From Colwellia sp. MB02u-6 (lineage in GTDB: Bacteria > Pseudomonadota > Gammaproteobacteria > Enterobacterales > Alteromonadaceae), in contig NZ_JACGVG010000035.1 in NCBI RefSeq assembly GCF_014077095.1, positions 186,001-250,000 on the forward strand: 64,000 nt of DNA, written 5' to 3'. The notes beneath the pieces were generated by a model. It searched no databases. It saw nothing but the letters and a program-made list of their open reading frames with translations, and had not been told where the DNA came from. Both the position numbers and the translations under genes were made by a program. Shown here piece by piece: positions 1 to 64,000 of the stretch. Within the stretch, counting starts at the first letter, position 1. Each line of letters begins with the position of its first letter.

Positions 1-1176
1 GCGGCTATTACCCCAATTACTGACATTGAAAATATTAGCTTAGCAGCAAGCTTAGGTAGGGTTTTATCAACAGATATAACTAGCCCAATTAATGTGCCTC
101 CGCATAATAATTCCGCTATGGATGGTTATGCTTTCGCCCATGCGAGTTTGGCCAAGCAAGCATGCTTGAGTTTAGCTGGTCGCTCTATGGCTGGGCAGCC
201 TTTTGCAGGGGTTTGTGGTGCAGGTGAATGTATTCGTATTATGACGGGCGCTAAAATGCCTGCTGGTTGTGATAGCGTAGAAATGCAAGAAAATTGCCAA
301 GTAGTAGGCGAGAGCGTTAAATTTTTAGGGCAGAGTAAATTGGCTGACAATGTACGCTACGCCGGTGAAGATATTAAGCAAGACCAACTGGTTTTTACTC
401 AAGGTCGGCGTTTGTCTGCTATTGATATTGGTGTATTAGCTTCTCTTGGTATTAATGAATTAACTGTATTTCGCCAGCTTAATGTCGCGTTAATTGCCAC
501 AGGTGATGAGCTAAAAGCATTAGGCGAGCCTTTAGGCAGTGGTGATATTTTTGAAAGTAACAGTTACGCGCTAGCGGCAATGTTAAGTAACTTAAACGTT
601 AATGTCATTAATTTTGGCGTGATTGCTGATGATGAAAATGCGATAAGATCGGCATTTATTCAAGCGGATGCCCAAGCTGACGCCGTTATTTCCTCTGGTG
701 GTGTGTCGGTAGGTGACGCAGATTTTACTAAACTCGTGCTTGAACAAATTGGTGAAATTGCCTTTTGGAAAATAGCGATGAAACCCGGTAAACCCTTTGC
801 CTTTGGTAAATTGCCGAACAGTGTGTTTTTTGGCTTACCGGGGAACCCCGTTTCTGCCATGGTAACCGCGGATATTTTAGCCATGCCAGCGCTGATTAAA
901 TTACAAAATTGCCACTCAACACCGGCAATAACCTTAAAAGCAAAAACTATCACTGATTTAAAAAAGTCACCCGGGCGCATGGACTTTCAGCGCGGTTTAC
1001 TCTCTTATGACAACACAGGTGAGTTAATGGTTAATAGTACAGGCAGTCAAGGCTCTGGTATTTTAACCAGTATCTCGTCGGCCAATTGTTATATTGTCTT
1101 ACCGGCTGAGCAAGGTCGAGTACCGGCTGGAAACGTAGTCAATGTTCGCTTGTTTGAACGCTACTTTGCGTCATAA
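1..1176 (+). CDS. moeA: Molybdopterin molybdenumtransferase MoeA (5' truncated by window)
   Basis: MoeA inserts molybdate into adenylylated molybdopterin in the last step of molybdenum cofactor synthesis, in the cytoplasm. The frame is open from base 1, giving 391 visible residues against about 410 in E. coli, so only some 10-20 N-terminal residues are missing. A GTG at 94 is internal and should not be taken as the start. Visible motifs are NNSAMDGYAF (about residues 36-45; the family usually has DNSAMDGYA), the MoCF-binding stretch SSGGVSVGD (about 230-238) and GLPGNPVSAM (about 278-287), followed by the C-terminal MoeA domain IV. The next gene starts 42 bases downstream. Family call is secure; the true start lies outside the window. 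Confidence 0.95.
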   Translation, partial: AAITPITDIENISLAASLGRVLSTDITSPINVPPHNNSAMDGYAFAHASLAKQACLSLAGRSMAGQPFAGVCGAGECIRIMTGAKMPAGCDSVEMQENCQVVGESVKFLGQSKLADNVRYAGEDIKQDQLVFTQGRRLSAIDIGVLASLGINELTVFRQLNVALIATGDELKALGEPLGSGDIFESNSYALAAMLSNLNVNVINFGVIADDENAIRSAFIQADAQADAVISSGGVSVGDADFTKLVLEQIGEIAFWKIAMKPGKPFAFGKLPNSVFFGLPGNPVSAMVTADILAMPALIKLQNCHSTPAITLKAKTITDLKKSPGRMDFQRGLLSYDNTGELMVNSTGSQGSGILTSISSANCYIVLPAEQGRVPAGNVVNVRLFERYFAS

Positions 1177-1218
1177 TTTATACCAAGTAGCATTCAAAAA
1201 AACCTACAAGGGATAAAA

Positions 1219-1944
1219 GTGTCACAAACTATTTACTTTATTCCCGGTACTATGTGCGATCAGCATTTGTGGTCGCCTGTATGGCAGCTGCTACAAGAGC
1301 AATGTCATGAAGATCACCAATTAATCTCTTTGGTGATCCCCAATACCGGTTGTATGGATGAAGTGGTGAGTGCTTTGTCAGAAAAAATCGTTGAACATAA
1401 GGCGATATTAGTTGGTTTTTCATTAGGCGGTTATATTGCGAGTGCCATAGCGTTAAAGCTCGACAATAAAATTAAACACTTATTAATAGTATCTAATTTT
1501 CCAAAAAATTTACCAATAACAGAAATGAAACAGCGCAAACGTACTACTGATGGTATAAGTCAGCGCGGTTATTGTGGTATTCCAGATAAGCGTGTTGATG
1601 ACTTATTACACCCAGAAATTAAGCAAATTAATCGACAAGGTTATCAAGGTATAAAGCAAGTTATCGTAGCGATGGACCGCAAATTGGGTGTTGATGTCTT
1701 ATTGCATCAACTCAGAATTTCTATGCATAGGCCCAACTTATTACCTAGTTTAACTCGATTATCCTTACCTATTACTTTGCTAGTTGGTGATGCGGATAAC
1801 TTAGTTGATCTTGCTTCATTAAAGCAAGAACTGCGCGGTGTGAGTCATGTTGTGTTAAAAGAAATACCCCATACTGGCCACATGTTACCATTAGAATCAC
1901 CTCAAGCTTTGGCCACAATACTAATGCATTTGTTGGCTAGCTAA
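1219..1944 (+). CDS. Alpha/beta hydrolase
   Basis: A 241-residue alpha/beta-hydrolase-fold protein. It starts at GTG 1219 behind an AAGGGA ribosome site. The nucleophile elbow GFSLGG (about residues 66-71, Ser68) is followed by a VGDAD segment (about 191-195), which probably supplies the acid, and by PHTGHM (about 217-222), which supplies the histidine. Together these make a complete Ser-Asp-His triad. There is no signal peptide, so it is probably cytoplasmic. It lies 42 bases after moeA and may be co-transcribed with it. The substrate cannot be told from sequence; candidates are small esters or lactones. Confidence 0.8.
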   Translation: MSQTIYFIPGTMCDQHLWSPVWQLLQEQCHEDHQLISLVIPNTGCMDEVVSALSEKIVEHKAILVGFSLGGYIASAIALKLDNKIKHLLIVSNFPKNLPITEMKQRKRTTDGISQRGYCGIPDKRVDDLLHPEIKQINRQGYQGIKQVIVAMDRKLGVDVLLHQLRISMHRPNLLPSLTRLSLPITLLVGDADNLVDLASLKQELRGVSHVVLKEIPHTGHMLPLESPQALATILMHLLAS

Positions 1945-2057
1945 TGCTACTTTTTGTCAGCTGCCAAGTGGTTAATAATTTAATTGTCTAAAGCTGTGTT
2001 TGCCTGAGCGAAAGCGTGTAAAATAGCGACAATTATTTTTTACCTTAGGACTTTACG

Positions 2058-3443
2058 TTGAGCGACAGCAAATTTTCATCACTTAGCTTGCAACCGGCAC
2101 TTTTAGAAAACCTTTCATCAATGGGTTACCATGAGATGACAGAAATACAAGCGAAAAGCCTACCAGCTATTTTAGCGGGACAAGATGTTATTGCCCAAGG
2201 TAAAACTGGCTCTGGCAAAACAGCCGCATTTGGTCTTGGCCTTTTGAATAAACTACAAGTTAAAAAGTTTAGAATTCAAACCTTAGTACTTTGCCCGACA
2301 CGCGAATTAGCCGACCAAGTAGCGAAAGAAATTAGAAAGCTAGCAAGAGCAGTGCATAACATTAAAGTACTAACTTTATGTGGCGGTACACCGTTTGGCC
2401 CGCAAGTGGGTTCATTGGAACATGGCGCACATATTATTGTTGGCACGCCAGGGCGAATCGAAGATCATTTAGGCCGTGGTACCTTGTCATTAGAGCATGT
2501 TGATACCTTAGTTTTAGATGAAGCGGACCGTATGCTTGATATGGGTTTTCAAGCGGCTTTAGATAACATTGTGGCTAAGATGCCTCAGCAAAGACAAACC
2601 TTATTGTTCAGCGCTACGTTTGCGCAACAGATCCAAAAAATAGCCAATAGCTATTTGCAAACACCAGCCGTAATAAAGGTAGAATCAAGCCATGAAAGTA
2701 GCACTATTTCACAGCATTTTTATCAGGTAGAAAGTGATGAAGACCGCCTAATGGCGATTCGTTTACTGCTGTTAACTCATCAGCCTGAGTCGAGCGTAAT
2801 ATTTTGTAATACCAAAGTAGAAACGCAGAGTGTGGCTAATAAATTGGCTGCCTATGGTTTTGGTGTTGTCGCCCTACATGGTGATTTAGAGCAAAGAGAC
2901 CGAGATCAAACTTTAGTACGTTTTTCGAACAAAAGTGCCTCGATACTGGTTGCGACTGACGTTGCCGCTCGTGGTTTAGATATTGAAGCGCTTGATGCGG
3001 TATTTAATTATCATATTGCCCACGACAGTGAAGTTCATATTCACCGTATTGGTCGTACCGGTCGTGCAGGCAGCACGGGCTATGCCTTTTCTTTATTTAA
3101 TAAAAAAGACAGTTATAAAATTGGTTTATTAGAAGATTACTTAGAGCGCAGTATTGAAGGCGAAGAATTGCCCAGTAGTGAGGCCTTAGAGCGCAGTATA
3201 TTTACGCCAAAAATGACTACAATACAAATTGATGGTGGTAAAAAGCAAAAAGTGCGACCAGGCGATATCGTCGGTGCATTGACCGGTGAGAATGGCATAA
3301 CCTTTGAGCAAGTGGGTAAAATCCAACTAGGCGCAAATTGGGCATATGTCGCTGTAGATAAAATGGTGATTAGAAAAGCGTTAAATAAATTAACCCATGG
3401 TAAGTTAAAAGGCCGCACTTTTAGGGTTAAAGAATTAAAATAA
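2058..3443 (+). CDS. dbpA: DEAD-box ATP-dependent RNA helicase DbpA
   Basis: DbpA is the 23S-rRNA-specific helicase that acts late in large-subunit assembly and is stimulated by hairpin 92. The protein has 461 residues (E. coli 457) and starts at TTG 2058 behind TTAGGA. It shows, in order, a Q-motif region (about 6-30), Walker A GKTGSGKT (about 48-55), DEAD (about 154-157), SAT (about 185-187) and HRIGRTGR (about 329-336). The final 75 residues contain the DbpA RNA-binding domain (IDGGKKQKVRPGDIVGAL through KGRTF), which separates it from RhlE, SrmB and other DEAD helicases. An inverted repeat lies just downstream. The call is firm. Confidence 0.95.
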   Translation: MSDSKFSSLSLQPALLENLSSMGYHEMTEIQAKSLPAILAGQDVIAQGKTGSGKTAAFGLGLLNKLQVKKFRIQTLVLCPTRELADQVAKEIRKLARAVHNIKVLTLCGGTPFGPQVGSLEHGAHIIVGTPGRIEDHLGRGTLSLEHVDTLVLDEADRMLDMGFQAALDNIVAKMPQQRQTLLFSATFAQQIQKIANSYLQTPAVIKVESSHESSTISQHFYQVESDEDRLMAIRLLLLTHQPESSVIFCNTKVETQSVANKLAAYGFGVVALHGDLEQRDRDQTLVRFSNKSASILVATDVAARGLDIEALDAVFNYHIAHDSEVHIHRIGRTGRAGSTGYAFSLFNKKDSYKIGLLEDYLERSIEGEELPSSEALERSIFTPKMTTIQIDGGKKQKVRPGDIVGALTGENGITFEQVGKIQLGANWAYVAVDKMVIRKALNKLTHGKLKGRTFRVKELK

Positions 3444-3454
3444 GACTGTTCCCC

Positions 3455-3522
3455 TAGCATATCCAGGTGACTAACCAGGTACTCAGTGGCAAATTTGAGT
3501 ACCTGCGATGGTGACCATGCTA
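3455..3522 (+). repeat. Inverted repeat downstream of dbpA
   Basis: Arms CAGGTACTCA (3476-3485) and TGAGTACCTG (3496-3505) are perfectly complementary around a 10-base loop. Outer arms TAGCAT (3455-3460) and ATGCTA (3517-3522) extend the structure through an imperfect middle. No T-run follows, so it is not a typical intrinsic terminator. It could be an mRNA 3' processing hairpin. Confidence 0.5.
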
Positions 3523-4013
3523 TTATTATCAAAGCATAGTTCTTAGTGTTATCACTTAAAATCCACCTTGATTTTTCAATGATTGTTACAGCAATAACAT
3601 TTATATTAAAACCAATGTAACGCTCTAAACATACTGCAATTTCATTTGCGCCATGTTTCTCAGCAGAGTAATAATATCTCCCAAGGACTATTATTACTCA
3701 CGGGCCATCACTTACTAACCATTAGCCACTACTTTCATTGTAAGGGTTTTGATTAAGTTACTTTGAAAAATATGAGTTCATGCCGATTTACAGTGCTTAA
3801 CAAGGGCTATTTCAATGTACTTATCTATAACACTTTGCTGTTTATATTAAACAAAATGGGCAACGCAGATAAATTTTACGATACCAGGCTTTATCCCGGT
3901 TGACCTTGTTATAAATATTAACGCATAGTAAGGTCATATATTGTACGATAAGCACGATGAAAATAGTGCGGGTTAATAATAGCCTTTGGTAATTTAAAGT
4001 AATCAGGGTATGA
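3523..4013. other. Gene-free interval upstream of yebG
   Basis: No convincing reading frame is visible. It holds one 11-bp inverted repeat (GAGTAATAATA at 3666-3676 and TATTATTACTC at 3689-3699, 12-base loop). The rest is AT-rich without a recognisable gene or RNA. Confidence 0.5.
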
Positions 4014-4033
4014 TACTGTTAATATATACAGTT
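4014..4033 (+). promoter_or_regulatory. LexA (SOS) box upstream of yebG
   Basis: CTGTTAATATATACAG (4016-4031) has the CTG-N10-CAG form of the gammaproteobacterial LexA operator, with an AT-rich centre and flanking TA and TT. It lies about 100 bases before yebG, a known SOS gene in E. coli. The spacing to the start is longer than usual, so the transcript may have a long leader. Confidence 0.8.
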
Positions 4034-4131
4034 GTTGCTACTACTGTGGTGGTATATGCATAGTTTTATTGCATCATAGCAATGAGTCGAGTTTGGTAAA
4101 TAGTTAAATAATAGTTAATTAAGGGATAATA

Positions 4132-4536
4132 ATGGCAGTTGAAAGTCGATATGTCGTCATAAGAAAAGCTGTAGAGGTAGAAACATTCATGGATAAAAGA
4201 GCCGCAGATGAATACGACAAAATGCTTGATATTGCAGATGGTTTATCTGATATTTTTGAACAAGCACCTGTCGATCTTTCAGAAAGTATCCGTGAAGAAC
4301 TGAGTGTTTATTTAGCGCAAAACCGTGAAGATGTACTCGTTGCGTTACAGGCAAAAAAAGCTAAAGTTGTCAGTAAAAAATCCGCTGGCAGCAGTCAAAA
4401 AAAGACTAAAGACACAGTAGAGTTAGCTAATGATACTGTTGAAGCTGATAGTGTTAAACCCACAACTGAGCAAGTAAAAAAGTCTAAAGCAGCTAGTGTT
4501 AAAGCGAGTAGTAAAGCCAAATCTGACGCTGCTTAG
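4132..4536 (+). CDS. yebG: SOS-inducible YebG family protein
   Basis: The protein has 134 residues and starts at ATG 4132 behind AAGGGA. The N-terminal 75 residues match the YebG family: MAVESRYVVIRK at the start, a YDKMLD segment near residue 30, then a helix ending in VYLAQN. E. coli YebG is 96 residues and DNA-damage inducible, with an unclear biochemical role. This protein carries an extra C-terminal tail of about 55 residues rich in Lys, Ser, Ala and Thr, which looks disordered and possibly nucleic-acid binding (inference). The LexA box at 4014-4033 supports SOS control. It stands alone as a transcription unit. Confidence 0.9.
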   Translation: MAVESRYVVIRKAVEVETFMDKRAADEYDKMLDIADGLSDIFEQAPVDLSESIREELSVYLAQNREDVLVALQAKKAKVVSKKSAGSSQKKTKDTVELANDTVEADSVKPTTEQVKKSKAASVKASSKAKSDAA

Positions 4537-4686
4537 TACCTGCTTCAATACCAGTCGGTGTGAAAGCAACTTATGAATAACTTTGCTCCTCTGAGCTAAA
4601 GTTTAGTTCGTCATAATATGACAGTATTTTTTATCACAAGTTGACTAATCAAAGTATCACTTAACTTGATATTTTAGGATGGCGTT

Positions 4687-5415
4687 TTGGAATATCAACT
4701 GATACGTAGTTCGCGCCGAAAGACTATTGCGTTACAAGTCAGTAACGCAAAAGTTATTGTTAGAGCGCCAAGGTTTGTTAAAACAACTTATGTTGAGCAA
4801 ATTATACAAGCTAAATTGCCGTGGTTGCACCAAAAGGTCGCCGAGCAAAAAGAAAGTATAGTGCTGAGCCCTCATTTGACGCTGCAATTTTCTGATGAAG
4901 CACTAGGTAAGCACCCAAGCGTATATATTGATGGTTTGCCTCATAGCGTGCTTATTGATTTTGGTCAGAAAAACGTTATTCACAATAAGTTAGCACAAAG
5001 TTTAACCGTTGTGCTTAACCCTCGCTATAAACCCCACGCTCTAAACTCAGCTATGGTTAGCACAAAAATAAAATCACAAATCGAATGTTGGTTTAAAGCC
5101 TGTGTTGAAGACTATATTGAGCATAATCTTGTGATTTTTTCACAACAAATGTCGCTGCATGCCTCGTCATTTAAAGTGAGAAAATATAAAGCACGTTGGG
5201 GAAGTTGTAATAGCCGCGGCGAATTGAGTTTTAATTATTTATTGAAAATGTTGCCTACTTGGGTGATTGACTATGTCATTATTCATGAATTGTCTCATTT
5301 GGAGCACATGAATCACTCGACAAAATTTTGGCAATTAGTAGCCAAGCATTATCCAGAATATCAAAGTGCCAAGTGTTGGGTGCAAAAACACCAAGCCTAT
5401 CTACAGTGGTTCTAG
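4687..5415 (+). CDS. YgjP-like zinc metallopeptidase (DUF45/M48-type)
   Basis: A 242-residue protein starting at TTG 4687 behind AGGATGG. The zinc motif HELSH (residues 200-204) and the family signature WGSCNSRGELSFNY (about 175-188) place it in the YgjP/DUF45 family of minigluzincin-like metallopeptidases; length is typical. It has no signal peptide or membrane segment. E. coli YgjP has been linked to UTP pyrophosphatase activity, but the biological substrate of this protein cannot be inferred. It stands between yebG and the thr operon with intergenic gaps on both sides. Confidence 0.85.
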   Translation: MEYQLIRSSRRKTIALQVSNAKVIVRAPRFVKTTYVEQIIQAKLPWLHQKVAEQKESIVLSPHLTLQFSDEALGKHPSVYIDGLPHSVLIDFGQKNVIHNKLAQSLTVVLNPRYKPHALNSAMVSTKIKSQIECWFKACVEDYIEHNLVIFSQQMSLHASSFKVRKYKARWGSCNSRGELSFNYLLKMLPTWVIDYVIIHELSHLEHMNHSTKFWQLVAKHYPEYQSAKCWVQKHQAYLQWF

Positions 5416-5520
5416 TCACTTAAATACCGCACTGTCGGATCTTCGTTTAGTTGTATTGGCAAAAAATAAAATTATTTCTGAGGGTGTTTTTCTGTTTTTA
5501 CTGAGCAGGGAGAAATCACT

Positions 5521-5748
5521 TTGAGTGTAAATTATTACGTATTACCCCATTTAATTGTCAGTTTTTGTGTCACCAACAAAAGCAGTGTTGAAGACTTGAT
5601 GAGTCGTCTAAAATCACCTTTATTAAGCACAAAAATGTCAGTGTTAATCACAGGTGCTAAGTTAAAAACTGGGCTATTAGATGAATATTTTATAAAAATA
5701 TTCAATCCACCTCACTTTTATACATATATTAGTTTTTTTTATTCATAA
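5521..5748 (+). CDS. Doubtful small open reading frame upstream of the thr leader
   Basis: 75 codons starting at TTG 5521 with a good AGGGAG ribosome site at 5507-5512 (8-base spacing). I do not recognise the product. The C-terminus is Phe/Tyr-rich and AT-driven, and there are no motifs. The strong ribosome site is the only positive evidence. It may be a decayed gene or chance; the rest of 5416-5791 holds nothing else I can name. Confidence 0.25.
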   Translation: MSVNYYVLPHLIVSFCVTNKSSVEDLMSRLKSPLLSTKMSVLITGAKLKTGLLDEYFIKIFNPPHFYTYISFFYS

Positions 5749-5755
5749 AAATCAG

Positions 5756-5786
5756 TTGACAGAAAAATCCATATCAGGCATTTTAT
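5756..5786 (+). promoter_or_regulatory. Candidate thr operon promoter
   Basis: TTGACA (5756-5761) is a perfect -35 hexamer. The best -10 candidate is TTTTAT (5781-5786) with a long 19-base spacer. The implied start would fall very close to the leader ATG at 5792, leaving almost no untranslated leader, so the -10 assignment is weak. Confidence 0.35.
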
Positions 5787-5791
5787 ATCCT

Positions 5792-5863
5792 ATGAATATT
5801 TTACTTAGCCGAATTATTATTATTATCACTACCACCCTCACCGGAATGGTGGTCATCGGCTGA
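5792..5863 (+). CDS. thrL: thr operon leader peptide ThrL
   Basis: A 23-residue leader peptide that would sense charged tRNA-Ile and tRNA-Thr. It contains five consecutive Ile codons followed at once by three Thr codons, then Leu-Thr and a further Ile near the end. It is followed by an intrinsic terminator and then by thrA, the standard attenuation layout of the E. coli threonine operon. The ribosome site is poor (an AGG 13 bases before ATG). The peptide sequence differs from E. coli but the regulatory codon run and position make the call strong. Confidence 0.9.
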   Translation: MNILLSRIIIIITTTLTGMVVIG

Positions 5864-5887
5864 CGTGTAGAATTTGTCAATTTTATC

Positions 5888-5922
5888 AAGCCTGTGACCT
5901 ATAAAGTTACGGGCTTTTTTTG
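5888..5922 (+). terminator. thr attenuator (intrinsic terminator)
   Basis: Arms AAGCCTGTGAC (5888-5898) and GTTACGGGCTT (5906-5916) pair with two G-U wobbles around a 7-base loop and run into a T-tract. It sits between the leader peptide and thrA. Stalling at Ile or Thr codons upstream would be expected to favour an alternative pairing, such as ACCACC with GGTGGT inside the leader. Confidence 0.9.
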
Positions 5923-5943
5923 TTTTAGGATTTAGGAGTAAAA

Positions 5944-8400
5944 ATGCGTGTATTAAAATTTGGTGGTTCCTCTTTGGCTTCAGCTCAGCGATTTATTGAA
6001 GTGGCAAATATCATCAAAAATAAAAGTAAGTCTTCTAGTCTTGCTATTGTTGTCTCTGCGCCTCAGGGCGTTACTAATCATCTGGTAGCGATGGCAGAGA
6101 ATATTGCCAATGAAGAAAAGTTGCAAAGTGACTTACTGCATTTTAAACACGCAATTGAAAATATTATTAACGACTTATCAGCAACATTGCCCGATTTTTG
6201 CCAGCAACATAGCGAACAAGTACTAGCAACTTGGGAGCACCAGTTAAGTCGATATTTGCATGGTGCAACATTACTGTCATTTTGTCCTGAACATATACGT
6301 GCGCGTATTATCAGTATTGGTGAGCGCTTAAGTGTAGCCTTGTTGCAATCGGTACTGTCAGTTGATGCCATTGAAGTCAGTATTATTGAACCCGAAAAAT
6401 TTTTACGCACTAATGATGTAGCTATGAATGCAGTGGCTGACTTGGTGTTATGTAAAGAAAAGTTTCAACATGTATATAACGAACTGAATACCATTGCGCT
6501 CATGCCTGGTTTTATTGGTGTTGACAGCCTTGGCAATATAACGACCTTAGGCCGCAATGGCTCAGACTATTCTGCAGCAGTATTAGCGGTTTGTAGTGAC
6601 GCCGAGTATTGCGAAATTTGGACTGATGTTGATGGCGTTTATAATGCGGATCCTCGCTTAATCAAAGAAGCGCAATTATTAGATTATTTATCCTACCAAG
6701 AAGCGATGGAGCTATCTTATTTTGGCGCCAGTGTTTTACACCCTAAAACTATTGGACCGATTGCCCAGTACCATATCCCTTGTTTAATTAAAAATACCGG
6801 TAATCCTGACGCGCCAGGCACCTTAATAGCTAATGAAAATGATCAGCAAAAGCGGGTTAAAGCGATTTCAAACCTAGATGATTTAACCATGGTGAATGTT
6901 TCTGGCCCAGGTATGAAAGGCATGGTAGGTATGGCAAGCCGAGTTTTTGCTACTATGAGTCGTGAAAATGTTTCTTTAATTTTAATTAGTCAATCTTCAA
7001 GCGAATATTGTATTAGTTTTTGTATTTACTCGTCTGATGCCGGTAAAGCAGAGCGCAGTCTACAAGAAGAATTTGAATTGGAATTGTTAAACGGTTTACT
7101 AGAGCCGTTATCATTAACCCCTGAAATGTCAATTGTCTCGTTAGTTGGCGATGGTATGAATCATCAACAAGGTGTGGCGGCAAAATTTTTCGCTTCATTG
7201 GCACAAGCTAGAGTCAATGTGGTTGCGATTGCGCAAGACTCATCAGAGCGGAGTATTTCTGTTGTTATCGAAAGTAGAAAGTGCACTGATGCCATGAAAG
7301 TGAGTCATCAAAACTTTTTCTCACACAAAAAATCTATTGATGTATTTTTAGTAGGCAGTGGTGTGGTAGGTAGTGAGTTACTCGCTCAAATAGCGCGCCA
7401 ACAGGCAAAATTGAAAACAGACAATATTTCACTAAACGTCTATGGTTTGGCTAATAGTAAAGGCATGGTATTTAATAGTGAAGGTATCGATGCGGCAAAT
7501 TGGCAGGAAAGCTTAAGTCAACAACCTGTGACGGTGAATGTCGAAAACATTAAAAACTTTGTGCGTCAAAATCATTTAATTAACCCAGTATTAGTTGATT
7601 GTACATCTAATGAAACACTCGCGTTGCAATATGTGGATTATTTAGAAGCGGGCTTTAATGTGGTAACGCCCAATAAGAAAGCCAACACCGACTCTTGGCA
7701 GTATTATCAAGCACTACGAACAGCAGCACAAAAAACCAACCGTCGATTTTTATATGAAACAACCGTTGGTGCAGGTTTACCTGTGATTGATACCTTACAA
7801 AACTTACTGAAAGCCGGTGATGAACTGGTGCGGTTTGAGGGGGTACTATCAGGATCTTTATCCTATATATTTGGTAAACTTGATGAGGGCATGACCTTAT
7901 CTCAAGCAACAAATTTAGCCAAAGAACAAGGTTTTACTGAACCTGATCCGCGTGATGACCTGAGCGGTATGGACGTAGCGCGTAAACTGCTCATTATGGC
8001 TAGAGAAGCGGGAATGGCGTTAGAACTAGATGACATTGAAATAGAGCCAGTGTTGGCTAACACATTTGACGCTAGTGGCGACGTGGCCACCTTTATGAGT
8101 AATTTACCCACCTTAGATCAGGCCTTTGCTGAGCGAATTAATGTCGCAAAAGCTGATGGCAAAGTGCTTAGGTACATTGGTAATATCGTTGAAGGGAAAT
8201 GTCAGGTGACTATCGAAGCTGTTGGTAAAGAACATCCTTTATATAGTGTTAAAGATGGCGAAAACGCTTTAGCGATTCATAGTCGCTATTATCAACCATT
8301 ACCTTTCGTTTTACGGGGTTATGGTGCTGGCGCTGCGGTAACCGCTGCCGGTGTCTTTGGTGATTTATTAAGAACATTAGCATGGGAGCAACAACACTAA
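5944..8400 (+). CDS. thrA: Bifunctional aspartokinase I / homoserine dehydrogenase I
   Basis: ThrA phosphorylates aspartate and reduces aspartate semialdehyde to homoserine, the first and third steps to threonine. It has 818 residues (E. coli 820). The order is aspartokinase (KFGGSS at 5-10; about 1-290), regulatory ACT repeats (about 310-460), then the homoserine dehydrogenase Rossmann start [12 protein letters not shown] (about 467-478) and the catalytic region with [13 protein letters not shown]. The ATG has a TAGGAG ribosome site. The gene is controlled by the attenuator immediately upstream. Its stop overlaps the thrB start as TAATG. Confidence 0.97.
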
Positions 8401-9374
8401 TGAGCGTTTCAGTATTTGCACCGGCTTCAATTGGTAATGTTAATGTTGGTTTTGATGTTTTAGGCTTAGCGGTTAAACCCCTTGATGGCACATTATTGGG
8501 TGATGTGGTGACAGTTAGCCATAGTAATGATGGCGATCAATTAGCGGTTACTGGTGATTTTGCACATAAGTTACCCAGTGATGTTAAGCTAAATATTGTT
8601 TGGCAGTGTTTACTCTTGTTTAATAAAGAATTATTCGCCAGTAAACAAGCTAGTGTTGAAGTAAAAATAAGCTTAGATAAACGCATGCCGGTGGGCAGCG
8701 GATTAGGCTCTAGCGCCTGTTCAGTGGTGGCAGCCATTGCCGGCTTAAATGCTTTTTATAAAAAGTACCATCAGTTTAGCTTTTCAAAGCAAGCGCTGTT
8801 AAAAATGATGGGAAAGATGGAAGCACAAATTAGTGGTAGTCTTCACTACGACAATGTTGCACCATGTTTTTTAGGCGGTATGCAGCTAATGGTGCCCGAC
8901 CACGATATCATTGCCCGTAATTTACCGCCACTTCAAGATTGTTATTTTGTGATGGCATATCCAGGCATTGAAATATCAACCAAAGTGGCAAGAGATATAT
9001 TACCAAACACTTATTCTCGTGCTGACTTGATCAGTTTTGGGCAGAATTTAGCGACATTTGTTGATGCTTGTCATCGCGGTGATAAAGCGCAATCCTTTGC
9101 CGTATTAACTGATGTGGTTGCTGAACCTTATCGAAAATCAATTTTACCTGGCTACAGTGAAGCGGCAAGTTATTTAACACAACAGGGCTGTTTGACTGTT
9201 GGCATTTCTGGCTCAGGCCCAACGCTTTTTTGTGTCACAGACGATCTAGCAAAAGCGACAGAATTTGCTACTTGGTTAAACGACAATTATTTACAAACAT
9301 CAGCTACTGGCAACAGTGAAGGATTTGTGCATATTTGCCAAGCTGATACTCAAGGTGCAGTGACTTTACCCTAA
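8400..9374 (+). CDS. thrB: Homoserine kinase
   Basis: ThrB converts homoserine to O-phosphohomoserine. I place the start at ATG 8400, overlapping the thrA stop by one base (TAATG). This gives 324 residues beginning [19 protein letters not shown], which aligns with other ThrB N-termini. An in-frame ATG at 8382 would lie inside thrA. The GHMP-kinase ATP loop PVGSGLGSSACS is at about residues 97-108, and a late SGSGPTLF motif is present. Translational coupling with thrA is expected. Confidence 0.96.
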   Translation: MSVSVFAPASIGNVNVGFDVLGLAVKPLDGTLLGDVVTVSHSNDGDQLAVTGDFAHKLPSDVKLNIVWQCLLLFNKELFASKQASVEVKISLDKRMPVGSGLGSSACSVVAAIAGLNAFYKKYHQFSFSKQALLKMMGKMEAQISGSLHYDNVAPCFLGGMQLMVPDHDIIARNLPPLQDCYFVMAYPGIEISTKVARDILPNTYSRADLISFGQNLATFVDACHRGDKAQSFAVLTDVVAEPYRKSILPGYSEAASYLTQQGCLTVGISGSGPTLFCVTDDLAKATEFATWLNDNYLQTSATGNSEGFVHICQADTQGAVTLP

Positions 9375-9431
9375 AAGCAATGCTATCTGTTGCTTTAAAC
9401 CTCGAGATTAAACCCTATATAGGAATTGAGT

Positions 9432-10718
9432 GTGAAATTTTATAATTTAAAAGAAAACGATGAACGAGTCAGCTTTTCTGGCGCGGTAAAGCAAGGTTTA
9501 GGGCGTAATCAAGGCTTGTTTTTTCCAGAAGAAATCCCCTGTTTTGATAATATTGAAGCCTTACTTGCGCTGCCGATGGTTGAGCGTAGCGTTAAAGTAC
9601 TTTACCCTTTTGTTAGTGACGATTTAACCGAAGAGCAGTTAACTGAAATTGTTACTGACGCCTTTAATTTTCCAGCGCAAATACAGCCTATTAGTGAACG
9701 TAGAGCAACACTAGAATTATTTCACGGACCCACGCTGGCGTTTAAAGATTTTGGTGCTCGCTTTATGGCCAAATGTTTACAAGTGTTTGGTGATGGCAAA
9801 AAAGTCACTATTTTAACTGCAACCTCTGGTGATACTGGCGCTGCTGTGGCGCATGCTTTTCACGGTATCGACAACATTGATGTCGTGATCTTATATCCGA
9901 AAGGAAAAATAAGTTTATTACAGGAAAAAATGTTTACTACCCTAGGCGGTAATATTCGTACTATTGCGGTAGAAGGCACGTTTGACGATTGTCAGGCGCT
10001 TGTTAAACAGTCTTTTGATGATCAAGAGCTTAAAGAGGCTATTGGGTTAAATTCAGCTAACTCGATTAATATTAGTCGCTTGTTGGCGCAAATTTGTTAT
10101 TACTTTGAAGCGGTTGCACAACTTTATCGCCAAAAAGGTACTGATGCACTTAGCGATATTGTTTTTGCTATTCCCAGTGGTAATTTTGGTAACCTTACCG
10201 CCGGACTTTTTGCTAAAGCCTTAGGTTTACCTATTAAGCGTTTTATTGCTGCCACAAATGCCAATGATACCGTCCCTCGCTATTTAAAAACGGGCGAATG
10301 GACACCTAATGAAACAGTAGCAACCATTTCTAATGCCATGGATGTTAGTAACCCAAATAATTGGCCACGTATAGAACATATGTTAAAAGCTGGGTTAGTT
10401 GAGCAAGACTGTGTCACTTCAGTATCAATTGATGAAGAGCAAACACAAATGGCGATGATCCAACTGGCTAAACTGGGCTACATCAGTGAACCTCATGCGG
10501 CGGTTGCTTATAGAGCACTGCAATACAATGCCCTTGATACTGAATTTGGTGTATTTTTGGGTACCGCGCATCCAGCAAAATTTAAAGATATTGTTGAAAG
10601 TACCTTAGGACAACCGATAGGCTTACCAAAAGAGCTTGCCGATTGTGCCAGTGAAACCATTCTATCAACCACAAGTTCAACCGACTTTGCAGAACTTAGA
10701 GCGTACTTACTGAATTAG
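9432..10718 (+). CDS. thrC: Threonine synthase
   Basis: ThrC is the PLP enzyme that makes threonine from O-phosphohomoserine. The start is placed at GTG 9432 (MKFYNLKENDERVSFSGAV), 7 bases after AGGA. A TTG at 9426 would be only one base from that ribosome site. The result is 428 residues, the same length as E. coli ThrC. The PLP lysine is in TLAFKDFGARF (Lys105), followed by TATSGDTGAA. It ends the operon, with an intrinsic terminator just after it. Confidence 0.97.
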   Translation: MKFYNLKENDERVSFSGAVKQGLGRNQGLFFPEEIPCFDNIEALLALPMVERSVKVLYPFVSDDLTEEQLTEIVTDAFNFPAQIQPISERRATLELFHGPTLAFKDFGARFMAKCLQVFGDGKKVTILTATSGDTGAAVAHAFHGIDNIDVVILYPKGKISLLQEKMFTTLGGNIRTIAVEGTFDDCQALVKQSFDDQELKEAIGLNSANSINISRLLAQICYYFEAVAQLYRQKGTDALSDIVFAIPSGNFGNLTAGLFAKALGLPIKRFIAATNANDTVPRYLKTGEWTPNETVATISNAMDVSNPNNWPRIEHMLKAGLVEQDCVTSVSIDEEQTQMAMIQLAKLGYISEPHAAVAYRALQYNALDTEFGVFLGTAHPAKFKDIVESTLGQPIGLPKELADCASETILSTTSSTDFAELRAYLLN

Positions 10719-10736
10719 TTAGCACAAGATCAGGGT

Positions 10737-10760
10737 AAAGGGCAGTTTTTACTGCCTTTT
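10737..10760 (+). terminator. Terminator of the thr operon
   Basis: GGCAGT (10741-10746), a TTTT loop and ACTGCC (10751-10756), flanked by AAAG and TTTT, form an intrinsic terminator 19 bases after the thrC stop. Confidence 0.8.
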
Positions 10761-10903
10761 ATGTACTGATAGTATGCTAATGCTACGATCAAGTAGCTGT
10801 GAGGCAAATAAGTCTTTATAGTGAGTCATTGTAATTCTGTGTTTATCTTGCCAAGTTAGGCACTTAACATAGTGTGTTATAGCTGCAAACTGCAGCAGAA
10901 ATA

Positions 10904-10935
10904 AAAAAGCCAAAGAAAATATTCTTTGGCTTTTT
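10904..10935. terminator. Bidirectional terminator between thrC and serA
   Basis: AAAAAGCCAAAGAA (10904-10917) and TTCTTTGGCTTTTT (10922-10935) are perfect 14-base complements around a short loop, with A-runs and T-runs on the two sides. It fits as the serA terminator on the minus strand and as a back-up for thr transcripts on plus. Confidence 0.88.
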
Positions 10936-10958
10936 GGTTTTTCAAATCAGCGGTGATA

Positions 10959-12188
10959 TTAGTTTAATAATCTTACTCTGATTGTTGCATCAATCTGTTT
11001 TAACTCTTTTAAGGCTAGCTTGCTGTTTTCAGCTTCAATATCAATAACTACATAGCCAATTTGGTCAGCAGTTTGTAAATACTGAGCGGCAATATTGATA
11101 TTGAGTTTGGCAAACATTTGGTTAATTTGTGTTAATACCCCAGGCCTATTGTGGTGAATGTGCAATAAACGACTGGTGCCAAGATGGCCAGGTAAGGATA
11201 CTTCAGGAAAATTAACGGCAGATAAAGTTGAACCATTGTCTGAATATTTAGCAAGTTTACTGGCTACTTCAAGGCCAATGTTTTCTTGCGCTTCTTTAGT
11301 GCTGCCACCAATATGTGGTGTTAAAATCACGTTTTCAAATGCACGTAATGGGCTAAAAAACTCTTCGGCATTACTTTTAGGTTCAACCGGGAATACGTCA
11401 ATTGCTGCACCAGCCACTTTTTTACTGGTTAATGCCTCGGCTAAGGCATCAATATCAACGACAGTACCGCGCGAGGCATTAATAAAGATAACACCAGGTT
11501 TCATGACCTCAAATTCTGCCGCCCCCATCATATTTTTGGTTTGTGGCGTTTCAGGTACATGCAAACTAATAACATCCGCTTCTTTCAATAATGAAGTCAT
11601 AGTTGGCGCTTGGCTGGCATTGCCTAACGGCAGTTTAGTTTCAATATCGAAAAAGCGAACTTTCATCCCTAAAGTTTCGGCTAGTATGCCAAGTTGCATA
11701 CCAATATGACCATAACCGATAATGCCTAAGGTTTTACCTCTGGCTTCAACTGAACCCGTAGCTGATTTATTCCAAACACCACGATGTGCTTGGGCACTTT
11801 TTTCTGGAATACCACGTAATAATAATAATGTTTCGCCCAATACTAACTCAGCGACCGAGCGGGTATTTGAAAATGGCGCGTTAAATACTGGTATACCAAA
11901 TGATTGCGCTGCGGCTTTGTCTACTTGATTGGTACCAATACAGAAGCAACCAATAGCAACCAGCTTTTTAGCGTGGCTTAAAACATTTTTATTTAAGTCA
12001 GTACGAGAACGTATACCAACAAAATGCACATCAGCAATTTTATTAATTAGCTCTGCTTCTGAAAGTGAGGCTTTAATATATTCAATATTTGAATAGCCTT
12101 TATTTTTCAGCTCTTCAAGGGCGCTCTGGTGAACACCTTCTAGAAGTAGTATCTTAATCTTGTCTTTTGCTAGTGAATTGTTGCTCAT
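10959..12188 (-). CDS. serA: D-3-phosphoglycerate dehydrogenase
   Basis: SerA oxidises 3-phosphoglycerate in the first step of serine synthesis. The 409-residue length matches E. coli SerA (410). It has a Rossmann motif LGIIGYGHIG (about 153-162), a substrate-binding loop GIRSRT (about 58-63), DVFPVEP and the catalytic TPHIGGST. A C-terminal ACT domain (about 335-409, HHNRPGVLTQIN) should bind serine for feedback inhibition. It lies 109 bases downstream of rpiA in the same direction, an order seen in many gammaproteobacteria. Confidence 0.97.
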   Translation of the reverse strand: MSNNSLAKDKIKILLLEGVHQSALEELKNKGYSNIEYIKASLSEAELINKIADVHFVGIRSRTDLNKNVLSHAKKLVAIGCFCIGTNQVDKAAAQSFGIPVFNAPFSNTRSVAELVLGETLLLLRGIPEKSAQAHRGVWNKSATGSVEARGKTLGIIGYGHIGMQLGILAETLGMKVRFFDIETKLPLGNASQAPTMTSLLKEADVISLHVPETPQTKNMMGAAEFEVMKPGVIFINASRGTVVDIDALAEALTSKKVAGAAIDVFPVEPKSNAEEFFSPLRAFENVILTPHIGGSTKEAQENIGLEVASKLAKYSDNGSTLSAVNFPEVSLPGHLGTSRLLHIHHNRPGVLTQINQMFAKLNINIAAQYLQTADQIGYVVIDIEAENSKLALKELKQIDATIRVRLLN

Positions 12189-12297
12189 GATAGTTTATCT
12201 TCTCTCGATCAAACATTGATGTACTTAAATATCTTTCAAATAAGCTTTTAGATGGCTAGATACCTAAAATACCATATAGGGTATAAACTCTAAAGTG

Positions 12298-12954
12298 TTA
12301 TTTTATTATTTTCGTACCCTCTGCACTGCCGATAATTAAGACATTTGCTGGACGATTAGCAAACAAGCCATTAGTTACAACACCCACAATTGCGTTAATG
12401 CTGTTTTCTAGTGCTTTAGGGTCCATTATTTTTAAGTTATGCACATCAAGAATAACATTGCCGTTGTCGGTAATAACCCCTTGGCGATAAACTGGATCAC
12501 CACCTAATTTCACTAGCTCTCTGGCGACATAACTGCGTGCCATTGGGATTACTTCTACGGGCAATGGAAAACGACCTAGCATAGGCACTTGCTTAGTGTC
12601 ATCGGCGATACAAATAAAGGTTTTTGCCACCGCAGCAACAATTTTTTCGCGGGTAAGGGCAGCACCGCCACCTTTGATCATATGCATGTGAGGGCTAATT
12701 TCATCAGCGCCATCAATATAAACATCAATACCGTCAACGTTATTAAGATCAAACACTTCAATACCATATGACTTTAAACGCTCAGTTGAGCCTTCAGAGC
12801 TTGACACTACGCCAATAATTTTATCTTTAATGGTGGCAAGAGCGTCGATAAAATGATTTACCGTTGAGCCAGTACCAACACCAACAATGGTATCTGCTTT
12901 GATATAATCTAGGGCTTTTATTGCTGCCGCTTTTTTCATTTCATCTTGAGTCAT
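12298..12954 (-). CDS. rpiA: Ribose-5-phosphate isomerase A
   Basis: RpiA interconverts ribose-5-phosphate and ribulose-5-phosphate in the pentose phosphate pathway. The 218-residue length is standard (E. coli 219). Motifs visible are [10 protein letters not shown] (phosphate loop, about 27-36), YIDGADEI (about 79-86) with the catalytic Asp, and [14 protein letters not shown] (about 94-107). It is divergent from nothing and lies between serA and ygfA on the minus strand. Start ATG at 12954 begins [11 protein letters not shown], as in E. coli. Confidence 0.97.
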
Positions 12955-13007
12955 AATGGACCTATTTTAAATAAATAAATAAAATTAGTGATCAGTTTTA
13001 AGCGCTC

Positions 13008-13195
13008 AGCTCTCAGTAAATAATAGTTATAAATCAAAAGAAGTTTTCGAGCTATCTCTCAACTACATCTTTGTAAAGCACTGAAATATATGAGCTTAAA
13101 AGTAACAGCTATCTCTTGACTATGTCTTTGTAACTTACTAAAAGCTGAGAGCTTAGAACTGACAGCTATTTCTTAACTAGCTCTTTTAACTATGG
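13008..13195. repeat. Three imperfect direct repeats between rpiA and ygfA
   Basis: A segment beginning AGCTATCTCTCAACTACATC recurs at about 13050, 13108 and 13164, with periods of 58 and 56 bases and increasing divergence. The AGCTAT/GACAGCT words belong to a second short repeat family seen at many intergenic sites in this window. No gene is visible in 12955-13231. Confidence 0.6.
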
Positions 13196-13231
13196 CCAGT
13201 ATTATAACAAGAGTATCGAATTAATCAGATT

Positions 13232-13870
13232 TTATTTATGGATATTAAACTTATATTGTTTTGTTGGCGTAATAATTTCAGGTAACGGAATATCCCATAG
13301 TTGCGTGGGAATAGCGTCTATTAATTGGATGTCATGCGCTAAGCCTATTGGATAAGGTTTTGTTAATTTGCTGGATGTAACGTCAAGCTCTTGATTTTGA
13401 TAACGGTATTGTTGATACCACGATGATAAGGTTCTATCGTAGAATCCGCCACCCATGCCCAAACGATTACCTAATCGGTCAAACGCAACCAAGGGGGTAA
13501 AAATAATATCTATTTCGCTGATAGTTTTAATCAAACGAACGTCAAGTTTAGGTTCTAAAATGCCATAGTTATTTTTTTTCATAGCACTGTTTTCATCATA
13601 ATGGAGAAATAATAACTGGCCATGACTAAAAGGGTGAATGACAGGTAAGTAGATTTTTTTGTTGTTTTGCCAACACCATTTTATAAAGGGCATAGCATCA
13701 AGCTCACTGTCATTGGCTAAATAGAGCGCAATGTTTTTTGCTGCTAGAACATCTCTACGGGCGCTGAGTTGAATGAGCAAATCATCGGAGAACTCTTTTT
13801 GCTCAACCTGACTAAGACCTTGGCGTTTAGTTCTAAGTGATTTTCTTATTTCATTTCGTGTAGACATCAT
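13232..13870 (-). CDS. ygfA: 5-formyltetrahydrofolate cyclo-ligase family protein
   Basis: The family makes 5,10-methenyl-THF from 5-formyl-THF using ATP. About 212 residues, with the signature GMGGGFYDRTLS (about 135-146), the ATP/substrate region LYLANDSELD (about 45-54) and an N-terminal RK...LRTKR basic segment. Three start codons sit in a row (TTG 13873, ATG 13870, ATG 13867) and the ribosome site is weak; I chose the first ATG. In many gammaproteobacteria ygfA follows the 6S RNA gene, but upstream here only repeat DNA is visible. Confidence 0.9.
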   Translation of the reverse strand: MMSTRNEIRKSLRTKRQGLSQVEQKEFSDDLLIQLSARRDVLAAKNIALYLANDSELDAMPFIKWCWQNNKKIYLPVIHPFSHGQLLFLHYDENSAMKKNNYGILEPKLDVRLIKTISEIDIIFTPLVAFDRLGNRLGMGGGFYDRTLSSWYQQYRYQNQELDVTSSKLTKPYPIGLAHDIQLIDAIPTQLWDIPLPEIITPTKQYKFNIHK

Positions 13871-13910
13871 CAATAGCGTTTTCTCATTAGGTTATGTGTG
13901 CGCTGTAGGG

Positions 13911-14525
13911 TCTTCGCATAAATATGAACGACAAAAAATAAGGTACTACAAATACCTGTTTACCCATCTTTTTAATTGCTTGCCTAACAGTTGACTGACT
14001 AAAGTCCGACCTACAAAACAATTGCCTAAATTTACACTATCACCCACATGCTCTATGTAGATCCGATGTAGGTTGGACTTTAGTCCATCAGGTTTTAAAA
14101 GACAGCGCTCAGTTTGAAGTTTTAAGCTGTCAGATTTAAAGAAAATAGCTTTCAGTTTATTTGTCTGTTTGGTTTTATGCCACTAAGTTTTGTATTTTCT
14201 GTAATGTTGTCAGACAAAAGTCCGACCTACAAAACAATGGCCTAAATTTATATTATCACCCACATGCTCTATGTAGACGCGATGTAGGTTGGACTTTAGT
14301 CCATCAGGCTTTAAAAGACAGCGCTCAGTTTGAAGTTTTGAGCTGTCAGATTTAAAGAAAATAGTTTTCAGTTTATTTTTCTGTTTGGTTTTATGCCATT
14401 AAGTTTTGTATTTTCTGTAATGTTGTCAGACAAAAGTCCGACCTACAAAACAATGGCCTAAATTTATATTATCACCCACATGCTCTATCTAGAGGCGATG
14501 TAGGTTGGACTTTAGTCCAACAAGT
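13911..14525. repeat. REP/BIME array, three tandem units of 216 bp
   Basis: A paired REP element (GACTAAAGTCCGACCTAC, then about 55 bases, then GTAGGTTGGACTTTAGTCC) is repeated at 13992-14090, 14208-14306 and 14424-14522. The motif ACCTAC falls at 14009, 14225 and 14441, an exact 216-base period; the inter-element spacer is also nearly identical. The ygfA-proximal flank (13911-13991) is the reverse complement of the spacer seen in the 19.7-kb array. Together with repeat-derived flanks this fills the whole 13871-14623 gap; no gene is supported in it. Confidence 0.85.
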
Positions 14526-14625
14526 TTTAAGCAGTAGCTGTCAGTAGAAAAATAACTATCAGTTGTCAGTAAAGATAGCTGACAGTTATTTTCTTTACTG
14601 ACAGCTTAAAAATTTTCATAGACAA

Positions 14626-14656
14626 AAAAATAGCCAACATTTAGTTGGCTATTTTT
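14626..14656 (-). terminator. Terminator of the POT transporter gene
   Basis: AAAAATAGCCAAC (14626-14638) and GTTGGCTATTTTT (14644-14656) are perfect complements with a 5-base loop and, on the minus strand, a T-run. It lies about 20 bases past the transporter stop codon. Confidence 0.85.
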
Positions 14657-14677
14657 ACTGTTAGTTATTCAAAATAA

Positions 14678-16210
14678 TTATGCAGTAGATGTTGTGCTTT
14701 TACCTTTAACTGGCGATGAAGGGTCTTCTTCTTCTGTTTCTAGCGCTTCCCAGAATCTAGATTTCAAGCCAATGAGTAAAATAATAATACCAATACCAAT
14801 ACTAAATAGACTGATTTGAATATATAAGGCTGGAATTTGTTCAACGTTGTTTGGATCGTAATTACCAGCAAGCAAACCTGAAATAATATTACCAATTGAA
14901 TACGTCAAGACAAATACACCCATCATTTGGCCAGCAAATCTTCTCGGTGATAATTTACTCACGGCACTTAAGGCGATAGGACTTAAGCATAACTCACCCA
15001 CTGTGTGTAAAAAGTAAGTGGTAATTAACCATCCAGGCGCAACTTGTAAGCCACTGGCTGCATATTGTGCGGCAAAAAACATTACGATAAAGCCACTTGC
15101 CATAATAATTAAGCCAACAGCACATTTAATGCCGTAGGCAGGTGTAACCATTCTTTGACCTAATTTAATCCAAAATGCGGCGAAAAAAGGTGATAGCAAA
15201 ACAATAAACATAGCATTAGAGAACTGAAACCATGCTGTTGGAATTTCAAACGAACCTATCATACGGTCAGTGTAATCACGAGCGAATAAGTTTAATGATG
15301 AGCCGGCTTGTTCAAAGCCAGACCAGAAAAAAGCTGAGGCAATACAAATTAATAATAATGCCCAAAGTTTTTTCTTTTCATTGGCGGTTAAGTCACTAAA
15401 AAAGTAAATAATGGCATAATAAATAACAAAAATTAAGGTAAAGGCTATCGCAACATATTGTGCTGTAGCAATGGGGTCTATCACCACAATGCCTTCAAAG
15501 GTTAAAACAGTGACCACTGCAATGGCAACTAGCGAAGCCGCTATAATTATCCAGCTAGTGCGTTGACCTTTTGCTGATAAAGGTGCAACCGGTTCTGCGC
15601 CAACACCTTCTAATTTTGGTGTCGTCATTCTATATTGAATAAGGCCTGCTGCCATGCCTATTGCGGCGGCACCAAAGGCATAATGCCAACCAAAATCTGA
15701 AGCTAAATAACCACAAACTAAATAGCCAATAAAAGAACCTAAGTTAATGCCCATGTAATAAATAGCATAACCACTATCACGGCGCTTATCATTTTCACTA
15801 TATAATTGGCCAACCATAGCACCGATATTGGGCTTTAATAAACCCGTACCCAAAATAACTAAGATCAAACCAATAAAGAATGTTTTGTCATTTGGGATAG
15901 CTAAAACTATGTGGCCAAACATGATGATAATGCCGCCATACCAAACTGCTCTTTGCCCACCCAGTAATCTGTCTGCTATCCAACCGCCGGGTAAGCCCAT
16001 AAAATAGACGGTACCGGTATATAAACCATAAATAGCGGTTGCCGATGCAATAGTTAATGCTAAGCCACCTTCTTGTAAGGTTGCTGTCATAAAAAGAACA
16101 AGTAATGCGCGCATGCCGTAATAGCTCATGCGTTCCCACATTTCTGTGACAAAAAGTGTTTTTAACCCGCCCGGATGGCCATAAAAAGCCTCTGAATTTG
16201 GGGTACTCAT
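14678..16210 (-). CDS. POT/PTR2-family di/tripeptide:proton symporter
   Basis: An inner-membrane importer of di- and tripeptides driven by protons. The start is placed at ATG 16210 (MSTPNSEAF), 6 bases after GAGGA; an upstream in-frame ATG lacks a ribosome site. It gives 510 residues and about 14 hydrophobic segments. The family motif is present as EMWERMSYYGMRALLVLFM (about 22-40, canonical ExxERFxYY), with the PTR2 signature near NIGAMVGQLY and GYAIYYMGINLG. The C-terminal tail is acidic and Ser/Thr-rich. The substrate within the POT family (peptides versus others) cannot be fixed. Confidence 0.92.
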   Translation of the reverse strand: MSTPNSEAFYGHPGGLKTLFVTEMWERMSYYGMRALLVLFMTATLQEGGLALTIASATAIYGLYTGTVYFMGLPGGWIADRLLGGQRAVWYGGIIIMFGHIVLAIPNDKTFFIGLILVILGTGLLKPNIGAMVGQLYSENDKRRDSGYAIYYMGINLGSFIGYLVCGYLASDFGWHYAFGAAAIGMAAGLIQYRMTTPKLEGVGAEPVAPLSAKGQRTSWIIIAASLVAIAVVTVLTFEGIVVIDPIATAQYVAIAFTLIFVIYYAIIYFFSDLTANEKKKLWALLLICIASAFFWSGFEQAGSSLNLFARDYTDRMIGSFEIPTAWFQFSNAMFIVLLSPFFAAFWIKLGQRMVTPAYGIKCAVGLIIMASGFIVMFFAAQYAASGLQVAPGWLITTYFLHTVGELCLSPIALSAVSKLSPRRFAGQMMGVFVLTYSIGNIISGLLAGNYDPNNVEQIPALYIQISLFSIGIGIIILLIGLKSRFWEALETEEEDPSSPVKGKSTTSTA

Positions 16211-16466
16211 ATAATATCCTCGATAGGTAATACCAAACACGGTTTAAAATTATTTTTATTTCAACATGAATATATATCGGGTTGAACGTGCTCAGATAAA
16301 TTAAAAGTTTTATTAATCAACCCGCTTTATACCTTTGCTAGCATGGAAAGGCAAGTAAGCGCGGTTAATCTCTATGTTAATTAATGTAAAATTATATTAA
16401 ACCAATTTATTTTGCTGTCGATACATTTTAATTGGACGTTAATTTCAATGCACAATAGCATCTTTT

Positions 16467-16680
16467 TGTAAATTGGACTTTAGTCCGTCAACTGTACAGC
16501 GGGCTATTAACGAAATGGGGTAACAAGCATTTGCAGTTGGCATTTTTTGTCGTTCGCATTTATGCAAAAACAGTTAAATTTAATTTAACTTGATGGACTA
16601 AAGTCCACCCTACATCGAGCCCACCGGTGATAATGTAGATTTAGACGATTGTTTTGTAGGTCGGACTTTAGTCCGTCCAC
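16467..16680. repeat. REP single plus BIME-type pair
   Basis: A lone REP (GGACTTTAGTCCGTC, 16467-16490) is followed by the conserved spacer containing TCGTTCGCATTTATGC and then a pair: GATGGACTAAAGTCCACCCTAC (from 16592) and GTAGGTCGGACTTTAGTCCG (from 16656). This is one full copy of the 188-bp unit seen at 19.7 kb. Confidence 0.8.
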
Positions 16681-16747
16681 CGTTTAGTGACACATAACGT
16701 AATGATTAAGAACCAGACAAGTATAATGAAAGCTGTTTATCTTCAAA

Positions 16748-16850
16748 CTGACAGCTAATAACTTAAGGAGTTGTTTACTCAAGGCTGTTTTTTTTAACTG
16801 ACAGCTAATAACTTAAGGAGTTGTTTACTCAAGGCTGTTTTTTTTAACTG
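16748..16850 (+). repeat. Perfect 50-bp tandem duplication
   Basis: The 50 bases 16751-16800 are repeated without mismatch at 16801-16850 (starts ACAGCTAATAACTTAAGGAG). It belongs to the AACTGACAGCT repeat family and precedes the polysaccharide export gene. The perfect identity implies a recent duplication. Confidence 0.9.
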
Positions 16851-17008
16851 ACCGTTATCACTTTTAATTATTGTTATTTTAATCATTAATGCAAAATATA
16901 AGCGGCTAAAAAAGTTACTGTAATCAAAGTACACTTACTGATAAACTTGACGCTGTTTAACTTTATATCTAAGTTATGTCCCCCGTATATAGGAAGAAAT
17001 ACGCGCCA

Positions 17009-19729
17009 ATGATGCATTTTATTCGTCAACTGACAAGCCTTCTCGTCGTTTTTACATTCTCTTTTAGTGCTATCGCAGCGCAAATTAGCCCACAACAAAT
17101 AGAGCAATTTAAAAACTTACCTAAATCTCAGCAGCAGGCATTAGCGCAAAGCATGGGTGTTGATCTCGATGCGGTTATGGGACAAATATCCGGCAGCAAC
17201 CAACAAACACAATTATCATCTACACCGGTTGTGCCAAGATCTACAGTTGAAAATAATGTGGAAGGGCAAGCAGAGGTTATTGAGTTTGAAAGTGATACTG
17301 AATTATTTAAGCCACTAACAAGATTTGGTATCGATGTTTTTGCCAATGCGCCGAGCACCTTTACTCCTACTATGGACATCGCTATTCCTAAGCACTATAT
17401 ATTAGGTGTTGGCGACCAATTGTCGATACAAATATATGGTAAAGAAAATGCTGAATATATACTGCCGATAACACGCGAGGGCAATATACTTATTCCTGAT
17501 GTTGGGCCGATAAAAGTGGTTGGTTTAGCATTTGCTGAAATGAAAAAATTTCTGGCTGAAAGAATTCAACAACGCATCATAGGTGTCAACGTGGTGGTCA
17601 GTTTGGCTGAATTACGTTCTATGCGTATTTTTGTTTTAGGTGACGCCTACAAACCAGGCCCATACACCTTAAGTTCGCTTTCAAGTGTTACGCACGCTAT
17701 TTTTGCTGCTGGTGGGGTTAGTGATATTGGCTCATTACGTCATATTGAAGTAAAACGGGCGGGCAAAATAGTACAAACCGTTGATTTATACGACCTGCTT
17801 ATAAACGGTGATTCTTCAAGCGACATTTTGTTGCAATCAGGCGATGTGGTTTTCATTCCAACTCAAAGTAAAAATGCTTCAATACGGGGTGAGGTTAGGC
17901 GTCCGGCTATATACGAATTAAAAGCCGGTGATGATTTTAATCAACTTATTGAAATGGCTGGTGGTTTATTACCGTCTGCCTATCCGCAATCAACCATGGT
18001 AGAACGTTACAATCAAGACAGTTTACGTAGCATCATTAATATTGACTTAACGGATAGTAAAGCGCGTAAACAATTACTGAAAAGCGGTGACAATATTCGG
18101 GTGTTAAAAAGTTCGGGTATGTATGAACAGTCAATTACCGTTATTGGTGCCGTAACACGCCCAGGTAAATATCAATGGCAACAAGGTCTTAAAATAGCTG
18201 ATTTATTGCCTAATTTAGACTCTCATATCTTGCCTTCTGCCGATTTAAGTTATGGTTTAATTGTGCGTCAAAAAGATCAAGCTAGAAATATTGAAGTATT
18301 ACAATTTAATTTAGGCAAGGCGCTTAATAACTCAATACCTAACCCGGTTGATAACCTTGTTTTATTACCTAGCGACAAACTATTGATATTTGCTAATGTT
18401 ACTCAGCAGTTGGATGAAAAAATATCACTAGATGAATTGGCTTTTACCCAAGAGCAACTTTTTGCCAAAGAGCGGCAACAGGCTAAAACGTCACATAAAG
18501 AAAAATTATTTTGGGATAAATATGGTGGCAGTTCGTCACAATATGCAACAGACACCGATGCAACTAAAGAAGTAGGGCGTTTAGCCAATCAATCTTTAGT
18601 GCAGATGACCAATAATAGTTTAGATGACCAAATCGATATTCGTGCAATGGGTTTGTTTTCTCGCCCTCGTTTGTTAGCGCCAGTGCTTAGAAAGTTACGT
18701 CAACAAGGTGCTTCTGGCCAACCCATTCAACTGATTGAAGTAGATGGTCAAGTTAAATTTCCTGGTGTTTATCCACTAGCGAAAAATACAAAAGTGAGTG
18801 ACTTGGTAGCCGCTGCTGGTGGCGTGAAAGAGTCTGCTTACTTAGCGCGAGCAGAAGTGACTCGTAATACACTTACCGTGGCAGGTGCGACAAAAATTTC
18901 TTTAGATGTCGACCTAGGTTTAGCTTTAAAAAGAGATGAAGTTTTCGATATTGCTTTGCAAAGTAAAGATCGACTGAATGTGCATAAAATTCCGGCCTGG
19001 AGTGAAAATCATGTGGTTGAATTACGAGGTGAGTTTGTTTTTCCTGGCAAATATACCATTCGTCGCGGTGAAACCATCGCTGACTTAGTTAGTAAAGCCG
19101 GCGGTTTAACCCGATATGCTCACCCTGACGCGTCAGTGTTTACTCGCATAAAGTTAAAAGAACTAGAAAAGAAAAATTTAATTAAGCTTGCTGGCGACTT
19201 ACGTATTGAAATGGCCTCTAAATCTTTGACCGAGCAAGGTGGCTCAGCATCTTACGACGACGGTCAAAAAATATTAGCCGATATTACCAAATTAGAGCCA
19301 GTAGGGCGTTTAGTTATTAATCTACCCAGATTAATGGCTTCAAATAATGATGGTGTGTTACTAGAAGGCGGAGACATACTTTATGTACCGACTAAGACAA
19401 ATTCAGTTAATGTTATTGGCCAAGTTCAGGTGGGATCATCACATTTATATAATAATACAATGTCGACTGAAGATTATATCGTGCAAAGTGGAGGTATTAA
19501 AAAACGTGCTGACGCCGAGCGCATTTACGTTATCTCGGCCAGCGGTAGTATTAAAATGCTTGAAGAAAGTAACTGGTTTGCTGGCGCAGAAGATGGCGGA
19601 TTAAAACCAGGCGACACCATTGTAGTGCCGCTTGATGCTGAATATATGAATGACCTAACATTGTGGTCAACAGCGACACAAATTATTTATAATGCGGCTG
19701 TAGCTGTTGCAGCAATCAGCGGCCTTTAA
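17009..19729 (+). CDS. Multi-SLBB polysaccharide export protein (Wza-like)
   Basis: A large periplasmic/outer-membrane polysaccharide export protein. I start it at ATG 17009, giving 906 residues, because the resulting N-terminus (MMHFIRQLTSLLVVFTFSFSAIAA) is a good signal peptide, with AGGAAG upstream; an in-frame ATG at 16976 has no ribosome site. After a Gln-rich linker comes a Poly_export domain (about 120-200: YILGVGDQLSIQIYG, GNILIPDVGPI). It is followed by at least five SLBB-type repeats with recurring GGV/GGL and GDVVFIPT/GDILYVPT motifs. It is more than twice the length of E. coli Wza (379). It opens the surface-polysaccharide locus and has no lipobox Cys. Confidence 0.88.
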   Translation: MMHFIRQLTSLLVVFTFSFSAIAAQISPQQIEQFKNLPKSQQQALAQSMGVDLDAVMGQISGSNQQTQLSSTPVVPRSTVENNVEGQAEVIEFESDTELFKPLTRFGIDVFANAPSTFTPTMDIAIPKHYILGVGDQLSIQIYGKENAEYILPITREGNILIPDVGPIKVVGLAFAEMKKFLAERIQQRIIGVNVVVSLAELRSMRIFVLGDAYKPGPYTLSSLSSVTHAIFAAGGVSDIGSLRHIEVKRAGKIVQTVDLYDLLINGDSSSDILLQSGDVVFIPTQSKNASIRGEVRRPAIYELKAGDDFNQLIEMAGGLLPSAYPQSTMVERYNQDSLRSIINIDLTDSKARKQLLKSGDNIRVLKSSGMYEQSITVIGAVTRPGKYQWQQGLKIADLLPNLDSHILPSADLSYGLIVRQKDQARNIEVLQFNLGKALNNSIPNPVDNLVLLPSDKLLIFANVTQQLDEKISLDELAFTQEQLFAKERQQAKTSHKEKLFWDKYGGSSSQYATDTDATKEVGRLANQSLVQMTNNSLDDQIDIRAMGLFSRPRLLAPVLRKLRQQGASGQPIQLIEVDGQVKFPGVYPLAKNTKVSDLVAAAGGVKESAYLARAEVTRNTLTVAGATKISLDVDLGLALKRDEVFDIALQSKDRLNVHKIPAWSENHVVELRGEFVFPGKYTIRRGETIADLVSKAGGLTRYAHPDASVFTRIKLKELEKKNLIKLAGDLRIEMASKSLTEQGGSASYDDGQKILADITKLEPVGRLVINLPRLMASNNDGVLLEGGDILYVPTKTNSVNVIGQVQVGSSHLYNNTMSTEDYIVQSGGIKKRADAERIYVISASGSIKMLEESNWFAGAEDGGLKPGDTIVVPLDAEYMNDLTLWSTATQIIYNAAVAVAAISGL

Positions 19730-19731
19730 CC

Positions 19732-20395
19732 TGATGGACTAAAGTCCAACCTACATCGAGCCCACGGGTGATCATGTAGGTTTAGGCAATTGTTTTGTAG
19801 GTCGGACTTCAGTCCGTCAACTGTTCAGCGGGCTATTATTGAACTGGGGTAACAAACATTTGCAGTTGGTCTTTTTCTGTCGTTCGCATTTATGCAAAAA
19901 CAGTTAAATTTCATTTGATTTTATGGACTAAAGTCCAACCTACAAGAGCCCACGGGTGATAATGTAGATTTGTGCAATTGTTTTGTAGGTCGGACTTCAG
20001 TCCGACAACTGTTCAGTGGCCCATTATTGAACTGGGGTAACAAACATTTGCAGTTGGTCTTTTTCTGTCGTTCGCATTTATGCGAAAACAGTTAAATTTC
20101 ATTTAACTTGATGGACTAAAGTCCAACCTACAAGAACCCACGGGTGACAATGTAGATTTGGGCAATTGTTTTGTAGGTCGGACTTCAGTCCGTCAACTGT
20201 CCAGAAAGCTATAAACGAGATGAGCCAACAGGTATTTACAGCGTATCATCTTTTGTCGTTCACATTTATGCGAAAACAGTTAAATTTCATTTAACTTGAT
20301 GGACTAAAGTCCAACCTACATAGAGCTTACGAGTGATAATGTAGCTTTAGGCGATTGTTTTGTAGGTCGGACTTTAGTCCGACAACCGCACAGCG
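19732..20395. repeat. REP/BIME array, four elements with 188-bp period
   Basis: Paired REPs begin at 19736, 19925, 20113 and 20301 (GGACTAAAGTCC core), a period of 188-189 bases. Each pair ends in GTAGGTCGGACTTCAGTCCG or a close variant. The spacers share TCGTTCGCATTTATGC and CAGTTAAATTTCATTT. The array starts three bases after the export-gene stop and fills most of 19730-20594; the remaining bases to tviB carry GACAGCT repeat words and no gene. Confidence 0.9.
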
Positions 20396-20594
20396 AATAC
20401 AAAACCTAATGGGATAAAAGCCAAAAAAACAAGTAATCTGAAAGCTATTTTTTAAAACTGACAGCTGTCTTTTAAAACCTGATGATTAAAATATCAACCG
20501 ACACGTAAACAGTAAACAGAAGGTTTTATTCTATTGACAGCTAATAACTTATAAATTTTTTAATAACCGCTATTAAAGGCAAAGGACTTCCAAA

Positions 20595-21875
20595 ATGATA
20601 CGTGATTTAAATGATGTGAAAATAGCTGTAATAGGCTTAGGCTATGTTGGTTTACCACTGGCAGTAGAGTTTGGAAAAAAATATCAAACCTTAGGTTTTG
20701 ATATCAACCAAGCACGTATTACCGAATTAAATAATGGCACAGATAGTACTCTTGAGGTTAGCGACGAAGAGTTAGCTGAAACAACCAAGCTAAGTTATGC
20801 TTGCCAACCCGAGGACTTGAAAAACTCTAACGTTTATATCGTTACCGTACCAACGCCTATCGACCAGCATAAACAGCCCGACCTAACACCATTACTTAAA
20901 GCCAGCGAAATGTTAGGTAAAGTGATCAGTAAAAACGACATTATTATTTATGAGTCAACGGTTTATCCAGGTGCAACTGAAGAAGCTTGTATTCCCGTAG
21001 TCGAAAAAGCATCGGGTTTAGTGTTCAATAAAGACTTTTATGCGGGTTATTCACCTGAACGTATTAACCCGGGTGACAAGGAGCACAGAGTGACTAATAT
21101 TTTAAAAGTTACCTCTGGATCAACACCTGAAATAGCAAAAGTTGTAGACAACCTATACCGCTCTATTATCATTGCAGGCACTTATAAAGCGAGTTCAATC
21201 AAAGTTGCAGAAGCGGCAAAAGTTATTGAAAACACACAACGCGACGTTAACATTGCCTTAATTAACGAGCTGTCTATTATATTTAATAAACTCAATATCG
21301 ATACATTAGAAGTACTTGAAGCGGCTGGCACAAAGTGGAATTTCCTGCCATTTCGCCCAGGTTTAGTCGGTGGGCACTGTATTGGTGTTGATCCCTACTA
21401 CTTAACGCATAAAGCGCAATCAGTAGGTTATCATCCTGAAATGATACTCGCTGGTCGGCGTTTAAATGATGGCATGGGCGCTTATGTTGTCTCTCAGTTA
21501 GTCAAAAATATGCTACACAAACGTATTCAGGTAGAGGGTGCCAATGTGTTAATTATGGGCCTGACCTTTAAAGAAAACTGCCCGGATTTACGCAATACCA
21601 AAATTGTTGATATCGTCAGTGAGCTCAAAGAATACAACATGAATGTTGATATTACTGACCCCTGGTGTTCAAGCGAACAAGCCGAGCACGAATATAATTT
21701 AAGCCTAACAGAAAAGCCCGAAGCTGGTCATTACGACGCTATTATTTTGGCGGTAGCACATAATCAATTTAAGAGTTTAGGCATTGACGAAATTCGCAAA
21801 CTAGGTAAACAACATCATGTACTTTATGACCTGAAATATATACTACCAAAAGAGTCAGTAGACATGCGTTTATAG
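20595..21875 (+). CDS. tviB: UDP-GlcNAc/UDP-glucose-type nucleotide sugar 6-dehydrogenase (TviB/WbpO family)
   Basis: Oxidises C6 of a UDP-N-acetylhexosamine to the uronic acid, using two NAD+. The 426-residue protein has an N-terminal Rossmann motif GLGYVGLP (about 14-21), the SPERINPGD loop (about 154-162) and the catalytic cysteine in [12 protein letters not shown] (Cys262), followed by a C-terminal UDP-binding domain ([15 protein letters not shown]). The ATG has AGGACT upstream. Pairing with the epimerase gene just downstream mirrors TviB-TviC and WbpO-WbpP, suggesting a GalNAcA-type product (inference). Confidence 0.92.
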
Positions 21876-21896
21876 TGTAGCGGTTAAATCAGCAAT

Positions 21897-22156
21897 GCAG
21901 TCCAAGGCTCAACCTACATAAAACCCACGGTTGATAATGTAGGTTGAGGCGATTGTTTTGTAGGTCGGACTTTAGTCCGACAAACGTACAGCAGGCTATT
22001 AACGAGATGAGTGAACAAACATTTGCAGTTGGCATTATTCCGAAAACAGTTAAACTTCATTTAACCTGAGGGACTAAAGTCCAATCTACATCAAGCCGAT
22101 AGGTGATAATGTAGATTTAGGCAATTGTTTTGTAGGACGGACTTTAGTCCGTCAAC
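21897..22156. repeat. Two BIME-type REP pairs between tviB and tviC
   Basis: A degenerate-left pair (21897-21982) and a second pair (22070-22156) are separated by the conserved spacer. The right halves contain GTAGGTCGGACTTTAGTCCG and GTAGGACGGACTTTAGTCCG. They occupy nearly the whole gap between two genes that probably act together. Confidence 0.85.
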
Positions 22157-22207
22157 CTTACAGCGAATACAATAAAACTTAATATTTAAAATTAAATGGA
22201 AGTAATA

Positions 22208-23251
22208 ATGTCAAAATATGAAGAAGTACAAAAGCAGCTTAAACAAGCACCAAAAGTTTGGCTTGTTACTGGGGTTGCAGGTTTTATTGGCTCAAACCTT
22301 CTAGAAACATTATTACTATTGAATCAAAAAGTTATCGGCTTAGACAACTTTGCTACCGGTCACCAACGTAATTTAGACGAAGTTAAATCTGAGGTATCAG
22401 CACAGCAATGGCATAACTTTACTTTTATAAATGGTGATATTCGAAACTTTGATGACTGCCAGCAAGCCTTCACTAATAACAACCTTAGCGTTGACTATGT
22501 GCTACACCAAGCCGCTCTTGGCTCTGTGCCTCGCTCTATAGCGGATCCTATTTTAACTAACGCGGCTAACATTACAGGTTTTGTTAATATGTTAACCGCA
22601 GCAAAAGACGCCAAAGTAGCCACTTTTGTTTATGCCGCATCAAGTTCTACTTATGGCGATCACCCCGCGTTACCAAAAGTTGAAGCAAACATTGGTAAGC
22701 CATTATCACCTTATGCCGTGACTAAATATGTTAATGAACTTTATGCTGATGTATTTAATAAAACCTACGGCCTAAATGCCACAGGCCTGCGTTACTTCAA
22801 TGTATTTGGTAAACGCCAAGACCCTGATGGAGCCTACGCTGCGGTTATTCCCAAATGGACGGCAGCGATGATAGAAAACCAAGACTTGTTTGTTAATGGC
22901 GATGGTAAAACCAGTCGTGATTTTTGTTTTATCGAAAATGCCGTACAAGCGAATATATTAGCAGCCACAGCGAATGAACAAGGCAAAAACCAAGTGTATA
23001 ATGTTGCACTAGGCGATAGAACAACACTTAATGAATTATTTTCAAGTTTAGCTTCTGCATTAGCTGCCAACGATGTGAATTATATCAAAGCTCCGATATA
23101 TCAAGGCTTTAGAGTTGGTGACGTACGGCATTCTCAGGCTGATATATCAAAGGCTAAAGAACTTATTGGTTATCAACCAGCATACCGTATTCAGCAAGGC
23201 ATAGATAAAGCAATGCCTTGGTATATCAAGTTCTTGACCAAGCAAGCTTAA
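22208..23251 (+). CDS. tviC: UDP-GlcNAc/UDP-GlcNAcA C4-epimerase (TviC/WbpP family SDR)
   Basis: An extended short-chain dehydrogenase that epimerises C4 of a UDP-N-acetylhexosamine or its uronic acid. The start is placed at ATG 22208 ([11 protein letters not shown]), behind GGAAG; ATG 22196 is less likely. It has 347 residues. GVAGFIGSN (about 23-31) binds NAD, then ASSSTYGD and the catalytic YAVTK (Tyr-x3-Lys) follow. The N-terminal MSKYEE...KVWLVTG extension is typical of TviC/WbpP rather than GalE. It follows tviB and probably acts on the same sugar. Confidence 0.92.
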
Positions 23252-23283
23252 AACTGTTAGCTATTTCTTAACTGAAAGCTACT

Positions 23284-23306
23284 TGTAGGTCGGACTTCAG
23301 TTCGAC
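23284..23306 (+). repeat. Solitary REP
   Basis: A single GTAGGTCGGACTTCAGTTCG copy with one base change in the right arm. It is the last REP before the 17.6-kb REP-free block. The rest of 23252-23509 holds GACAGCT-type words, a TATAAT (23435-23440) candidate -10 and the inverted repeat listed next. Confidence 0.75.
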
Positions 23307-23450
23307 AGCCACAAAACGAACCCATGACGAAAAAGGGGTAGTCAGCCAAATGTTTTTTTAAATAAATAACAAAAAATTAACAGGTAATTTAAATAACACT
23401 AATAAACAACTATTAAAAAATACAAATTTATTGTTATAATACACAGGTAT

Positions 23451-23486
23451 TGGACGTTTAAAGTAAATTTTCGAACTAATCGTCCA
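23451..23486 (+). promoter_or_regulatory. Inverted repeat in the wzz leader
   Basis: TGGACGTTTA (23451-23460) pairs with TAATCGTCCA (23477-23486), nine of ten bases complementary, with a 16-base loop. The right arm abuts an AGAGGA ribosome-site-like sequence (23486-23491). A TATAAT at 23435-23440 would place a transcript start just before it. The structure could influence translation of the chain-length gene (inference). Confidence 0.35.
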
Positions 23487-23509
23487 GAGGAATAATCAAA
23501 TAAATATAA

Positions 23510-24616
23510 ATGCGAGTTATTGTGAAAAGTCATAAATTGCAAGGAAGTGCTCCAAATGAAGCCGAAGCAATGAATTCAAACGAATTTCATCAGCCACACC
23601 ACCTTCCCGAAGACGACGAAATTGACCTTGCAGAGCTTTGGCATGCTATTTGGTCAGGTAAGTTACTGATTATTGTTATCAGTGTGTTTTTCGCCATCTC
23701 ATCCATTATTTATGCCATTAATCATCCCAATATATATAAAGCTACAACGTTGTTAGCGCCTGCCAGTGAGCAAGGTGGTGCAAGCGGGCTAGCGAAAATG
23801 GCTGGCCAGTTTGGTGGTTTAGCAAGCCTTGCCGGTATTAACCTTGGCGGCGGCGGCACCGATAAAACAGGCCTAGCGCTTGAAGTGTTAAAATCTCGAG
23901 TATTTCTCGAAAAATTCATTAATAGACACCAGTTATTAGTGCCTTTAATGGCATCTGAAAACTGGGATGTTAAGACTAATACACTAATATACAACGATGA
24001 AATTTATAATTCAACAACTAAAACATGGTTACGAGAAGTTGAAGCGCCAAAACAGCCAGAACCTTCTTCATGGGAAGCTTATAAAGCTTTTAAAGATATT
24101 TTAGCGGTGGTAACGGATAAAGAAACGGGCATGATGACCCTAACCGTAGAGCATTACTCACCAGAAATTGCCACGCAGTGGTTATTATGGCTAGTAAGTG
24201 ACATTAACGCCGCCATGCGTGAACAAGATAAAGCCGAAGCGCAACGTAGTATCGACTATTTATCTACTAAGCTGCAAGAAACTCAACTAGCGGACATGCA
24301 AACGGTGTTCTATCAGTTAATTGAGCAACAAACCAAAACCATTATGTTGGCGGAAGTATCACTAGAATATGTGTTAAAAACCATTGATCCCGCTAATGCC
24401 CCAGAGGAAAAATCTAAGCCTAAACGAGCTTTAATTGTTGTACTAGGTACTATTTTAGGTGGCATTTTATCGGTGTTAATTGTGTTAGTGCGTTACTTTT
24501 CTAATAAAGGTAATAAAGATGAGACTAACCATTCAAATAGCGCTAACCAAGTAGTCGAGCCAACAACAAGTTCGACTACTGTTGTTCAAGTTTCAGCAGA
24601 AGTTACAAGTAAATAG
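23510..24616 (+). CDS. Wzz-type polysaccharide chain-length determinant
   Basis: An inner-membrane co-polymerase that sets polymer length in Wzy-dependent systems. The protein has 368 residues: a cytoplasmic N-terminus, TM1 (about 50-70, LLIIVISVFFAISSIIYAIN), a periplasmic Wzz domain that includes a Gly-rich stretch (about 90-120), and TM2 (about 305-327). There is no C-terminal Walker kinase domain, so it is Wzz-like rather than a Wzc tyrosine kinase. The start is uncertain: ATG 23510 is 18 bases from AGAGGA, and an internal ATG at residue 21 is an alternative. It lies 11 bases before the WecA-like gene. Confidence 0.87.
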   Translation: MRVIVKSHKLQGSAPNEAEAMNSNEFHQPHHLPEDDEIDLAELWHAIWSGKLLIIVISVFFAISSIIYAINHPNIYKATTLLAPASEQGGASGLAKMAGQFGGLASLAGINLGGGGTDKTGLALEVLKSRVFLEKFINRHQLLVPLMASENWDVKTNTLIYNDEIYNSTTKTWLREVEAPKQPEPSSWEAYKAFKDILAVVTDKETGMMTLTVEHYSPEIATQWLLWLVSDINAAMREQDKAEAQRSIDYLSTKLQETQLADMQTVFYQLIEQQTKTIMLAEVSLEYVLKTIDPANAPEEKSKPKRALIVVLGTILGGILSVLIVLVRYFSNKGNKDETNHSNSANQVVEPTTSSTTVVQVSAEVTSK

Positions 24617-24627
24617 GAGTATATTTA

Positions 24628-25656
24628 ATGACCATCGCTGCCTTAACAGCCTTCTGCTTTTCTTTTATTGCAATAAAAGTATTCAAGCCACTTGCCATTG
24701 AACTTGGCTTAGTAGACAAACCTAATGCACGTAAACACCACGACGGCCAAGTGCCGCTTATTGGTGGTATTGCAATATTTGCTGCAGTATTAGCGGCAAG
24801 CCTAATCTGGCTACCTAATACCTTAGAATTACGTATGTACCTAATTGCCTCTGCGATGATGGTTTTTATTGGCGCATTGGATGACAAATTTGACCTTAAA
24901 GTACGTATTCGAATAGTAGGGCAAATTATTATTGCCAGTTTAATGATTTTTGGCGTAGGTGGTTATATATCAAACTTAGGTAACTTATTTAGTTTCGGCG
25001 ATATTGAGCTGGGCCCAGTAGGTATTTTATTTACTTATTTTGCTATTATCGTAGTAATTAATGCTTACAACATGGTTGATGGCATTGACGGTTTAATTGG
25101 TAGTTTAAGTTTAAATACCTTTACCGCCATTGCGGTTTTATTTTTAATAAGTGGCAATACGAGCTACTTAAGCTATCCACTAATTTTAGCGACTGCAACC
25201 TTACCTTATTTGATTTTCAATTTAGGTTTTTTCAAAAGTTATAGTAAAAAAATATTTATGGGCGATGCCGGTAGTATGTTTATCGGCCTCAGTGTTATAT
25301 GGCTATTGACCATTGGCACGCAAGACGAAAGCGCCTCGTTTAGACCGGTGACGGCATTATGGATATGTGCCATACCCTTAATGGACATGCTTGCTATAGT
25401 TATGCGCAGATACCGTAAAGGTAAATCTCCTTTCAAGCCAGACCGAGATCACTTACACCACATATTACAACGCGCAGGTTTGTCTTCACGCCAAACACTA
25501 GTAGTTATTTCAATCGCTTCAGCACTTATGTCATTATTAGGTGTGTTAGGTGAATATTTTCAAGTACCTGAAAGTATTGCACTGGCGTTATTTGTGCTGA
25601 TGTTTATTCTTTATAATAAGTATGCTCGGCATTTTAGTTGGAAATACAACGAATAG
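24628..25656 (+). CDS. WecA/MraY-family undecaprenyl-phosphate sugar-1-phosphate transferase
   Basis: An integral membrane enzyme that starts lipid-linked oligosaccharide synthesis by moving a HexNAc-1-P from UDP-sugar to undecaprenyl phosphate. The protein has 342 residues and about 10-11 hydrophobic segments. Family motifs are present: KPNARKHHDGQVPLIGG (about 31-47), LDDKFDLKVRIR, NAYNMVDGIDGL, MGDAGSMFIG and DRDHLHH. The resemblance is closer to WecA than to MraY. An intrinsic terminator lies about 37 bases after its stop, separating it from the Wzx block. Confidence 0.92.
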   Translation: MTIAALTAFCFSFIAIKVFKPLAIELGLVDKPNARKHHDGQVPLIGGIAIFAAVLAASLIWLPNTLELRMYLIASAMMVFIGALDDKFDLKVRIRIVGQIIIASLMIFGVGGYISNLGNLFSFGDIELGPVGILFTYFAIIVVINAYNMVDGIDGLIGSLSLNTFTAIAVLFLISGNTSYLSYPLILATATLPYLIFNLGFFKSYSKKIFMGDAGSMFIGLSVIWLLTIGTQDESASFRPVTALWICAIPLMDMLAIVMRRYRKGKSPFKPDRDHLHHILQRAGLSSRQTLVVISIASALMSLLGVLGEYFQVPESIALALFVLMFILYNKYARHFSWKYNE

Positions 25657-25692
25657 GAAAACCTATTGATATGAATGAAGAATTTAATGGCT

Positions 25693-25718
25693 AAGCCCTT
25701 ACAAATAAGGGCTTTTTT
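25693..25718 (+). terminator. Terminator after the WecA-like gene
   Basis: AAGCCCTT (25693-25700) and AAGGGCTT (25707-25714) form a perfect 8-bp stem with a 6-base loop, followed by T's. It implies that the Wzx-to-RmlB block has its own promoter somewhere in 25720-26148. Confidence 0.85.
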
Positions 25719-25886
25719 AATAAATTAACGTTAATTGAGTGCATCAATAGGTGTCTCAATGGCGACCGTTTTTGTCTCATGGGTAATAAATACCTGAGTG
25801 ATAGTGTTAAATGTTTTCAACAATAATTGTTTTTAAACTGCAGTTTATTAATTTGAAATGTATTGATATATACAGGGTTTTTTAAG

Positions 25887-26009
25887 ATGTTTGATAAAGA
25901 AAATACAAAAATAGCAATCATTGGTCTTGGTTATGTAGGGCTACCATTAGCTGTAGAGTTTGGTGAAAAATATAATACCGTTGGTTATAATATTAACCAA
26001 ACCACGTAA
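25887..26009 (+). pseudogene. Truncated remnant of a second tviB-like dehydrogenase
   Basis: Forty codons from ATG 25887 to TAA 26009 match the N-terminal Rossmann segment of the complete dehydrogenase at 20595: [18 protein letters not shown] is shared almost exactly, followed by NTVGYNINQ. The reading stops where the intact protein continues with the rest of 426 residues. Nothing downstream resembles the missing parts. The rest of 25719-26148 is AT-rich leader DNA. It is best read as the scar of a deletion or module exchange next to wzx. Confidence 0.85.
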
Positions 26010-26148
26010 TTGAACGATTATATTATATTCGAATTTAAATTATATTTATCTGTTAATTTAGTAATTAAAGGTTTAATCCACATAAATAATTTTTGGTGTG
26101 ATTTTTAAATTAAACTCTAAAAAACAACCTATTTTTGGATTTAAAAAA

Positions 26149-27369
26149 ATGTTAAGAAAATCAGCCTCTTTTTTTGATCAGCTAGTCGTTAGTGGTGGGA
26201 ACTTTGCTTTAACTATATTTCTAGCTAGAGCACTGTCTACTGAAGACTTTGGCTTTTTTTCAATTAGTTGGTTAATTGTTATCTCTCTTGCATCTTTAAT
26301 CCAAGCTGTCTTTATTGCGCCAATGTTATCTTTGACTCCTAAATTTTCAGAAGTAGATCAAAAAAGATTTTGTTCATTGCTCTTTTTAGAATTAATAATA
26401 ACGATAACCTTATTATCCAGCTGTATTTTATCTCTATTTTTTATTGCCAAATACCTCAACTATATTGATGTAACTACCATATTATTTGGTCTACTATTTT
26501 TATCACCATCTTATTATTTATACGAGTTTCTTAGAAGGGATCTTATGCTAAGGGGTGAAAACTTATTTCTATTAATAAGTGATATACTTTGCTATGGGCT
26601 CATATTGGCTACGATACTTTTATCTGAAACTATTGAACTTAATTCTGTATTCCTTGTTGTTTCATCGTGCTTTACTTTAACAATTGTAGTACTGAGTTTT
26701 AAATCTAGGTTTGAATTGTTTCGAGTAATTAAAGACTTTAAATCATATCGGTCGCTAGTTATTAAGCAGTATGACTTTTCAAAATGGTTGGTTAAATCTT
26801 CTATTTTACAATTTTTTAATGGCAATGCTTATGTGCTGATAACCGGTTTTTTTTTAGGGGTTGCTCAAGTAGCATATTTAAAAATGGCACAAAATATAGT
26901 TGGAATTATAAATCCTATCTATGTTTTTTTAGATAATCATGCACAGTTATACTTGGCTAAAACAAGGTTTGAAAAAGGCGAAGATGCATGCAATAAAGAA
27001 TATGTAAAAATAGTGATCGCTTGTATGAGTTGTTTGATTTTGGTGTTATCAACAATTTATATTTTCCGAACAAATATTATTTTATTTATTTACGATGAAC
27101 AACCTGATGTTATATATGTTTATTTAGCTTTAATGCTTGTGCTCAGTGCTTTTACAGGCGCTAATTTTCTTCAAAGGTTGATCATAAAGGTTAGAGAAGA
27201 CACCAAAGTCATATATAAATCTTATGTATATTCATCAGTATTAAGCTTACTTGCGGTGTACCCACTAATAACATTATATGGTGGTCTTGCTGCCGTACAA
27301 GCGATGATTATTGCACAAGCAGTAATGCTATTTGTGTTACTATCTGAAAAAAATAAACCTACAAAATAA
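26149..27369 (+). CDS. Wzx-type polysaccharide flippase
   Basis: A polytopic membrane protein, about 406 residues and 12 hydrophobic segments, of the MOP/PST flippase class that moves lipid-linked repeat units across the inner membrane. The start is placed at ATG 26149 (MLRKSASFFDQLVVSGGNF), whose beginning is typical of Wzx; a GTG at 26098 would add 17 residues without a ribosome site. ARALSTEDFGFFSISW near residue 28 is the usual early signature. Codon use is more AT-rich than in the flanking housekeeping genes, as often seen for wzx and wzy. It opens a tightly packed gene block to 36.2 kb. Confidence 0.87.
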   Translation: MLRKSASFFDQLVVSGGNFALTIFLARALSTEDFGFFSISWLIVISLASLIQAVFIAPMLSLTPKFSEVDQKRFCSLLFLELIITITLLSSCILSLFFIAKYLNYIDVTTILFGLLFLSPSYYLYEFLRRDLMLRGENLFLLISDILCYGLILATILLSETIELNSVFLVVSSCFTLTIVVLSFKSRFELFRVIKDFKSYRSLVIKQYDFSKWLVKSSILQFFNGNAYVLITGFFLGVAQVAYLKMAQNIVGIINPIYVFLDNHAQLYLAKTRFEKGEDACNKEYVKIVIACMSCLILVLSTIYIFRTNIILFIYDEQPDVIYVYLALMLVLSAFTGANFLQRLIIKVREDTKVIYKSYVYSSVLSLLAVYPLITLYGGLAAVQAMIIAQAVMLFVLLSEKNKPTK

Positions 27370-27390
27370 TGCGATTAGAGGAATGAAGTC

Positions 27391-28749
27391 TTGTTTAAAA
27401 TAGATACTGAATTATTGAATGAATTATTTGATCTTTTAAATCAAAATATGAAGTTTTTAATTCTAAGAAATCACCAAGGTTTACCAGAAAGCAATAATGC
27501 AAAAGATGTCGATATTTTAATACCTAGCGATATCAAGCCTTGTCAAATTAACAGTATAATTAAAGAAGTAAGTGCTTCACTTCATGCGAGTATCATTTGG
27601 ATTAATGAACTTGATTATCTTTCAGGTTTTGTTTTAGCTCGTCAAAATAAAAATGGCCAAGTTATTTATGCAAAGTTAGACTTTTTCTATGGTTTAAAAT
27701 GGCGTGGGGTTGAATTTATAAATTCTTCGCATCTATTATCAGAATGCATACAAGTAAAAAACTACTATATTCCTGCACCTGGTCATGAAGCTTTAATACA
27801 TGTTTTAAATGGTGCTTTATACGGAAAATCAATAAACAAAAAGTATAAACATTTAATCCAGCAAGGTTATTTTGAGCATTCATTGCAATTTAAAGAACTG
27901 TTAGCAAGCTCAGGTTTAAATTTTCTAAATGACGAAGTAAATGAATTGTTGGCTAATGATACTAATGATAAACAGCCTGTTAGTATACTTGCCTTTAGAA
28001 GCAAGTTAATTAAAGTTTTGATAAAAGAACAGTTTTCATTTGGCTTGATTGGTGCCTTCTTAAAATCAGCACGAACAGAATATATAACTAGGCGAAAGTT
28101 TGGTTATTTGCTTTCTTTCTCTGGACCTGATGGGGCAGGTAAGAGCTCTATTATGGAATCAGTATTAGAATTTTTTCAGCTAACAGGTATTTGTAAGCAA
28201 GAAGTAGCCCATCATTTTTTACCTGTTGGAATACCCCCTCTACATCGCTTACTTAAATTTAACAAAAAATTAAGTAAGCAAAATTATACACAGCCTTATT
28301 CTGAAAAACCAGTAGGTAAAATCTCATCTGTAATTCGCTTTATATATTATGTTTTAGCCTTTATATTTGCGAAATATAAATATTTAAAACCACAATTCAA
28401 ACAAAATGAGGTGGTGGTTTTTGATCGTTATTATCCCGACCTTATCGCAGACCCGACCCGTGCAAGGCTATCTTTAAATAGGAAAGTATTAGCAAATGTT
28501 TTTCCTAGAGTTGCCGCTATACCGGATGTAGCACTGATTTTTGTTGCGGAACCTCATATTTTGATTGAACGTAAAGGTGAACTTAGTGGAGATAAAGCTA
28601 AGAAGCTTGTGGCAGAATACAAAGGTATATGCTCTGATAAAAACTACACACTATTAGAAAATAATGGCTCATTATCGCAAGGCTTATCCGTATGTTTTTC
28701 TTTACTTTTTGAAGTTTTAAATATGAAAAATATTAAGAAATTAAAATAA
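27391..28749 (+). CDS. Nucleotidyltransferase-like / thymidylate-kinase-like fusion protein
   Basis: A 452-residue protein starting at TTG 27391, 8 bases after AGAGGA. The N-terminal part (about 1-150) looks like a nucleotidyltransferase fold: KDVDILI with Asp39 and Asp41, and a third Asp97 in KLDFFYGL. After a helical linker comes a P-loop FSGPDGAGKSS (about 242-252) and a dTMP-kinase-like FDRYYPD (about 344-350), so the C-terminal half resembles thymidylate kinase. The stop overlaps the next gene as TAATG. The substrate is unknown; placement between wzx and wzy suggests a role in polysaccharide modification (inference). Confidence 0.75.
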   Translation: MFKIDTELLNELFDLLNQNMKFLILRNHQGLPESNNAKDVDILIPSDIKPCQINSIIKEVSASLHASIIWINELDYLSGFVLARQNKNGQVIYAKLDFFYGLKWRGVEFINSSHLLSECIQVKNYYIPAPGHEALIHVLNGALYGKSINKKYKHLIQQGYFEHSLQFKELLASSGLNFLNDEVNELLANDTNDKQPVSILAFRSKLIKVLIKEQFSFGLIGAFLKSARTEYITRRKFGYLLSFSGPDGAGKSSIMESVLEFFQLTGICKQEVAHHFLPVGIPPLHRLLKFNKKLSKQNYTQPYSEKPVGKISSVIRFIYYVLAFIFAKYKYLKPQFKQNEVVVFDRYYPDLIADPTRARLSLNRKVLANVFPRVAAIPDVALIFVAEPHILIERKGELSGDKAKKLVAEYKGICSDKNYTLLENNGSLSQGLSVCFSLLFEVLNMKNIKKLK

Positions 28750-29930
28750 TGCAGAAAGTTAAAGATATTAATAAAGACTTATTACAATATGCAGGTATAG
28801 AGCTAGAAAATTCTAGTCATAATATAGTTCATGATAATGAATTTTACGCGATCCATTGGCCGGATGGTTCTTTACGTTGGTTATTTAAAGTTGATGGATT
28901 TACCCCCGGATTTTTAGCTTTCTATCCTGCAGGTACTATTAGAGCAAAAATCAGGGCTTTTTTTATGCGTTTAGTCGGTGCTTTTGGTTTTATGGGCTTC
29001 TTTGCAAAAAAAATTGAGGGTGTAAGTTTACTTGAAGATGGAGTCTTAGCTAAGTCTCTCAAAGAGTATAGTTGTGAAACTTGGGCTTTGTTTGCAGGTA
29101 CCCCAGGTGCTGATCGTAAACTTGTTCTTGCTATAAAGAAGGGTAATATTATATCTAAATATATTAAAGTCCCCATTTCAGTTCAAAGCCAAGCTCTGGT
29201 TAATTGTGAATTTCAGAATATTGAGAAATTTCGAAAGTTAAAGTTAAAAACAGTAATCCTACCAACGGCATCTTTTTTTGATCATAGTGTTGTTATTTCT
29301 AACGTAAATAAAAACGACACTTCAATATCACAACTATTAAATAATATTCATATTAAAGGGCTTAGTGAAGTATATAAAAAAAGTCGCTCAAAGCTTACAT
29401 TGAAGTCATATATTGAACATCACTTAATTTTAAAAAATTTTAAATCCATTGAAATTGAAAAACCAGTAGATCCACGAATTAATGTAGATAAAGTGAAGCT
29501 AATTGCAAAGAATGCTATCAGGCGTATAAATGAACTTGTCTTAACTTATGGAAATCGAAATATATATGTATCTTTTGCCCATAGAGATTTTACTCCTTGG
29601 AATTCATTAATCTCGAAAGATAGTTTGATTATGTTTGATTTAGAGTTGGCGAAACCCAATCTTTCATATGGGTTTGATTTATTTCACTTTAGTTACCAAA
29701 CAGAACTTATGCAAAATAGATTGTTGGAAACTAAAAATACTAAAAATACAAAAAATCACCTTATTAAAATGTTAAAGGATATTAGTACTGATTTTAGAGA
29801 AGATGACTTTAAAATGTACAGTGATTTATATTTTTTGTACCATATATCAGAATATTTACTTAAGTATATAAGGCAGCCTGTTGTTCATAAAGAAGTTTTT
29901 AATCAGATTGATTCTTGGCTAAAACTATGA
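28749..29930 (+). CDS. APH-like phosphotransferase (protein-kinase fold)
   Basis: A 393-residue protein beginning one base into the previous stop (TAATG) and ending in an ATGA overlap with the Wzy gene, so all three are probably translationally coupled. The catalytic loop HRDFTPWN (His278, Asp280, Asn285) has the HxDxxxxN form of aminoglycoside/choline kinases. FDLELA at about 296-301 (Asp297) is in the place of the metal-binding DFD/DFE. The N-terminal lobe is not clearly recognisable. It likely phosphorylates a small molecule or glycan; the target is not known. Confidence 0.7.
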   Translation: MQKVKDINKDLLQYAGIELENSSHNIVHDNEFYAIHWPDGSLRWLFKVDGFTPGFLAFYPAGTIRAKIRAFFMRLVGAFGFMGFFAKKIEGVSLLEDGVLAKSLKEYSCETWALFAGTPGADRKLVLAIKKGNIISKYIKVPISVQSQALVNCEFQNIEKFRKLKLKTVILPTASFFDHSVVISNVNKNDTSISQLLNNIHIKGLSEVYKKSRSKLTLKSYIEHHLILKNFKSIEIEKPVDPRINVDKVKLIAKNAIRRINELVLTYGNRNIYVSFAHRDFTPWNSLISKDSLIMFDLELAKPNLSYGFDLFHFSYQTELMQNRLLETKNTKNTKNHLIKMLKDISTDFREDDFKMYSDLYFLYHISEYLLKYIRQPVVHKEVFNQIDSWLKL

Positions 29931-30973
29931 TTTGGGGATTGCTGTATCAATGTTCTTATTTATGGTATTTCTCCGTTAATAAATATAGAAGTAAAGTCTT
30001 CGTACTTTTTCCTATTTTATTTTTCTGGATAATGATTTTTTCTTTGAGACGTGAAAGTTACGGGGAAGATATTAAATATTATTATTATATTTTTCTTCAC
30101 CCAGAAAGATATTATTTGGATGAGTATGGATTATATTATTTCAATATTGCCTTGAGATGGGTAACAACTGAATATTTTTGGTTTTCTTTAAGTTATTCTG
30201 TTTTGATTAACTCTCTATTAGTTATTTTGTATAGGATCCTTGATCGTAAACTTTCAATGTTATTGTTTTTATATGTTTGTTCAACTTTTATCTATTATCA
30301 AATTAATTTAAATATATTTAGACAGGGGGTTGCAGTTCTCCTAGTTCTGATTTCTATAGCTATATTCCACAAGCATTTCTTTTATTCTTGTATGATATTG
30401 CTATTAGCTATCTTCTTTCACAAAGCAGCCATTATTTCTGTGGTTTTTATTTTTTTTTCTCGATTTCAATTTAAAAAAATATATATATTGCCTGTATTAG
30501 TTTTAAGTTTTTTCCCTATTGGGGCTACCTTCTATTCTCATATAGCGGTAATCATAGGGAAATTTATACCTATAATGGAAAGAACTTTAACTGCGTATGT
30601 TGAAATGGCGCAACAAGGATTGATTTCTAGCTCTGAACTTAATCATCGTAATTTACCAATGTTAATAACATCATTACTGTTTTTTAAGATTGATATACAA
30701 AAGAATAAAAAAAACAATAGTTTATTTTGGGTTTATTTTTTATCGCTGGGTATTTCCGCTCTTCTGAGTAATAACGTACTTTTGTATGATCGTGTAATTA
30801 TTTTTTCTCAGATACTTCAACCCTATTTGTTTTTGATTTGTTGTAAAGCATATTTTTCGCATCGTTGGTTATTACCTTATATTATGACTGCCGTACTGCA
30901 ATTTATTTTTACTATTTATATTTGGGGTCCACAAAATCTTTTACCTTCGTTTGAGTTCTACCAACTTTTTTGA
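29927..30973 (+). CDS. Wzy-type polysaccharide polymerase (EpsG-like)
   Basis: A polytopic inner-membrane protein of 348 residues and roughly 10 hydrophobic segments, very rich in Phe, Ile and Tyr. I use ATG 29927, which overlaps the upstream stop as ATGA; a TTG at 29915 is less likely. Near the N-terminus is the EpsG-type pattern FSLRRESYGEDIKYYYYIF, and later FRQGVAVLLVLISIA, common in EpsG/Wzy proteins. No other polymerase candidate is in the locus. Function is inferred from topology and context, since Wzy proteins are poorly conserved. Confidence 0.75.
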   Translation: MIWGLLYQCSYLWYFSVNKYRSKVFVLFPILFFWIMIFSLRRESYGEDIKYYYYIFLHPERYYLDEYGLYYFNIALRWVTTEYFWFSLSYSVLINSLLVILYRILDRKLSMLLFLYVCSTFIYYQINLNIFRQGVAVLLVLISIAIFHKHFFYSCMILLLAIFFHKAAIISVVFIFFSRFQFKKIYILPVLVLSFFPIGATFYSHIAVIIGKFIPIMERTLTAYVEMAQQGLISSSELNHRNLPMLITSLLFFKIDIQKNKKNNSLFWVYFLSLGISALLSNNVLLYDRVIIFSQILQPYLFLICCKAYFSHRWLLPYIMTAVLQFIFTIYIWGPQNLLPSFEFYQLF

Positions 30974-30997
30974 TTTATATGTATACGGGTATTGTCT

Positions 30998-32122
30998 ATG
31001 AAAATTGTTCATTTTATCTTAGGGCGTGCTAGCCAAAACACTTCTAATGGAGTTAATAAAGTTATTGCAGGTTTGGCTAAGTATTCAAACAAAAATGGCT
31101 GTAAAGCTTATGTTATTGGTTTAAGTTCAAGCCAAAAAGAGTCTTATGCACTAGTTGAACGGGATGGTTTTGAAGTTGAAAGTTTTAATCAATTTTCAAA
31201 AGGCGCATTTGGTCGTATAAAAACGTTAGCAAAAGATTGCGATATTGTACATTTGCACAGTGTTTGGAATAACTATAATTTAGTTGTTGCAGCATATCTT
31301 AGAAGAATAAATAAACCTTATGTTATTACTGCACATTCAGGTTTAACAGATGACCGATTAAAACAAAGCCGTTATTGGTTCAAAAGGTGTTATCACTATT
31401 TATTTCAAAAAAAGATGTTCGATAGCGCTGCTGGTGTTCAAGCATTGACGAGAGAAGAGTCTACAAACTTAAGAAAACACACGAATAATACTAATATATT
31501 CGTTGTTCAAAACGGTCAAGATTTAGATGGTGTTACTTTAGAGCCCAAACATTATATAGGTAATAGTAAAACTATTAATATCGGTTTTATTGGTCGTTTA
31601 TCAGTAGAGAAGAATATTGATGGTCTTATATCTGCTTTAGCATTATTACCAAGCCAGATTAAGAAAAATATAACGTTGCACCTAATTGGCCCTAATAAAG
31701 TAGATAAACCAAGATTAATGGCAACTATTAATGATTTAGGTTTAGAAAATAACATTGTTTTTGAAGGTGCGTTATATGCTCAAAATAAACATGATGTTTT
31801 GTCTAGTTTAGATTTTTACATACACCCCGCTTTTTCAGATGTTGTAAGTATCGCTGTTATGGAGGCTATGTCGCTTGGTTTACCTTCGGTTATAACTCGC
31901 ACCTCAGATATGAGCTACTTTTATAATAGTGGTGCCTTTATCATGGTCGAGCCTGATCCTAAAGATATTGCTCGAGGAATTATTGAAATGGTCAATAAGC
32001 GAGATGAGTGGTCAAGTATGTCGCAAAAGGCCGTGAATTTAGTAAACGAAGTTTTTAACTGGGATGTTGTAGTTGAAAAGTTATTACTTGAATACAAAAG
32101 CTGTATTGAGTATAAAAAATAA
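30998..32122 (+). CDS. GT4-family glycosyltransferase
   Basis: A cytoplasmic GT-B glycosyltransferase of about 374 residues, start ATG 30998 (MKIVHFILGRASQNTSNG). An N-terminal acceptor domain has the glycine-poor NGVNKVIAGLAKY pattern. The C-terminal donor domain shows NIGFIGRLSVEKNIDGLI (about 189-206) and the E-x7-E region HPAFSDVVSIAVMEAMSLGLP (about 275-295) typical of GT4. Its stop overlaps the acetyltransferase start as TAATG. The sugar it transfers is not predictable. Confidence 0.88.
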   Translation: MKIVHFILGRASQNTSNGVNKVIAGLAKYSNKNGCKAYVIGLSSSQKESYALVERDGFEVESFNQFSKGAFGRIKTLAKDCDIVHLHSVWNNYNLVVAAYLRRINKPYVITAHSGLTDDRLKQSRYWFKRCYHYLFQKKMFDSAAGVQALTREESTNLRKHTNNTNIFVVQNGQDLDGVTLEPKHYIGNSKTINIGFIGRLSVEKNIDGLISALALLPSQIKKNITLHLIGPNKVDKPRLMATINDLGLENNIVFEGALYAQNKHDVLSSLDFYIHPAFSDVVSIAVMEAMSLGLPSVITRTSDMSYFYNSGAFIMVEPDPKDIARGIIEMVNKRDEWSSMSQKAVNLVNEVFNWDVVVEKLLLEYKSCIEYKK

Positions 32123-32817
32123 TGAAACAGTTAATCACTTGGTTTGTTAGAAAGTATAAGAATCCAAAATTTCAATTTGATGAACATATTTCATCAAAAA
32201 TTATTTTTTCACTTATCTTTATTCGAGTCTTAGCTAGCGTTAGATCTTTAAAATTATTAATTCATTTTCATTTTCCGAGAAATCTTTTTCTTGGCCGTGG
32301 TGTGAGATTTTTTTATTTCAGTAACATACAGCTTGGGCGTTTCGTGACGCTTGGTGAGTTTACTTATATTAGCGGCTTAGGCAGCGAAGGAGTTATAATC
32401 GGTAATAGGGTTAATATTGGTGACTTTTCACGAATCATTGTATCAACTTCTTTTGATAATATTGGTAAAGGAATTACTTTACATGATGACGTCGCTATTG
32501 GTGAGTTTGCATATATAGGCGGTGCGGGGGGGGTTGAAATTGGCTCTGCATGTATCATTGGGCAATATTTTAGTGTGCATTCAGAAAATCATGTGTTTGA
32601 CGATATAGCTTGTGAAATAAGAGAGCAAGGAGTTAAACGTATAGGAATTAAAATAGGCAAAAATTGTTGGATAGGCTCAAAAGTAACTATTTTAGATGGT
32701 GCTGTTGTAGGTAATGGTTGTGTTATTGCCGCTGGCGCTGTTGTCACAGGGCAGTTTCCTGATAATGTCATTATTGGTGGTGTGCCAGCTAAAATTATTA
32801 AGGAGCGTACTATTTAA
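32122..32817 (+). CDS. Hexapeptide-repeat O-acetyltransferase
   Basis: A left-handed beta-helix acyltransferase of the WbbJ/LacA type, 231 residues, start ATG 32122 in a TAATG overlap. Hexapeptide repeats run from about residue 65 (LGRFVTLGEFTYISGLG) to the end. HSENHVFDD near 152-160 holds the likely catalytic His. The C-terminal IGKNCWIGSKVTILDGAVVG coil is a family hallmark, and GGVPAKIIK closes it. It probably acetylates a sugar of the repeat unit. Its stop overlaps the next gene as TAATG. Confidence 0.88.
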   Translation: MKQLITWFVRKYKNPKFQFDEHISSKIIFSLIFIRVLASVRSLKLLIHFHFPRNLFLGRGVRFFYFSNIQLGRFVTLGEFTYISGLGSEGVIIGNRVNIGDFSRIIVSTSFDNIGKGITLHDDVAIGEFAYIGGAGGVEIGSACIIGQYFSVHSENHVFDDIACEIREQGVKRIGIKIGKNCWIGSKVTILDGAVVGNGCVIAAGAVVTGQFPDNVIIGGVPAKIIKERTI

Positions 32818-34037
32818 TGAAACACATTTTGATAACAGCATACGATGTTAACCCTTATCAAGGTTCCGAGTCTGCGACAGGCTGGAATTACCCTTATCAC
32901 TTATCAAAGTATAATAAAATTACGGTGGTTACTAGGGAAAATAATTTACCTGAGATTCGACGGTTTATCGCTGAAAATCAGTTAAATGTGGAAAACCTTA
33001 AGTTTGTAGGTTTTGATTTACCTGTATGGGCACGTTTTTGGAAAAAAGGTGCTCGTGGCTCATTTTTGTATTTTTATTTATGGCAGTTCTTCTTGAGTAT
33101 CTCTTTTTTCTCTAAAAGAAATGAGTTTGATGTATGCCACAGTCTAAATTTTCACTGTGATTGGGCACCTTCATTTTTATGGCTATTAGGAAAACCGTTT
33201 ATTTGGGGACCAATTAACCATAATGAAACTCTACCGGATTATGTCTTGAAAGGGCTAACTAAGGGGGAATTGAGAAAAGAAAAAGTTAAGCAAATTTTTA
33301 AATGGTTTTTTTGGAATTTAGACCCATTTTTATTTATATGTAAAATAAAGGCGGATAAGATTTTAGTTGGTCATTCTGGTGTTGTAAAAAGGCTTGGTTT
33401 ACTGCCTAGTAAATGTGTTTTGTTTAATCAAATAGCAACCGACGTTCATAAAAAGGTAGATAAAAATAATCATAACGGATTTAATGTGTTGTTTATTGGC
33501 CGAGGTTTGTTAATTAAAAATTATTTAGCTGTTCTTGATGCGTTTAAAATTTGCCTAGAAAATACTATGATATCGAATGAGGAACTTTCAATTTCCTTTG
33601 TTGGTGTTGGAAAAAATGCTAAAAATAAATTATTAACCAGAGCATTAGAACTAGATGTTGAGCAACATTTGAGTGTTCATGAATGGGTGGGATTTCAAGA
33701 TATTGAGCAATATTACCTTGATGCTAATGTTTTCTGTTTTCCTTCTTATGAAGGCGCTGGAATGGTTATTGCTGAAGCGCTTTCATATGGTATTCCTGTT
33801 ATAACTATTGATAAAAATGGTGCTGCACATGAATTAACGGACGATTGCGCATTTGTTATAAGTAGTTCTGATAAAGATGAAATTATTTCTGGTATTTCCA
33901 ATGCGATAACGTTACTTATTAATGATAAAAACAAATATAAATTAATGTGTGATGCCGCTTATAGCCATACAGAAAAAAAATTAAGCTGGCACGCAAAATC
34001 TAAAGCCATAAGTAATATTTACACTACCATTTTGTGA
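32817..34037 (+). CDS. GT4-family glycosyltransferase
   Basis: A 406-residue GT-B glycosyltransferase starting at ATG 32817, overlapping the previous stop. It begins KHILITAYDVNPYQGSESATGW, a pattern of GT4 enzymes in O-antigen and exopolysaccharide clusters. The donor half carries FNVLFIGRGLLIKNYLAVLDAF (about 222-243) and the E-x7-E segment FPSYEGAGMVIAEALSYGIP (about 309-328). Acceptor and donor cannot be deduced. There is a 4-base gap to the next gene. Confidence 0.87.
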   Translation: MKHILITAYDVNPYQGSESATGWNYPYHLSKYNKITVVTRENNLPEIRRFIAENQLNVENLKFVGFDLPVWARFWKKGARGSFLYFYLWQFFLSISFFSKRNEFDVCHSLNFHCDWAPSFLWLLGKPFIWGPINHNETLPDYVLKGLTKGELRKEKVKQIFKWFFWNLDPFLFICKIKADKILVGHSGVVKRLGLLPSKCVLFNQIATDVHKKVDKNNHNGFNVLFIGRGLLIKNYLAVLDAFKICLENTMISNEELSISFVGVGKNAKNKLLTRALELDVEQHLSVHEWVGFQDIEQYYLDANVFCFPSYEGAGMVIAEALSYGIPVITIDKNGAAHELTDDCAFVISSSDKDEIISGISNAITLLINDKNKYKLMCDAAYSHTEKKLSWHAKSKAISNIYTTIL

Positions 34038-34041
34038 TTAT

Positions 34042-35133
34042 ATGAAAAATAATAAATATCTTGCCATTCATCTGTTAAATGATTTCAGTGGTAGTCCTTT
34101 AGTTTTAGCTAACTGTATCGATTCTCTTATTGAGGCTGGTCATAACGTCGAACTTTTAACAAGTGGTGATGATGGTTTCCTAAGTCACTGTGACTGTGAT
34201 AAAACTTCGATAAATTATCGGAGATTTAGTAATAAAGTCTTAACTTTGATTTCGTTTATACTCTGTCAACTGATACTTTTTGCGACTGTTGTATCGAAAA
34301 CATTATTTGTAAAAAAGGAAAACAAGCCTAAAATTTTGGTAAACACAATATTGCCATTCGGAGCTGCATTAGCTGCGAAATTGACAAGCTGTCACATAAC
34401 CTATTACGTTCATGAAATTTCTATTCGACCACTAATCTTGAAACGGTGGTTGAAGTTTGTGCTGAGATTTACAGCCGATGATGCTATCTATGTTTCTAAT
34501 TACTTAAAAGAAAATGAGGGTGTACACAATCAGGTAATAAAAGAAGTTGTTATATATAATTCTTTACCAAAAAAACTAGAAGTAATCCCATTAGACTTAA
34601 ACTCAGATGATTTTATAGTATTTATGCCTTCATCTTTAAAGAAATATAAGGGAGTATATGACTTTCTTGAAATAGCAGGGAAATTAAAAGGAACTAAAGC
34701 TAAGTTCATTTTAGCTTTAAACGCAGAAGAATCTGAGTTTAAAGCATTTGTTAATACTTTTAAATCTAGTGGTAATATTCAAATACTACGTAGACCTTCA
34801 GACATAAATGCAATCTATAGCAGATCTTCATTAGTGATCAACTTATCTCATCCAGATGAATGGGTGGAAACTTTTGGTATGACTGTTATTGAAGGCTTTG
34901 TACATGGATGCCCTGCTATTGTGCCTACCGTAGGGGGGATAACAGAAATAGTGGTAGAAGGGTATAACGGTTTTAAAATTTCAGTTGCTGATACAAATGC
35001 AATTTGCAATAAAATAGTTGAAATATTGGGTGATGAACCTTTACATGGAAAGTTAGTTTTGAACGCTATAAATACAGCCGAAAGATTTAAATACCCTGAA
35101 TATAAAAATAGAATATTGGAAATGTTAGAATGA
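34042..35133 (+). CDS. GT4-family glycosyltransferase
   Basis: A 363-residue glycosyltransferase starting at ATG 34042. The N-terminal HLLNDFSGSPLVLANCIDSL loop resembles GT4 acceptor domains. The C-terminal half shows FMPSSLKKYKGVYDFLEIAGKL (about 194-215) and NLSHPDEWVETFGMTVIEGF (about 272-291), with the donor-binding acidic pair. A short hydrophobic stretch near 75-95 (LISFILCQLILFATVV) may hold it at the membrane. Its stop overlaps the next start as ATGA. Confidence 0.85.
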   Translation: MKNNKYLAIHLLNDFSGSPLVLANCIDSLIEAGHNVELLTSGDDGFLSHCDCDKTSINYRRFSNKVLTLISFILCQLILFATVVSKTLFVKKENKPKILVNTILPFGAALAAKLTSCHITYYVHEISIRPLILKRWLKFVLRFTADDAIYVSNYLKENEGVHNQVIKEVVIYNSLPKKLEVIPLDLNSDDFIVFMPSSLKKYKGVYDFLEIAGKLKGTKAKFILALNAEESEFKAFVNTFKSSGNIQILRRPSDINAIYSRSSLVINLSHPDEWVETFGMTVIEGFVHGCPAIVPTVGGITEIVVEGYNGFKISVADTNAICNKIVEILGDEPLHGKLVLNAINTAERFKYPEYKNRILEMLE

Positions 35134-36167
35134 GAATTGCAATTATTGGTACGGTAGGTGTTCCTGCCTGTTATGGTGGCTTTGAAACACTTGTGGAAAA
35201 TTTATTAGATGAAAATGAACAAGATAAACATATAACTGTTTATTGTTCCACAAAAAACTATACAGTACCAACTTTAAAGTATAAAAATGCCAAGCTTCAT
35301 TATATTCCATTACATGCGAATGGAGCACAAAGTATTCCGTATGATATTTGGTCATTACTACATGCTATACGTGGTTCCGATAATATTTTATTATTAGGTG
35401 TTTCAGGCGCAATTTGCTTACCATTTATTCGGTTGTTTTCTAAAGTTCGAATTGTCACCAATATCGACGGCTTAGAGTGGAAAAGAGCAAAATGGAGTGG
35501 TTTAGTTAAGAGGTTCTTGAAGTTCTCGGAAAAATTAGCGGTTAAATATTCTGATGTTGTCGTTGCAGATAATGCAGGTATTGCTGATTATGTATGGGAT
35601 GAGTACAAGGTTGAGTCAGAAGTTATCGCTTATGGCGGTGATCATGCGGTTGTAAATGATTTAAATCTTTCTGATGAAGGCTACGCTTTTGCATTGTGCC
35701 GAATAGAGCCTGAAAATAATGTTGAATTAATTTTAGAAGCATTTAGCCAAACAATTAAGCCATTAAAGTTTATTGGCAATTGGGACAGTAGTGACTTTGG
35801 TCTTGCCATGAAAGCCAATTATCAACGATTTGATAATATTGATATAATTGATCCTATTTATGATATTTCAGTACTTTTTGATATTCGGCAAAAATGTAGT
35901 TTTTATGTCCATGGCCATTCAGCAGGAGGCACTAACCCTTCTTTAGTTGAGATGATGCACTTTACTAAAAATATCACTGCCTTTGATTGCATTTATAATA
36001 TAGCTTCGACTGAGGGTAAGGCTGATTATTTCAGTAATACTGCGGAATTAGTTAAATTTATTGAAAATTCAACATCTTTAAATAACGGGTGTTTTATGCA
36101 AGAAATTGCAGAGCGTCGATATACTTGGAAAATAGTAAAAGATCAGTATTTTAGTTTGTTCAAATAA
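35130..36167 (+). CDS. DUF1972/GT4 rhamnosyltransferase-like glycosyltransferase
   Basis: A 345-residue protein with the DUF1972 N-terminus [23 protein letters not shown] (glycine-rich GxxGxPxxYGGFE motif). This is found in rhamnosyltransferases of O-antigen and exopolysaccharide clusters. A C-terminal GT4 region has [21 protein letters not shown] and [14 protein letters not shown]. Its position directly before the dTDP-rhamnose genes supports rhamnose transfer, but that remains inference. It starts at ATG 35130 in an ATGA overlap. Confidence 0.85.
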
Positions 36168-36178
36168 AAGAGAGAATT

Positions 36179-37057
36179 ATGAGAAAAGGGATTATTTTAG
36201 CCGGTGGCAGCGGCACTCGCCTCTACCCATTAACCAAAGTAGTTAGTAAGCAACTGATGCCAGTGTACGACAAACCCATGGTTTATTATCCACTTGCCAC
36301 CTTAATGCAAGCAGGCATTAGAGAAATACTTATTATTTCTACGCCCGAAGAAACTCATCGTTTTGAGGAGTTGTTGGGCAATGGCGAAAACTTCGGTGTT
36401 TCAATCTCTTATAAAGAGCAACCTAGCCCAGATGGTTTAGCGCAAGCCTTTATTTTGGCTGAAGAGTTTCTTGCAGGCGCTGCAGCCGCATTAGTGCTTG
36501 GCGATAATATGTTCTACGGCCATGATTTAACTAAGTCTTTGCAAAATGCTAATGATCAAACGTCTGGCGGAACAGTATTTGGCTATCATGTGTCTAATCC
36601 AAAATCCTATGGCGTGGTTGAATTTGATGCTGCAGGTACGGCTATTTCAATAGAAGAAAAACCTCAAGTACCTAAATCCAATTATGCCATACCAGGTTTA
36701 TACTTTTTTGACTCTCGCGTAGTTGAATTCGCTAAAAATGTTAAGCCTTCGCCGCGTGGCGAATTAGAGATAACTGATGTTATTGATCAATACTTAAAAG
36801 CGGGCGAGTTAAAAGTTGAAATTATGGGCCGTGGTACCGCTTGGCTTGATACTGGTACACATGATGATTTACTCGCCGCTGCTAATTTTATTTCTACAAT
36901 AGAAAAGCGCCAAGGCTTGAAAGTGAATTGCCCTGAAGAAGTCGCTTATCGTAATGGTTGGTTAAGTGAAGATAAATTGCGTGAAATAGCACAGCCTTTA
37001 CGTAAAAGTGGTTATGGTGAATATTTAATCAAACTAATTGAAGAGCGTGTATTTTAA
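36179..37057 (+). CDS. rfbA: Glucose-1-phosphate thymidylyltransferase
   Basis: RmlA/RfbA joins dTTP and glucose-1-phosphate to dTDP-glucose, step one of dTDP-L-rhamnose synthesis. The protein has 292 residues. The nucleotide-binding [20 protein letters not shown] is at about 8-27 and is followed by [18 protein letters not shown] and [19 protein letters not shown] are also present. ATG 36179 follows GAGAG. Base composition returns to the genome average here, unlike the AT-rich wzx-GT block. The stop overlaps rfbC as TAATG. Confidence 0.97.
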
Positions 37058-37605
37058 TGCAATATATAGATACTGATATTGCTGATGTTAAAATAATAGA
37101 ACCGAATGTATTTGGTGACGAACGTGGTTTTTTTATGGAAACTTTTCGTGTTGACGAGTTTACTAAGCACTGTGCAGAGCAAACTTTTGTGCAAGACAAC
37201 CACAGCAAATCAAGTCACGGAATTTTACGTGGCTTGCATTATCAGCTGAAAAATACGCAGGGTAAATTAGTCAGGGTAACATCAGGCGAAGTTTATGATG
37301 TTGCGGTTGATATGCGTAAATCATCACCTACGTATGGCCAACATGTTGGTGTGGTACTTTCTGGCGAAAATAAGCGTCAGTTATGGGTGCCAGAGGGTTT
37401 TGCGCATGGCTTTTATGTCATGAGTGACTCGGCAGAGTTTGTTTATAAGTGTACCGATTACTATGCCCCTGAGCATGAAGTGTCGTTGTTATGGAATGAC
37501 CCTGTGTTAAATATTCAATGGCCGTTACGCGATGGCAATAAACCTTCGTTATCTGCAAAAGATGAAGTTGGGCTGTTGTTCAAAGATGCGCCAACATTTA
37601 AATAA
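37057..37605 (+). CDS. rfbC: dTDP-4-dehydrorhamnose 3,5-epimerase
   Basis: RmlC/RfbC epimerises C3 and C5 of dTDP-4-keto-6-deoxyglucose. It has 182 residues, the usual cupin-fold length. Signature segments are GDERGFFMETFR (about 22-33), FVQDNHSKSSHGILRGLHYQ (about 46-65) with the catalytic His, and WVPEGFAHGFYV. It starts at ATG 37057, coupled to rfbA by TAATG. Gene order here is A-C-D-B instead of the common B-D-A-C. Confidence 0.96.
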   Translation: MQYIDTDIADVKIIEPNVFGDERGFFMETFRVDEFTKHCAEQTFVQDNHSKSSHGILRGLHYQLKNTQGKLVRVTSGEVYDVAVDMRKSSPTYGQHVGVVLSGENKRQLWVPEGFAHGFYVMSDSAEFVYKCTDYYAPEHEVSLLWNDPVLNIQWPLRDGNKPSLSAKDEVGLLFKDAPTFK

Positions 37606-37628
37606 ATACTTAGCTAAATTGATAAATA

Positions 37629-38525
37629 ATGACAGATAACAACACAATGAAAATAATCGTTACTGGAAAATCTGGTCAACTTGCCTGGGAATTAAGTCAA
37701 CTTTCAACACCTGAACAAACAATAGTCTGTTTAGGTCGCGACGATGTTGACTTGCAAGACACTCCTGCACTCGTTAACTGTTTTAAACAACATAACGCCG
37801 ATGGTGTTATTAATGCATCAGCTTACACCGCTGTTGATAACGCTGAAAGTGATGTTGAAAATGCTTTTGCGCTTAATGCCAACGCTGTGGGTAACTTAGC
37901 GCAAGCATGTAAAACGTTATCCGTGCCATTTGTGCATATATCAACAGATTTTGTTTTTCATGGTGATAAAGGCGCACCTTACTTACCCGGTGATGACATA
38001 AATCCTTTAGGTGTTTATGGCGCGAGTAAAGCGCAAGGTGAACAGTTAATTACCAATATTTACCCTGAGCATAGCGCTATTATTCGCACGTCTTGGGTGT
38101 ATTCAACGCACGGTAATAATTTTGTCAAAACTATGCTGAATTTAATGGCATCTAAACCTGAACTGGGTGTTATTTGTGATCAAATCGGCACGCCAACTTA
38201 CGCTAAAGGCTTAGCGCAAGCTTGTATTGCCAGTTTAATTAACCAAATCGTGGGTGTTCACCATTATACTGATACCGGTGTGGCGAGTTGGTTTGATTTC
38301 GCTGTCGCTATTCAAAATATCGGTGTTGAACTTGGTTTATTAGATAAAAAAATAGCCATAAAACCTATTACTACTGCGCAATACCCAACACCCGCCAAAC
38401 GCCCGCATTACAGTGTGTTGGATAAAAGCAGTTTAGTTAACGCTTTGCCGGAGCTTTCGTTAATGCATTGGCAAGAACAGTTAACACATATGATGATCGC
38501 GTTAAAAACTGAACGCGAAGCCTAG
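37629..38525 (+). CDS. rfbD: dTDP-4-dehydrorhamnose reductase
   Basis: RmlD/RfbD reduces dTDP-4-keto-rhamnose to dTDP-L-rhamnose with NAD(P)H. The 298-residue SDR protein has VTGKSGQLAWEL near the N-terminus, NASAYTAVDNAE (about 64-75), a STDFVF segment and the catalytic YGASK (Tyr-x3-Lys). Start is taken at ATG 37629; ATG 37647 (MKIIVTG) is also plausible and matches most RmlD N-termini. Neither has a strong ribosome site. It is 23 bases after rfbC. Confidence 0.95.
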   Translation: MTDNNTMKIIVTGKSGQLAWELSQLSTPEQTIVCLGRDDVDLQDTPALVNCFKQHNADGVINASAYTAVDNAESDVENAFALNANAVGNLAQACKTLSVPFVHISTDFVFHGDKGAPYLPGDDINPLGVYGASKAQGEQLITNIYPEHSAIIRTSWVYSTHGNNFVKTMLNLMASKPELGVICDQIGTPTYAKGLAQACIASLINQIVGVHHYTDTGVASWFDFAVAIQNIGVELGLLDKKIAIKPITTAQYPTPAKRPHYSVLDKSSLVNALPELSLMHWQEQLTHMMIALKTEREA

Positions 38526-38554
38526 TTAAATTATATTATTAATTCGAGATTTTT

Positions 38555-39655
38555 ATGAAAAAATTATTAGTTACAGGTGGTGCAGGCTTTATTGGCGCTA
38601 ACTTTGTACATTATTGGATGGCAAAATATTCAGCCGATAAAGTTGTGGTACTTGACGCGCTAACTTACGCGGGCAATATTGCTAACTTAGATAGCGTAAA
38701 AGACGATGCTAATTTTACTTTTGTTCATGGCAATATTTGCGACCAAGCCTTAATTGAAACATTACTGGTTGAACACAGTATTGATACCTTAGTGCATTTT
38801 GCGGCAGAATCTCACGTTGATCGTTCGATTACAGGCCCTGATGCCTTTATCGAAACTAATATTATCGGCACTTATAGTTTACTTAAAGCGGCTAAAAAAG
38901 TTTGGTTAGACGGCGACAGTATTCTTGCAGGACATAGGTTTCATCATGTGTCTACTGATGAAGTTTATGGCACGCTTTCACCTACCGACCCTGCTTTTAC
39001 AGAAGATACAGCCTATGCGCCTAATTCACCTTATTCGGCTAGTAAAGCCGCCAGTGATCATTTAGTGCGAGCTTATCACCATACTTATGGTTTAAATGTG
39101 ACTACCAGTAATTGTTCAAATAACTATGGGCCGTTTCATTTTCCTGAAAAGCTTATTCCTTTAGTTATTACTAATATTTTGCATGATACAGCCTTGCCAA
39201 TTTACGGCGATGGCCAACAAATTCGTGATTGGTTATATGTTGAAGACCACGCTTACGGTATAGATTTAGTCTTACAAGATGGCCGTGTTGGTGAAAACTA
39301 CAATATTGGCGGCGATAATGAATGGGCAAATATTGATATTGTTAAAACCATTTCAAAACTGGTTGAACAAGAATTCATTAAAAACAAAGATTTAGCTACT
39401 CGTTTTCCTGCGGCTAAAGCGGCGAGGGCGCAAAACACTGAATCACTTATTACTTACGTGAAAGACAGGCTTGGCCATGACCGTCGTTATGCCATTGACG
39501 CGACTAAAACCAACAATGAGTTGAGCTATAAACCGAAAGAGTCATTTGAAACCGGTATTGCTAAAACTGTTGCTTGGTATTTGAATAATGAAGCTTGGTG
39601 GCAAAGTGTCATGGATGGCTCATACCAAAACTGGATAGCCGAGCAATACTCATAA
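38555..39655 (+). CDS. rfbB: dTDP-glucose 4,6-dehydratase
   Basis: RmlB/RfbB converts dTDP-glucose to dTDP-4-keto-6-deoxyglucose. The protein has 366 residues, with NAD-binding GGAGFIGANF (about 8-17), ESHVDRSI, STDEVYG and [11 protein letters not shown] (catalytic Tyr-x3-Lys). The usual C-terminal motif [12 protein letters not shown] reads [12 protein letters not shown] here (Leu306 from codon 39470-39472). The decayed second copy at 51.5-52.2 kb retains Pro. Whether the change affects activity is unknown. The gene closes the rml group and is followed by a terminator. Confidence 0.96.
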   Translation: MKKLLVTGGAGFIGANFVHYWMAKYSADKVVVLDALTYAGNIANLDSVKDDANFTFVHGNICDQALIETLLVEHSIDTLVHFAAESHVDRSITGPDAFIETNIIGTYSLLKAAKKVWLDGDSILAGHRFHHVSTDEVYGTLSPTDPAFTEDTAYAPNSPYSASKAASDHLVRAYHHTYGLNVTTSNCSNNYGPFHFPEKLIPLVITNILHDTALPIYGDGQQIRDWLYVEDHAYGIDLVLQDGRVGENYNIGGDNEWANIDIVKTISKLVEQEFIKNKDLATRFPAAKAARAQNTESLITYVKDRLGHDRRYAIDATKTNNELSYKPKESFETGIAKTVAWYLNNEAWWQSVMDGSYQNWIAEQYS

Positions 39656-39707
39656 GTTATGCCGGTAGCTAAAAATATTTGAAATATATATAATTGTTAT
39701 AATTAAC

Positions 39708-39728
39708 AGGTCGGGCTTCCGGCCTTTT
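39708..39728 (+). terminator. Terminator after rfbB
   Basis: AGGTCGG (39708-39714), GCTT loop, CCGGCCT (39719-39725) and T's form an intrinsic terminator about 50 bases past the rfbB stop. The remaining 220 bases before galU are AT-rich, probably its promoter region. Confidence 0.8.
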
Positions 39729-39949
39729 CTATATTATATTATGGTATTGTCGTAATAAGTTTGTAGATTTAAAATACTGCGATGTTTTAGCTTTAGATTA
39801 CATTCTTTATAATTTTTTAAGTGTTTTTAAACGCAGTAATTAATCCTATTGCTAGAGAATATGATGGATGCAAATTTTTCATCTATAAACATCACGACAT
39901 TTACACAAGTAATCCATACAATAAATAAAATTTGTAATTAAGGATAAGA

Positions 39950-40855
39950 ATGCCAAACAAAATAAAAAAAGCGGTAATACCTGTAGCCGGTTTAGGTACA
40001 CGGATGTTGCCAGCAACAAAAGCTATTCCAAAAGAAATGCTACCCATTGTTGATAAACCACTTATTCAATACATAGTGAATGAATGTATTGCGGCTGGCA
40101 TTAAAGAAATTGTTTTAGTGACGCACTCTTCTAAAAACGCCATTGAAAACCATTTTGATAAATCATTTGAGCTTGAAACTACTTTAGAAAAACGGGTTAA
40201 GCGCCAGTTACTTGATGAAATTCAAGCGATATGCCCAAAAGATGTCACCATTTTACATGTGCGCCAAGGCGAAGCCAAAGGCTTAGGTCATGCGGTATTA
40301 AAAGCTCGCCCTATTATCGGCAACGAGCCATTTGTTGTTGTGCTACCTGATGTTATTTTAGATGATGCTACAGCAGATTTGAAAACTGAAAATTTAGCTG
40401 CCATGTTAACCCGTTATAACGAAGTTGGTGGTTACAGCCAGATTATGGTTGAACCTGTACCAATGGAGCAAGTAAGTAGCTATGGTGTGGTTGATTGCGG
40501 TGGTGTTGAGCTTGCGCCTGGTGAGTCAAAAACTATGACGGCTATTGTTGAAAAACCAGCGATGGAAGACGCGCCGTCAAACTTGGCTGTGGTTGGCCGT
40601 TATGTATTATCTGAAAAAATTTGGGATTTGTTAAAAATTACGCCTCCGGGTGCGGGTGACGAAATTCAATTAACCGATGCTATTGCGATGTTGATGGAAA
40701 AAGAAACGGTTGAAGCCTTTCATATGACGGGTAAGTCTCATGATTGTGGTTCTAAGTTAGGTTATATGAAGGCCAATGTTGAATATGGTTTGCGTCATCC
40801 TGAATTGGCTGATGACTTTAGAAGTTATTTAACTGAGTTGATGCAAAAAACATAG
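39950..40855 (+). CDS. galU: UTP-glucose-1-phosphate uridylyltransferase
   Basis: GalU makes UDP-glucose from UTP and glucose-1-phosphate for glycan synthesis. It has 301 residues (E. coli 302). [22 protein letters not shown] (about 11-32) is the nucleotide-binding signature. [21 protein letters not shown] and [21 protein letters not shown] follow. ATG 39950 is preceded by AAGGAT. It is probably a separate transcript from the rml genes because of the terminator between them. Confidence 0.97.
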
Positions 40856-40957
40856 ATTTAAGTTATTAGCTGTTAGTTGGCAGTAAGCAGCAAGAAAAAA
40901 CGTATAGCTGTTGGTTTATTTGTTGGCTGGTTTTCCTGTTTATTTATTTTTGTGGTT

Positions 40958-41060
40958 GTCGGACTAAAGTCCGACCTACAAAAGATAAGCTGCAAAATTT
41001 ATGGTGTTATCTGTAGGCTCTATGTAGGTCCTCTGTAGGTTGGAATTTAGTCCATCAGGT
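40958..41060. repeat. BIME-type REP pair between galU and pgi
   Basis: GTCGGACTAAAGTCCGACCTAC (about 40959-40979; a near-perfect REP) is followed about 55 bases later by GTAGGTTGGAATTTAGTCC. It is the first REP after the block from 23.3 kb. GACAGCT-like words lie before it. Confidence 0.85.
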
Positions 41061-41109
41061 TCATTGTCATTTTTCTTTATTAACACTCATTTATTAAAAG
41101 TATAGGTAT

Positions 41110-42759
41110 ATGGACGTAACTAATTTATCGCAGTTTACTGAACTGGCATTAACGCGTAATATTTTTTCACTATTTGCAGACTGTGATCGCAGTGAAAACT
41201 ATACCATTTCGGCGGCGGGTTTGTTCTTAGATTATGCTAAGCAAAATATTGTTGATAGTGAGTTTACGCCATTATTTACTTTGGCTGAGCAAGTTGATCT
41301 TGCGGGCAAAATATCAGCGCAATTTTCGGGTGAAAAGATCAACACTACCGAACAACGCGCTGTTTTGCATACGGTATTACGTGCGCCTGACTCGGTTAAG
41401 TTTGATGTGTTAGGGGCGCAAGCTGATGAGGTTATTAACACTGACGCTAAAATGGCTGCCATTGTTGATGATGTACATTCGGGTAAGGTGTGTTCGGTTA
41501 CTGGTGAAAAGTTTACTGATATTCTCGCTATCGGCATTGGTGGCTCTTACTACGGTGTTAAGGTCGCCTTGTCGGCACTTGTGCCTTACCATCAGCCGGG
41601 TTTGAAAGCGCATGTGTTAGCCAATGTTGATGGTGATGCCGCGCAAGAAAAATTTGCTAAACTTGATGCCGCAACCACGCTCGTAGTGGTAGTTTCTAAA
41701 ACCTTTACTACGCAAGAAACCCTGCTCAATGCCACTATCGTTAAAGCCTGGATGCTTAATGCTTTGGCTGAACCTCATCATTCACCTACTGAGATTATGG
41801 CGAAACATTGGTATGCGGTAAGTACGAATATCGCTGCTGCCACAGAGTTTGGACTTAATGCGGATAATATTTTGCCGATCTGGGATTGGGTAGGTGGTCG
41901 GTTTTCTTTATGGTCAGCGGTGGGTTTGCCACTGGCATTGATTATTGGTAATAGCCATTTCAACGCTTTAAAAGCCGGTGCTTATGCCATGGACGAGCAT
42001 TTTAAAAATGCACCGTTTGAGCAGAATATGCCGGTAATGATGGCTTTGCTCGGTATTTGGAATCGAAATGCTTTAGGTTACCCTAGCTTAGCTATTTTAC
42101 CTTATAACCATGCGCTGAGAGCTTTACCGGGTTATTTGCAGCAAACCGATATGGAAAGTAATGGTAAGTCGGTTTCTATTACCGGTAAAACGCTTAATTA
42201 TTTAACAGCCCCCGTGGTTTTTGGTCAGGAAGGTACGAATGGCCAACATGCCTTTATGCAGTTAATGCATCAAAGTGCCGATATTATTCCAACAGATTTT
42301 ATTCTCTCTCTTGCCCCAACGAGTAAACATTTGGCTAACCATGACGCTTTAGTGGCTAATTGTTTCGCTCAGAGTGAAGCGTTAATGCAAGGTAAAACCT
42401 TGGCCCAAGCGAAAGCAGAAATGCTTGATACTGGCGCAAGTGAGGCTGAAGCGAATAGGCTAGCTGCTCATAAAACTATGAAAGGTAATACTCCAAGTAA
42501 TACTATTTTAATGCAGCAGTTAGATCCCCACTCCCTTGGCGCTTTATTAGCGCTGTATGAGCATAAAATATTTGTTCAAGGTGTAATTTGGCAGGTAAAT
42601 TCATACGACCAATGGGGCGTTGAATTAGGTAAGCAGCTTGGCAAAGAAGTACTGAACGTGATGGCGCAGCCAATGAGCGATATTGACAGCGAAAAGCTTT
42701 CTGCTTCGTCACTGGCATTAATTCGTCGTTATAAAAATAACTTAACTAACGCTATTTGA
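41110..42759 (+). CDS. pgi: Glucose-6-phosphate isomerase
   Basis: Pgi interconverts glucose-6-phosphate and fructose-6-phosphate, here beside galU so that carbon can flow to nucleotide sugars. The 549-residue length equals E. coli Pgi. Signatures are AIGIGGSYYGVKVALSAL (about 140-157), VVSKTFTTQETL, GGRFSLWSAVGLP (about 262-274) and the C-terminal VNSYDQWGVELGK. The start ATG 41110 lacks a strong ribosome site. It stands alone, with a REP pair upstream and a repeat-rich gap downstream. Confidence 0.97.
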   Translation: MDVTNLSQFTELALTRNIFSLFADCDRSENYTISAAGLFLDYAKQNIVDSEFTPLFTLAEQVDLAGKISAQFSGEKINTTEQRAVLHTVLRAPDSVKFDVLGAQADEVINTDAKMAAIVDDVHSGKVCSVTGEKFTDILAIGIGGSYYGVKVALSALVPYHQPGLKAHVLANVDGDAAQEKFAKLDAATTLVVVVSKTFTTQETLLNATIVKAWMLNALAEPHHSPTEIMAKHWYAVSTNIAAATEFGLNADNILPIWDWVGGRFSLWSAVGLPLALIIGNSHFNALKAGAYAMDEHFKNAPFEQNMPVMMALLGIWNRNALGYPSLAILPYNHALRALPGYLQQTDMESNGKSVSITGKTLNYLTAPVVFGQEGTNGQHAFMQLMHQSADIIPTDFILSLAPTSKHLANHDALVANCFAQSEALMQGKTLAQAKAEMLDTGASEAEANRLAAHKTMKGNTPSNTILMQQLDPHSLGALLALYEHKIFVQGVIWQVNSYDQWGVELGKQLGKEVLNVMAQPMSDIDSEKLSASSLALIRRYKNNLTNAI

Positions 42760-42826
42760 AATAGATAACCGATCATTTTAAGCTGGTCTAAATCGGCAAT
42801 ATCTGCCCTGCCCACAGGGATGTAGG

Positions 42827-42910
42827 TACTTATGTTTAGTTTGGAACAATAAACATGTGCCTACAGAGATCTAGATACTTATGTTTAGTCCGAAACAATA
42901 AACATGTGCG
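42827..42910. repeat. Direct repeat of about 34 bp downstream of pgi
   Basis: A segment starting TACTTATGTTTAGT and ending ACAATAAACATGTGC appears at 42827 and again at 42876 (49-base spacing) with about three mismatches. Each copy has inverted ATGTTTA and TAAACAT words, so each can fold into a hairpin. It is unrelated to the GTAG REPs. No gene is visible in 42760-43134. Confidence 0.7.
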
Positions 42911-43090
42911 CTGGATTATTGTTCCTTACTTACCATTAGGTAATCACTTAGTTCAGTTACTTAGCCCAGTTACTTAACTGAATTGGCGTAGGTTTAATTT
43001 TTAGAATAAGAAGCTTAATCTTCCTTTCTCTTTATACCTTTTTGGTATAACCAAGCTTTTACTCATATGGATAATACTTTATTCTTGTGC

Positions 43091-43115
43091 CATGATATTA
43101 ATCAATAATATCATG
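43091..43115. promoter_or_regulatory. Perfect palindrome upstream of cysD
   Basis: CATGATATTA (43091-43100) and TAATATCATG (43106-43115) are exact 10-base complements around five bases. It ends 19 bases before the cysD start. It could be an operator for a dimeric regulator or an mRNA hairpin near the ribosome site; it does not match a CysB site that I can recognise. Confidence 0.55.
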
Positions 43116-43134
43116 CCAACATTAGTGGTCAGCA

Positions 43135-44034
43135 ATGCAATTAACCCATTTACAAAAGTTAGAAGCCGAATCTATTCATATCATGCGCGAAGTTGCCGCA
43201 GAATTTGATAATCCTGTGATGCTTTACTCAGTTGGTAAAGACTCCGCCGTGCTACTTCATCTTGCGCGAAAAGCCTTTGCCCCTGGAAAAATACCTTTTC
43301 CACTGTTACATGTTGATACCAACTGGAAATTCAAAGAAATGATTGCCTTTCGCGACGAAATGGCGAAAGAACATGGCTTTGATTTACTCGTGCATAAAAA
43401 TGCTGAAGGTATGGCGATGAATATTAGTCCATTTGAGCATGGTAGTGCTAAACATACCGATATCATGAAAACTCAAGGCTTAAAACAAGCTCTTGATAAA
43501 TATGGTTTTGATGCAGCATTTGGTGGCGCACGTCGTGATGAAGAAAAATCGCGTGCGAAAGAGCGGGTATATTCATTTCGTGATAAAAATCATCGTTGGG
43601 ATCCTAAAAGCCAACGCCCTGAGCTGTGGAACATTTACAACGGTAAAGTCAATAAAGGTGAAAGCATTCGTGTTTTTCCATTATCGAATTGGACTGAGCT
43701 TGATATTTGGCAATACATCTATTTAGAAGGCATTAAAATTGTGCCACTTTATTTAGCTGAGAAACGCCCAGTAGTAGAACGCGATGGCACTTTAATTATG
43801 GTTGACGACGAGCGCATGCCTATTGGTAAAGACGAAGTGGTGCAAATGAAAAGTGTGCGCTTTAGAACCTTAGGTTGTTATCCGTTAACCGGCGCTGTTG
43901 AGTCAACCGCAACGACTTTACCTGAAATTATTCAAGAAATGCTATTAACCAAAACCTCTGAGCGCCAAGGCCGTGTTATTGACCACGACTCAGCAGGCTC
44001 GATGGAGAAGAAAAAGATGGAAGGATATTTTTAA
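43135..44034 (+). CDS. cysD: Sulfate adenylyltransferase subunit 2
   Basis: CysD is the small, catalytic PP-loop subunit of ATP sulfurylase, which makes adenosine 5'-phosphosulfate. It has 299 residues (E. coli 302). The PP-loop [18 protein letters not shown] is at about 31-48, followed by [15 protein letters not shown] and [15 protein letters not shown] (about 130-144). The C-terminus ends [14 protein letters not shown], the standard tail. It heads a cysD-cysN-permease-cysC run on the same strand and has a 25-bp palindrome immediately upstream. Confidence 0.97.
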
Positions 44035-44124
44035 AACTTTGTCATCTTATTCCAGTTTATTTTACGGTGTTAGCATTTTAATTAAATCGACAATTTGTCG
44101 AGTAGAGATTTCCAAGGAAAAAAC

Positions 44125-45528
44125 ATGAGTCATACAGAAGACTTGCTTGAAACAGATATTGAAGCTTATTTGAAGCAGCATGAAAACAAAGAAATGGTGC
44201 GCTTTTTTACTTGTGGTAGCGTTGATGATGGCAAAAGCACATTAATTGGCCGGTTATTACACGATTCAAAAATGATCTTTGAAGATCAATTAGCGGCGAT
44301 TAAAAACGACAGTAAAAAATCAGGCACTACCGGTGAAGCTATTGACCTAGCCTTGCTCGTTGACGGCTTGCAGTCAGAGCGAGAGCAGGGCATTACCATT
44401 GATGTTGCTTATCGCTATTTCGCTACTGACAAACGTAAGTTTATTATTGCCGATACCCCAGGCCATGAACAATACACCCGCAATATGGCTACGGGCGCTT
44501 CAACTTGTGACCTGGCCATTATTTTGATTGATGCTCGCCACGGCGTGCAAGTGCAAACTCGTCGCCATTCTTATATTTGTTCTTTGTTAGGCATTAAGCA
44601 TGTTTTAGTGGCGGTGAACAAAATGGACTTGGTTGATTATAGCCAAGACCGTTATCAAGAGATTAAAAAAGATTACCGTAAATTTGCCGATGACTTAGCT
44701 TTTGAAGATGTACGTTTTGTGCCAATTTCAGCCCTTAATGGTGATAATGTTGTTGACGAAAGTACTAAGATGCCTTGGTATCCAGGTGCTACGTTAATGA
44801 AGTTATTAAATACTATTAAAGTAGATGATCAAAAACACTTTACCCAATTTCGTTTGCAAGTACAGTATGTTAACCGTCCTAATCTTGATTTTAGAGGTTT
44901 TGCTGGCACAGTGGGCTCAGGACATATTCGCGTTGGTGATGAAATTGTTGCTTTGCCATCAGGTAAGCAAAGTAAGATCAAATCGATTGTAACTTTTGAA
45001 GGTAACATTGATCGCGCCGATCACGGTATGGCGGTTACTTTGACCCTTGAAGATGAAATAGACATCAGTCGCGGCGAAATGATTGTTAAAAAGGGCAGTA
45101 TTCCTACCTCAGCTAAAGAGTTAAGTGCGACTATTGTCTGGATGCATGAAGACGAATTAGAACCAGGGCGTGAATACTACATTAAGCACGGCAGTAAGCT
45201 CACCACAGGGCACGCAATAAAAATTGACCACCGTATTGATGTTAATACCTTAGAGAAATTTCCTGTTGACCAATTAGCGTTAAATGAAATCGGTGTTGCT
45301 CAACTTGAAGTAGCTGAAGCACTACATTTTGATGCTTATGGTGATAATCCAGCGACGGGTGCTTTTATTATTATTGACCGATTGAGTAATGTTACTGTCG
45401 GTGCGGGTATGATTAACGGCGCACTTGAAACCAAGCAAGACCATCAGTACTCAGCGTTTGAGCAAGAACTTAACACTTTAGTTCGCAAGCACTTCCCACA
45501 TTGGGGCGCACGCGATTTATTTAAGTAG
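44125..45528 (+). CDS. cysN: Sulfate adenylyltransferase subunit 1
   Basis: CysN is the GTPase subunit that drives ATP sulfurylase by GTP hydrolysis. The start is placed at ATG 44125 ([11 protein letters not shown]), 6 bases after AAGGA; an in-frame TTG at 44095 would add ten residues with no ribosome site. It has 467 residues. G1 is [12 protein letters not shown] (about 30-41), G3 DTPGHEQY and G4 NKMD. Beta-barrel domains follow. There is no fused CysC domain; cysC is a separate gene at 47698. Confidence 0.97.
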
Positions 45529-45550
45529 CGTTAAAAGTTAAGCGCTTATG

Positions 45551-45740
45551 CGTAGGTCGGACTTTAGTCCGTCAACTGTATAGAGCCATTAAGGTGATCG
45601 GCCAAAAATTATCTGCAACGAGAATTGTTTTGTCGTTCGCATTGATGCGAAGACGGTTAAATTTCATTTAACCTGATGGACTAAAGTCCAACCTGCATAG
45701 AGCCTACAGGTGATAATGTAGTGCTGGGCAATTGGTTATA
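45551..45740. repeat. REP pair in reversed arrangement between cysN and the permease
   Basis: GTAGGTCGGACTTTAGTCCG (from 45552) is followed by the conserved spacer with TCGTTCGCATTGATGCGAAG and then by GATGGACTAAAGTCCAACCTGC (from 45675). The two REPs are spaced by the long spacer rather than the short one, so this is the spacer-internal half of the tandem unit. Confidence 0.8.
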
Positions 45741-45795
45741 ATTTTACGATATTTACTTTTCGAACAGTAGTTAGAACTTGGATTAGGTTTACATT

Positions 45796-47523
45796 ATGTT
45801 GTATACGCAGTGGCTACTGGTCGCAATATTTGCATTAACGCTTATTGGGCTGGTTTTTTTTCCAAACAAACCCGAGCGCGTTTTTGGTAGTACAACCTTA
45901 TTGTGTTTAGCGGCGTCATTTGTTAGCACGGATGATATTCTCAGCAATGCGGTAAATCCTGGTTTAGTGACGTTATTATTATTGGTGTTGTGTTCTTTTG
46001 CTTACGAACGTACCAGCATTTTAAGGCGTATATCAGCGTTAATGCTCAATGGCAAAGCGTCTACGGCAAGTTTTAGAACGCTTGTATTTACCGCTTTGAG
46101 TTCGGCCTTAATCAGTAATACGGCGGTGGTCGCTACGTTAATTTCGGTAGTGAAAAAAAATACTGTGGTCAACCCGGGTAAATTGCTCTTACCCTTGTCA
46201 TTCGCTGCTATTCTTGGTGGCACTTTAACCTTAATTGGTACTTCAACTAACTTAATTGTTAATTCGTTATGGCTAGAGCAAGGTCAACAAAGTTTAGGTT
46301 TTTTTGACTTTACACTCGTCGGTGGTGCTGCACTGGTTGCTTGTTTATTGATTATATTATTGCGTCAACATACGTTAACTGACACGCCAGACGAGCAGTT
46401 GGGCGATAAGGAATATCTGGTTGAAGCACAAGTAAAACCTAACTCAAAATTGATTGGAAAAAGCATTGAAGATAATGGCTTAAGAAATTTAGACACCTTG
46501 TTTTTGGTTGAGTTAGTTCGCTACGGTCGGCTTATTTCCCCGGTAACGCCAGATGAAGTCATAGAGCCGAATGACAGACTGATTTTTAGTGGTGACATCA
46601 GCAAAGTTTTAGTCTTACAGCAATTTGATGGCTTAACCCTATTTGCTGAGCAAACGGGGTTGTTACGGGAAAACTTAACCGAAGTATTGATTAAACCTGA
46701 TGCGGCTATTGTAGGTAAAACCTTAAAAACAGCTGGGTTTAGGGCAAGATTTGATGCGGCCGTTGTCGCTATTCGCCGTGAGGGCACATCGCTTTCTGGC
46801 AAACTCGGTGATATCAAAGTGCAAGCGGGTGACTTTTTAGTCTTAGCGGTTGGCTCTGATTTTTGCGCGCGCACTAATTTAACGAAAAACTTTTTTATTC
46901 TTTCCGGTCATAAACCCGATGATATGCTTTCAGGCTGGCGTGACTCTTTAGCTATTTTTGGCTTTATTATTGCTATTGCGCTGACCATGGTGACGACAAT
47001 AAGTTTATTATCGAGCCTGATGTTTTATCTAGCGTTATTGATTTTAACTGGTTGTTTAACGGTGAATGAAATTAAGCGCCGATTCCCGATTGAAATTTGG
47101 CTCATTGTGCTGGGTGCATTAACTTTAGCGCAAGCTTTTGAACATAGCGGTGTCGCAGGAATTTTTGCTCATGAAATTGAGCAGTTACTGGCAGGGGAAA
47201 GTGCCTTAATCGCTATGGTGGTGATATTTTTCATTACCTTAGTGTTGACCGAAGTTATTACCAATAGCGCCGCGGCGGCTCTAGTGTTTCCAGTCGCTTA
47301 TAATATTGCCATTGGCTTAGGTGTTAGCCCTTTACCCCTAGTGATGGCGGTAGCGTTTGGCGCTAGTGGCAGTTTTATTAGCCCTTATGGTTATCAAACC
47401 AATATTATGGTGTTTAATGCCGGCAACTATAAAATCACTGACTTTATTAAATTCGGTTGGCCGATAACACTGACTTATAGTGTAGTGGTGTTAATCTTGA
47501 TACCACAAATATTTCCTTTTTAG
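45796..47523 (+). CDS. SLC13/DASS-family permease with RCK_C domains (probable sulfate transporter)
   Basis: A 575-residue inner-membrane transporter. N-terminal hydrophobic helices (about 1-190) are followed by two cytoplasmic TrkA-C (RCK_C) domains (about 208-285 and 290-365), with repeated SKLIGKSIEDNGLR and AAIVGKTLKTAGFRARF patterns, and then more membrane helices to the end. GGTLTLIGTSTNLIVNS (about 139-155) and GASGSFISPYGYQTNIMV are the paired SLC13 motifs. Its place between cysN and cysC supports sulfate uptake, though other anions are possible. It has no obvious partner gene for a classical CysTWA ABC system in this window. Confidence 0.88.
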   Translation: MLYTQWLLVAIFALTLIGLVFFPNKPERVFGSTTLLCLAASFVSTDDILSNAVNPGLVTLLLLVLCSFAYERTSILRRISALMLNGKASTASFRTLVFTALSSALISNTAVVATLISVVKKNTVVNPGKLLLPLSFAAILGGTLTLIGTSTNLIVNSLWLEQGQQSLGFFDFTLVGGAALVACLLIILLRQHTLTDTPDEQLGDKEYLVEAQVKPNSKLIGKSIEDNGLRNLDTLFLVELVRYGRLISPVTPDEVIEPNDRLIFSGDISKVLVLQQFDGLTLFAEQTGLLRENLTEVLIKPDAAIVGKTLKTAGFRARFDAAVVAIRREGTSLSGKLGDIKVQAGDFLVLAVGSDFCARTNLTKNFFILSGHKPDDMLSGWRDSLAIFGFIIAIALTMVTTISLLSSLMFYLALLILTGCLTVNEIKRRFPIEIWLIVLGALTLAQAFEHSGVAGIFAHEIEQLLAGESALIAMVVIFFITLVLTEVITNSAAAALVFPVAYNIAIGLGVSPLPLVMAVAFGASGSFISPYGYQTNIMVFNAGNYKITDFIKFGWPITLTYSVVVLILIPQIFPF

Positions 47524-47697
47524 CCTTTACCTAGAAAGCTTTTACCCTGTTTTCGACAAGGTCATTTTAAACACGAATATAAATGTAAAACTCACGGTTA
47601 TTGTTCACTGAAAGCTAAGCGTTTGGCACTTAACGTGTTCACTGAGCGCTTAAAACGATAACAATAGAGTTAATCAGACGTATGAAACTGGAATAAT

Positions 47698-48300
47698 ATG
47701 AAAACTGAAAATACCGTTTGGCACACTCAACAAGTAAGCAAAACACAACGCGCTGATATCAAAAAGCAAAAAGCTTGTTTGTTATGGTACACAGGGCTTA
47801 GTGGCTCAGGTAAATCAACCATTGCCAATGCGGTTGACGCGTTACTTTTTCAACGCCATTGTCATAGTTATTTACTTGATGGTGACAATGTTCGCCATGG
47901 CTTAAATGGTGACTTGGGCTTTAGTGATGAAGAGAGAGTTGAAAACATTCGCCGTATTAGCGAAGTGGCCAAACTGTTTGTAGATGCGGGTTTAATTGTC
48001 TCAACCGCATTTATATCTCCTTTTGCCGCTGATCGCGCCATGGCAACCAACAAGCTTGAGCACGGAGAATTTATTGAAGTATTTATCGATACGCCGATAG
48101 CTGTCTGCGAACAACGTGATCCAAAAGGCTTATATAAAAAAGCGCGAGCAGGCGAGATTAAAGATTTTACCGGTATAGACTCTACTTATGAAGCACCTGA
48201 AAACCCAGCCATTCATATCGACACGGCTAATAAAAGTATTGAACAATGTGCTCAACAAGTGGTTAATTATCTGATCGCGCAAGGCTTGATCACTGATTGA
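47698..48300 (+). CDS. cysC: Adenylylsulfate kinase
   Basis: CysC phosphorylates adenosine 5'-phosphosulfate to PAPS. The protein has 200 residues, with P-loop [16 protein letters not shown] (about 31-46), [21 protein letters not shown] (about 59-79) and [27 protein letters not shown] 47698 has a GGAATAAT leader. It is split from cysN by the permease, unlike the E. coli cysDNC order. PAPS feeds assimilation and potentially sulfated glycans; no sulfotransferase gene is in the window. Confidence 0.97.
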
Positions 48301-48366
48301 GTTGGCGATTAACTAAAATACTTCTAGCTAGCATTAATGTGAATATGGTTAAATTTCATTTAACTT

Positions 48367-48982
48367 GATGGACTAAAGTCCATCCTACAAAGGCCGACAT
48401 AAAACCTATGGGTGATAAAGTAGCCTTGGGCGATTGTTTATGTAGGTTGGACTTTAGTCCGTCAACTCTTAACCGGCGATTAACATGATGGGCCATAAAA
48501 TACCTGTAGCGGGTATTATTTTGTCGTTCGCATTGATGCAAAGACGGTTAAATTTCATTTAACTTGTTGGACTAAAGTCCAACCTACAAAGGCCCACATA
48601 AAACTTGCGGGTGATAACGTAGCTTTTGGCGATTTTTTTTGTAGGTCGGACTTTAGTCCGTCAACTATTAGCTGGCCATTAACACTAGTAGGTTAGCAGG
48701 TGATTAACACTAGTAGGTGATTAACACTAGTAGGTGATTAACACTAGTAGGTGATTAACACGATGGGCCAGCAAATACTGGTAGCGAGTATTATTTTCTC
48801 GTTCGCATTGATGCGAAGACGGTTAATTTCATTAACATGATGGACTAAAGTCCATCCTACAAAGGCCCACATAAAACCTACGGGTGATAACGTAGCCTTG
48901 GGAAATTTTTTTTGTAGGTCGGACTTTAGTCCGACAGCCATTAGCCGGCGATTAACGCGATGGACTAAAATCCAAGCTACAT
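48367..48982. repeat. REP/BIME array between cysC and the DHH gene
   Basis: REP pairs start near 48370, 48569 and 48842, with a lone degenerate REP near 48960 (GATGGACTAAAATCC). The first spacing is 199 bases; the next is 273 because a 17-bp minisatellite has expanded inside the spacer. The spacers carry the TCGTTCGCATTGATGC word. Short reading frames on the minus strand here are repeat translations, not genes. Confidence 0.88.
48677..48770 (+). repeat. 17-bp minisatellite within the REP spacer
   Basis: ATTAACACTAGTAGGTG recurs at about 48677, 48702, 48719 and 48736, with a fifth partial copy at 48753; the last copies are exactly 17 bases apart. It expands the TTAACACGATGGGCC part of the REP spacer. 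Confidence 0.85.
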
Positions 48983-49044
48983 TCAATTTACAAGTAACTT
49001 GTTGCTAACTTTATCGATAAACAATTTATATAGGAGATTTTTGC

Positions 49045-50001
49045 ATGCATTATGATGTTTTTAATGGCGATGCTGACGGCATTATTGCCCTGTTACAACT
49101 GCGCTTGGCTCAACCGAAAGCCTCAACACTGATCACTGGCGTTAAACGCGATATTCAATTATTACAGCAAGTACCTGTCCAGCAGGCAACTTCTGTTACC
49201 GTGCTTGATATTTCTATGGAAAAAAACATTGTCGCTTTAGCTGCCTTGCTTGCCAATAATGTTGAAGTATTTTATGTTGATCATCATCGCACGGGTGAAA
49301 TACCAACTTCTGCACATTTAGATAAAATTATCGATATTGACGCCAATACTTGCACCAGTTTATTGGTCAATCAATATTTAGTGGGCAAATATGCTTTATG
49401 GGCTATTGTTGGGGCTTTTGGCGATAATATGTTACTAGCGGCTGAGCAGTTAGCACAGCAAGCTGGCTTGTCAGATAGCGAACAAACACAGCTGAAAAAT
49501 TTAGGGATTTATATCAACTATAACGGCTACGGTCGCACGGTTGATGATTTACATATTGCCCCTGATGTTTTATTTACTACTTTATTGGGTTATCCAGACC
49601 CCTTTACTTTGATTAATGAAGCTAACTCTATTTTTGCCATTCTTGAGCAAGCCTACTTAAGTGATATGGCACAAGCTAAACAGGCGAGCGTATTGCATGA
49701 TGATGCGGCTTTGCAACTCATTGAGCTTGAAGATGCTGCTTGGTCGCGCAGAGTCAGTGGGGTTTATGGTAATGAATTAGCCAATCAGGAGCCTGATAAA
49801 GCGCATGCGGTGATCACCTTAAATATCGATGCTAGTTTCACGGTAAGCCTTCGTGCCCCGATTAATAATAAAGTGGGCGCTGGTGAACTTTGTGCGCAAT
49901 TTGACACCGGCGGCGGTCGAGCGGCTGCAGCGGGCATCAACCAACTGCCAAAAGAAAAACTTGGTAAATTCATTGCGTTGGTGTCAAAATATTATCAATA
50001 G
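49045..50001 (+). CDS. DHH/DHHA1-family phosphoesterase
   Basis: A 318-residue protein of the DHH superfamily, start ATG 49045 behind AGGAGA. Metal-binding motifs are DVFNGDADGI (about 4-13), VLDIS, and the diagnostic VDHH (about 91-94). A DIDANTCTSLL stretch follows. The C-terminal DHHA1 domain has FDTGGGRAAAAGI (about 288-300). Members include nanoRNases, pAp phosphatases, c-di-AMP phosphodiesterases and RecJ. Exact activity is unknown; its place after cysC makes a PAP-hydrolysing role worth testing (inference). It is 53 bases before galE. Confidence 0.85.
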   Translation: MHYDVFNGDADGIIALLQLRLAQPKASTLITGVKRDIQLLQQVPVQQATSVTVLDISMEKNIVALAALLANNVEVFYVDHHRTGEIPTSAHLDKIIDIDANTCTSLLVNQYLVGKYALWAIVGAFGDNMLLAAEQLAQQAGLSDSEQTQLKNLGIYINYNGYGRTVDDLHIAPDVLFTTLLGYPDPFTLINEANSIFAILEQAYLSDMAQAKQASVLHDDAALQLIELEDAAWSRRVSGVYGNELANQEPDKAHAVITLNIDASFTVSLRAPINNKVGAGELCAQFDTGGGRAAAAGINQLPKEKLGKFIALVSKYYQ

Positions 50002-50054
50002 TTTACTTTCGGGTATTCAAAAATAAATAGCATTAACCTTATAAGGATTTAAAG

Positions 50055-51065
50055 ATGAGTTTGTTGATCACAGGCGGAACGGGCTTTATTGGTAGCCATA
50101 CCGTTATTGAATTGCTGGCGCTAGATAAAGACATTATTATTGTTGATAATTTATCAAACTCTTCAACATTAGTGCTGGACCGTATTAAACAAATAACAGA
50201 CAAGTCTGTAACCTTTATTCAAGCTGATATTTGTGATCGCCAAGCACTAAAGCAAATATTTGAGCAACATGACATTGAAGCTGTAGTGCATTTTGCTGGT
50301 TTAAAAGCTGTGGGTGAGTCGAGTGTTATGCCATTAAGTTATTATCATAATAATGTCTCTGGTTCGGTAACACTGTTGCAAGTTATGGCAGAGCATAACG
50401 TTAAAAACTTAGTGTTTAGTTCATCAGCAACAGTATATGGTGAAAATAATCCCTCGCCACTTGATGAAACCATGCCAACGTCTGCGACCAATCCTTATGG
50501 TCAAACCAAACTGATGATCGAAAATATTCTCTTTGATCTAGCACGCAGTGATGAGCAATGGTCAATCGCCTGTTTACGTTATTTTAACCCGATTGGCGCA
50601 CACGAATCTGGTCTTATTGGTGAAAACCCTAATGGTATTCCGAACAATTTATTGCCTTACGTGTCACAAGTGGCTGTTGGCCGATTAGCGAAATTACAAG
50701 TGTTTGGTGACGATTATCAGACTCCGGATGGCACAGGCGTTAGAGATTATATTCATGTAGTGGACTTGGCCCAAGGGCATGTTAAAGCGCTAGCGGCATT
50801 AAGTGACATTAAAGGCTGTGTACCGATTAATTTAGGCACAGGCAATGGTACCTCGGTGTTAGAGATTGTTAACACCTTTCAAGAGATTTCAGGACAAGAT
50901 ATCCCGTATAACATTGCGCCACGCCGAGCTGGTGATATTGGCACCGTTTACGCCAATGCAAGTGTCGCGAATACTTTACTCGACTGGCATGCAAAACTTG
51001 ATTTAGCGACTATGATTACAGATACTTGGCGCTGGCAGTCTAAAAATCCCAATGGTTTTGAATAG
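50055..51065 (+). CDS. galE: UDP-glucose 4-epimerase
   Basis: GalE interconverts UDP-glucose and UDP-galactose. The 336-residue SDR has GGTGFIGSHTVIEL (about 7-20), the FAGLKAVGESS segment (about 80-90), SSSATVYGE and the catalytic YGQTK (Tyr-x3-Lys). RYFNPIGAHESGLIGE and GDDYQTPDGTGVRDYIHV are typical of true GalE, unlike the TviC-type epimerase at 22208. ATG 50055 has AAGGAT upstream. It likely serves the polysaccharide pathway together with galU. Confidence 0.95.
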   Translation: MSLLITGGTGFIGSHTVIELLALDKDIIIVDNLSNSSTLVLDRIKQITDKSVTFIQADICDRQALKQIFEQHDIEAVVHFAGLKAVGESSVMPLSYYHNNVSGSVTLLQVMAEHNVKNLVFSSSATVYGENNPSPLDETMPTSATNPYGQTKLMIENILFDLARSDEQWSIACLRYFNPIGAHESGLIGENPNGIPNNLLPYVSQVAVGRLAKLQVFGDDYQTPDGTGVRDYIHVVDLAQGHVKALAALSDIKGCVPINLGTGNGTSVLEIVNTFQEISGQDIPYNIAPRRAGDIGTVYANASVANTLLDWHAKLDLATMITDTWRWQSKNPNGFE

Positions 51066-51212
51066 CTAATTTTTAATAGCTAAGCTACTGATTTAAGTGA
51101 GAAGTGAAGCTATCTGTTATCAGCTTTCAGTAAAACCAAGCAGGTATTAGCACGCTTGGCAGATGAATAACTGAGAGCTAATGGTTATTTTATTGAGGGC
51201 TGTATTTAAGCC

Positions 51213-51232
51213 TGATGGACTAAAGTCAAGTT
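51213..51232 (+). repeat. Degenerate REP
   Basis: TGATGGACTAAAGTCAAG keeps the GGACTAAAGTC core but has lost the CAACCTAC end. It lies between galE and the decayed rml copy. The rest of 51066-51324 contains GACAGCT-like repeat words and nothing else I can name. Confidence 0.6.
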
Positions 51233-51324
51233 AGATAAAACCTATGGGTGATAATGCAACTTTAGGTTATGTTTTTTAAGCACAATAATTACTGTACTGA
51301 ATTTATCATAAACAAGGATGATTT

Positions 51325-51456
51325 ATGCATAAAGGAATAATTTTAGCGGCGCCAGTGGCACACGACTTTATCCACTGACGAAAGTTTTCATTAAGCAGCT
51401 GATGCCTGTTTACGATAAACCTATGGTTTATTATCCACTTGCGATACTAATGCAAG
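51325..51456 (+). pseudogene. rmlA/rfbA 5' remnant with frameshifts
   Basis: From ATG 51325 the sequence follows the start of the intact rfbA (36179): GIILA, then, after a single-base loss in the glycine-rich loop, the equivalents of [23 protein letters not shown] in another frame. The reading from the ATG stops at TGA 51376. Similarity to rfbA ends near 51456, after about 45 codons, where the rmlB fragment begins. It is a decayed duplicate rather than a functional gene. Confidence 0.9.
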
Positions 51457-52224
51457 GCAAAGTATCCAGCCGATAAAGTTTTTTTACTTGCTGAGCATCG
51501 TTTTCATCATGTATCCACAGACGAAGTGTACGGCACACTTTTATCGACCGACCCTGCGTTTACAGAAGATAACGCTTATGCCCCCAATTCGCCTTATTCT
51601 GCCAGTAAAGCGGCAAGTGACCATTTAGTAAATGCTTATCACCATACTTATGGTTTAAATGTTACCACGAGTAACTGTTCAAACAATTATGGGCCGTTTC
51701 ATTTTCCTGAAAAGCTTATTCCTTTAGTAGTTACTAACATTTTGCATAATAAAGCTTTGCCAATATATGGTGATGGCCAACAAATTCGTGACTGGCTATA
51801 CGTTGAAGACCACGCTTACGGCATTGATTTAGTTTTACACAGTGGCCGAGTAGGTGAAAATTATAATATTGGTGGTGACAATGAATGGGCTAACATTGAT
51901 ATTGTTAAAACCATTTCAAAACTGGTTGAACAAGAATTTATTAAAAATAAAGATTTAGCAACACGTTTTCCGAATGCAAAAGCGGCGATTGAGCAAAATA
52001 CTGAATCACTTATTACTTATGTAAAAGACAGACCTGGCCATGACCGTCGTTATGCTATTGACGCGACTAAAACCAATAATGAGTTATGCTATCAACCGAA
52101 AGAATCATTTGAAACCGGTATCGCTAAAACGGTTGCTTGGTATGTAAATAATGAATTGTGGTGGCAGAGTGTGATGGATGGCTCATACCAAAATTGGATA
52201 GCAGAGCAATACTCGTCAACTTAA
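51457..52224 (+). pseudogene. rmlB/rfbB remnant with internal in-frame deletion
   Basis: A second rfbB copy joined to the rfbA remnant. It starts at the codons for [13 protein letters not shown] (intact protein about residues 22-35) and then jumps in frame over roughly 86 residues to [13 protein letters not shown]. From there it is open to the stop at 52224 and close to identical to the intact gene. It lacks the start and the GGAGFIG NAD loop, so activity is not expected even if translated from GTG 51526. It keeps the canonical [12 protein letters not shown] motif that is altered in the intact copy. Confidence 0.92.
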
Positions 52225-52392
52225 GTCTACAAGCTTTGACGATGCTATTTTATCTAAATGATATCTTTAATTTAATACTGAAGTAGACGTGGATATTTTC
52301 TACGTCTTTAAAAATAGGATGTTTTTGAATAGCCAAACACAGTTTATTCTTGATTAGCATTTATGCCACAGGTATTTAAATTGTATTTAACT

Positions 52393-52480
52393 CGATGGAC
52401 TAAAGTCCAGCCTACATAAAAAATACAGGTGATAATGCAACCTTGGGTGGTTGTTTTGTAGGTCGACTTCAGTCCGCTAG
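52393..52480. repeat. BIME-type REP pair between rmlB remnant and EAL-HDOD gene
   Basis: GATGGACTAAAGTCCAGCCTAC (from 52394) and GTAGGTCGACTTCAGTCCGC (from 52458; one G lost in the stem) with the conserved spacer word after it. It fills most of the 415-base gap 52225-52639; no gene is supported there. Confidence 0.8.
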
Positions 52481-52639
52481 CCGTTAAGTAGGTTATTAAC
52501 GTGATCGGCCAACAAGTATTTACAGCTGAGTATTGTTTTTCAGTCGGCATTTGTGCCAAAGATAGTTAACTGAAAGTTGGACGCTATTTTACTGACAGCC
52601 ATCTATGCCATGCCTTTAAATTTTTTTGTTAAGTGATGA

Positions 52640-53860
52640 CTAATAATTGGCACGCTTTTGTTGGTCAGCCCAAGCTATTGCGCGATTATAGCTTTTAAGG
52701 ACATTGGCTTTTTTTAAGCCAAGTTTAGTCATTACTACGTTGGTTTTTGACCACTCTGCTCGTTCAATAAACTCTAACAGCATAATTAAGGCCGCCATAT
52801 CACCTTTACGGGTTAATAATGTGTCTTTTATTTCTTGAGCTAATGGCAGCTTGGTGAGAATATTTGCTAAGTCTTCGTCAACGATGGCATCAATTAACGA
52901 CAATAAACCGGTTAAAAAAGCTATTGAGCTATCTATTGGGGATTTAATTTCACCGGCCATTAAATCACAAAATTTTGCTCGGATCATAGCCTCATTAATA
53001 AGTTCAGATGGCTTGCTGGGATTAATATTTGCTGCAAACATTAAACCCAGAAAACGTATTAATTCAGCTGAGCCTAATATAACCAGTGCTTGTTTAATAG
53101 TGGAAATATCAGTGCGGCGTTTAAAAATTGCTGAGTTGGCATAACGCAGTAGTTTGTAGGACAAAGTAACATCCCGTTCAAAAACTGATGTAATACTGGC
53201 AAGGTCTAACTCTTTTTTTGAGGTTTCATAGAGGAGTTCTGCCATTGTTATTTGTGATGGTGATAGATTTTTGGTTTTTATCATTTCAGGCTTAGCGAAA
53301 AAGAAGCCTTGAAATAATTCAAAATCTAACGCTAACGCTTGGTTATACTCTTCGTAGGTTTCAACTTTTTCTGCTAGTAATTTAATGTGTGGAAAATCTT
53401 TAATGGCAGCTTTTATAATTTTTATGGTGTTTAATGTAGTGATTTTCCAGTCAATTTTAATGATGTGTATAAATGGATAAAAGTGTTGCCATACAGGTTG
53501 ATGAATATAATCATCTAACGCTATGGTATAGCCTTTTTCATGTAAATCTTTGCATATCGATAATAATTTTTTACCCGGCTTTACAGTCTCTAAAATTTCA
53601 ATAACCACTTCTTCTGGTGTTAATGTTTCTGGATAACCTTTAATAAGAGTTTCTAAAGTAAAATTAATAAAGGCAGGTTTATTGCCAGTAAATTCACTAA
53701 TGCCAAGATTAAAGTTACTGGCTTCAATAATTTTTGTTGTCGCTTCGTCACCATCAATATCGGGGAAAACATTGATGATGCTATCGCGAAACAATAGTTC
53801 GTAGGCAAATAGGTTTTTATCTATATCTAATATTGGCTGCCTAGCTGCGTAAAAGTACAT
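52640..53860 (-). CDS. EAL-HDOD two-domain signalling protein
   Basis: A 406-residue cytoplasmic protein. The N-terminal EAL-like domain (about 1-200) has ExLxR as ELLFR, the Asn motif (INF), EILE, LDDY, IKID and AEKVET, so many metal/substrate residues remain. However, the DDFGTG loop reads DDYIHQ, which makes c-di-GMP hydrolysis doubtful. The C-terminal half is an HDOD domain (about 205-390, TLSYKLLRYANSAIF). Such EAL-HDOD proteins (for example CdgJ in Vibrio) influence motility or biofilm. Its start ATG 53860 is divergent from putP. Confidence 0.9.
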   Translation of the reverse strand: MYFYAARQPILDIDKNLFAYELLFRDSIINVFPDIDGDEATTKIIEASNFNLGISEFTGNKPAFINFTLETLIKGYPETLTPEEVVIEILETVKPGKKLLSICKDLHEKGYTIALDDYIHQPVWQHFYPFIHIIKIDWKITTLNTIKIIKAAIKDFPHIKLLAEKVETYEEYNQALALDFELFQGFFFAKPEMIKTKNLSPSQITMAELLYETSKKELDLASITSVFERDVTLSYKLLRYANSAIFKRRTDISTIKQALVILGSAELIRFLGLMFAANINPSKPSELINEAMIRAKFCDLMAGEIKSPIDSSIAFLTGLLSLIDAIVDEDLANILTKLPLAQEIKDTLLTRKGDMAALIMLLEFIERAEWSKTNVVMTKLGLKKANVLKSYNRAIAWADQQKRANY

Positions 53861-54151
53861 TCAAATTCCTAATTAACTCTATGTTATAAAGAATAATTTT
53901 GTCATTTTTTATTTAGTATTATTCTTTAGTTAACTTAATTTTCACATTAGCTGGTTTATTTATAACACAAATAATTGTTAATACTTACGAAAAACATGGA
54001 ATCAACTATTAACTAAGCCTATTATTGTTGCTCACGTTCAATTGAGTAGTAATATGCTATTTATTTGAACAGTTTTAATGCCAAACGAATTAATTACCGT
54101 TAAGTGGTAAAATAAATTGTTTCGATTGGTATAATGTTTTTCGGAGGTTAA

Positions 54152-55639
54152 ATGGCTGTAGGAACGATGATTTCATTGGCACTATACTTTGTTGTTATGT
54201 TGGGAATAGGTATTTATGCTTATAGAAAATCAACTAGCGATGTATCTGGTTTTATGCTTGGAGGACGTAGTTTAGGACCTGGGGTAACAGCGCTGTCTGC
54301 AGGGGCCTCAGACATGAGCGGTTGGATGCTAATGGGTGTACCCGGGTTAATGTTTACGGTAGGCTTGAGTAGTGCTTGGATTTCTTTTGGCTTAGTCCTC
54401 GGTGCTTATTTAAATTACCTTATCGTAGCACCCAGATTAAGAACTTATACCGAGATGGCAAATGACTCGATTACTTTGCCCGATTTTTTCGAAAATCGCT
54501 TTGCTGATAGCTCACATGCACTTCGCATCACTTCTTCGATTGTTATTATTTTATTTTTTACCTTATATACTTCTTCAGGCATTGTTGCTGGTGGTAAATT
54601 ATTTGAAAGTTCGTTTGGCCTAACCTATGAAGTAGGTCTATATGTTACCGCTGGTGTTGTGGTACTTTATACACTTTTTGGTGGTTTTTTAGCCGTGAGT
54701 CTGACTGATTTTGTGCAAGGCTGTATTATGTTTGTTGCCTTGGTGCTTGTGCCTATTGTCGCGATCTCTGATGTTGGAGGCACTGACGCTATGATGCAAG
54801 CTATTGAAAAGGTCGACCCTGCATTCATAGACTTATTTAGTGGTGTCACTATTATTACCATAATTTCTGCCATGGCATGGGGATTAGGTTATTTTGGTCA
54901 GCCTCATATTATTGTTCGCTTTATGGCTATTCGTTCAGTAGAAGATGTACCAGCAGCAAGAAGAATAGGTATGAGTTGGATGATCGTTTCATTGTGTGGT
55001 GCTATGGCTACTGGTCTTGCCGGTGTGGCTTATGCGGCTAAAGTAGGCTTGGTAGTTGATGATGCCGAAACAATATTTATTTTACTAGGTCAGGTACTGT
55101 TTCACCCTCTTATCGCTGGCTTTATACTTGCGGCGATTCTAGCGGCGATTATGAGCACCATTTCTTCGCAATTATTGGTGACATCAAGTTCATTAACGGG
55201 CGATATTTATCAAGCCTTTTTGAATAAAAACGCTAGTGAAAAGCAATTAGTATTGGTTGGCCGAATATCAGTCGCCTTGGTAGCCATTGTTGCTATTTTT
55301 CTTGCTTACGATAGAGAAAGCTCAATATTAACTTTAGTCAGTAATGCTTGGGCCGGTTTCGGTGCTGCATTTGGACCCTTGGTTATTATGAGTCTGTATT
55401 GGAAGAAAATGAATCGACATGGTGCATTAGCCGGTATGTTGACCGGAGCTATTACCGTTTTAGTTTGGATGTATGCGCCTATAACGCTAAATGGTCAGCA
55501 CCTTAGTGACGTGATGTATGAAATTGTACCTGGCTTTATTATGGCCAGTATCGCGATTGTATTGGTTAGTCGCTTAACAACAAAAGAACAACCAGAAATT
55601 GAAAAATTATTTGATGAGGTTGTTGCTAAACATAGTTAA
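54152..55639 (+). CDS. putP: Sodium/proline symporter PutP
   Basis: An SSS-family (SLC5) inner-membrane transporter that imports proline with Na+. It has 495 residues and about 13 hydrophobic segments. Signatures are GGRSLGPGVTALSAGASDMSGWMLMG (about 37-62; sodium/substrate region), LPDFFENRF (about 109-117), LTDFVQGCIMF and GYFGQPHIIVRFMAI. ATG 54152 follows a strong GGAGG. The 291 bases between it and the divergent EAL-HDOD gene probably hold both promoters; no motif is clear. A terminator lies 120 bases downstream. Confidence 0.93.
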   Translation: MAVGTMISLALYFVVMLGIGIYAYRKSTSDVSGFMLGGRSLGPGVTALSAGASDMSGWMLMGVPGLMFTVGLSSAWISFGLVLGAYLNYLIVAPRLRTYTEMANDSITLPDFFENRFADSSHALRITSSIVIILFFTLYTSSGIVAGGKLFESSFGLTYEVGLYVTAGVVVLYTLFGGFLAVSLTDFVQGCIMFVALVLVPIVAISDVGGTDAMMQAIEKVDPAFIDLFSGVTIITIISAMAWGLGYFGQPHIIVRFMAIRSVEDVPAARRIGMSWMIVSLCGAMATGLAGVAYAAKVGLVVDDAETIFILLGQVLFHPLIAGFILAAILAAIMSTISSQLLVTSSSLTGDIYQAFLNKNASEKQLVLVGRISVALVAIVAIFLAYDRESSILTLVSNAWAGFGAAFGPLVIMSLYWKKMNRHGALAGMLTGAITVLVWMYAPITLNGQHLSDVMYEIVPGFIMASIAIVLVSRLTTKEQPEIEKLFDEVVAKHS

Positions 55640-55759
55640 AACTAAAATAAGCTAATAGAGATAGCGTTGAGTTTTAAGTTATTAGCTGGCAGTTAAAAGA
55701 ACAGATTTAGCTGTTAGTAATAACTTTAAACTCTTAAGTAGTTTTAAGTAAGTTATAGA

Positions 55760-55790
55760 AGTCGTTAATTCATATTAACGGCTTTTTTTT
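55760..55790 (+). terminator. Terminator downstream of putP
   Basis: AGTCGTTAAT (55760-55769) and ATTAACGGCT (55774-55783) pair (one G-U) with a 4-base loop, followed by eight T's. It ends the putP transcript. Confidence 0.85.
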
Positions 55791-56336
55791 GTTATTTTTT
55801 CTTTCTGAGCAATATTTTTAAGCTAACGCCTTTAATATCGCTCGATTGTTAAACTTTGGAATTTGAACCCAAGCCATTGTGGTAGCTATCACTTAGCTCT
55901 CATTTAGCGCTTGCCAGAGCTTTGATAATAAATAGAACTTTCACCTATGCAAGTCAGCTATGGGCGTTTATCGAAGTGCGAGGTAACGGCAAAAAAGCGA
56001 ATTTAAAGACGATTTAATATACGGTGTTTATTGTCTTATAAGGACCTAAAAAGCTTGATATTAGCTATTCGTAGCGGCATAAGACTAGTATATTCATGTA
56101 CAAAGGATGTAGAACATTGGGGGGCAACGCAGGAGCCGTGATCAAGAATAACTATTGTCTTGATGAAATTTTAGTAACCGCTCTAATTGACTTCAGATGT
56201 AAGCTATTAATATCGTAGCAATCAAGACATGGACGTAGGTATTCAGGTTCAGTCTGAAGCGATGAACCTGTAATCTAAGATTTTTTAAGTCTACTAAGTG
56301 GTAAGGCAACTATTGAGATGAGTACAAGTTTGACTA
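55791..56336. other. Gene-free interval with inverted repeats
   Basis: No convincing gene. Visible structures are ATCAAGA/TCTTGAT (56141-56147 and 56158-56164, inside a GAGC/GCTC frame) and CAGGTTCA/TGAACCTG (56244-56251 and 56263-56270) followed by a T-run at about 56281-56286. The last could be an intrinsic terminator of a plus-strand transcript, so a small RNA here is possible but unproven. Confidence 0.4.
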
Positions 56337-57050
56337 CTAAATTGACCAGGTAATATGATTACTCACTCGTTCCTGCCATTGCTTTATGGGCTCTTTTTTA
56401 TCTCCTACCACAATGATATTTGAATGATTAAAGTTTAATGACCGACCTTGTAATTTATCATTAGCAAAATTAGTAATAAATTTAATATCTTCATCATTGG
56501 GCAAAATAAAAATATTGACCGGACTTGATTGACCTTGAAACACTAAGTGGAGGCTGTTACTGCCATCAAAGCGACAATAATCAGCAAAGATTAAGCTACC
56601 AAAGGTACTATCAAAACTGCCCTTAAATGTCGCCATTTTCTCATTTAATGAGGCCAGTGTTACCCTTGGTTGATCATTGTTAGAGAAGTGTGATGCCTCA
56701 TAATTAACATGCGCAATAGCATAGTCACCCAGGTTTTTATAAGTTTTAGAAAACATCATAAAGTTAACGGTTAAACCCATCACTAGTGCAACAGATGCTG
56801 CCATCGACAAACGAACACGTGTTTTACGTTTTTGTTGCTGATGGCTAGCAAAAGTTTGGCGTAAAATTAACTTATTAGCTAAATCTTCAGGCACGGGGAT
56901 ATGCATGGCTTGTGCGATTTTATTTTCTAATGTGTCAAGTTCTTGCGAAAACTTTTGTTTTGCCGAATCACTTTTAATGGCGGCATTGATAGCATCATCA
57001 CGGTTATTTGGCTCTGCTAGCATACTGCGTCTAAATTTCAAGTCATCCAT
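56337..57050 (-). CDS. DUF3379 protein, probable anti-sigma partner
   Basis: A 237-residue protein with a cytoplasmic N-terminal segment (DDLKFRRSMLAEPN), one transmembrane helix (about 83-102, LSMAASVALVMGLTVNFMMF) and a periplasmic C-terminal domain. This matches DUF3379 proteins found next to ECF sigma genes in marine gammaproteobacteria. The gene starts at ATG 57050, overlapping the sigma-factor stop by eight bases, so translation is coupled. An anti-sigma role is inferred from topology and context. No zinc HxxxCxxC motif is visible. Confidence 0.8.
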   Translation of the reverse strand: MDDLKFRRSMLAEPNNRDDAINAAIKSDSAKQKFSQELDTLENKIAQAMHIPVPEDLANKLILRQTFASHQQQKRKTRVRLSMAASVALVMGLTVNFMMFSKTYKNLGDYAIAHVNYEASHFSNNDQPRVTLASLNEKMATFKGSFDSTFGSLIFADYCRFDGSNSLHLVFQGQSSPVNIFILPNDEDIKFITNFANDKLQGRSLNFNHSNIIVVGDKKEPIKQWQERVSNHITWSI

Positions 57051-57558
57051 TGTGTAGACCTCTTAATTTTGGCTCGTCGTCTACGGCCTCTTTCAATTGA
57101 TTGCGTGCACGAAATAATCGTGTCATCACGGTATTTTTATTCAGTGACAAGATACCGGCAATTTCTTCACCACTGAAACCACCAATCACCTGTAAAACTA
57201 AGGGTTCACGATACTCTTCAGGCATTTTTTCTATTTTTTCCCGTAACCAATAGTGTTCAATTTCCTGTTCGCTACTGGTGGCTTTGACATCGGCAATAGT
57301 TGCTTCTTCATATTCGCTCATGTCAAAACGCTTACGCTCAAAACGACGAGCGTTTTCTCTGCGCAGAATAGTGATTAACCATGATTTTGCCGCCTTTTCG
57401 TCTTTTAACGAGTCAAGAGCGCGCCATGCACGTAAAAATGTTTCTTGCACTAAATCTTCGGCAATATGCTTATCGTGGCATAACCAGTAGCCATATCGAT
57501 ATAAATCTGCATGTAATGCTTTAACGAGTGCTTCGTATCTAACTTGTTTTGTCGCCAT
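57043..57558 (-). CDS. ECF-family RNA polymerase sigma factor
   Basis: A sigma-70 region 2/region 4 protein of 171 residues, start at ATG 57558 (MATKQVRYEALVKALHADLY); a further ATG at 57585 would add nine residues without a ribosome site. Region 2 holds AEDLVQETFLRAWRAL (about 34-49), region 4 PLVLQVIGGFSGEEIAGILSL with TRLFRARNQLKE (about 130-160). It overlaps the DUF3379 gene. The regulon and stimulus are not known; no matching promoter was identified in the window. Confidence 0.9.
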   Translation of the reverse strand: MATKQVRYEALVKALHADLYRYGYWLCHDKHIAEDLVQETFLRAWRALDSLKDEKAAKSWLITILRRENARRFERKRFDMSEYEEATIADVKATSSEQEIEHYWLREKIEKMPEEYREPLVLQVIGGFSGEEIAGILSLNKNTVMTRLFRARNQLKEAVDDEPKLRGLHNG

Positions 57559-57777
57559 GTTGTAAAAGACCTGAGGCTTTGTCATTTTATTTCACACAAA
57601 TAAACTTATTTACGTAACCCCACTATAGCTTAAATAACTGTTTGAAATTTAATTGGATTAACGTTTGCTAGAGATAGCTATTGTTAAAAAACTTTTAAGC
57701 CAAGCGTGATAGTTTTTAGTGCCAAGTTATGAGCGGTAGGTTTTGGCTCTATAAGGTTATTCGTTTGCTTAACGGTT

Positions 57778-57866
57778 GACGGACTAAAGTCCGACCTACA
57801 AAAAAATTGGCTAACGTTGCATTGTCATCCATAGTTTTCTGTAGATTGGACTTTAGTCCATTAAGT
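57778..57866. repeat. BIME-type REP pair upstream of the sigma gene
   Basis: GACGGACTAAAGTCCGACCTAC (from about 57778) and GTAGATTGGACTTTAGTCC (from about 57841). This and GC-poor flanks fill the 57559-58001 gap between the convergently placed Bat operon end and the sigma gene. No gene is visible. Confidence 0.8.
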
Positions 57867-58001
57867 TAAATAAAATTTAACTATTTTTGACACCAATGCC
57901 GCCCATAAAGAAGTATATTTAATTTAATAGGTCGGCTTTATTTATTTTGAAAAGTTGATTTCAATAACATTAATTTAGAGAAGCTTGATTGCTAGACGCC
58001 G

Positions 58002-59687
58002 CTAAGGGTTAATGCTGATAGCAGCCACGGGTGATTTGCTTAGTTTGCTTTTATTCAGAGCTTGAATAGCAAGGATCAGCTTGTTGCCTGACCAAGCACT
58101 TGGGTTTTTTCCATAATAGCTTTGTTGCAACTCAATAATAGCGTTAGAGAGTGCGGGGTCGTTAAAATAATTGTGCAATGAGTCAAGTGTTGTTAGTTCT
58201 TGGCTTTGATTATTGTCTAATGATTGTTGCTGTGATTGATAGCGTGCCCATGGCAGCAAACACGCTAAGGCTAATTCGCCATTATTTTTCTTACAAGCAG
58301 CTAAGATAGCAAGATGAGCATTATTGAACTTGGTGTTAGTTTCACTCTTGGCTTGCTTAGACTTAAAAGGGCGCTTTGCTGTTATATACCAAGCTAATAA
58401 GGTGACTAGCCATAAGGCTAGAAATAGCCATTGCAAGAAGGTGTTTTGCGGAATGATTACGCTTTCTACAACCCCTGGTGTTGTTGGGGTTTCAAGATTC
58501 ATGCGTGGTGGTTGCTGGATGGTACTTGCTGCTATATCAGCGTTGGGTAAAACGATAATTTTTTGCCCTGCTATTGTCGCTATTTCTGCTTTATTAGTGA
58601 CGGTATTCCACCAAGGGATACTAATTTCGGGTAACTGATATTCACCGGCTTTACTGGCAACAATGGCAAAGTTGACCACTTTTTGGCTGACTAAACGTGC
58701 ATTGTTTAGGCCGGTATGCAGTTTAGCTTGATCTGGGTATACTTTTAGACCTTGTGGAACTTGCATGGTAATTTCAGGTAGTTGCTCCTCTGAAAGCCCG
58801 ACTGCAGTGAGTGTAATGGTGCGAGTGATTGGTTCGCCCACTTTAAATTTTCTTGGTGCGGGTTGAAACTCTTGCTGCAAAGCGAATAATTCGCTTGGCA
58901 GCCATAGCCCGTTAACTTGCACTGGAATAGCTTTAACCGTTAAGGCTATATCGTCACCTACCACACTAACCGGTTTAGTATCGGCATAACTTAAAAAGTT
59001 AGATCGCCTTGCCGAGGCTTTGATGATCTCGCCAGAAAAAATCGGTGCTTTTAATATCATATCACCGCTTTTTTGTGGGCTAATGGCGTACACGCGTTCA
59101 ATAACGCGATAACGTTTACCTTTAATAATACTTTCTGATTCTTCGTCCTTGCCTATTTGTAAAATATTCGCGCTGATTAGGCTTGGTTCGCTCAAACTGC
59201 CACGTTTTAATTCTGCAGCGAAGTGTAGCTTTACGGTTAAAGTGATTTGCTGTTGAACGTATAAGTCGGTGGCAGAGGCTTGTGTGGTGATAAACAGGTC
59301 TTGCTGTTTTGAAGTGGCTGATTCGTTTGCCGCTAGTGAATTAATGGTGATGACTTGGGTTTTGAAACCATTAATGTCAAATGCGGGTATTACTAGCTCA
59401 CCTGAATTTCGAGGTATTAACACCGTATTCCATGTGGTGGTGCGTGTGGTGTCAAAATTGATCATGCTAGTTTGTGAGCTAACCGATGTTCTACCGACAA
59501 TAAAGTCAGTTAATAGTGCTGAGGTATCTAAGGCATTTCTATCAACATTATCATCGGCGGTAATGGTTAATATTAACGATTCATTAGCCATGGTCAGGTT
59601 TTTATCAACCGATGCGCTGACTTTTGTTAACGCGTAGCTATGAGATGATAATAAAATAGCCAACAAAGAAATTATAACTTTTACCAC
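58002..59687 (-). CDS. batD: BatD-like protein (oxygen tolerance)
   Basis: A 561-residue membrane-anchored protein. Signal peptide at 1-19 (MVKVIISLLAILLSSHSYA), a large periplasmic part of beta-sandwich repeats with TITADDNVD and ITRTITLTAVGLSEEQLPEI, a transmembrane helix near 425-445 (FLQWLFLALWLVTLLAWYI) and a short cytoplasmic tail. It matches BatD/DUF3999-type members of Bat operons. It starts at GTG 59687, overlapping the batB stop by seven bases. The precise function of BatD is not established; Bat proteins affect stress tolerance in some bacteria. Confidence 0.87.
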   Translation of the reverse strand: MVKVIISLLAILLSSHSYALTKVSASVDKNLTMANESLILTITADDNVDRNALDTSALLTDFIVGRTSVSSQTSMINFDTTRTTTWNTVLIPRNSGELVIPAFDINGFKTQVITINSLAANESATSKQQDLFITTQASATDLYVQQQITLTVKLHFAAELKRGSLSEPSLISANILQIGKDEESESIIKGKRYRVIERVYAISPQKSGDMILKAPIFSGEIIKASARRSNFLSYADTKPVSVVGDDIALTVKAIPVQVNGLWLPSELFALQQEFQPAPRKFKVGEPITRTITLTAVGLSEEQLPEITMQVPQGLKVYPDQAKLHTGLNNARLVSQKVVNFAIVASKAGEYQLPEISIPWWNTVTNKAEIATIAGQKIIVLPNADIAASTIQQPPRMNLETPTTPGVVESVIIPQNTFLQWLFLALWLVTLLAWYITAKRPFKSKQAKSETNTKFNNAHLAILAACKKNNGELALACLLPWARYQSQQQSLDNNQSQELTTLDSLHNYFNDPALSNAIIELQQSYYGKNPSAWSGNKLILAIQALNKSKLSKSPVAAISINP

Positions 59688-61552
59688 TTTTTCTTAACTC
59701 CTACATTTCGACGATCTTGATTACGTTTTTGATACTCTAATTGCATTTTATTTCTCAGTAACATATAGGGGTCATCAGTGACTTTGTTGAGTAATTGTTG
59801 ATGTTTTTGTTCGGTTTCTTTGGCCAATTGTTCGGCTAGCTTTTTGGCTGCTAGGCTTTGTGCATCGTTTGAATTTTCAGGGCTTTCCGCTTGCTGTTGT
59901 TCTGATTGCTGTTGTTTATCGCGGTCAGTTTTTTGCTGATCTTTTTGTTTTTGGCGTTCTTCAGCATCTTTTTGCGCAGAAGATTCATCTTGTTCGCCGG
60001 GGTCTTTTTTTTCTGAGTTCTGTTGATTTTGTTGCTGTTCGCTGTCTTTGCTGTCACTATTTTCGTTTTGGCTGTCTTGACTCTCACCGTCTTGGTTTTC
60101 ACCCTGTTGATCATTGTCTTGCTGGTCGTTGTTTTGTTGATCATTTTTCTGTTGATCGTCATCTGATTCTTGCTCTTGCTGTTCTTGTTCTTGCTTTAAC
60201 TTTTCAAGCAAGGCTTTATTCGCTTTTGCATCGGCTAAGTTCGGATCGCGCTGTAAGGCTTGTTCATAGGCCGCTATCGCATCGTCTAATTTTTCTAATT
60301 TAGCTAAAGCATTACCTTGATTAAATAACGCCTCTGCGGTGTTTTCTTGTTTAAATGCGGCCAAGGCTTGTTGATAATCACCAGCTTTGTAGTAGGCACT
60401 ACCTTGCCATAGTGGGTTGTTAAATTGTGCTGCTGCTTGCTGATATTGCTCATTGTTAAAGTGTGCTTGACCTTGTTGATCTTTAGTTTTCCAAAGATCT
60501 TGCCAAATATCAGCCTGAGCCTTGTTATTGGGTATTAACATGAAAGCGAACGGCAGGGTTACCAGTAGTGCGCCACGTCTAAAATAACTTAACACCATAG
60601 GCAGAATTAATAACAGCAGGTAGGGGCCAAACTCTTGCCATTGATCACCGGTATTTTCACTGGCTTTGGTGTTGTCTTTATCTATGTCAGTGCTGAGCGG
60701 TTTGAAGGTCAGTCGTTCAATATCTTTGTTGTTCTGGCTCAGGGTAGCGTAGTTGCCTCTACCGCGTTGAGCTAAGCCCTGTAATGCCTGCACTGTTAAC
60801 TTAGGCACAATAATCGCGCCATTGTCATCTTTCATTAGTTCGCCATTACTGAGTTTAATGGGTGCGCCCGTTTTTGTACCAATGCCAAGAATATTAAGCC
60901 GATAAGGATGGTCGCGTGACCATTGGGTTATATCTTGAATATCAATATTATCGATACCGTCAGTGAACCAATAAATATCGCCGTCTTTATGACCGGCATT
61001 GATTAACATTTCATTGGCCAGTGCCAATGCGGCAAATGGGTTGCTACCAAGCACCGGCATAAGTTCGGGGCTTAATGAGGGTAAAAGTAATTTTATATTA
61101 TTGCTGTCATCGGTTAACGGACTAATATTAAAAGCATCACCCGCATAAGCAATAAGACCGATTTCACCATCTTTAATACTATCGAGTAAATCTATGGCTT
61201 TATAACGTGCGCGTGTCAGGCGATTAGGAGCAACGTCGGTGGCATACATAGAATACGACATATCCATAATCAACACTGAGCCTTGTGCTACTTGATACAC
61301 TGGCTGTGGTAGTTTTTGCCAACTCGGTCCTGCCATGGCTAAAATTGACAGTAAGCCGATTAAAAACGGCAGCAGCAATGAGTTAGATTTTGCTTTAGCG
61401 TTACCTTGCACTAATACTTTTGCTAAATGTGCCGGTAACAGTTTCTGCCAGCCTGACTGCTTAACACGCAATTTTTTTAACATAAACAGCATTAAAAATA
61501 AGCCAATAATAGCTAATAGCCAGAGCGGGCGAATAAAATGAAAGTCAGCCAT
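59681..61552 (-). CDS. batB: VWA-TPR protein (BatB/BatC fusion)
   Basis: A 623-residue inner-membrane protein. TM helices near 5-25 and 58-75 flank the start, and the VWA domain (about 90-290) has MIDAS DMSYSMYATD (DxSxS). A TM region near 310-345 is followed by TPR repeats (about 360-455, AEALFNQGNALAKLEKLDDAI). The tail (about 460-590) is an extreme Gln/Asp/Asn/Glu/Lys low-complexity run. VWA plus TPR in one chain corresponds to the BatB and BatC functions fused. ATG 61552 lies one base after the batA stop. Confidence 0.9.
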   Translation of the reverse strand: MADFHFIRPLWLLAIIGLFLMLFMLKKLRVKQSGWQKLLPAHLAKVLVQGNAKAKSNSLLLPFLIGLLSILAMAGPSWQKLPQPVYQVAQGSVLIMDMSYSMYATDVAPNRLTRARYKAIDLLDSIKDGEIGLIAYAGDAFNISPLTDDSNNIKLLLPSLSPELMPVLGSNPFAALALANEMLINAGHKDGDIYWFTDGIDNIDIQDITQWSRDHPYRLNILGIGTKTGAPIKLSNGELMKDDNGAIIVPKLTVQALQGLAQRGRGNYATLSQNNKDIERLTFKPLSTDIDKDNTKASENTGDQWQEFGPYLLLLILPMVLSYFRRGALLVTLPFAFMLIPNNKAQADIWQDLWKTKDQQGQAHFNNEQYQQAAAQFNNPLWQGSAYYKAGDYQQALAAFKQENTAEALFNQGNALAKLEKLDDAIAAYEQALQRDPNLADAKANKALLEKLKQEQEQQEQESDDDQQKNDQQNNDQQDNDQQGENQDGESQDSQNENSDSKDSEQQQNQQNSEKKDPGEQDESSAQKDAEERQKQKDQQKTDRDKQQQSEQQQAESPENSNDAQSLAAKKLAEQLAKETEQKHQQLLNKVTDDPYMLLRNKMQLEYQKRNQDRRNVGVKKKW

Positions 61553-61553
61553 A

Positions 61554-62573
61554 TTAATCCGTCACTCCGCTTGCTGATTTTTTGCTGATGAAAAATTGAC
61601 CATTGGAGATGCTCTTAGTTAACAGCGTGAGTAAGCTTATCAGCAAGGCTAAGCCTAAAGGCCAGTGGAACAAAGCGGTTAAAGGTCGCATTTGTTGTTG
61701 TTCTTGTTCTACGGGTTCAAGAGCGTCCAATAGTTGATAAATTTCACTCATGTCTTCACTGGCGCGAGCGCGAAAATAATAACCACCGGTTTCATCCGCC
61801 AGACGTTGTAAAGACTCTTCATCAAGATCACTTGAAGGGTTGACGCGACGAGCGCCAAATAATGAGTTTTGCACCATAACATCAGCGCCAATACCAATAG
61901 TGTATATGGTGATATTTTTTGCTACAGCTAATTCAAGCGCTTGGTCGGGGGTAATTTTACCCGCGGTATTTTGACCATCGGTCAGTAACAATAAAACCCT
62001 ATTCGATTCTTTCTTTTCATCAAAGCGCTTAACAGCAAGTGCGATAGCGTCACCAATCGCGGTTTTTTTGCCGACTAAGCCCAACACGGTTTCATCAAGC
62101 ATTTGTTGCACGGTTTTACGATCAAAGGTCATCGGCGTTTGCATATAAGCATCGTCACCAAATAAGATCAAACCTAACCTGTCACCGCTGCGTCGTGCGA
62201 TAAATTCACCCAGTAATTGCTTTAACATATCAAGACGATTAACGCTGCGGCCATTGAGGGTCATGTCCTCTACTTGCATACTGCCGGATAAATCAACCGC
62301 GATCATCATCTCGCGTCCTTCAGTGGGTACATTGACGGATTCACCCAGCCATTGTGGTTGAGTGGTCGCCAGTACCAGTAACAGCCAAATAAGGCTGAGT
62401 ATTAGTACTGATGATTTTTTCTTTTCGGGGGCAAACTCTGGTGTCTGAATACCTTTAATGATGGTGGGCATTCTAAGTGGCGCGGCTTGTACTTGTTTTT
62501 TAGCCGGTAACCAATAGACAAGTAACGGCAACGGTAGGGCGATTAAGGCCCAGAGAAAATCAAAATGGATCAT
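61554..62573 (-). CDS. batA: VWA-domain protein BatA
   Basis: A 339-residue protein with an N-terminal TM pair (about 5-20 and 57-75), a VWA domain (about 85-280) carrying the full MIDAS IAVDLSGSMQVED (DxSGS), a threonine in LMTPMTFD-like position, and a C-terminal TM (about 305-325). Together with BatB it forms the membrane core of the Bat system, probably acting with a MoxR ATPase encoded upstream outside the window. The start overlaps the DUF4381 gene stop as ATGA. Confidence 0.92.
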   Translation of the reverse strand: MIHFDFLWALIALPLPLLVYWLPAKKQVQAAPLRMPTIIKGIQTPEFAPEKKKSSVLILSLIWLLLVLATTQPQWLGESVNVPTEGREMMIAVDLSGSMQVEDMTLNGRSVNRLDMLKQLLGEFIARRSGDRLGLILFGDDAYMQTPMTFDRKTVQQMLDETVLGLVGKKTAIGDAIALAVKRFDEKKESNRVLLLLTDGQNTAGKITPDQALELAVAKNITIYTIGIGADVMVQNSLFGARRVNPSSDLDEESLQRLADETGGYYFRARASEDMSEIYQLLDALEPVEQEQQQMRPLTALFHWPLGLALLISLLTLLTKSISNGQFFISKKSASGVTD

Positions 62574-63160
62574 GACTTTGCTCCGTCATTTTTAATCACT
62601 AGGTTAGCTGATTTATCGGCTGCTGGACTGGTATGCAAGCCAGTGTTTGTGTTTTTAATTATTGCAGGCGCTGAGATAGCTAACTCTTTTTTTGGTGGTA
62701 AAGCATGGCTAAGCCATAATTTCGCTGCGCTTGAAAATTCAGCCGATATTTTACTTTCCGTAGTACTTGCCGTAGTACTTGCTGCAACACTTTGGTAAAC
62801 AGAGATAAAGTGTTCGGCGCTAAGTTCAGTAAACTTTTGCTGATGCTTAGGGGGCAATGTGGCGATTAAAAAGCTTTTAAAAGCATCGCCAGTTAAGTGT
62901 GCGACTTGCGGTCGTGGAAAGTATTGTAAAGCTGACCATTTTAATAAGGCTACCATAGCGCTGATGTCAGTCGCTGTTGATAATTGTTTGAGTGCCATTT
63001 TTTGCGCCTGACGTTTAATCATGGCTTGTCGCAGCTTTAATAGGCCATACATGATTAAGGCTAAAACAATAATGGCTAAAAGCCACCAACCTGGTGCAAT
63101 AGGATAACCGTGCACATTGGCGGGTAGATGAATATCACTTAATTGTGCTAGCGGATCCAT
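62570..63160 (-). CDS. DUF4381 membrane protein of the Bat operon
   Basis: A 196-residue protein with one N-terminal TM helix (about 24-45, GWWLLAIIVLALIMYGLLKLR) and a cytoplasmic region. The sequence PLAQLSDIHLPANVHGYPIAPGWW at the start is the hallmark of DUF4381 proteins that sit between DUF58 and BatA. The C-terminal third is Ala/Ser/Thr-rich and probably disordered. It overlaps DUF58 by 13 bases and BatA by four, so the genes form one operon. Confidence 0.9.
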   Translation of the reverse strand: MDPLAQLSDIHLPANVHGYPIAPGWWLLAIIVLALIMYGLLKLRQAMIKRQAQKMALKQLSTATDISAMVALLKWSALQYFPRPQVAHLTGDAFKSFLIATLPPKHQQKFTELSAEHFISVYQSVAASTTASTTESKISAEFSSAAKLWLSHALPPKKELAISAPAIIKNTNTGLHTSPAADKSANLVIKNDGAKS

Positions 63161-64000
63161 GACGCTACTCCGCGATGTAATTGAGTTTCGAGTGCTTCAC
63201 TGGCACAAAAGTGCAGTAAGCGCACGCCAGCTTTAGTTAGTTTTTCTTCTTTGGTGTTACTTAAACTCAGGGCCTGTTGATGATATTTTTCAGCCAGTGC
63301 TGGGTCACCGAGTATTAATTGTTGTCGCTCATCACTATCATCACCATTAGTGATACCAACGCTAATTTTCTGTTTACTCTCTGGCAGTTTTTGTTCGAGT
63401 GGATCGCTGAGCAAGCAAACAACTAATTCACAATGTCGAGTAATATTAGCTAAATGGCGCACCGCTTCATCTGTGAGATTAAAGGCATCGGTGATCAGAT
63501 ACACTAAGCTACCGGGTTTAGCGAGTTGGCGTAGGCGCGCACAGTTTTGTTCAAAGGCTAATACTGCTTGTTCACGGTCTAAGGGCTCGCTAGCAATAGT
63601 TAAAGAGTCCGCGTGTTTCGTAACTAACGCATGCAAGTAATGCAGCACACCTTGTTGTCGGCTACGGGGTTTTAATTCTTGGTGACTGTGTTGGTTAAAG
63701 ACAATACCGCCAATGCGATCGCCGCGTGACTTGGCATGCCAAGCCACTAAGGCTGCAACATGGGCTGCTTGCACTGATTTAAAAAGTAAACGGCTACCAA
63801 AAAGCATGCTGGTGCTTAAGTCGGTGGCAATAAGCACGGGGCGTTCCACTTCTTCATGAAATAATTTTGTGTGTGTTTTTCCTGTGCGAGCCGTTACCCG
63901 CCAGTCAATAGCACGAATGTCGTCACCATTTTGATAATGGCGAACTTCATCAAACTCCATGCCTCGACCTTTGCTGCGGGCGAGATAATTGCCTGACATT
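63148..64000 (-). CDS. DUF58 protein (5' truncated by window)
   Basis: The DUF58 protein of the Bat operon, with 283 visible codons; family members are usually around 310 residues, and the ATG at 63999 (MSGNYLARSKGRGMEFDEVR) is probably internal. The conserved core RGMEFDEVRHYQNGDDIRAIDWRVTARTG is intact, followed by a VWA-like region with ATDLSTSM. It is the first visible gene of the operon; a moxR gene is expected just beyond the window end. Function in this complex is not established. Confidence 0.93.
   Translation of the reverse strand, partial: MSGNYLARSKGRGMEFDEVRHYQNGDDIRAIDWRVTARTGKTHTKLFHEEVERPVLIATDLSTSMLFGSRLLFKSVQAAHVAALVAWHAKSRGDRIGGIVFNQHSHQELKPRSRQQGVLHYLHALVTKHADSLTIASEPLDREQAVLAFEQNCARLRQLAKPGSLVYLITDAFNLTDEAVRHLANITRHCELVVCLLSDPLEQKLPESKQKISVGITNGDDSDERQQLILGDPALAEKYHQQALSLSNTKEEKLTKAGVRLLHFCASEALETQLHRGVASWIR

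Follow-up and report, generated by a model that had tools for sequence, protein, structure and literature searches.

Introduction

The sequences closest to the repeats reported here are REPINs, in which an inverted pair of REPs and its spacer form one intergenic, RAYT-linked unit, with near-identical units clustered in tandem (Bertels and Rainey 2011, PMC3116915), and BIMEs or GTAG REP dimers, which carry the GTAG tag, alternate in orientation and form heterodimers (Di Nocera 2013, PMC3733652). Most published REP dimers have spacers of 20-100 bp, some largely conserved; as these dimers are described, GTAG-out spacers are conserved and GTAG-in spacers more variable, REPtrons may be missing, and the GTAG of a REP gives a flanking open reading frame its TAG stop (PMC3733652). 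RAYT, or TnpAREP, transposases are flanked by REPs with stems that vary from one RAYT to another (Nunvar 2010, PMC2817692; PMC8266576), and E. coli provides REPIN populations of which many copies persist where no RAYT is found (PMC8049555; loss model in PMC3686654). The words Colwellia and Alteromonas are absent from the main text of PMC3733652, and our literature search found no paper joining Colwellia with REP sequences.

The Colwellia arrays share these traits. Unlike REPINs as described in PMC3116915, they have a linker of about 102 nt whose sequence is itself conserved, and a long hairpin finds little covariation support; against the dimers of PMC3733652 this linker stands at the long end of the 20-100 bp range. 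Relatives carry RAYTs flanked by REPs with stems that vary between RAYTs, and, unlike in the systems of PMC2817692 and PMC8266576, the cognate RAYT was not found in this genome, a 42-contig draft. In contrast to the RAYT-less REPINs of E. coli described in PMC8049555, array turnover is visible here between species whose six compared genes are 95% identical.

Results

REP arrays in the window

The window, that is the whole stretch of DNA analysed, comprises 64,000 nucleotides of the marine bacterium Colwellia sp. MB02u-6, and its repeats are GTAG-class REPs that form pairs resembling REPINs and arrays resembling BIMEs. The core GTAGGTCGGACTTTAGTCCGAC matches it 24 times at three mismatches or fewer, against no match in 100 dinucleotide shuffles, and a looser scan (up to five mismatches to three variants) places 35 REPs at 10 loci (Table 1), in agreement with a sequence-only reading that had proposed GTAG-type REPs at many loci. 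That reading had counted two pairs at 21.9 kb and one at 52.4 kb, where we find three REPs and one clear REP, respectively. All 35 REPs are intergenic, though intergenic DNA makes up only 16% of the window. Two variants, GTCGGACTTYAGTCCGTC and GTTGGACTTTAGTCCATC, alternate, and so does orientation, with the same orientation in just 1 of 76 neighbour pairs less than 400 nt apart across the loci scanned in the genome. The whole genome holds 69 matches and 33 loci. A known RNA family as the identity of the repeats gained no support, as no Rfam family matches anywhere in the window.

Table 1. REP loci of the window, with strand where assigned.
Positions	Strand	Feature
13993..14521		Array of three GTAG-in pairs (6 REPs) repeating every 216 bp; 119-nt GTAG-out linker of the second type
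16468..16677	+	3 REPs: one 146-bp GTAG-out unit and the next REP
19733..20383	+	Array of four GTAG-in pairs (8 REPs) repeating every 188 bp; three GTAG-out units
21960..22153	+	3 REPs: short GTAG-out unit (86-nt linker) and one REP
23285..23306	+	Single REP
40958..41056		GTAG-in pair with a 55-nt gap
45552..45696	+	GTAG-out unit with a 101-nt linker
48367..48980	+	Array, 7 REPs; GTAG-out linker at 48641 extended to 176 nt through internal GATTAACACTAGTAGGT repeat
52394..52415	-	Single REP, degenerate linker remnant upstream
57778..57862		GTAG-in pair with a 41-nt gap

The core had been read as GTAG followed by a palindrome; the tag and the stem-loop are borne out, and the perfect palindrome is a minority form, exact in only 4 of the 24 window matches. 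Among 109 REPs drawn from loci with at least one hit at three mismatches or fewer, a set that excludes more degenerate solitary copies, tag positions 1-4 hold G in 100, T in 106, A in 105 and G in 106, counts toward which the scan is itself biased by its preference for GTAG letters. At seven of the eight stem positions, 96-108 of these REPs are paired; at position 6/21 only 49 are, and the commonest state there is T-T (55/109). The single-REP stem test gave 0.835, only just above a maximum of 0.830 from shuffles that ignore relatedness. A second conserved palindrome, GTTAAATTTCATTTAAC, adjoins one REP.

The inverted pairs said to lie about 55 bases apart correspond to GTAG-in pairs whose gaps span 41-55 nt, and the conserved spacers of roughly 95 bases to GTAG-out linkers, mostly somewhat longer (98-106 nt in 29 of 37 across the loci scanned, and 119 nt for those at 14 kb). 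Properly aligned, these linkers are homologous across loci, 85% of 595 linker pairs scoring above the best shuffled pair, and 33 of the 37 GTAG-out units align with a mean column identity of 78% (alignment A1; four were excluded for length). Of two words thought to be conserved at eight places, TCGTTCGCATTTATGC is present at all eight and CAGTTAAATTTCATTT is missing at 13.9 and 52.5 kb at a limit of three mismatches. Since both linkers are homologous across loci, the repeated unit, as delimited by alignment, is a GTAG-out pair of about 146 bp, including its conserved linker of about 102 nt, together with the GTAG-in linker. A unit of 188-216 bp had been proposed, and arrays of both periods are seen; the linker of the 14-kb array, however, differs from that of the 188-bp units, the common linker surviving there only as a remnant at 13.92 kb. 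The unit is indeed longer than a classical BIME but unusual only in degree, given the spacers of published dimers. Two-REP loci in the genome comprise six GTAG-in and four GTAG-out pairs; GTAG-in pairs thus also stand alone, and either kind of pair could be the mobile unit. For the long GTAG-out hairpin 13 pairs are predicted, one of them with a two-sided change, and the covariation term is -0.1, which gives a long-range conserved hairpin little support.

Comparison with related genomes

Copy number across the genus is very patchy. With 150 candidates scored per genome and partial matches included, 10 of 17 genomes have unit matches (101 in this one and 157, 140, 79, 78, 24, 4, 2, 1 and 1 in the others), the two closest genomes holding 140 and 157, and the GTAG-out pair with its conserved linker recurs both genome-wide and in other Colwellia genomes. 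In the sister species G012, whose six compared genes are 95.3% identical to those of this genome, nine of the ten window loci are likewise occupied, and nine of the ten differ in REP number. The ten window loci were taken regardless of G012; eight non-window loci were chosen for their G012 units, from the 12 (of 23) for which one or both flanks had a match in the parts of G012 covered. Units are most alike within an array (88.4%), less so between orthologous arrays (83.0%) and least between different loci (71.2%). Taken together, shared occupancy, differing REP numbers and the likeness of units within arrays make the spread to new sites look mostly old and tandem turnover recent.

Orthologous intergenic regions are filled with REPs in some species and free of them in others. 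The comparison with G005, G010, G006 and G009 covered eight of the ten REP-bearing regions and counted GTAG hairpins with any stem; insertion junctions were unreadable, as the flanks of filled and empty sites fail to align base for base. This distribution bears on the alternative that the arrays are not mobile and are instead regulatory structures maintained by the host, such as terminators or mRNA 3' stabilisers, roles that have been hypothesised for REPs (PMC3733652). The intergenic position of every window REP would suit such a role, as would the REPs that several of the same regions hold in G006 and G009. Two congeners, however, have no REP in any of the eight regions by the strict scan (in G005 a looser scan picks up a single copy at 3 mismatches), and in each of them seven of the eight regions are shorter. 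Together with the patchy copy number, the placement of the 16.5-kb array between divergent genes and the lack of an Rfam match, this makes the regulatory alternative very improbable in our view.

RAYT transposases

As the sequence-only reading had noted, no RAYT lies in the window: the genome has five Y1_Tnp hits, all of them elsewhere. The gene that it expected to be flanked by the same REP was not found in this draft, since none of the five hits has window-type REPs within 1.5 kb, and the draft assemblies of the two closest genomes likewise yielded no cognate RAYT. The attribution to RAYTs is nevertheless right in kind, and relatives do have RAYTs among such repeats: GTAG hairpins lie on both sides of 23 of the 30 RAYT loci examined. 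Of 26 loci with other Y1 transposases none has them on both sides, and of 300 shuffled RAYT loci only 2 do. The RAYTs match TnpArep 4er8, and 10 of 10 match NCBIfam NF047646 at E <=0.001 (the cut-off being shown as passed for the first). Half of the RAYT genes scored (14/28) take their stop codon from the TAG within a GTAG, a feature already in print (PMC3733652) and hence not a new observation. The RAYT of G016, which has one in-frame stop, sits among the window's two REP variants and is the only such congeneric RAYT seen; in Zoogloea and Lacimicrobium, RAYTs with open frames stand beside copies of the window REP with 0-1 mismatches.

This genome does have one RAYT of the type (C27:174939), located among REPs of another family. 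Its frame is open, and cross-activity of the E. coli TnpAREP on foreign REPs has been published (PMC8266576), so it might move the window REPs in trans. Its own REPs, however, have the stem GGGGCGA, which differs from that of the window, and all 44 of them are confined to two clusters; moreover, it is 43% identical to the RAYT of G003, whose REPs begin GTAGGTYGG, as the window REPs do. REP stems vary in sequence from RAYT to RAYT, which suggests specificity, and we consider action in trans by this enzyme highly unlikely.

A RAYT relic was sought at the site where G006 and G009, both single-contig congeners, carry a RAYT. In this genome the orthologous stretch (C27:216.7-217.0 kb) yields neither a RAYT match nor a clear REP; what it holds is a degenerate REP-like relic with 6 mismatches, a fit equalled by 1 of 200 shuffles. 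G012, G008 and G005 have a REP-like relic at the identical place, with 6-7 mismatches (1-4 of 200 shuffles as good), and the orthologous place in G010 and G014 has none. This relic marks a former REP and is not evidence of a former RAYT.

The cognate RAYT could instead still be present in an assembly gap between collapsed arrays, with the elements fully active. Contig C27 ends 11 bases past a REP, in two close relatives a unit lies 22 and 40 bases from the start of contigs G008:C131 and G012:C51, respectively, and arrays flank RAYTs in relatives; arrays thus break the assembly and could hide such a gene. It would, however, have to be missing from each of the clade's three assemblies, which comprise 42, about 60 and about 160 contigs, and the sharing of nine of ten window loci with the sister leaves little sign of recent insertion at new sites. 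We therefore regard a hidden RAYT with full activity as rather doubtful.

Discussion

Our findings make it very probable that these repeats are non-autonomous REP/REPIN mobile elements that were once spread by a RAYT and now undergo tandem turnover, the cognate RAYT apparently having been lost. A RAYT would have acted in trans on folded single-stranded REP DNA, for which the TnpAREP of E. coli, Stenotrophomonas and Marinomonas provide precedent in print, and would formerly have copied paired units into intergenic sites. The arrays may afterwards have gained and lost units through tandem duplication and deletion, a process that would also make the units of one array uniform. With the cognate RAYT apparently lost from this genome's lineage, spread to new sites would have slowed or ceased, whereas the arrays would still be changing in copy number. 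More tentatively, the three sister species, with about 100-160 unit matches per genome, may share an orphan REPIN population that has lost its transposase and is sustained by transposase-independent turnover, with GTTAAATTTCATTTAAC possibly adding a site for a host protein; we acknowledge that this extension is possible rather than likely.

The Colwellia arrays belong to the known REP/REPIN class and are fairly ordinary members of it. What they add is the chance to trace REP arrays along a species tree: some sites are filled with REPs and others lack them, the genus includes several REP-RAYT lineages, and in one clade the cognate transposase was not found. The persistence of REPINs without a RAYT, and the process behind it, thereby become directly testable outside E. 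coli and Pseudomonas.

Structure and arrangement of the window REPs

The window REP consists of 22 bases, a GTAG followed by an imperfect 8-bp stem with a two-base loop. The window represents 1.6% of the genome, yet it holds 24 of the 69 copies detected at up to 3 mismatches in the whole 4.01-Mb, 42-contig assembly, as well as 10 of the 33 loci. Scanning the window and 23 other loci at lower stringency gave 109 REPs in total, 35 of them at the 10 window loci, and all 35 are intergenic, against an intergenic share of 16% of the window. Two alternating variants are separated by stem position 7/20, which is a C-G pair in 47/109 REPs and a T-A pair in 45/109, and a T-T mismatch is frequent at stem position 6/21 (55/109). 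According to the excerpted text of PMC8266576, a bulged stem is required by the E. coli TnpAREP and perfectly palindromic REPs belong to group 3 enzymes.

Neighbouring REPs alternate in orientation, with one exception among 76 neighbouring pairs less than 400 nt apart. The resulting GTAG-out and GTAG-in pairs correspond to the 'HH' and 'TT' dimers, respectively, in the portion of Di Nocera's account consulted (PMC3733652). GTAG-out linkers measure 98-106 nt in 29 of 37 pairs, and GTAG-in gaps range from 38 to 119 nt and peak at 42 and 53 nt. Of the 595 pairs formed by 35 GTAG-out linkers (two more were outside the length limits), 85% beat the best shuffled pair, indicating homology; for 38 GTAG-in linkers the figure was 44% of 703 pairs. 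Alignment of 33 GTAG-out units gave a mean column identity of 78%, with a second, almost invariant palindrome, GTTAAATTTCATTTAAC, adjoining one REP of the unit. At 14 kb, the array with a 216-bp period has a different type of linker, similar by eye to arrays in the related genome G008. The defining features tested for GTAG REPs and BIMEs are present here; covariation gave little support to the long hairpin of a REPIN.

Within one GTAG-out linker, several copies of a short repeat, GATTAACACTAGTAGGT, add to its length, an apparent case of slippage within the unit. Separately, a second intergenic motif, AGCTGTCAGTT, has 14 matches at up to 1 mismatch, often adjoins REP arrays and is present in relatives too. 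Related Colwellia carry a further palindromic intergenic repeat with ends like CACAGGGAGAA...TTTCTCCCTGTGA, two words of which found no match in the window.

Locations of repeat features in this genome (G000; contigs C14 and C27) and in two other Colwellia genomes (G008, G016)
Feature	Location	Remark
Second REP family, cluster 1	G000:C27:174.0-175.9 kb	around the sole RAYT gene
Second REP family, cluster 2	G000:C14:40.4-41.7 kb	
AGCTGTCAGTT motif	window 14125-14598, 16746-16845, 20456, 23270, 40868, 51169, 55684	
Perfect 50-bp tandem duplication	window 16746-16845	includes the AGCTGTCAGTT motif
Extended GTAG-out linker	window 48663-48838	
CACAGGGAGAA...TTTCTCCCTGTGA repeat	G008:C75:16700-17500; G016 spacer orthologous to window 44034-44095	

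RAYT transposases and their REPs

A family-wide search returned RAYT-profile matches at E <=1e-12 in 147 of 295 genomes, a count that takes in weaker matches from related Y1 transposases. At 30 RAYT loci (that of this genome and 29 loci of the best other matches), GTAG hairpins lie within ~700 bp on both sides at 23, on one side at 5 and on neither at 2, with stems that vary from RAYT to RAYT; as controls, hairpins on both sides occurred at 0/26 other Y1-transposase loci and 2/300 shuffled RAYT loci. Of 28 RAYT genes, 14 end on a TAG that belongs to a GTAG, several times the one that starts the downstream REP, and such a stop codon supplied by a REP is already described as a general phenomenon in PMC3733652.

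This genome has five Y1_Tnp matches, none inside the window. The sole RAYT-type protein among them is 43% identical to the RAYT of a relative (G003) and is surrounded by REPs with a GGGGCGA stem; these belong to a second REP family (GTAGGGGCGA...) that numbers 44 copies in two clusters. A RAYT cognate to the window REPs was not found in this genome, and profile and Y1 searches found no RAYT-type transposase in the sister genome G012 or in G008; the Y1 proteins found in these two are of another kind, and the one RAYT-profile match in G008 (E 4e-13) is far from RAYT scores. In G016, both window REP variants flank a RAYT gene with an in-frame TAA. REP matches in G016 at up to 2 mismatches, spread over six contigs, are all on the reverse strand (36/36).

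The sole RAYT of G006 and that of G009 each lie ~3 kb from the ortholog of window gene 10959-12188 and adjoin arrays in regions orthologous to window 13.9-22 kb, among REPs that differ in stem. In the stretches compared, synteny with both genomes ends at window 10.96 kb; in this genome, the site that corresponds to their RAYT locus by orthology belongs to a different contig (C27:216.7-217.0 kb) and has no RAYT. Since a degenerate REP-like sequence occupies a common position at this site in G000, G012, G008 and G005, a REP was formerly present there, though a former RAYT is not implied.

The excerpts consulted report that REPINs persist without a RAYT in E. coli (PMC8049555) and that REPIN decay following RAYT loss has been modelled (PMC3686654). 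No Colwellia REP-RAYT case was found in the literature searched, most subscription journals lying outside it.

Distribution and turnover of the arrays

The host genus is, by inference, Colwellia. A sequence model of the unit matched 10 of 17 genus genomes (101 matches here, then 157, 140, 79, 78, 24, 4, 2, 1 and 1; with 150 candidates scored per genome, the high counts are rough) and gave 0 matches in the other seven. A six-gene tree has two high-copy clades, the first made up of G000, G012 and G008 and the second of G006 with G009, and low-copy G005, G010 and G014 fall between the two. The orthologous intergenic regions of G005 and G010 were without REPs in 8/8 comparable cases each and shorter in 7/8 each, a looser scan giving a single REP with 3 mismatches in the G005 regions; GTAG hairpins of any stem occurred in 4/8 regions of G006 and 6/8 of G009. 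A spacer of 60 bp in G000 and G012 extends to 782 bp with 6 REPs in G008. This looks like REP gain in G008, despite the REPs that G016 likewise carries there and the REP-free inserts of several other species.

G000 and G012 are 95.3% identical over the six genes, and both have REPs at 9 of the 10 window loci. REP number is unequal at 9/10 window loci, and at 17/18 once 8 further loci, picked for having units in G012, are added. Units are 88.4% alike within an array (50 comparisons), 83.0% between orthologous arrays (43) and 71.2% between different loci (200). Old insertion followed by tandem turnover fits this pattern, which does not prove a stop to transposition.
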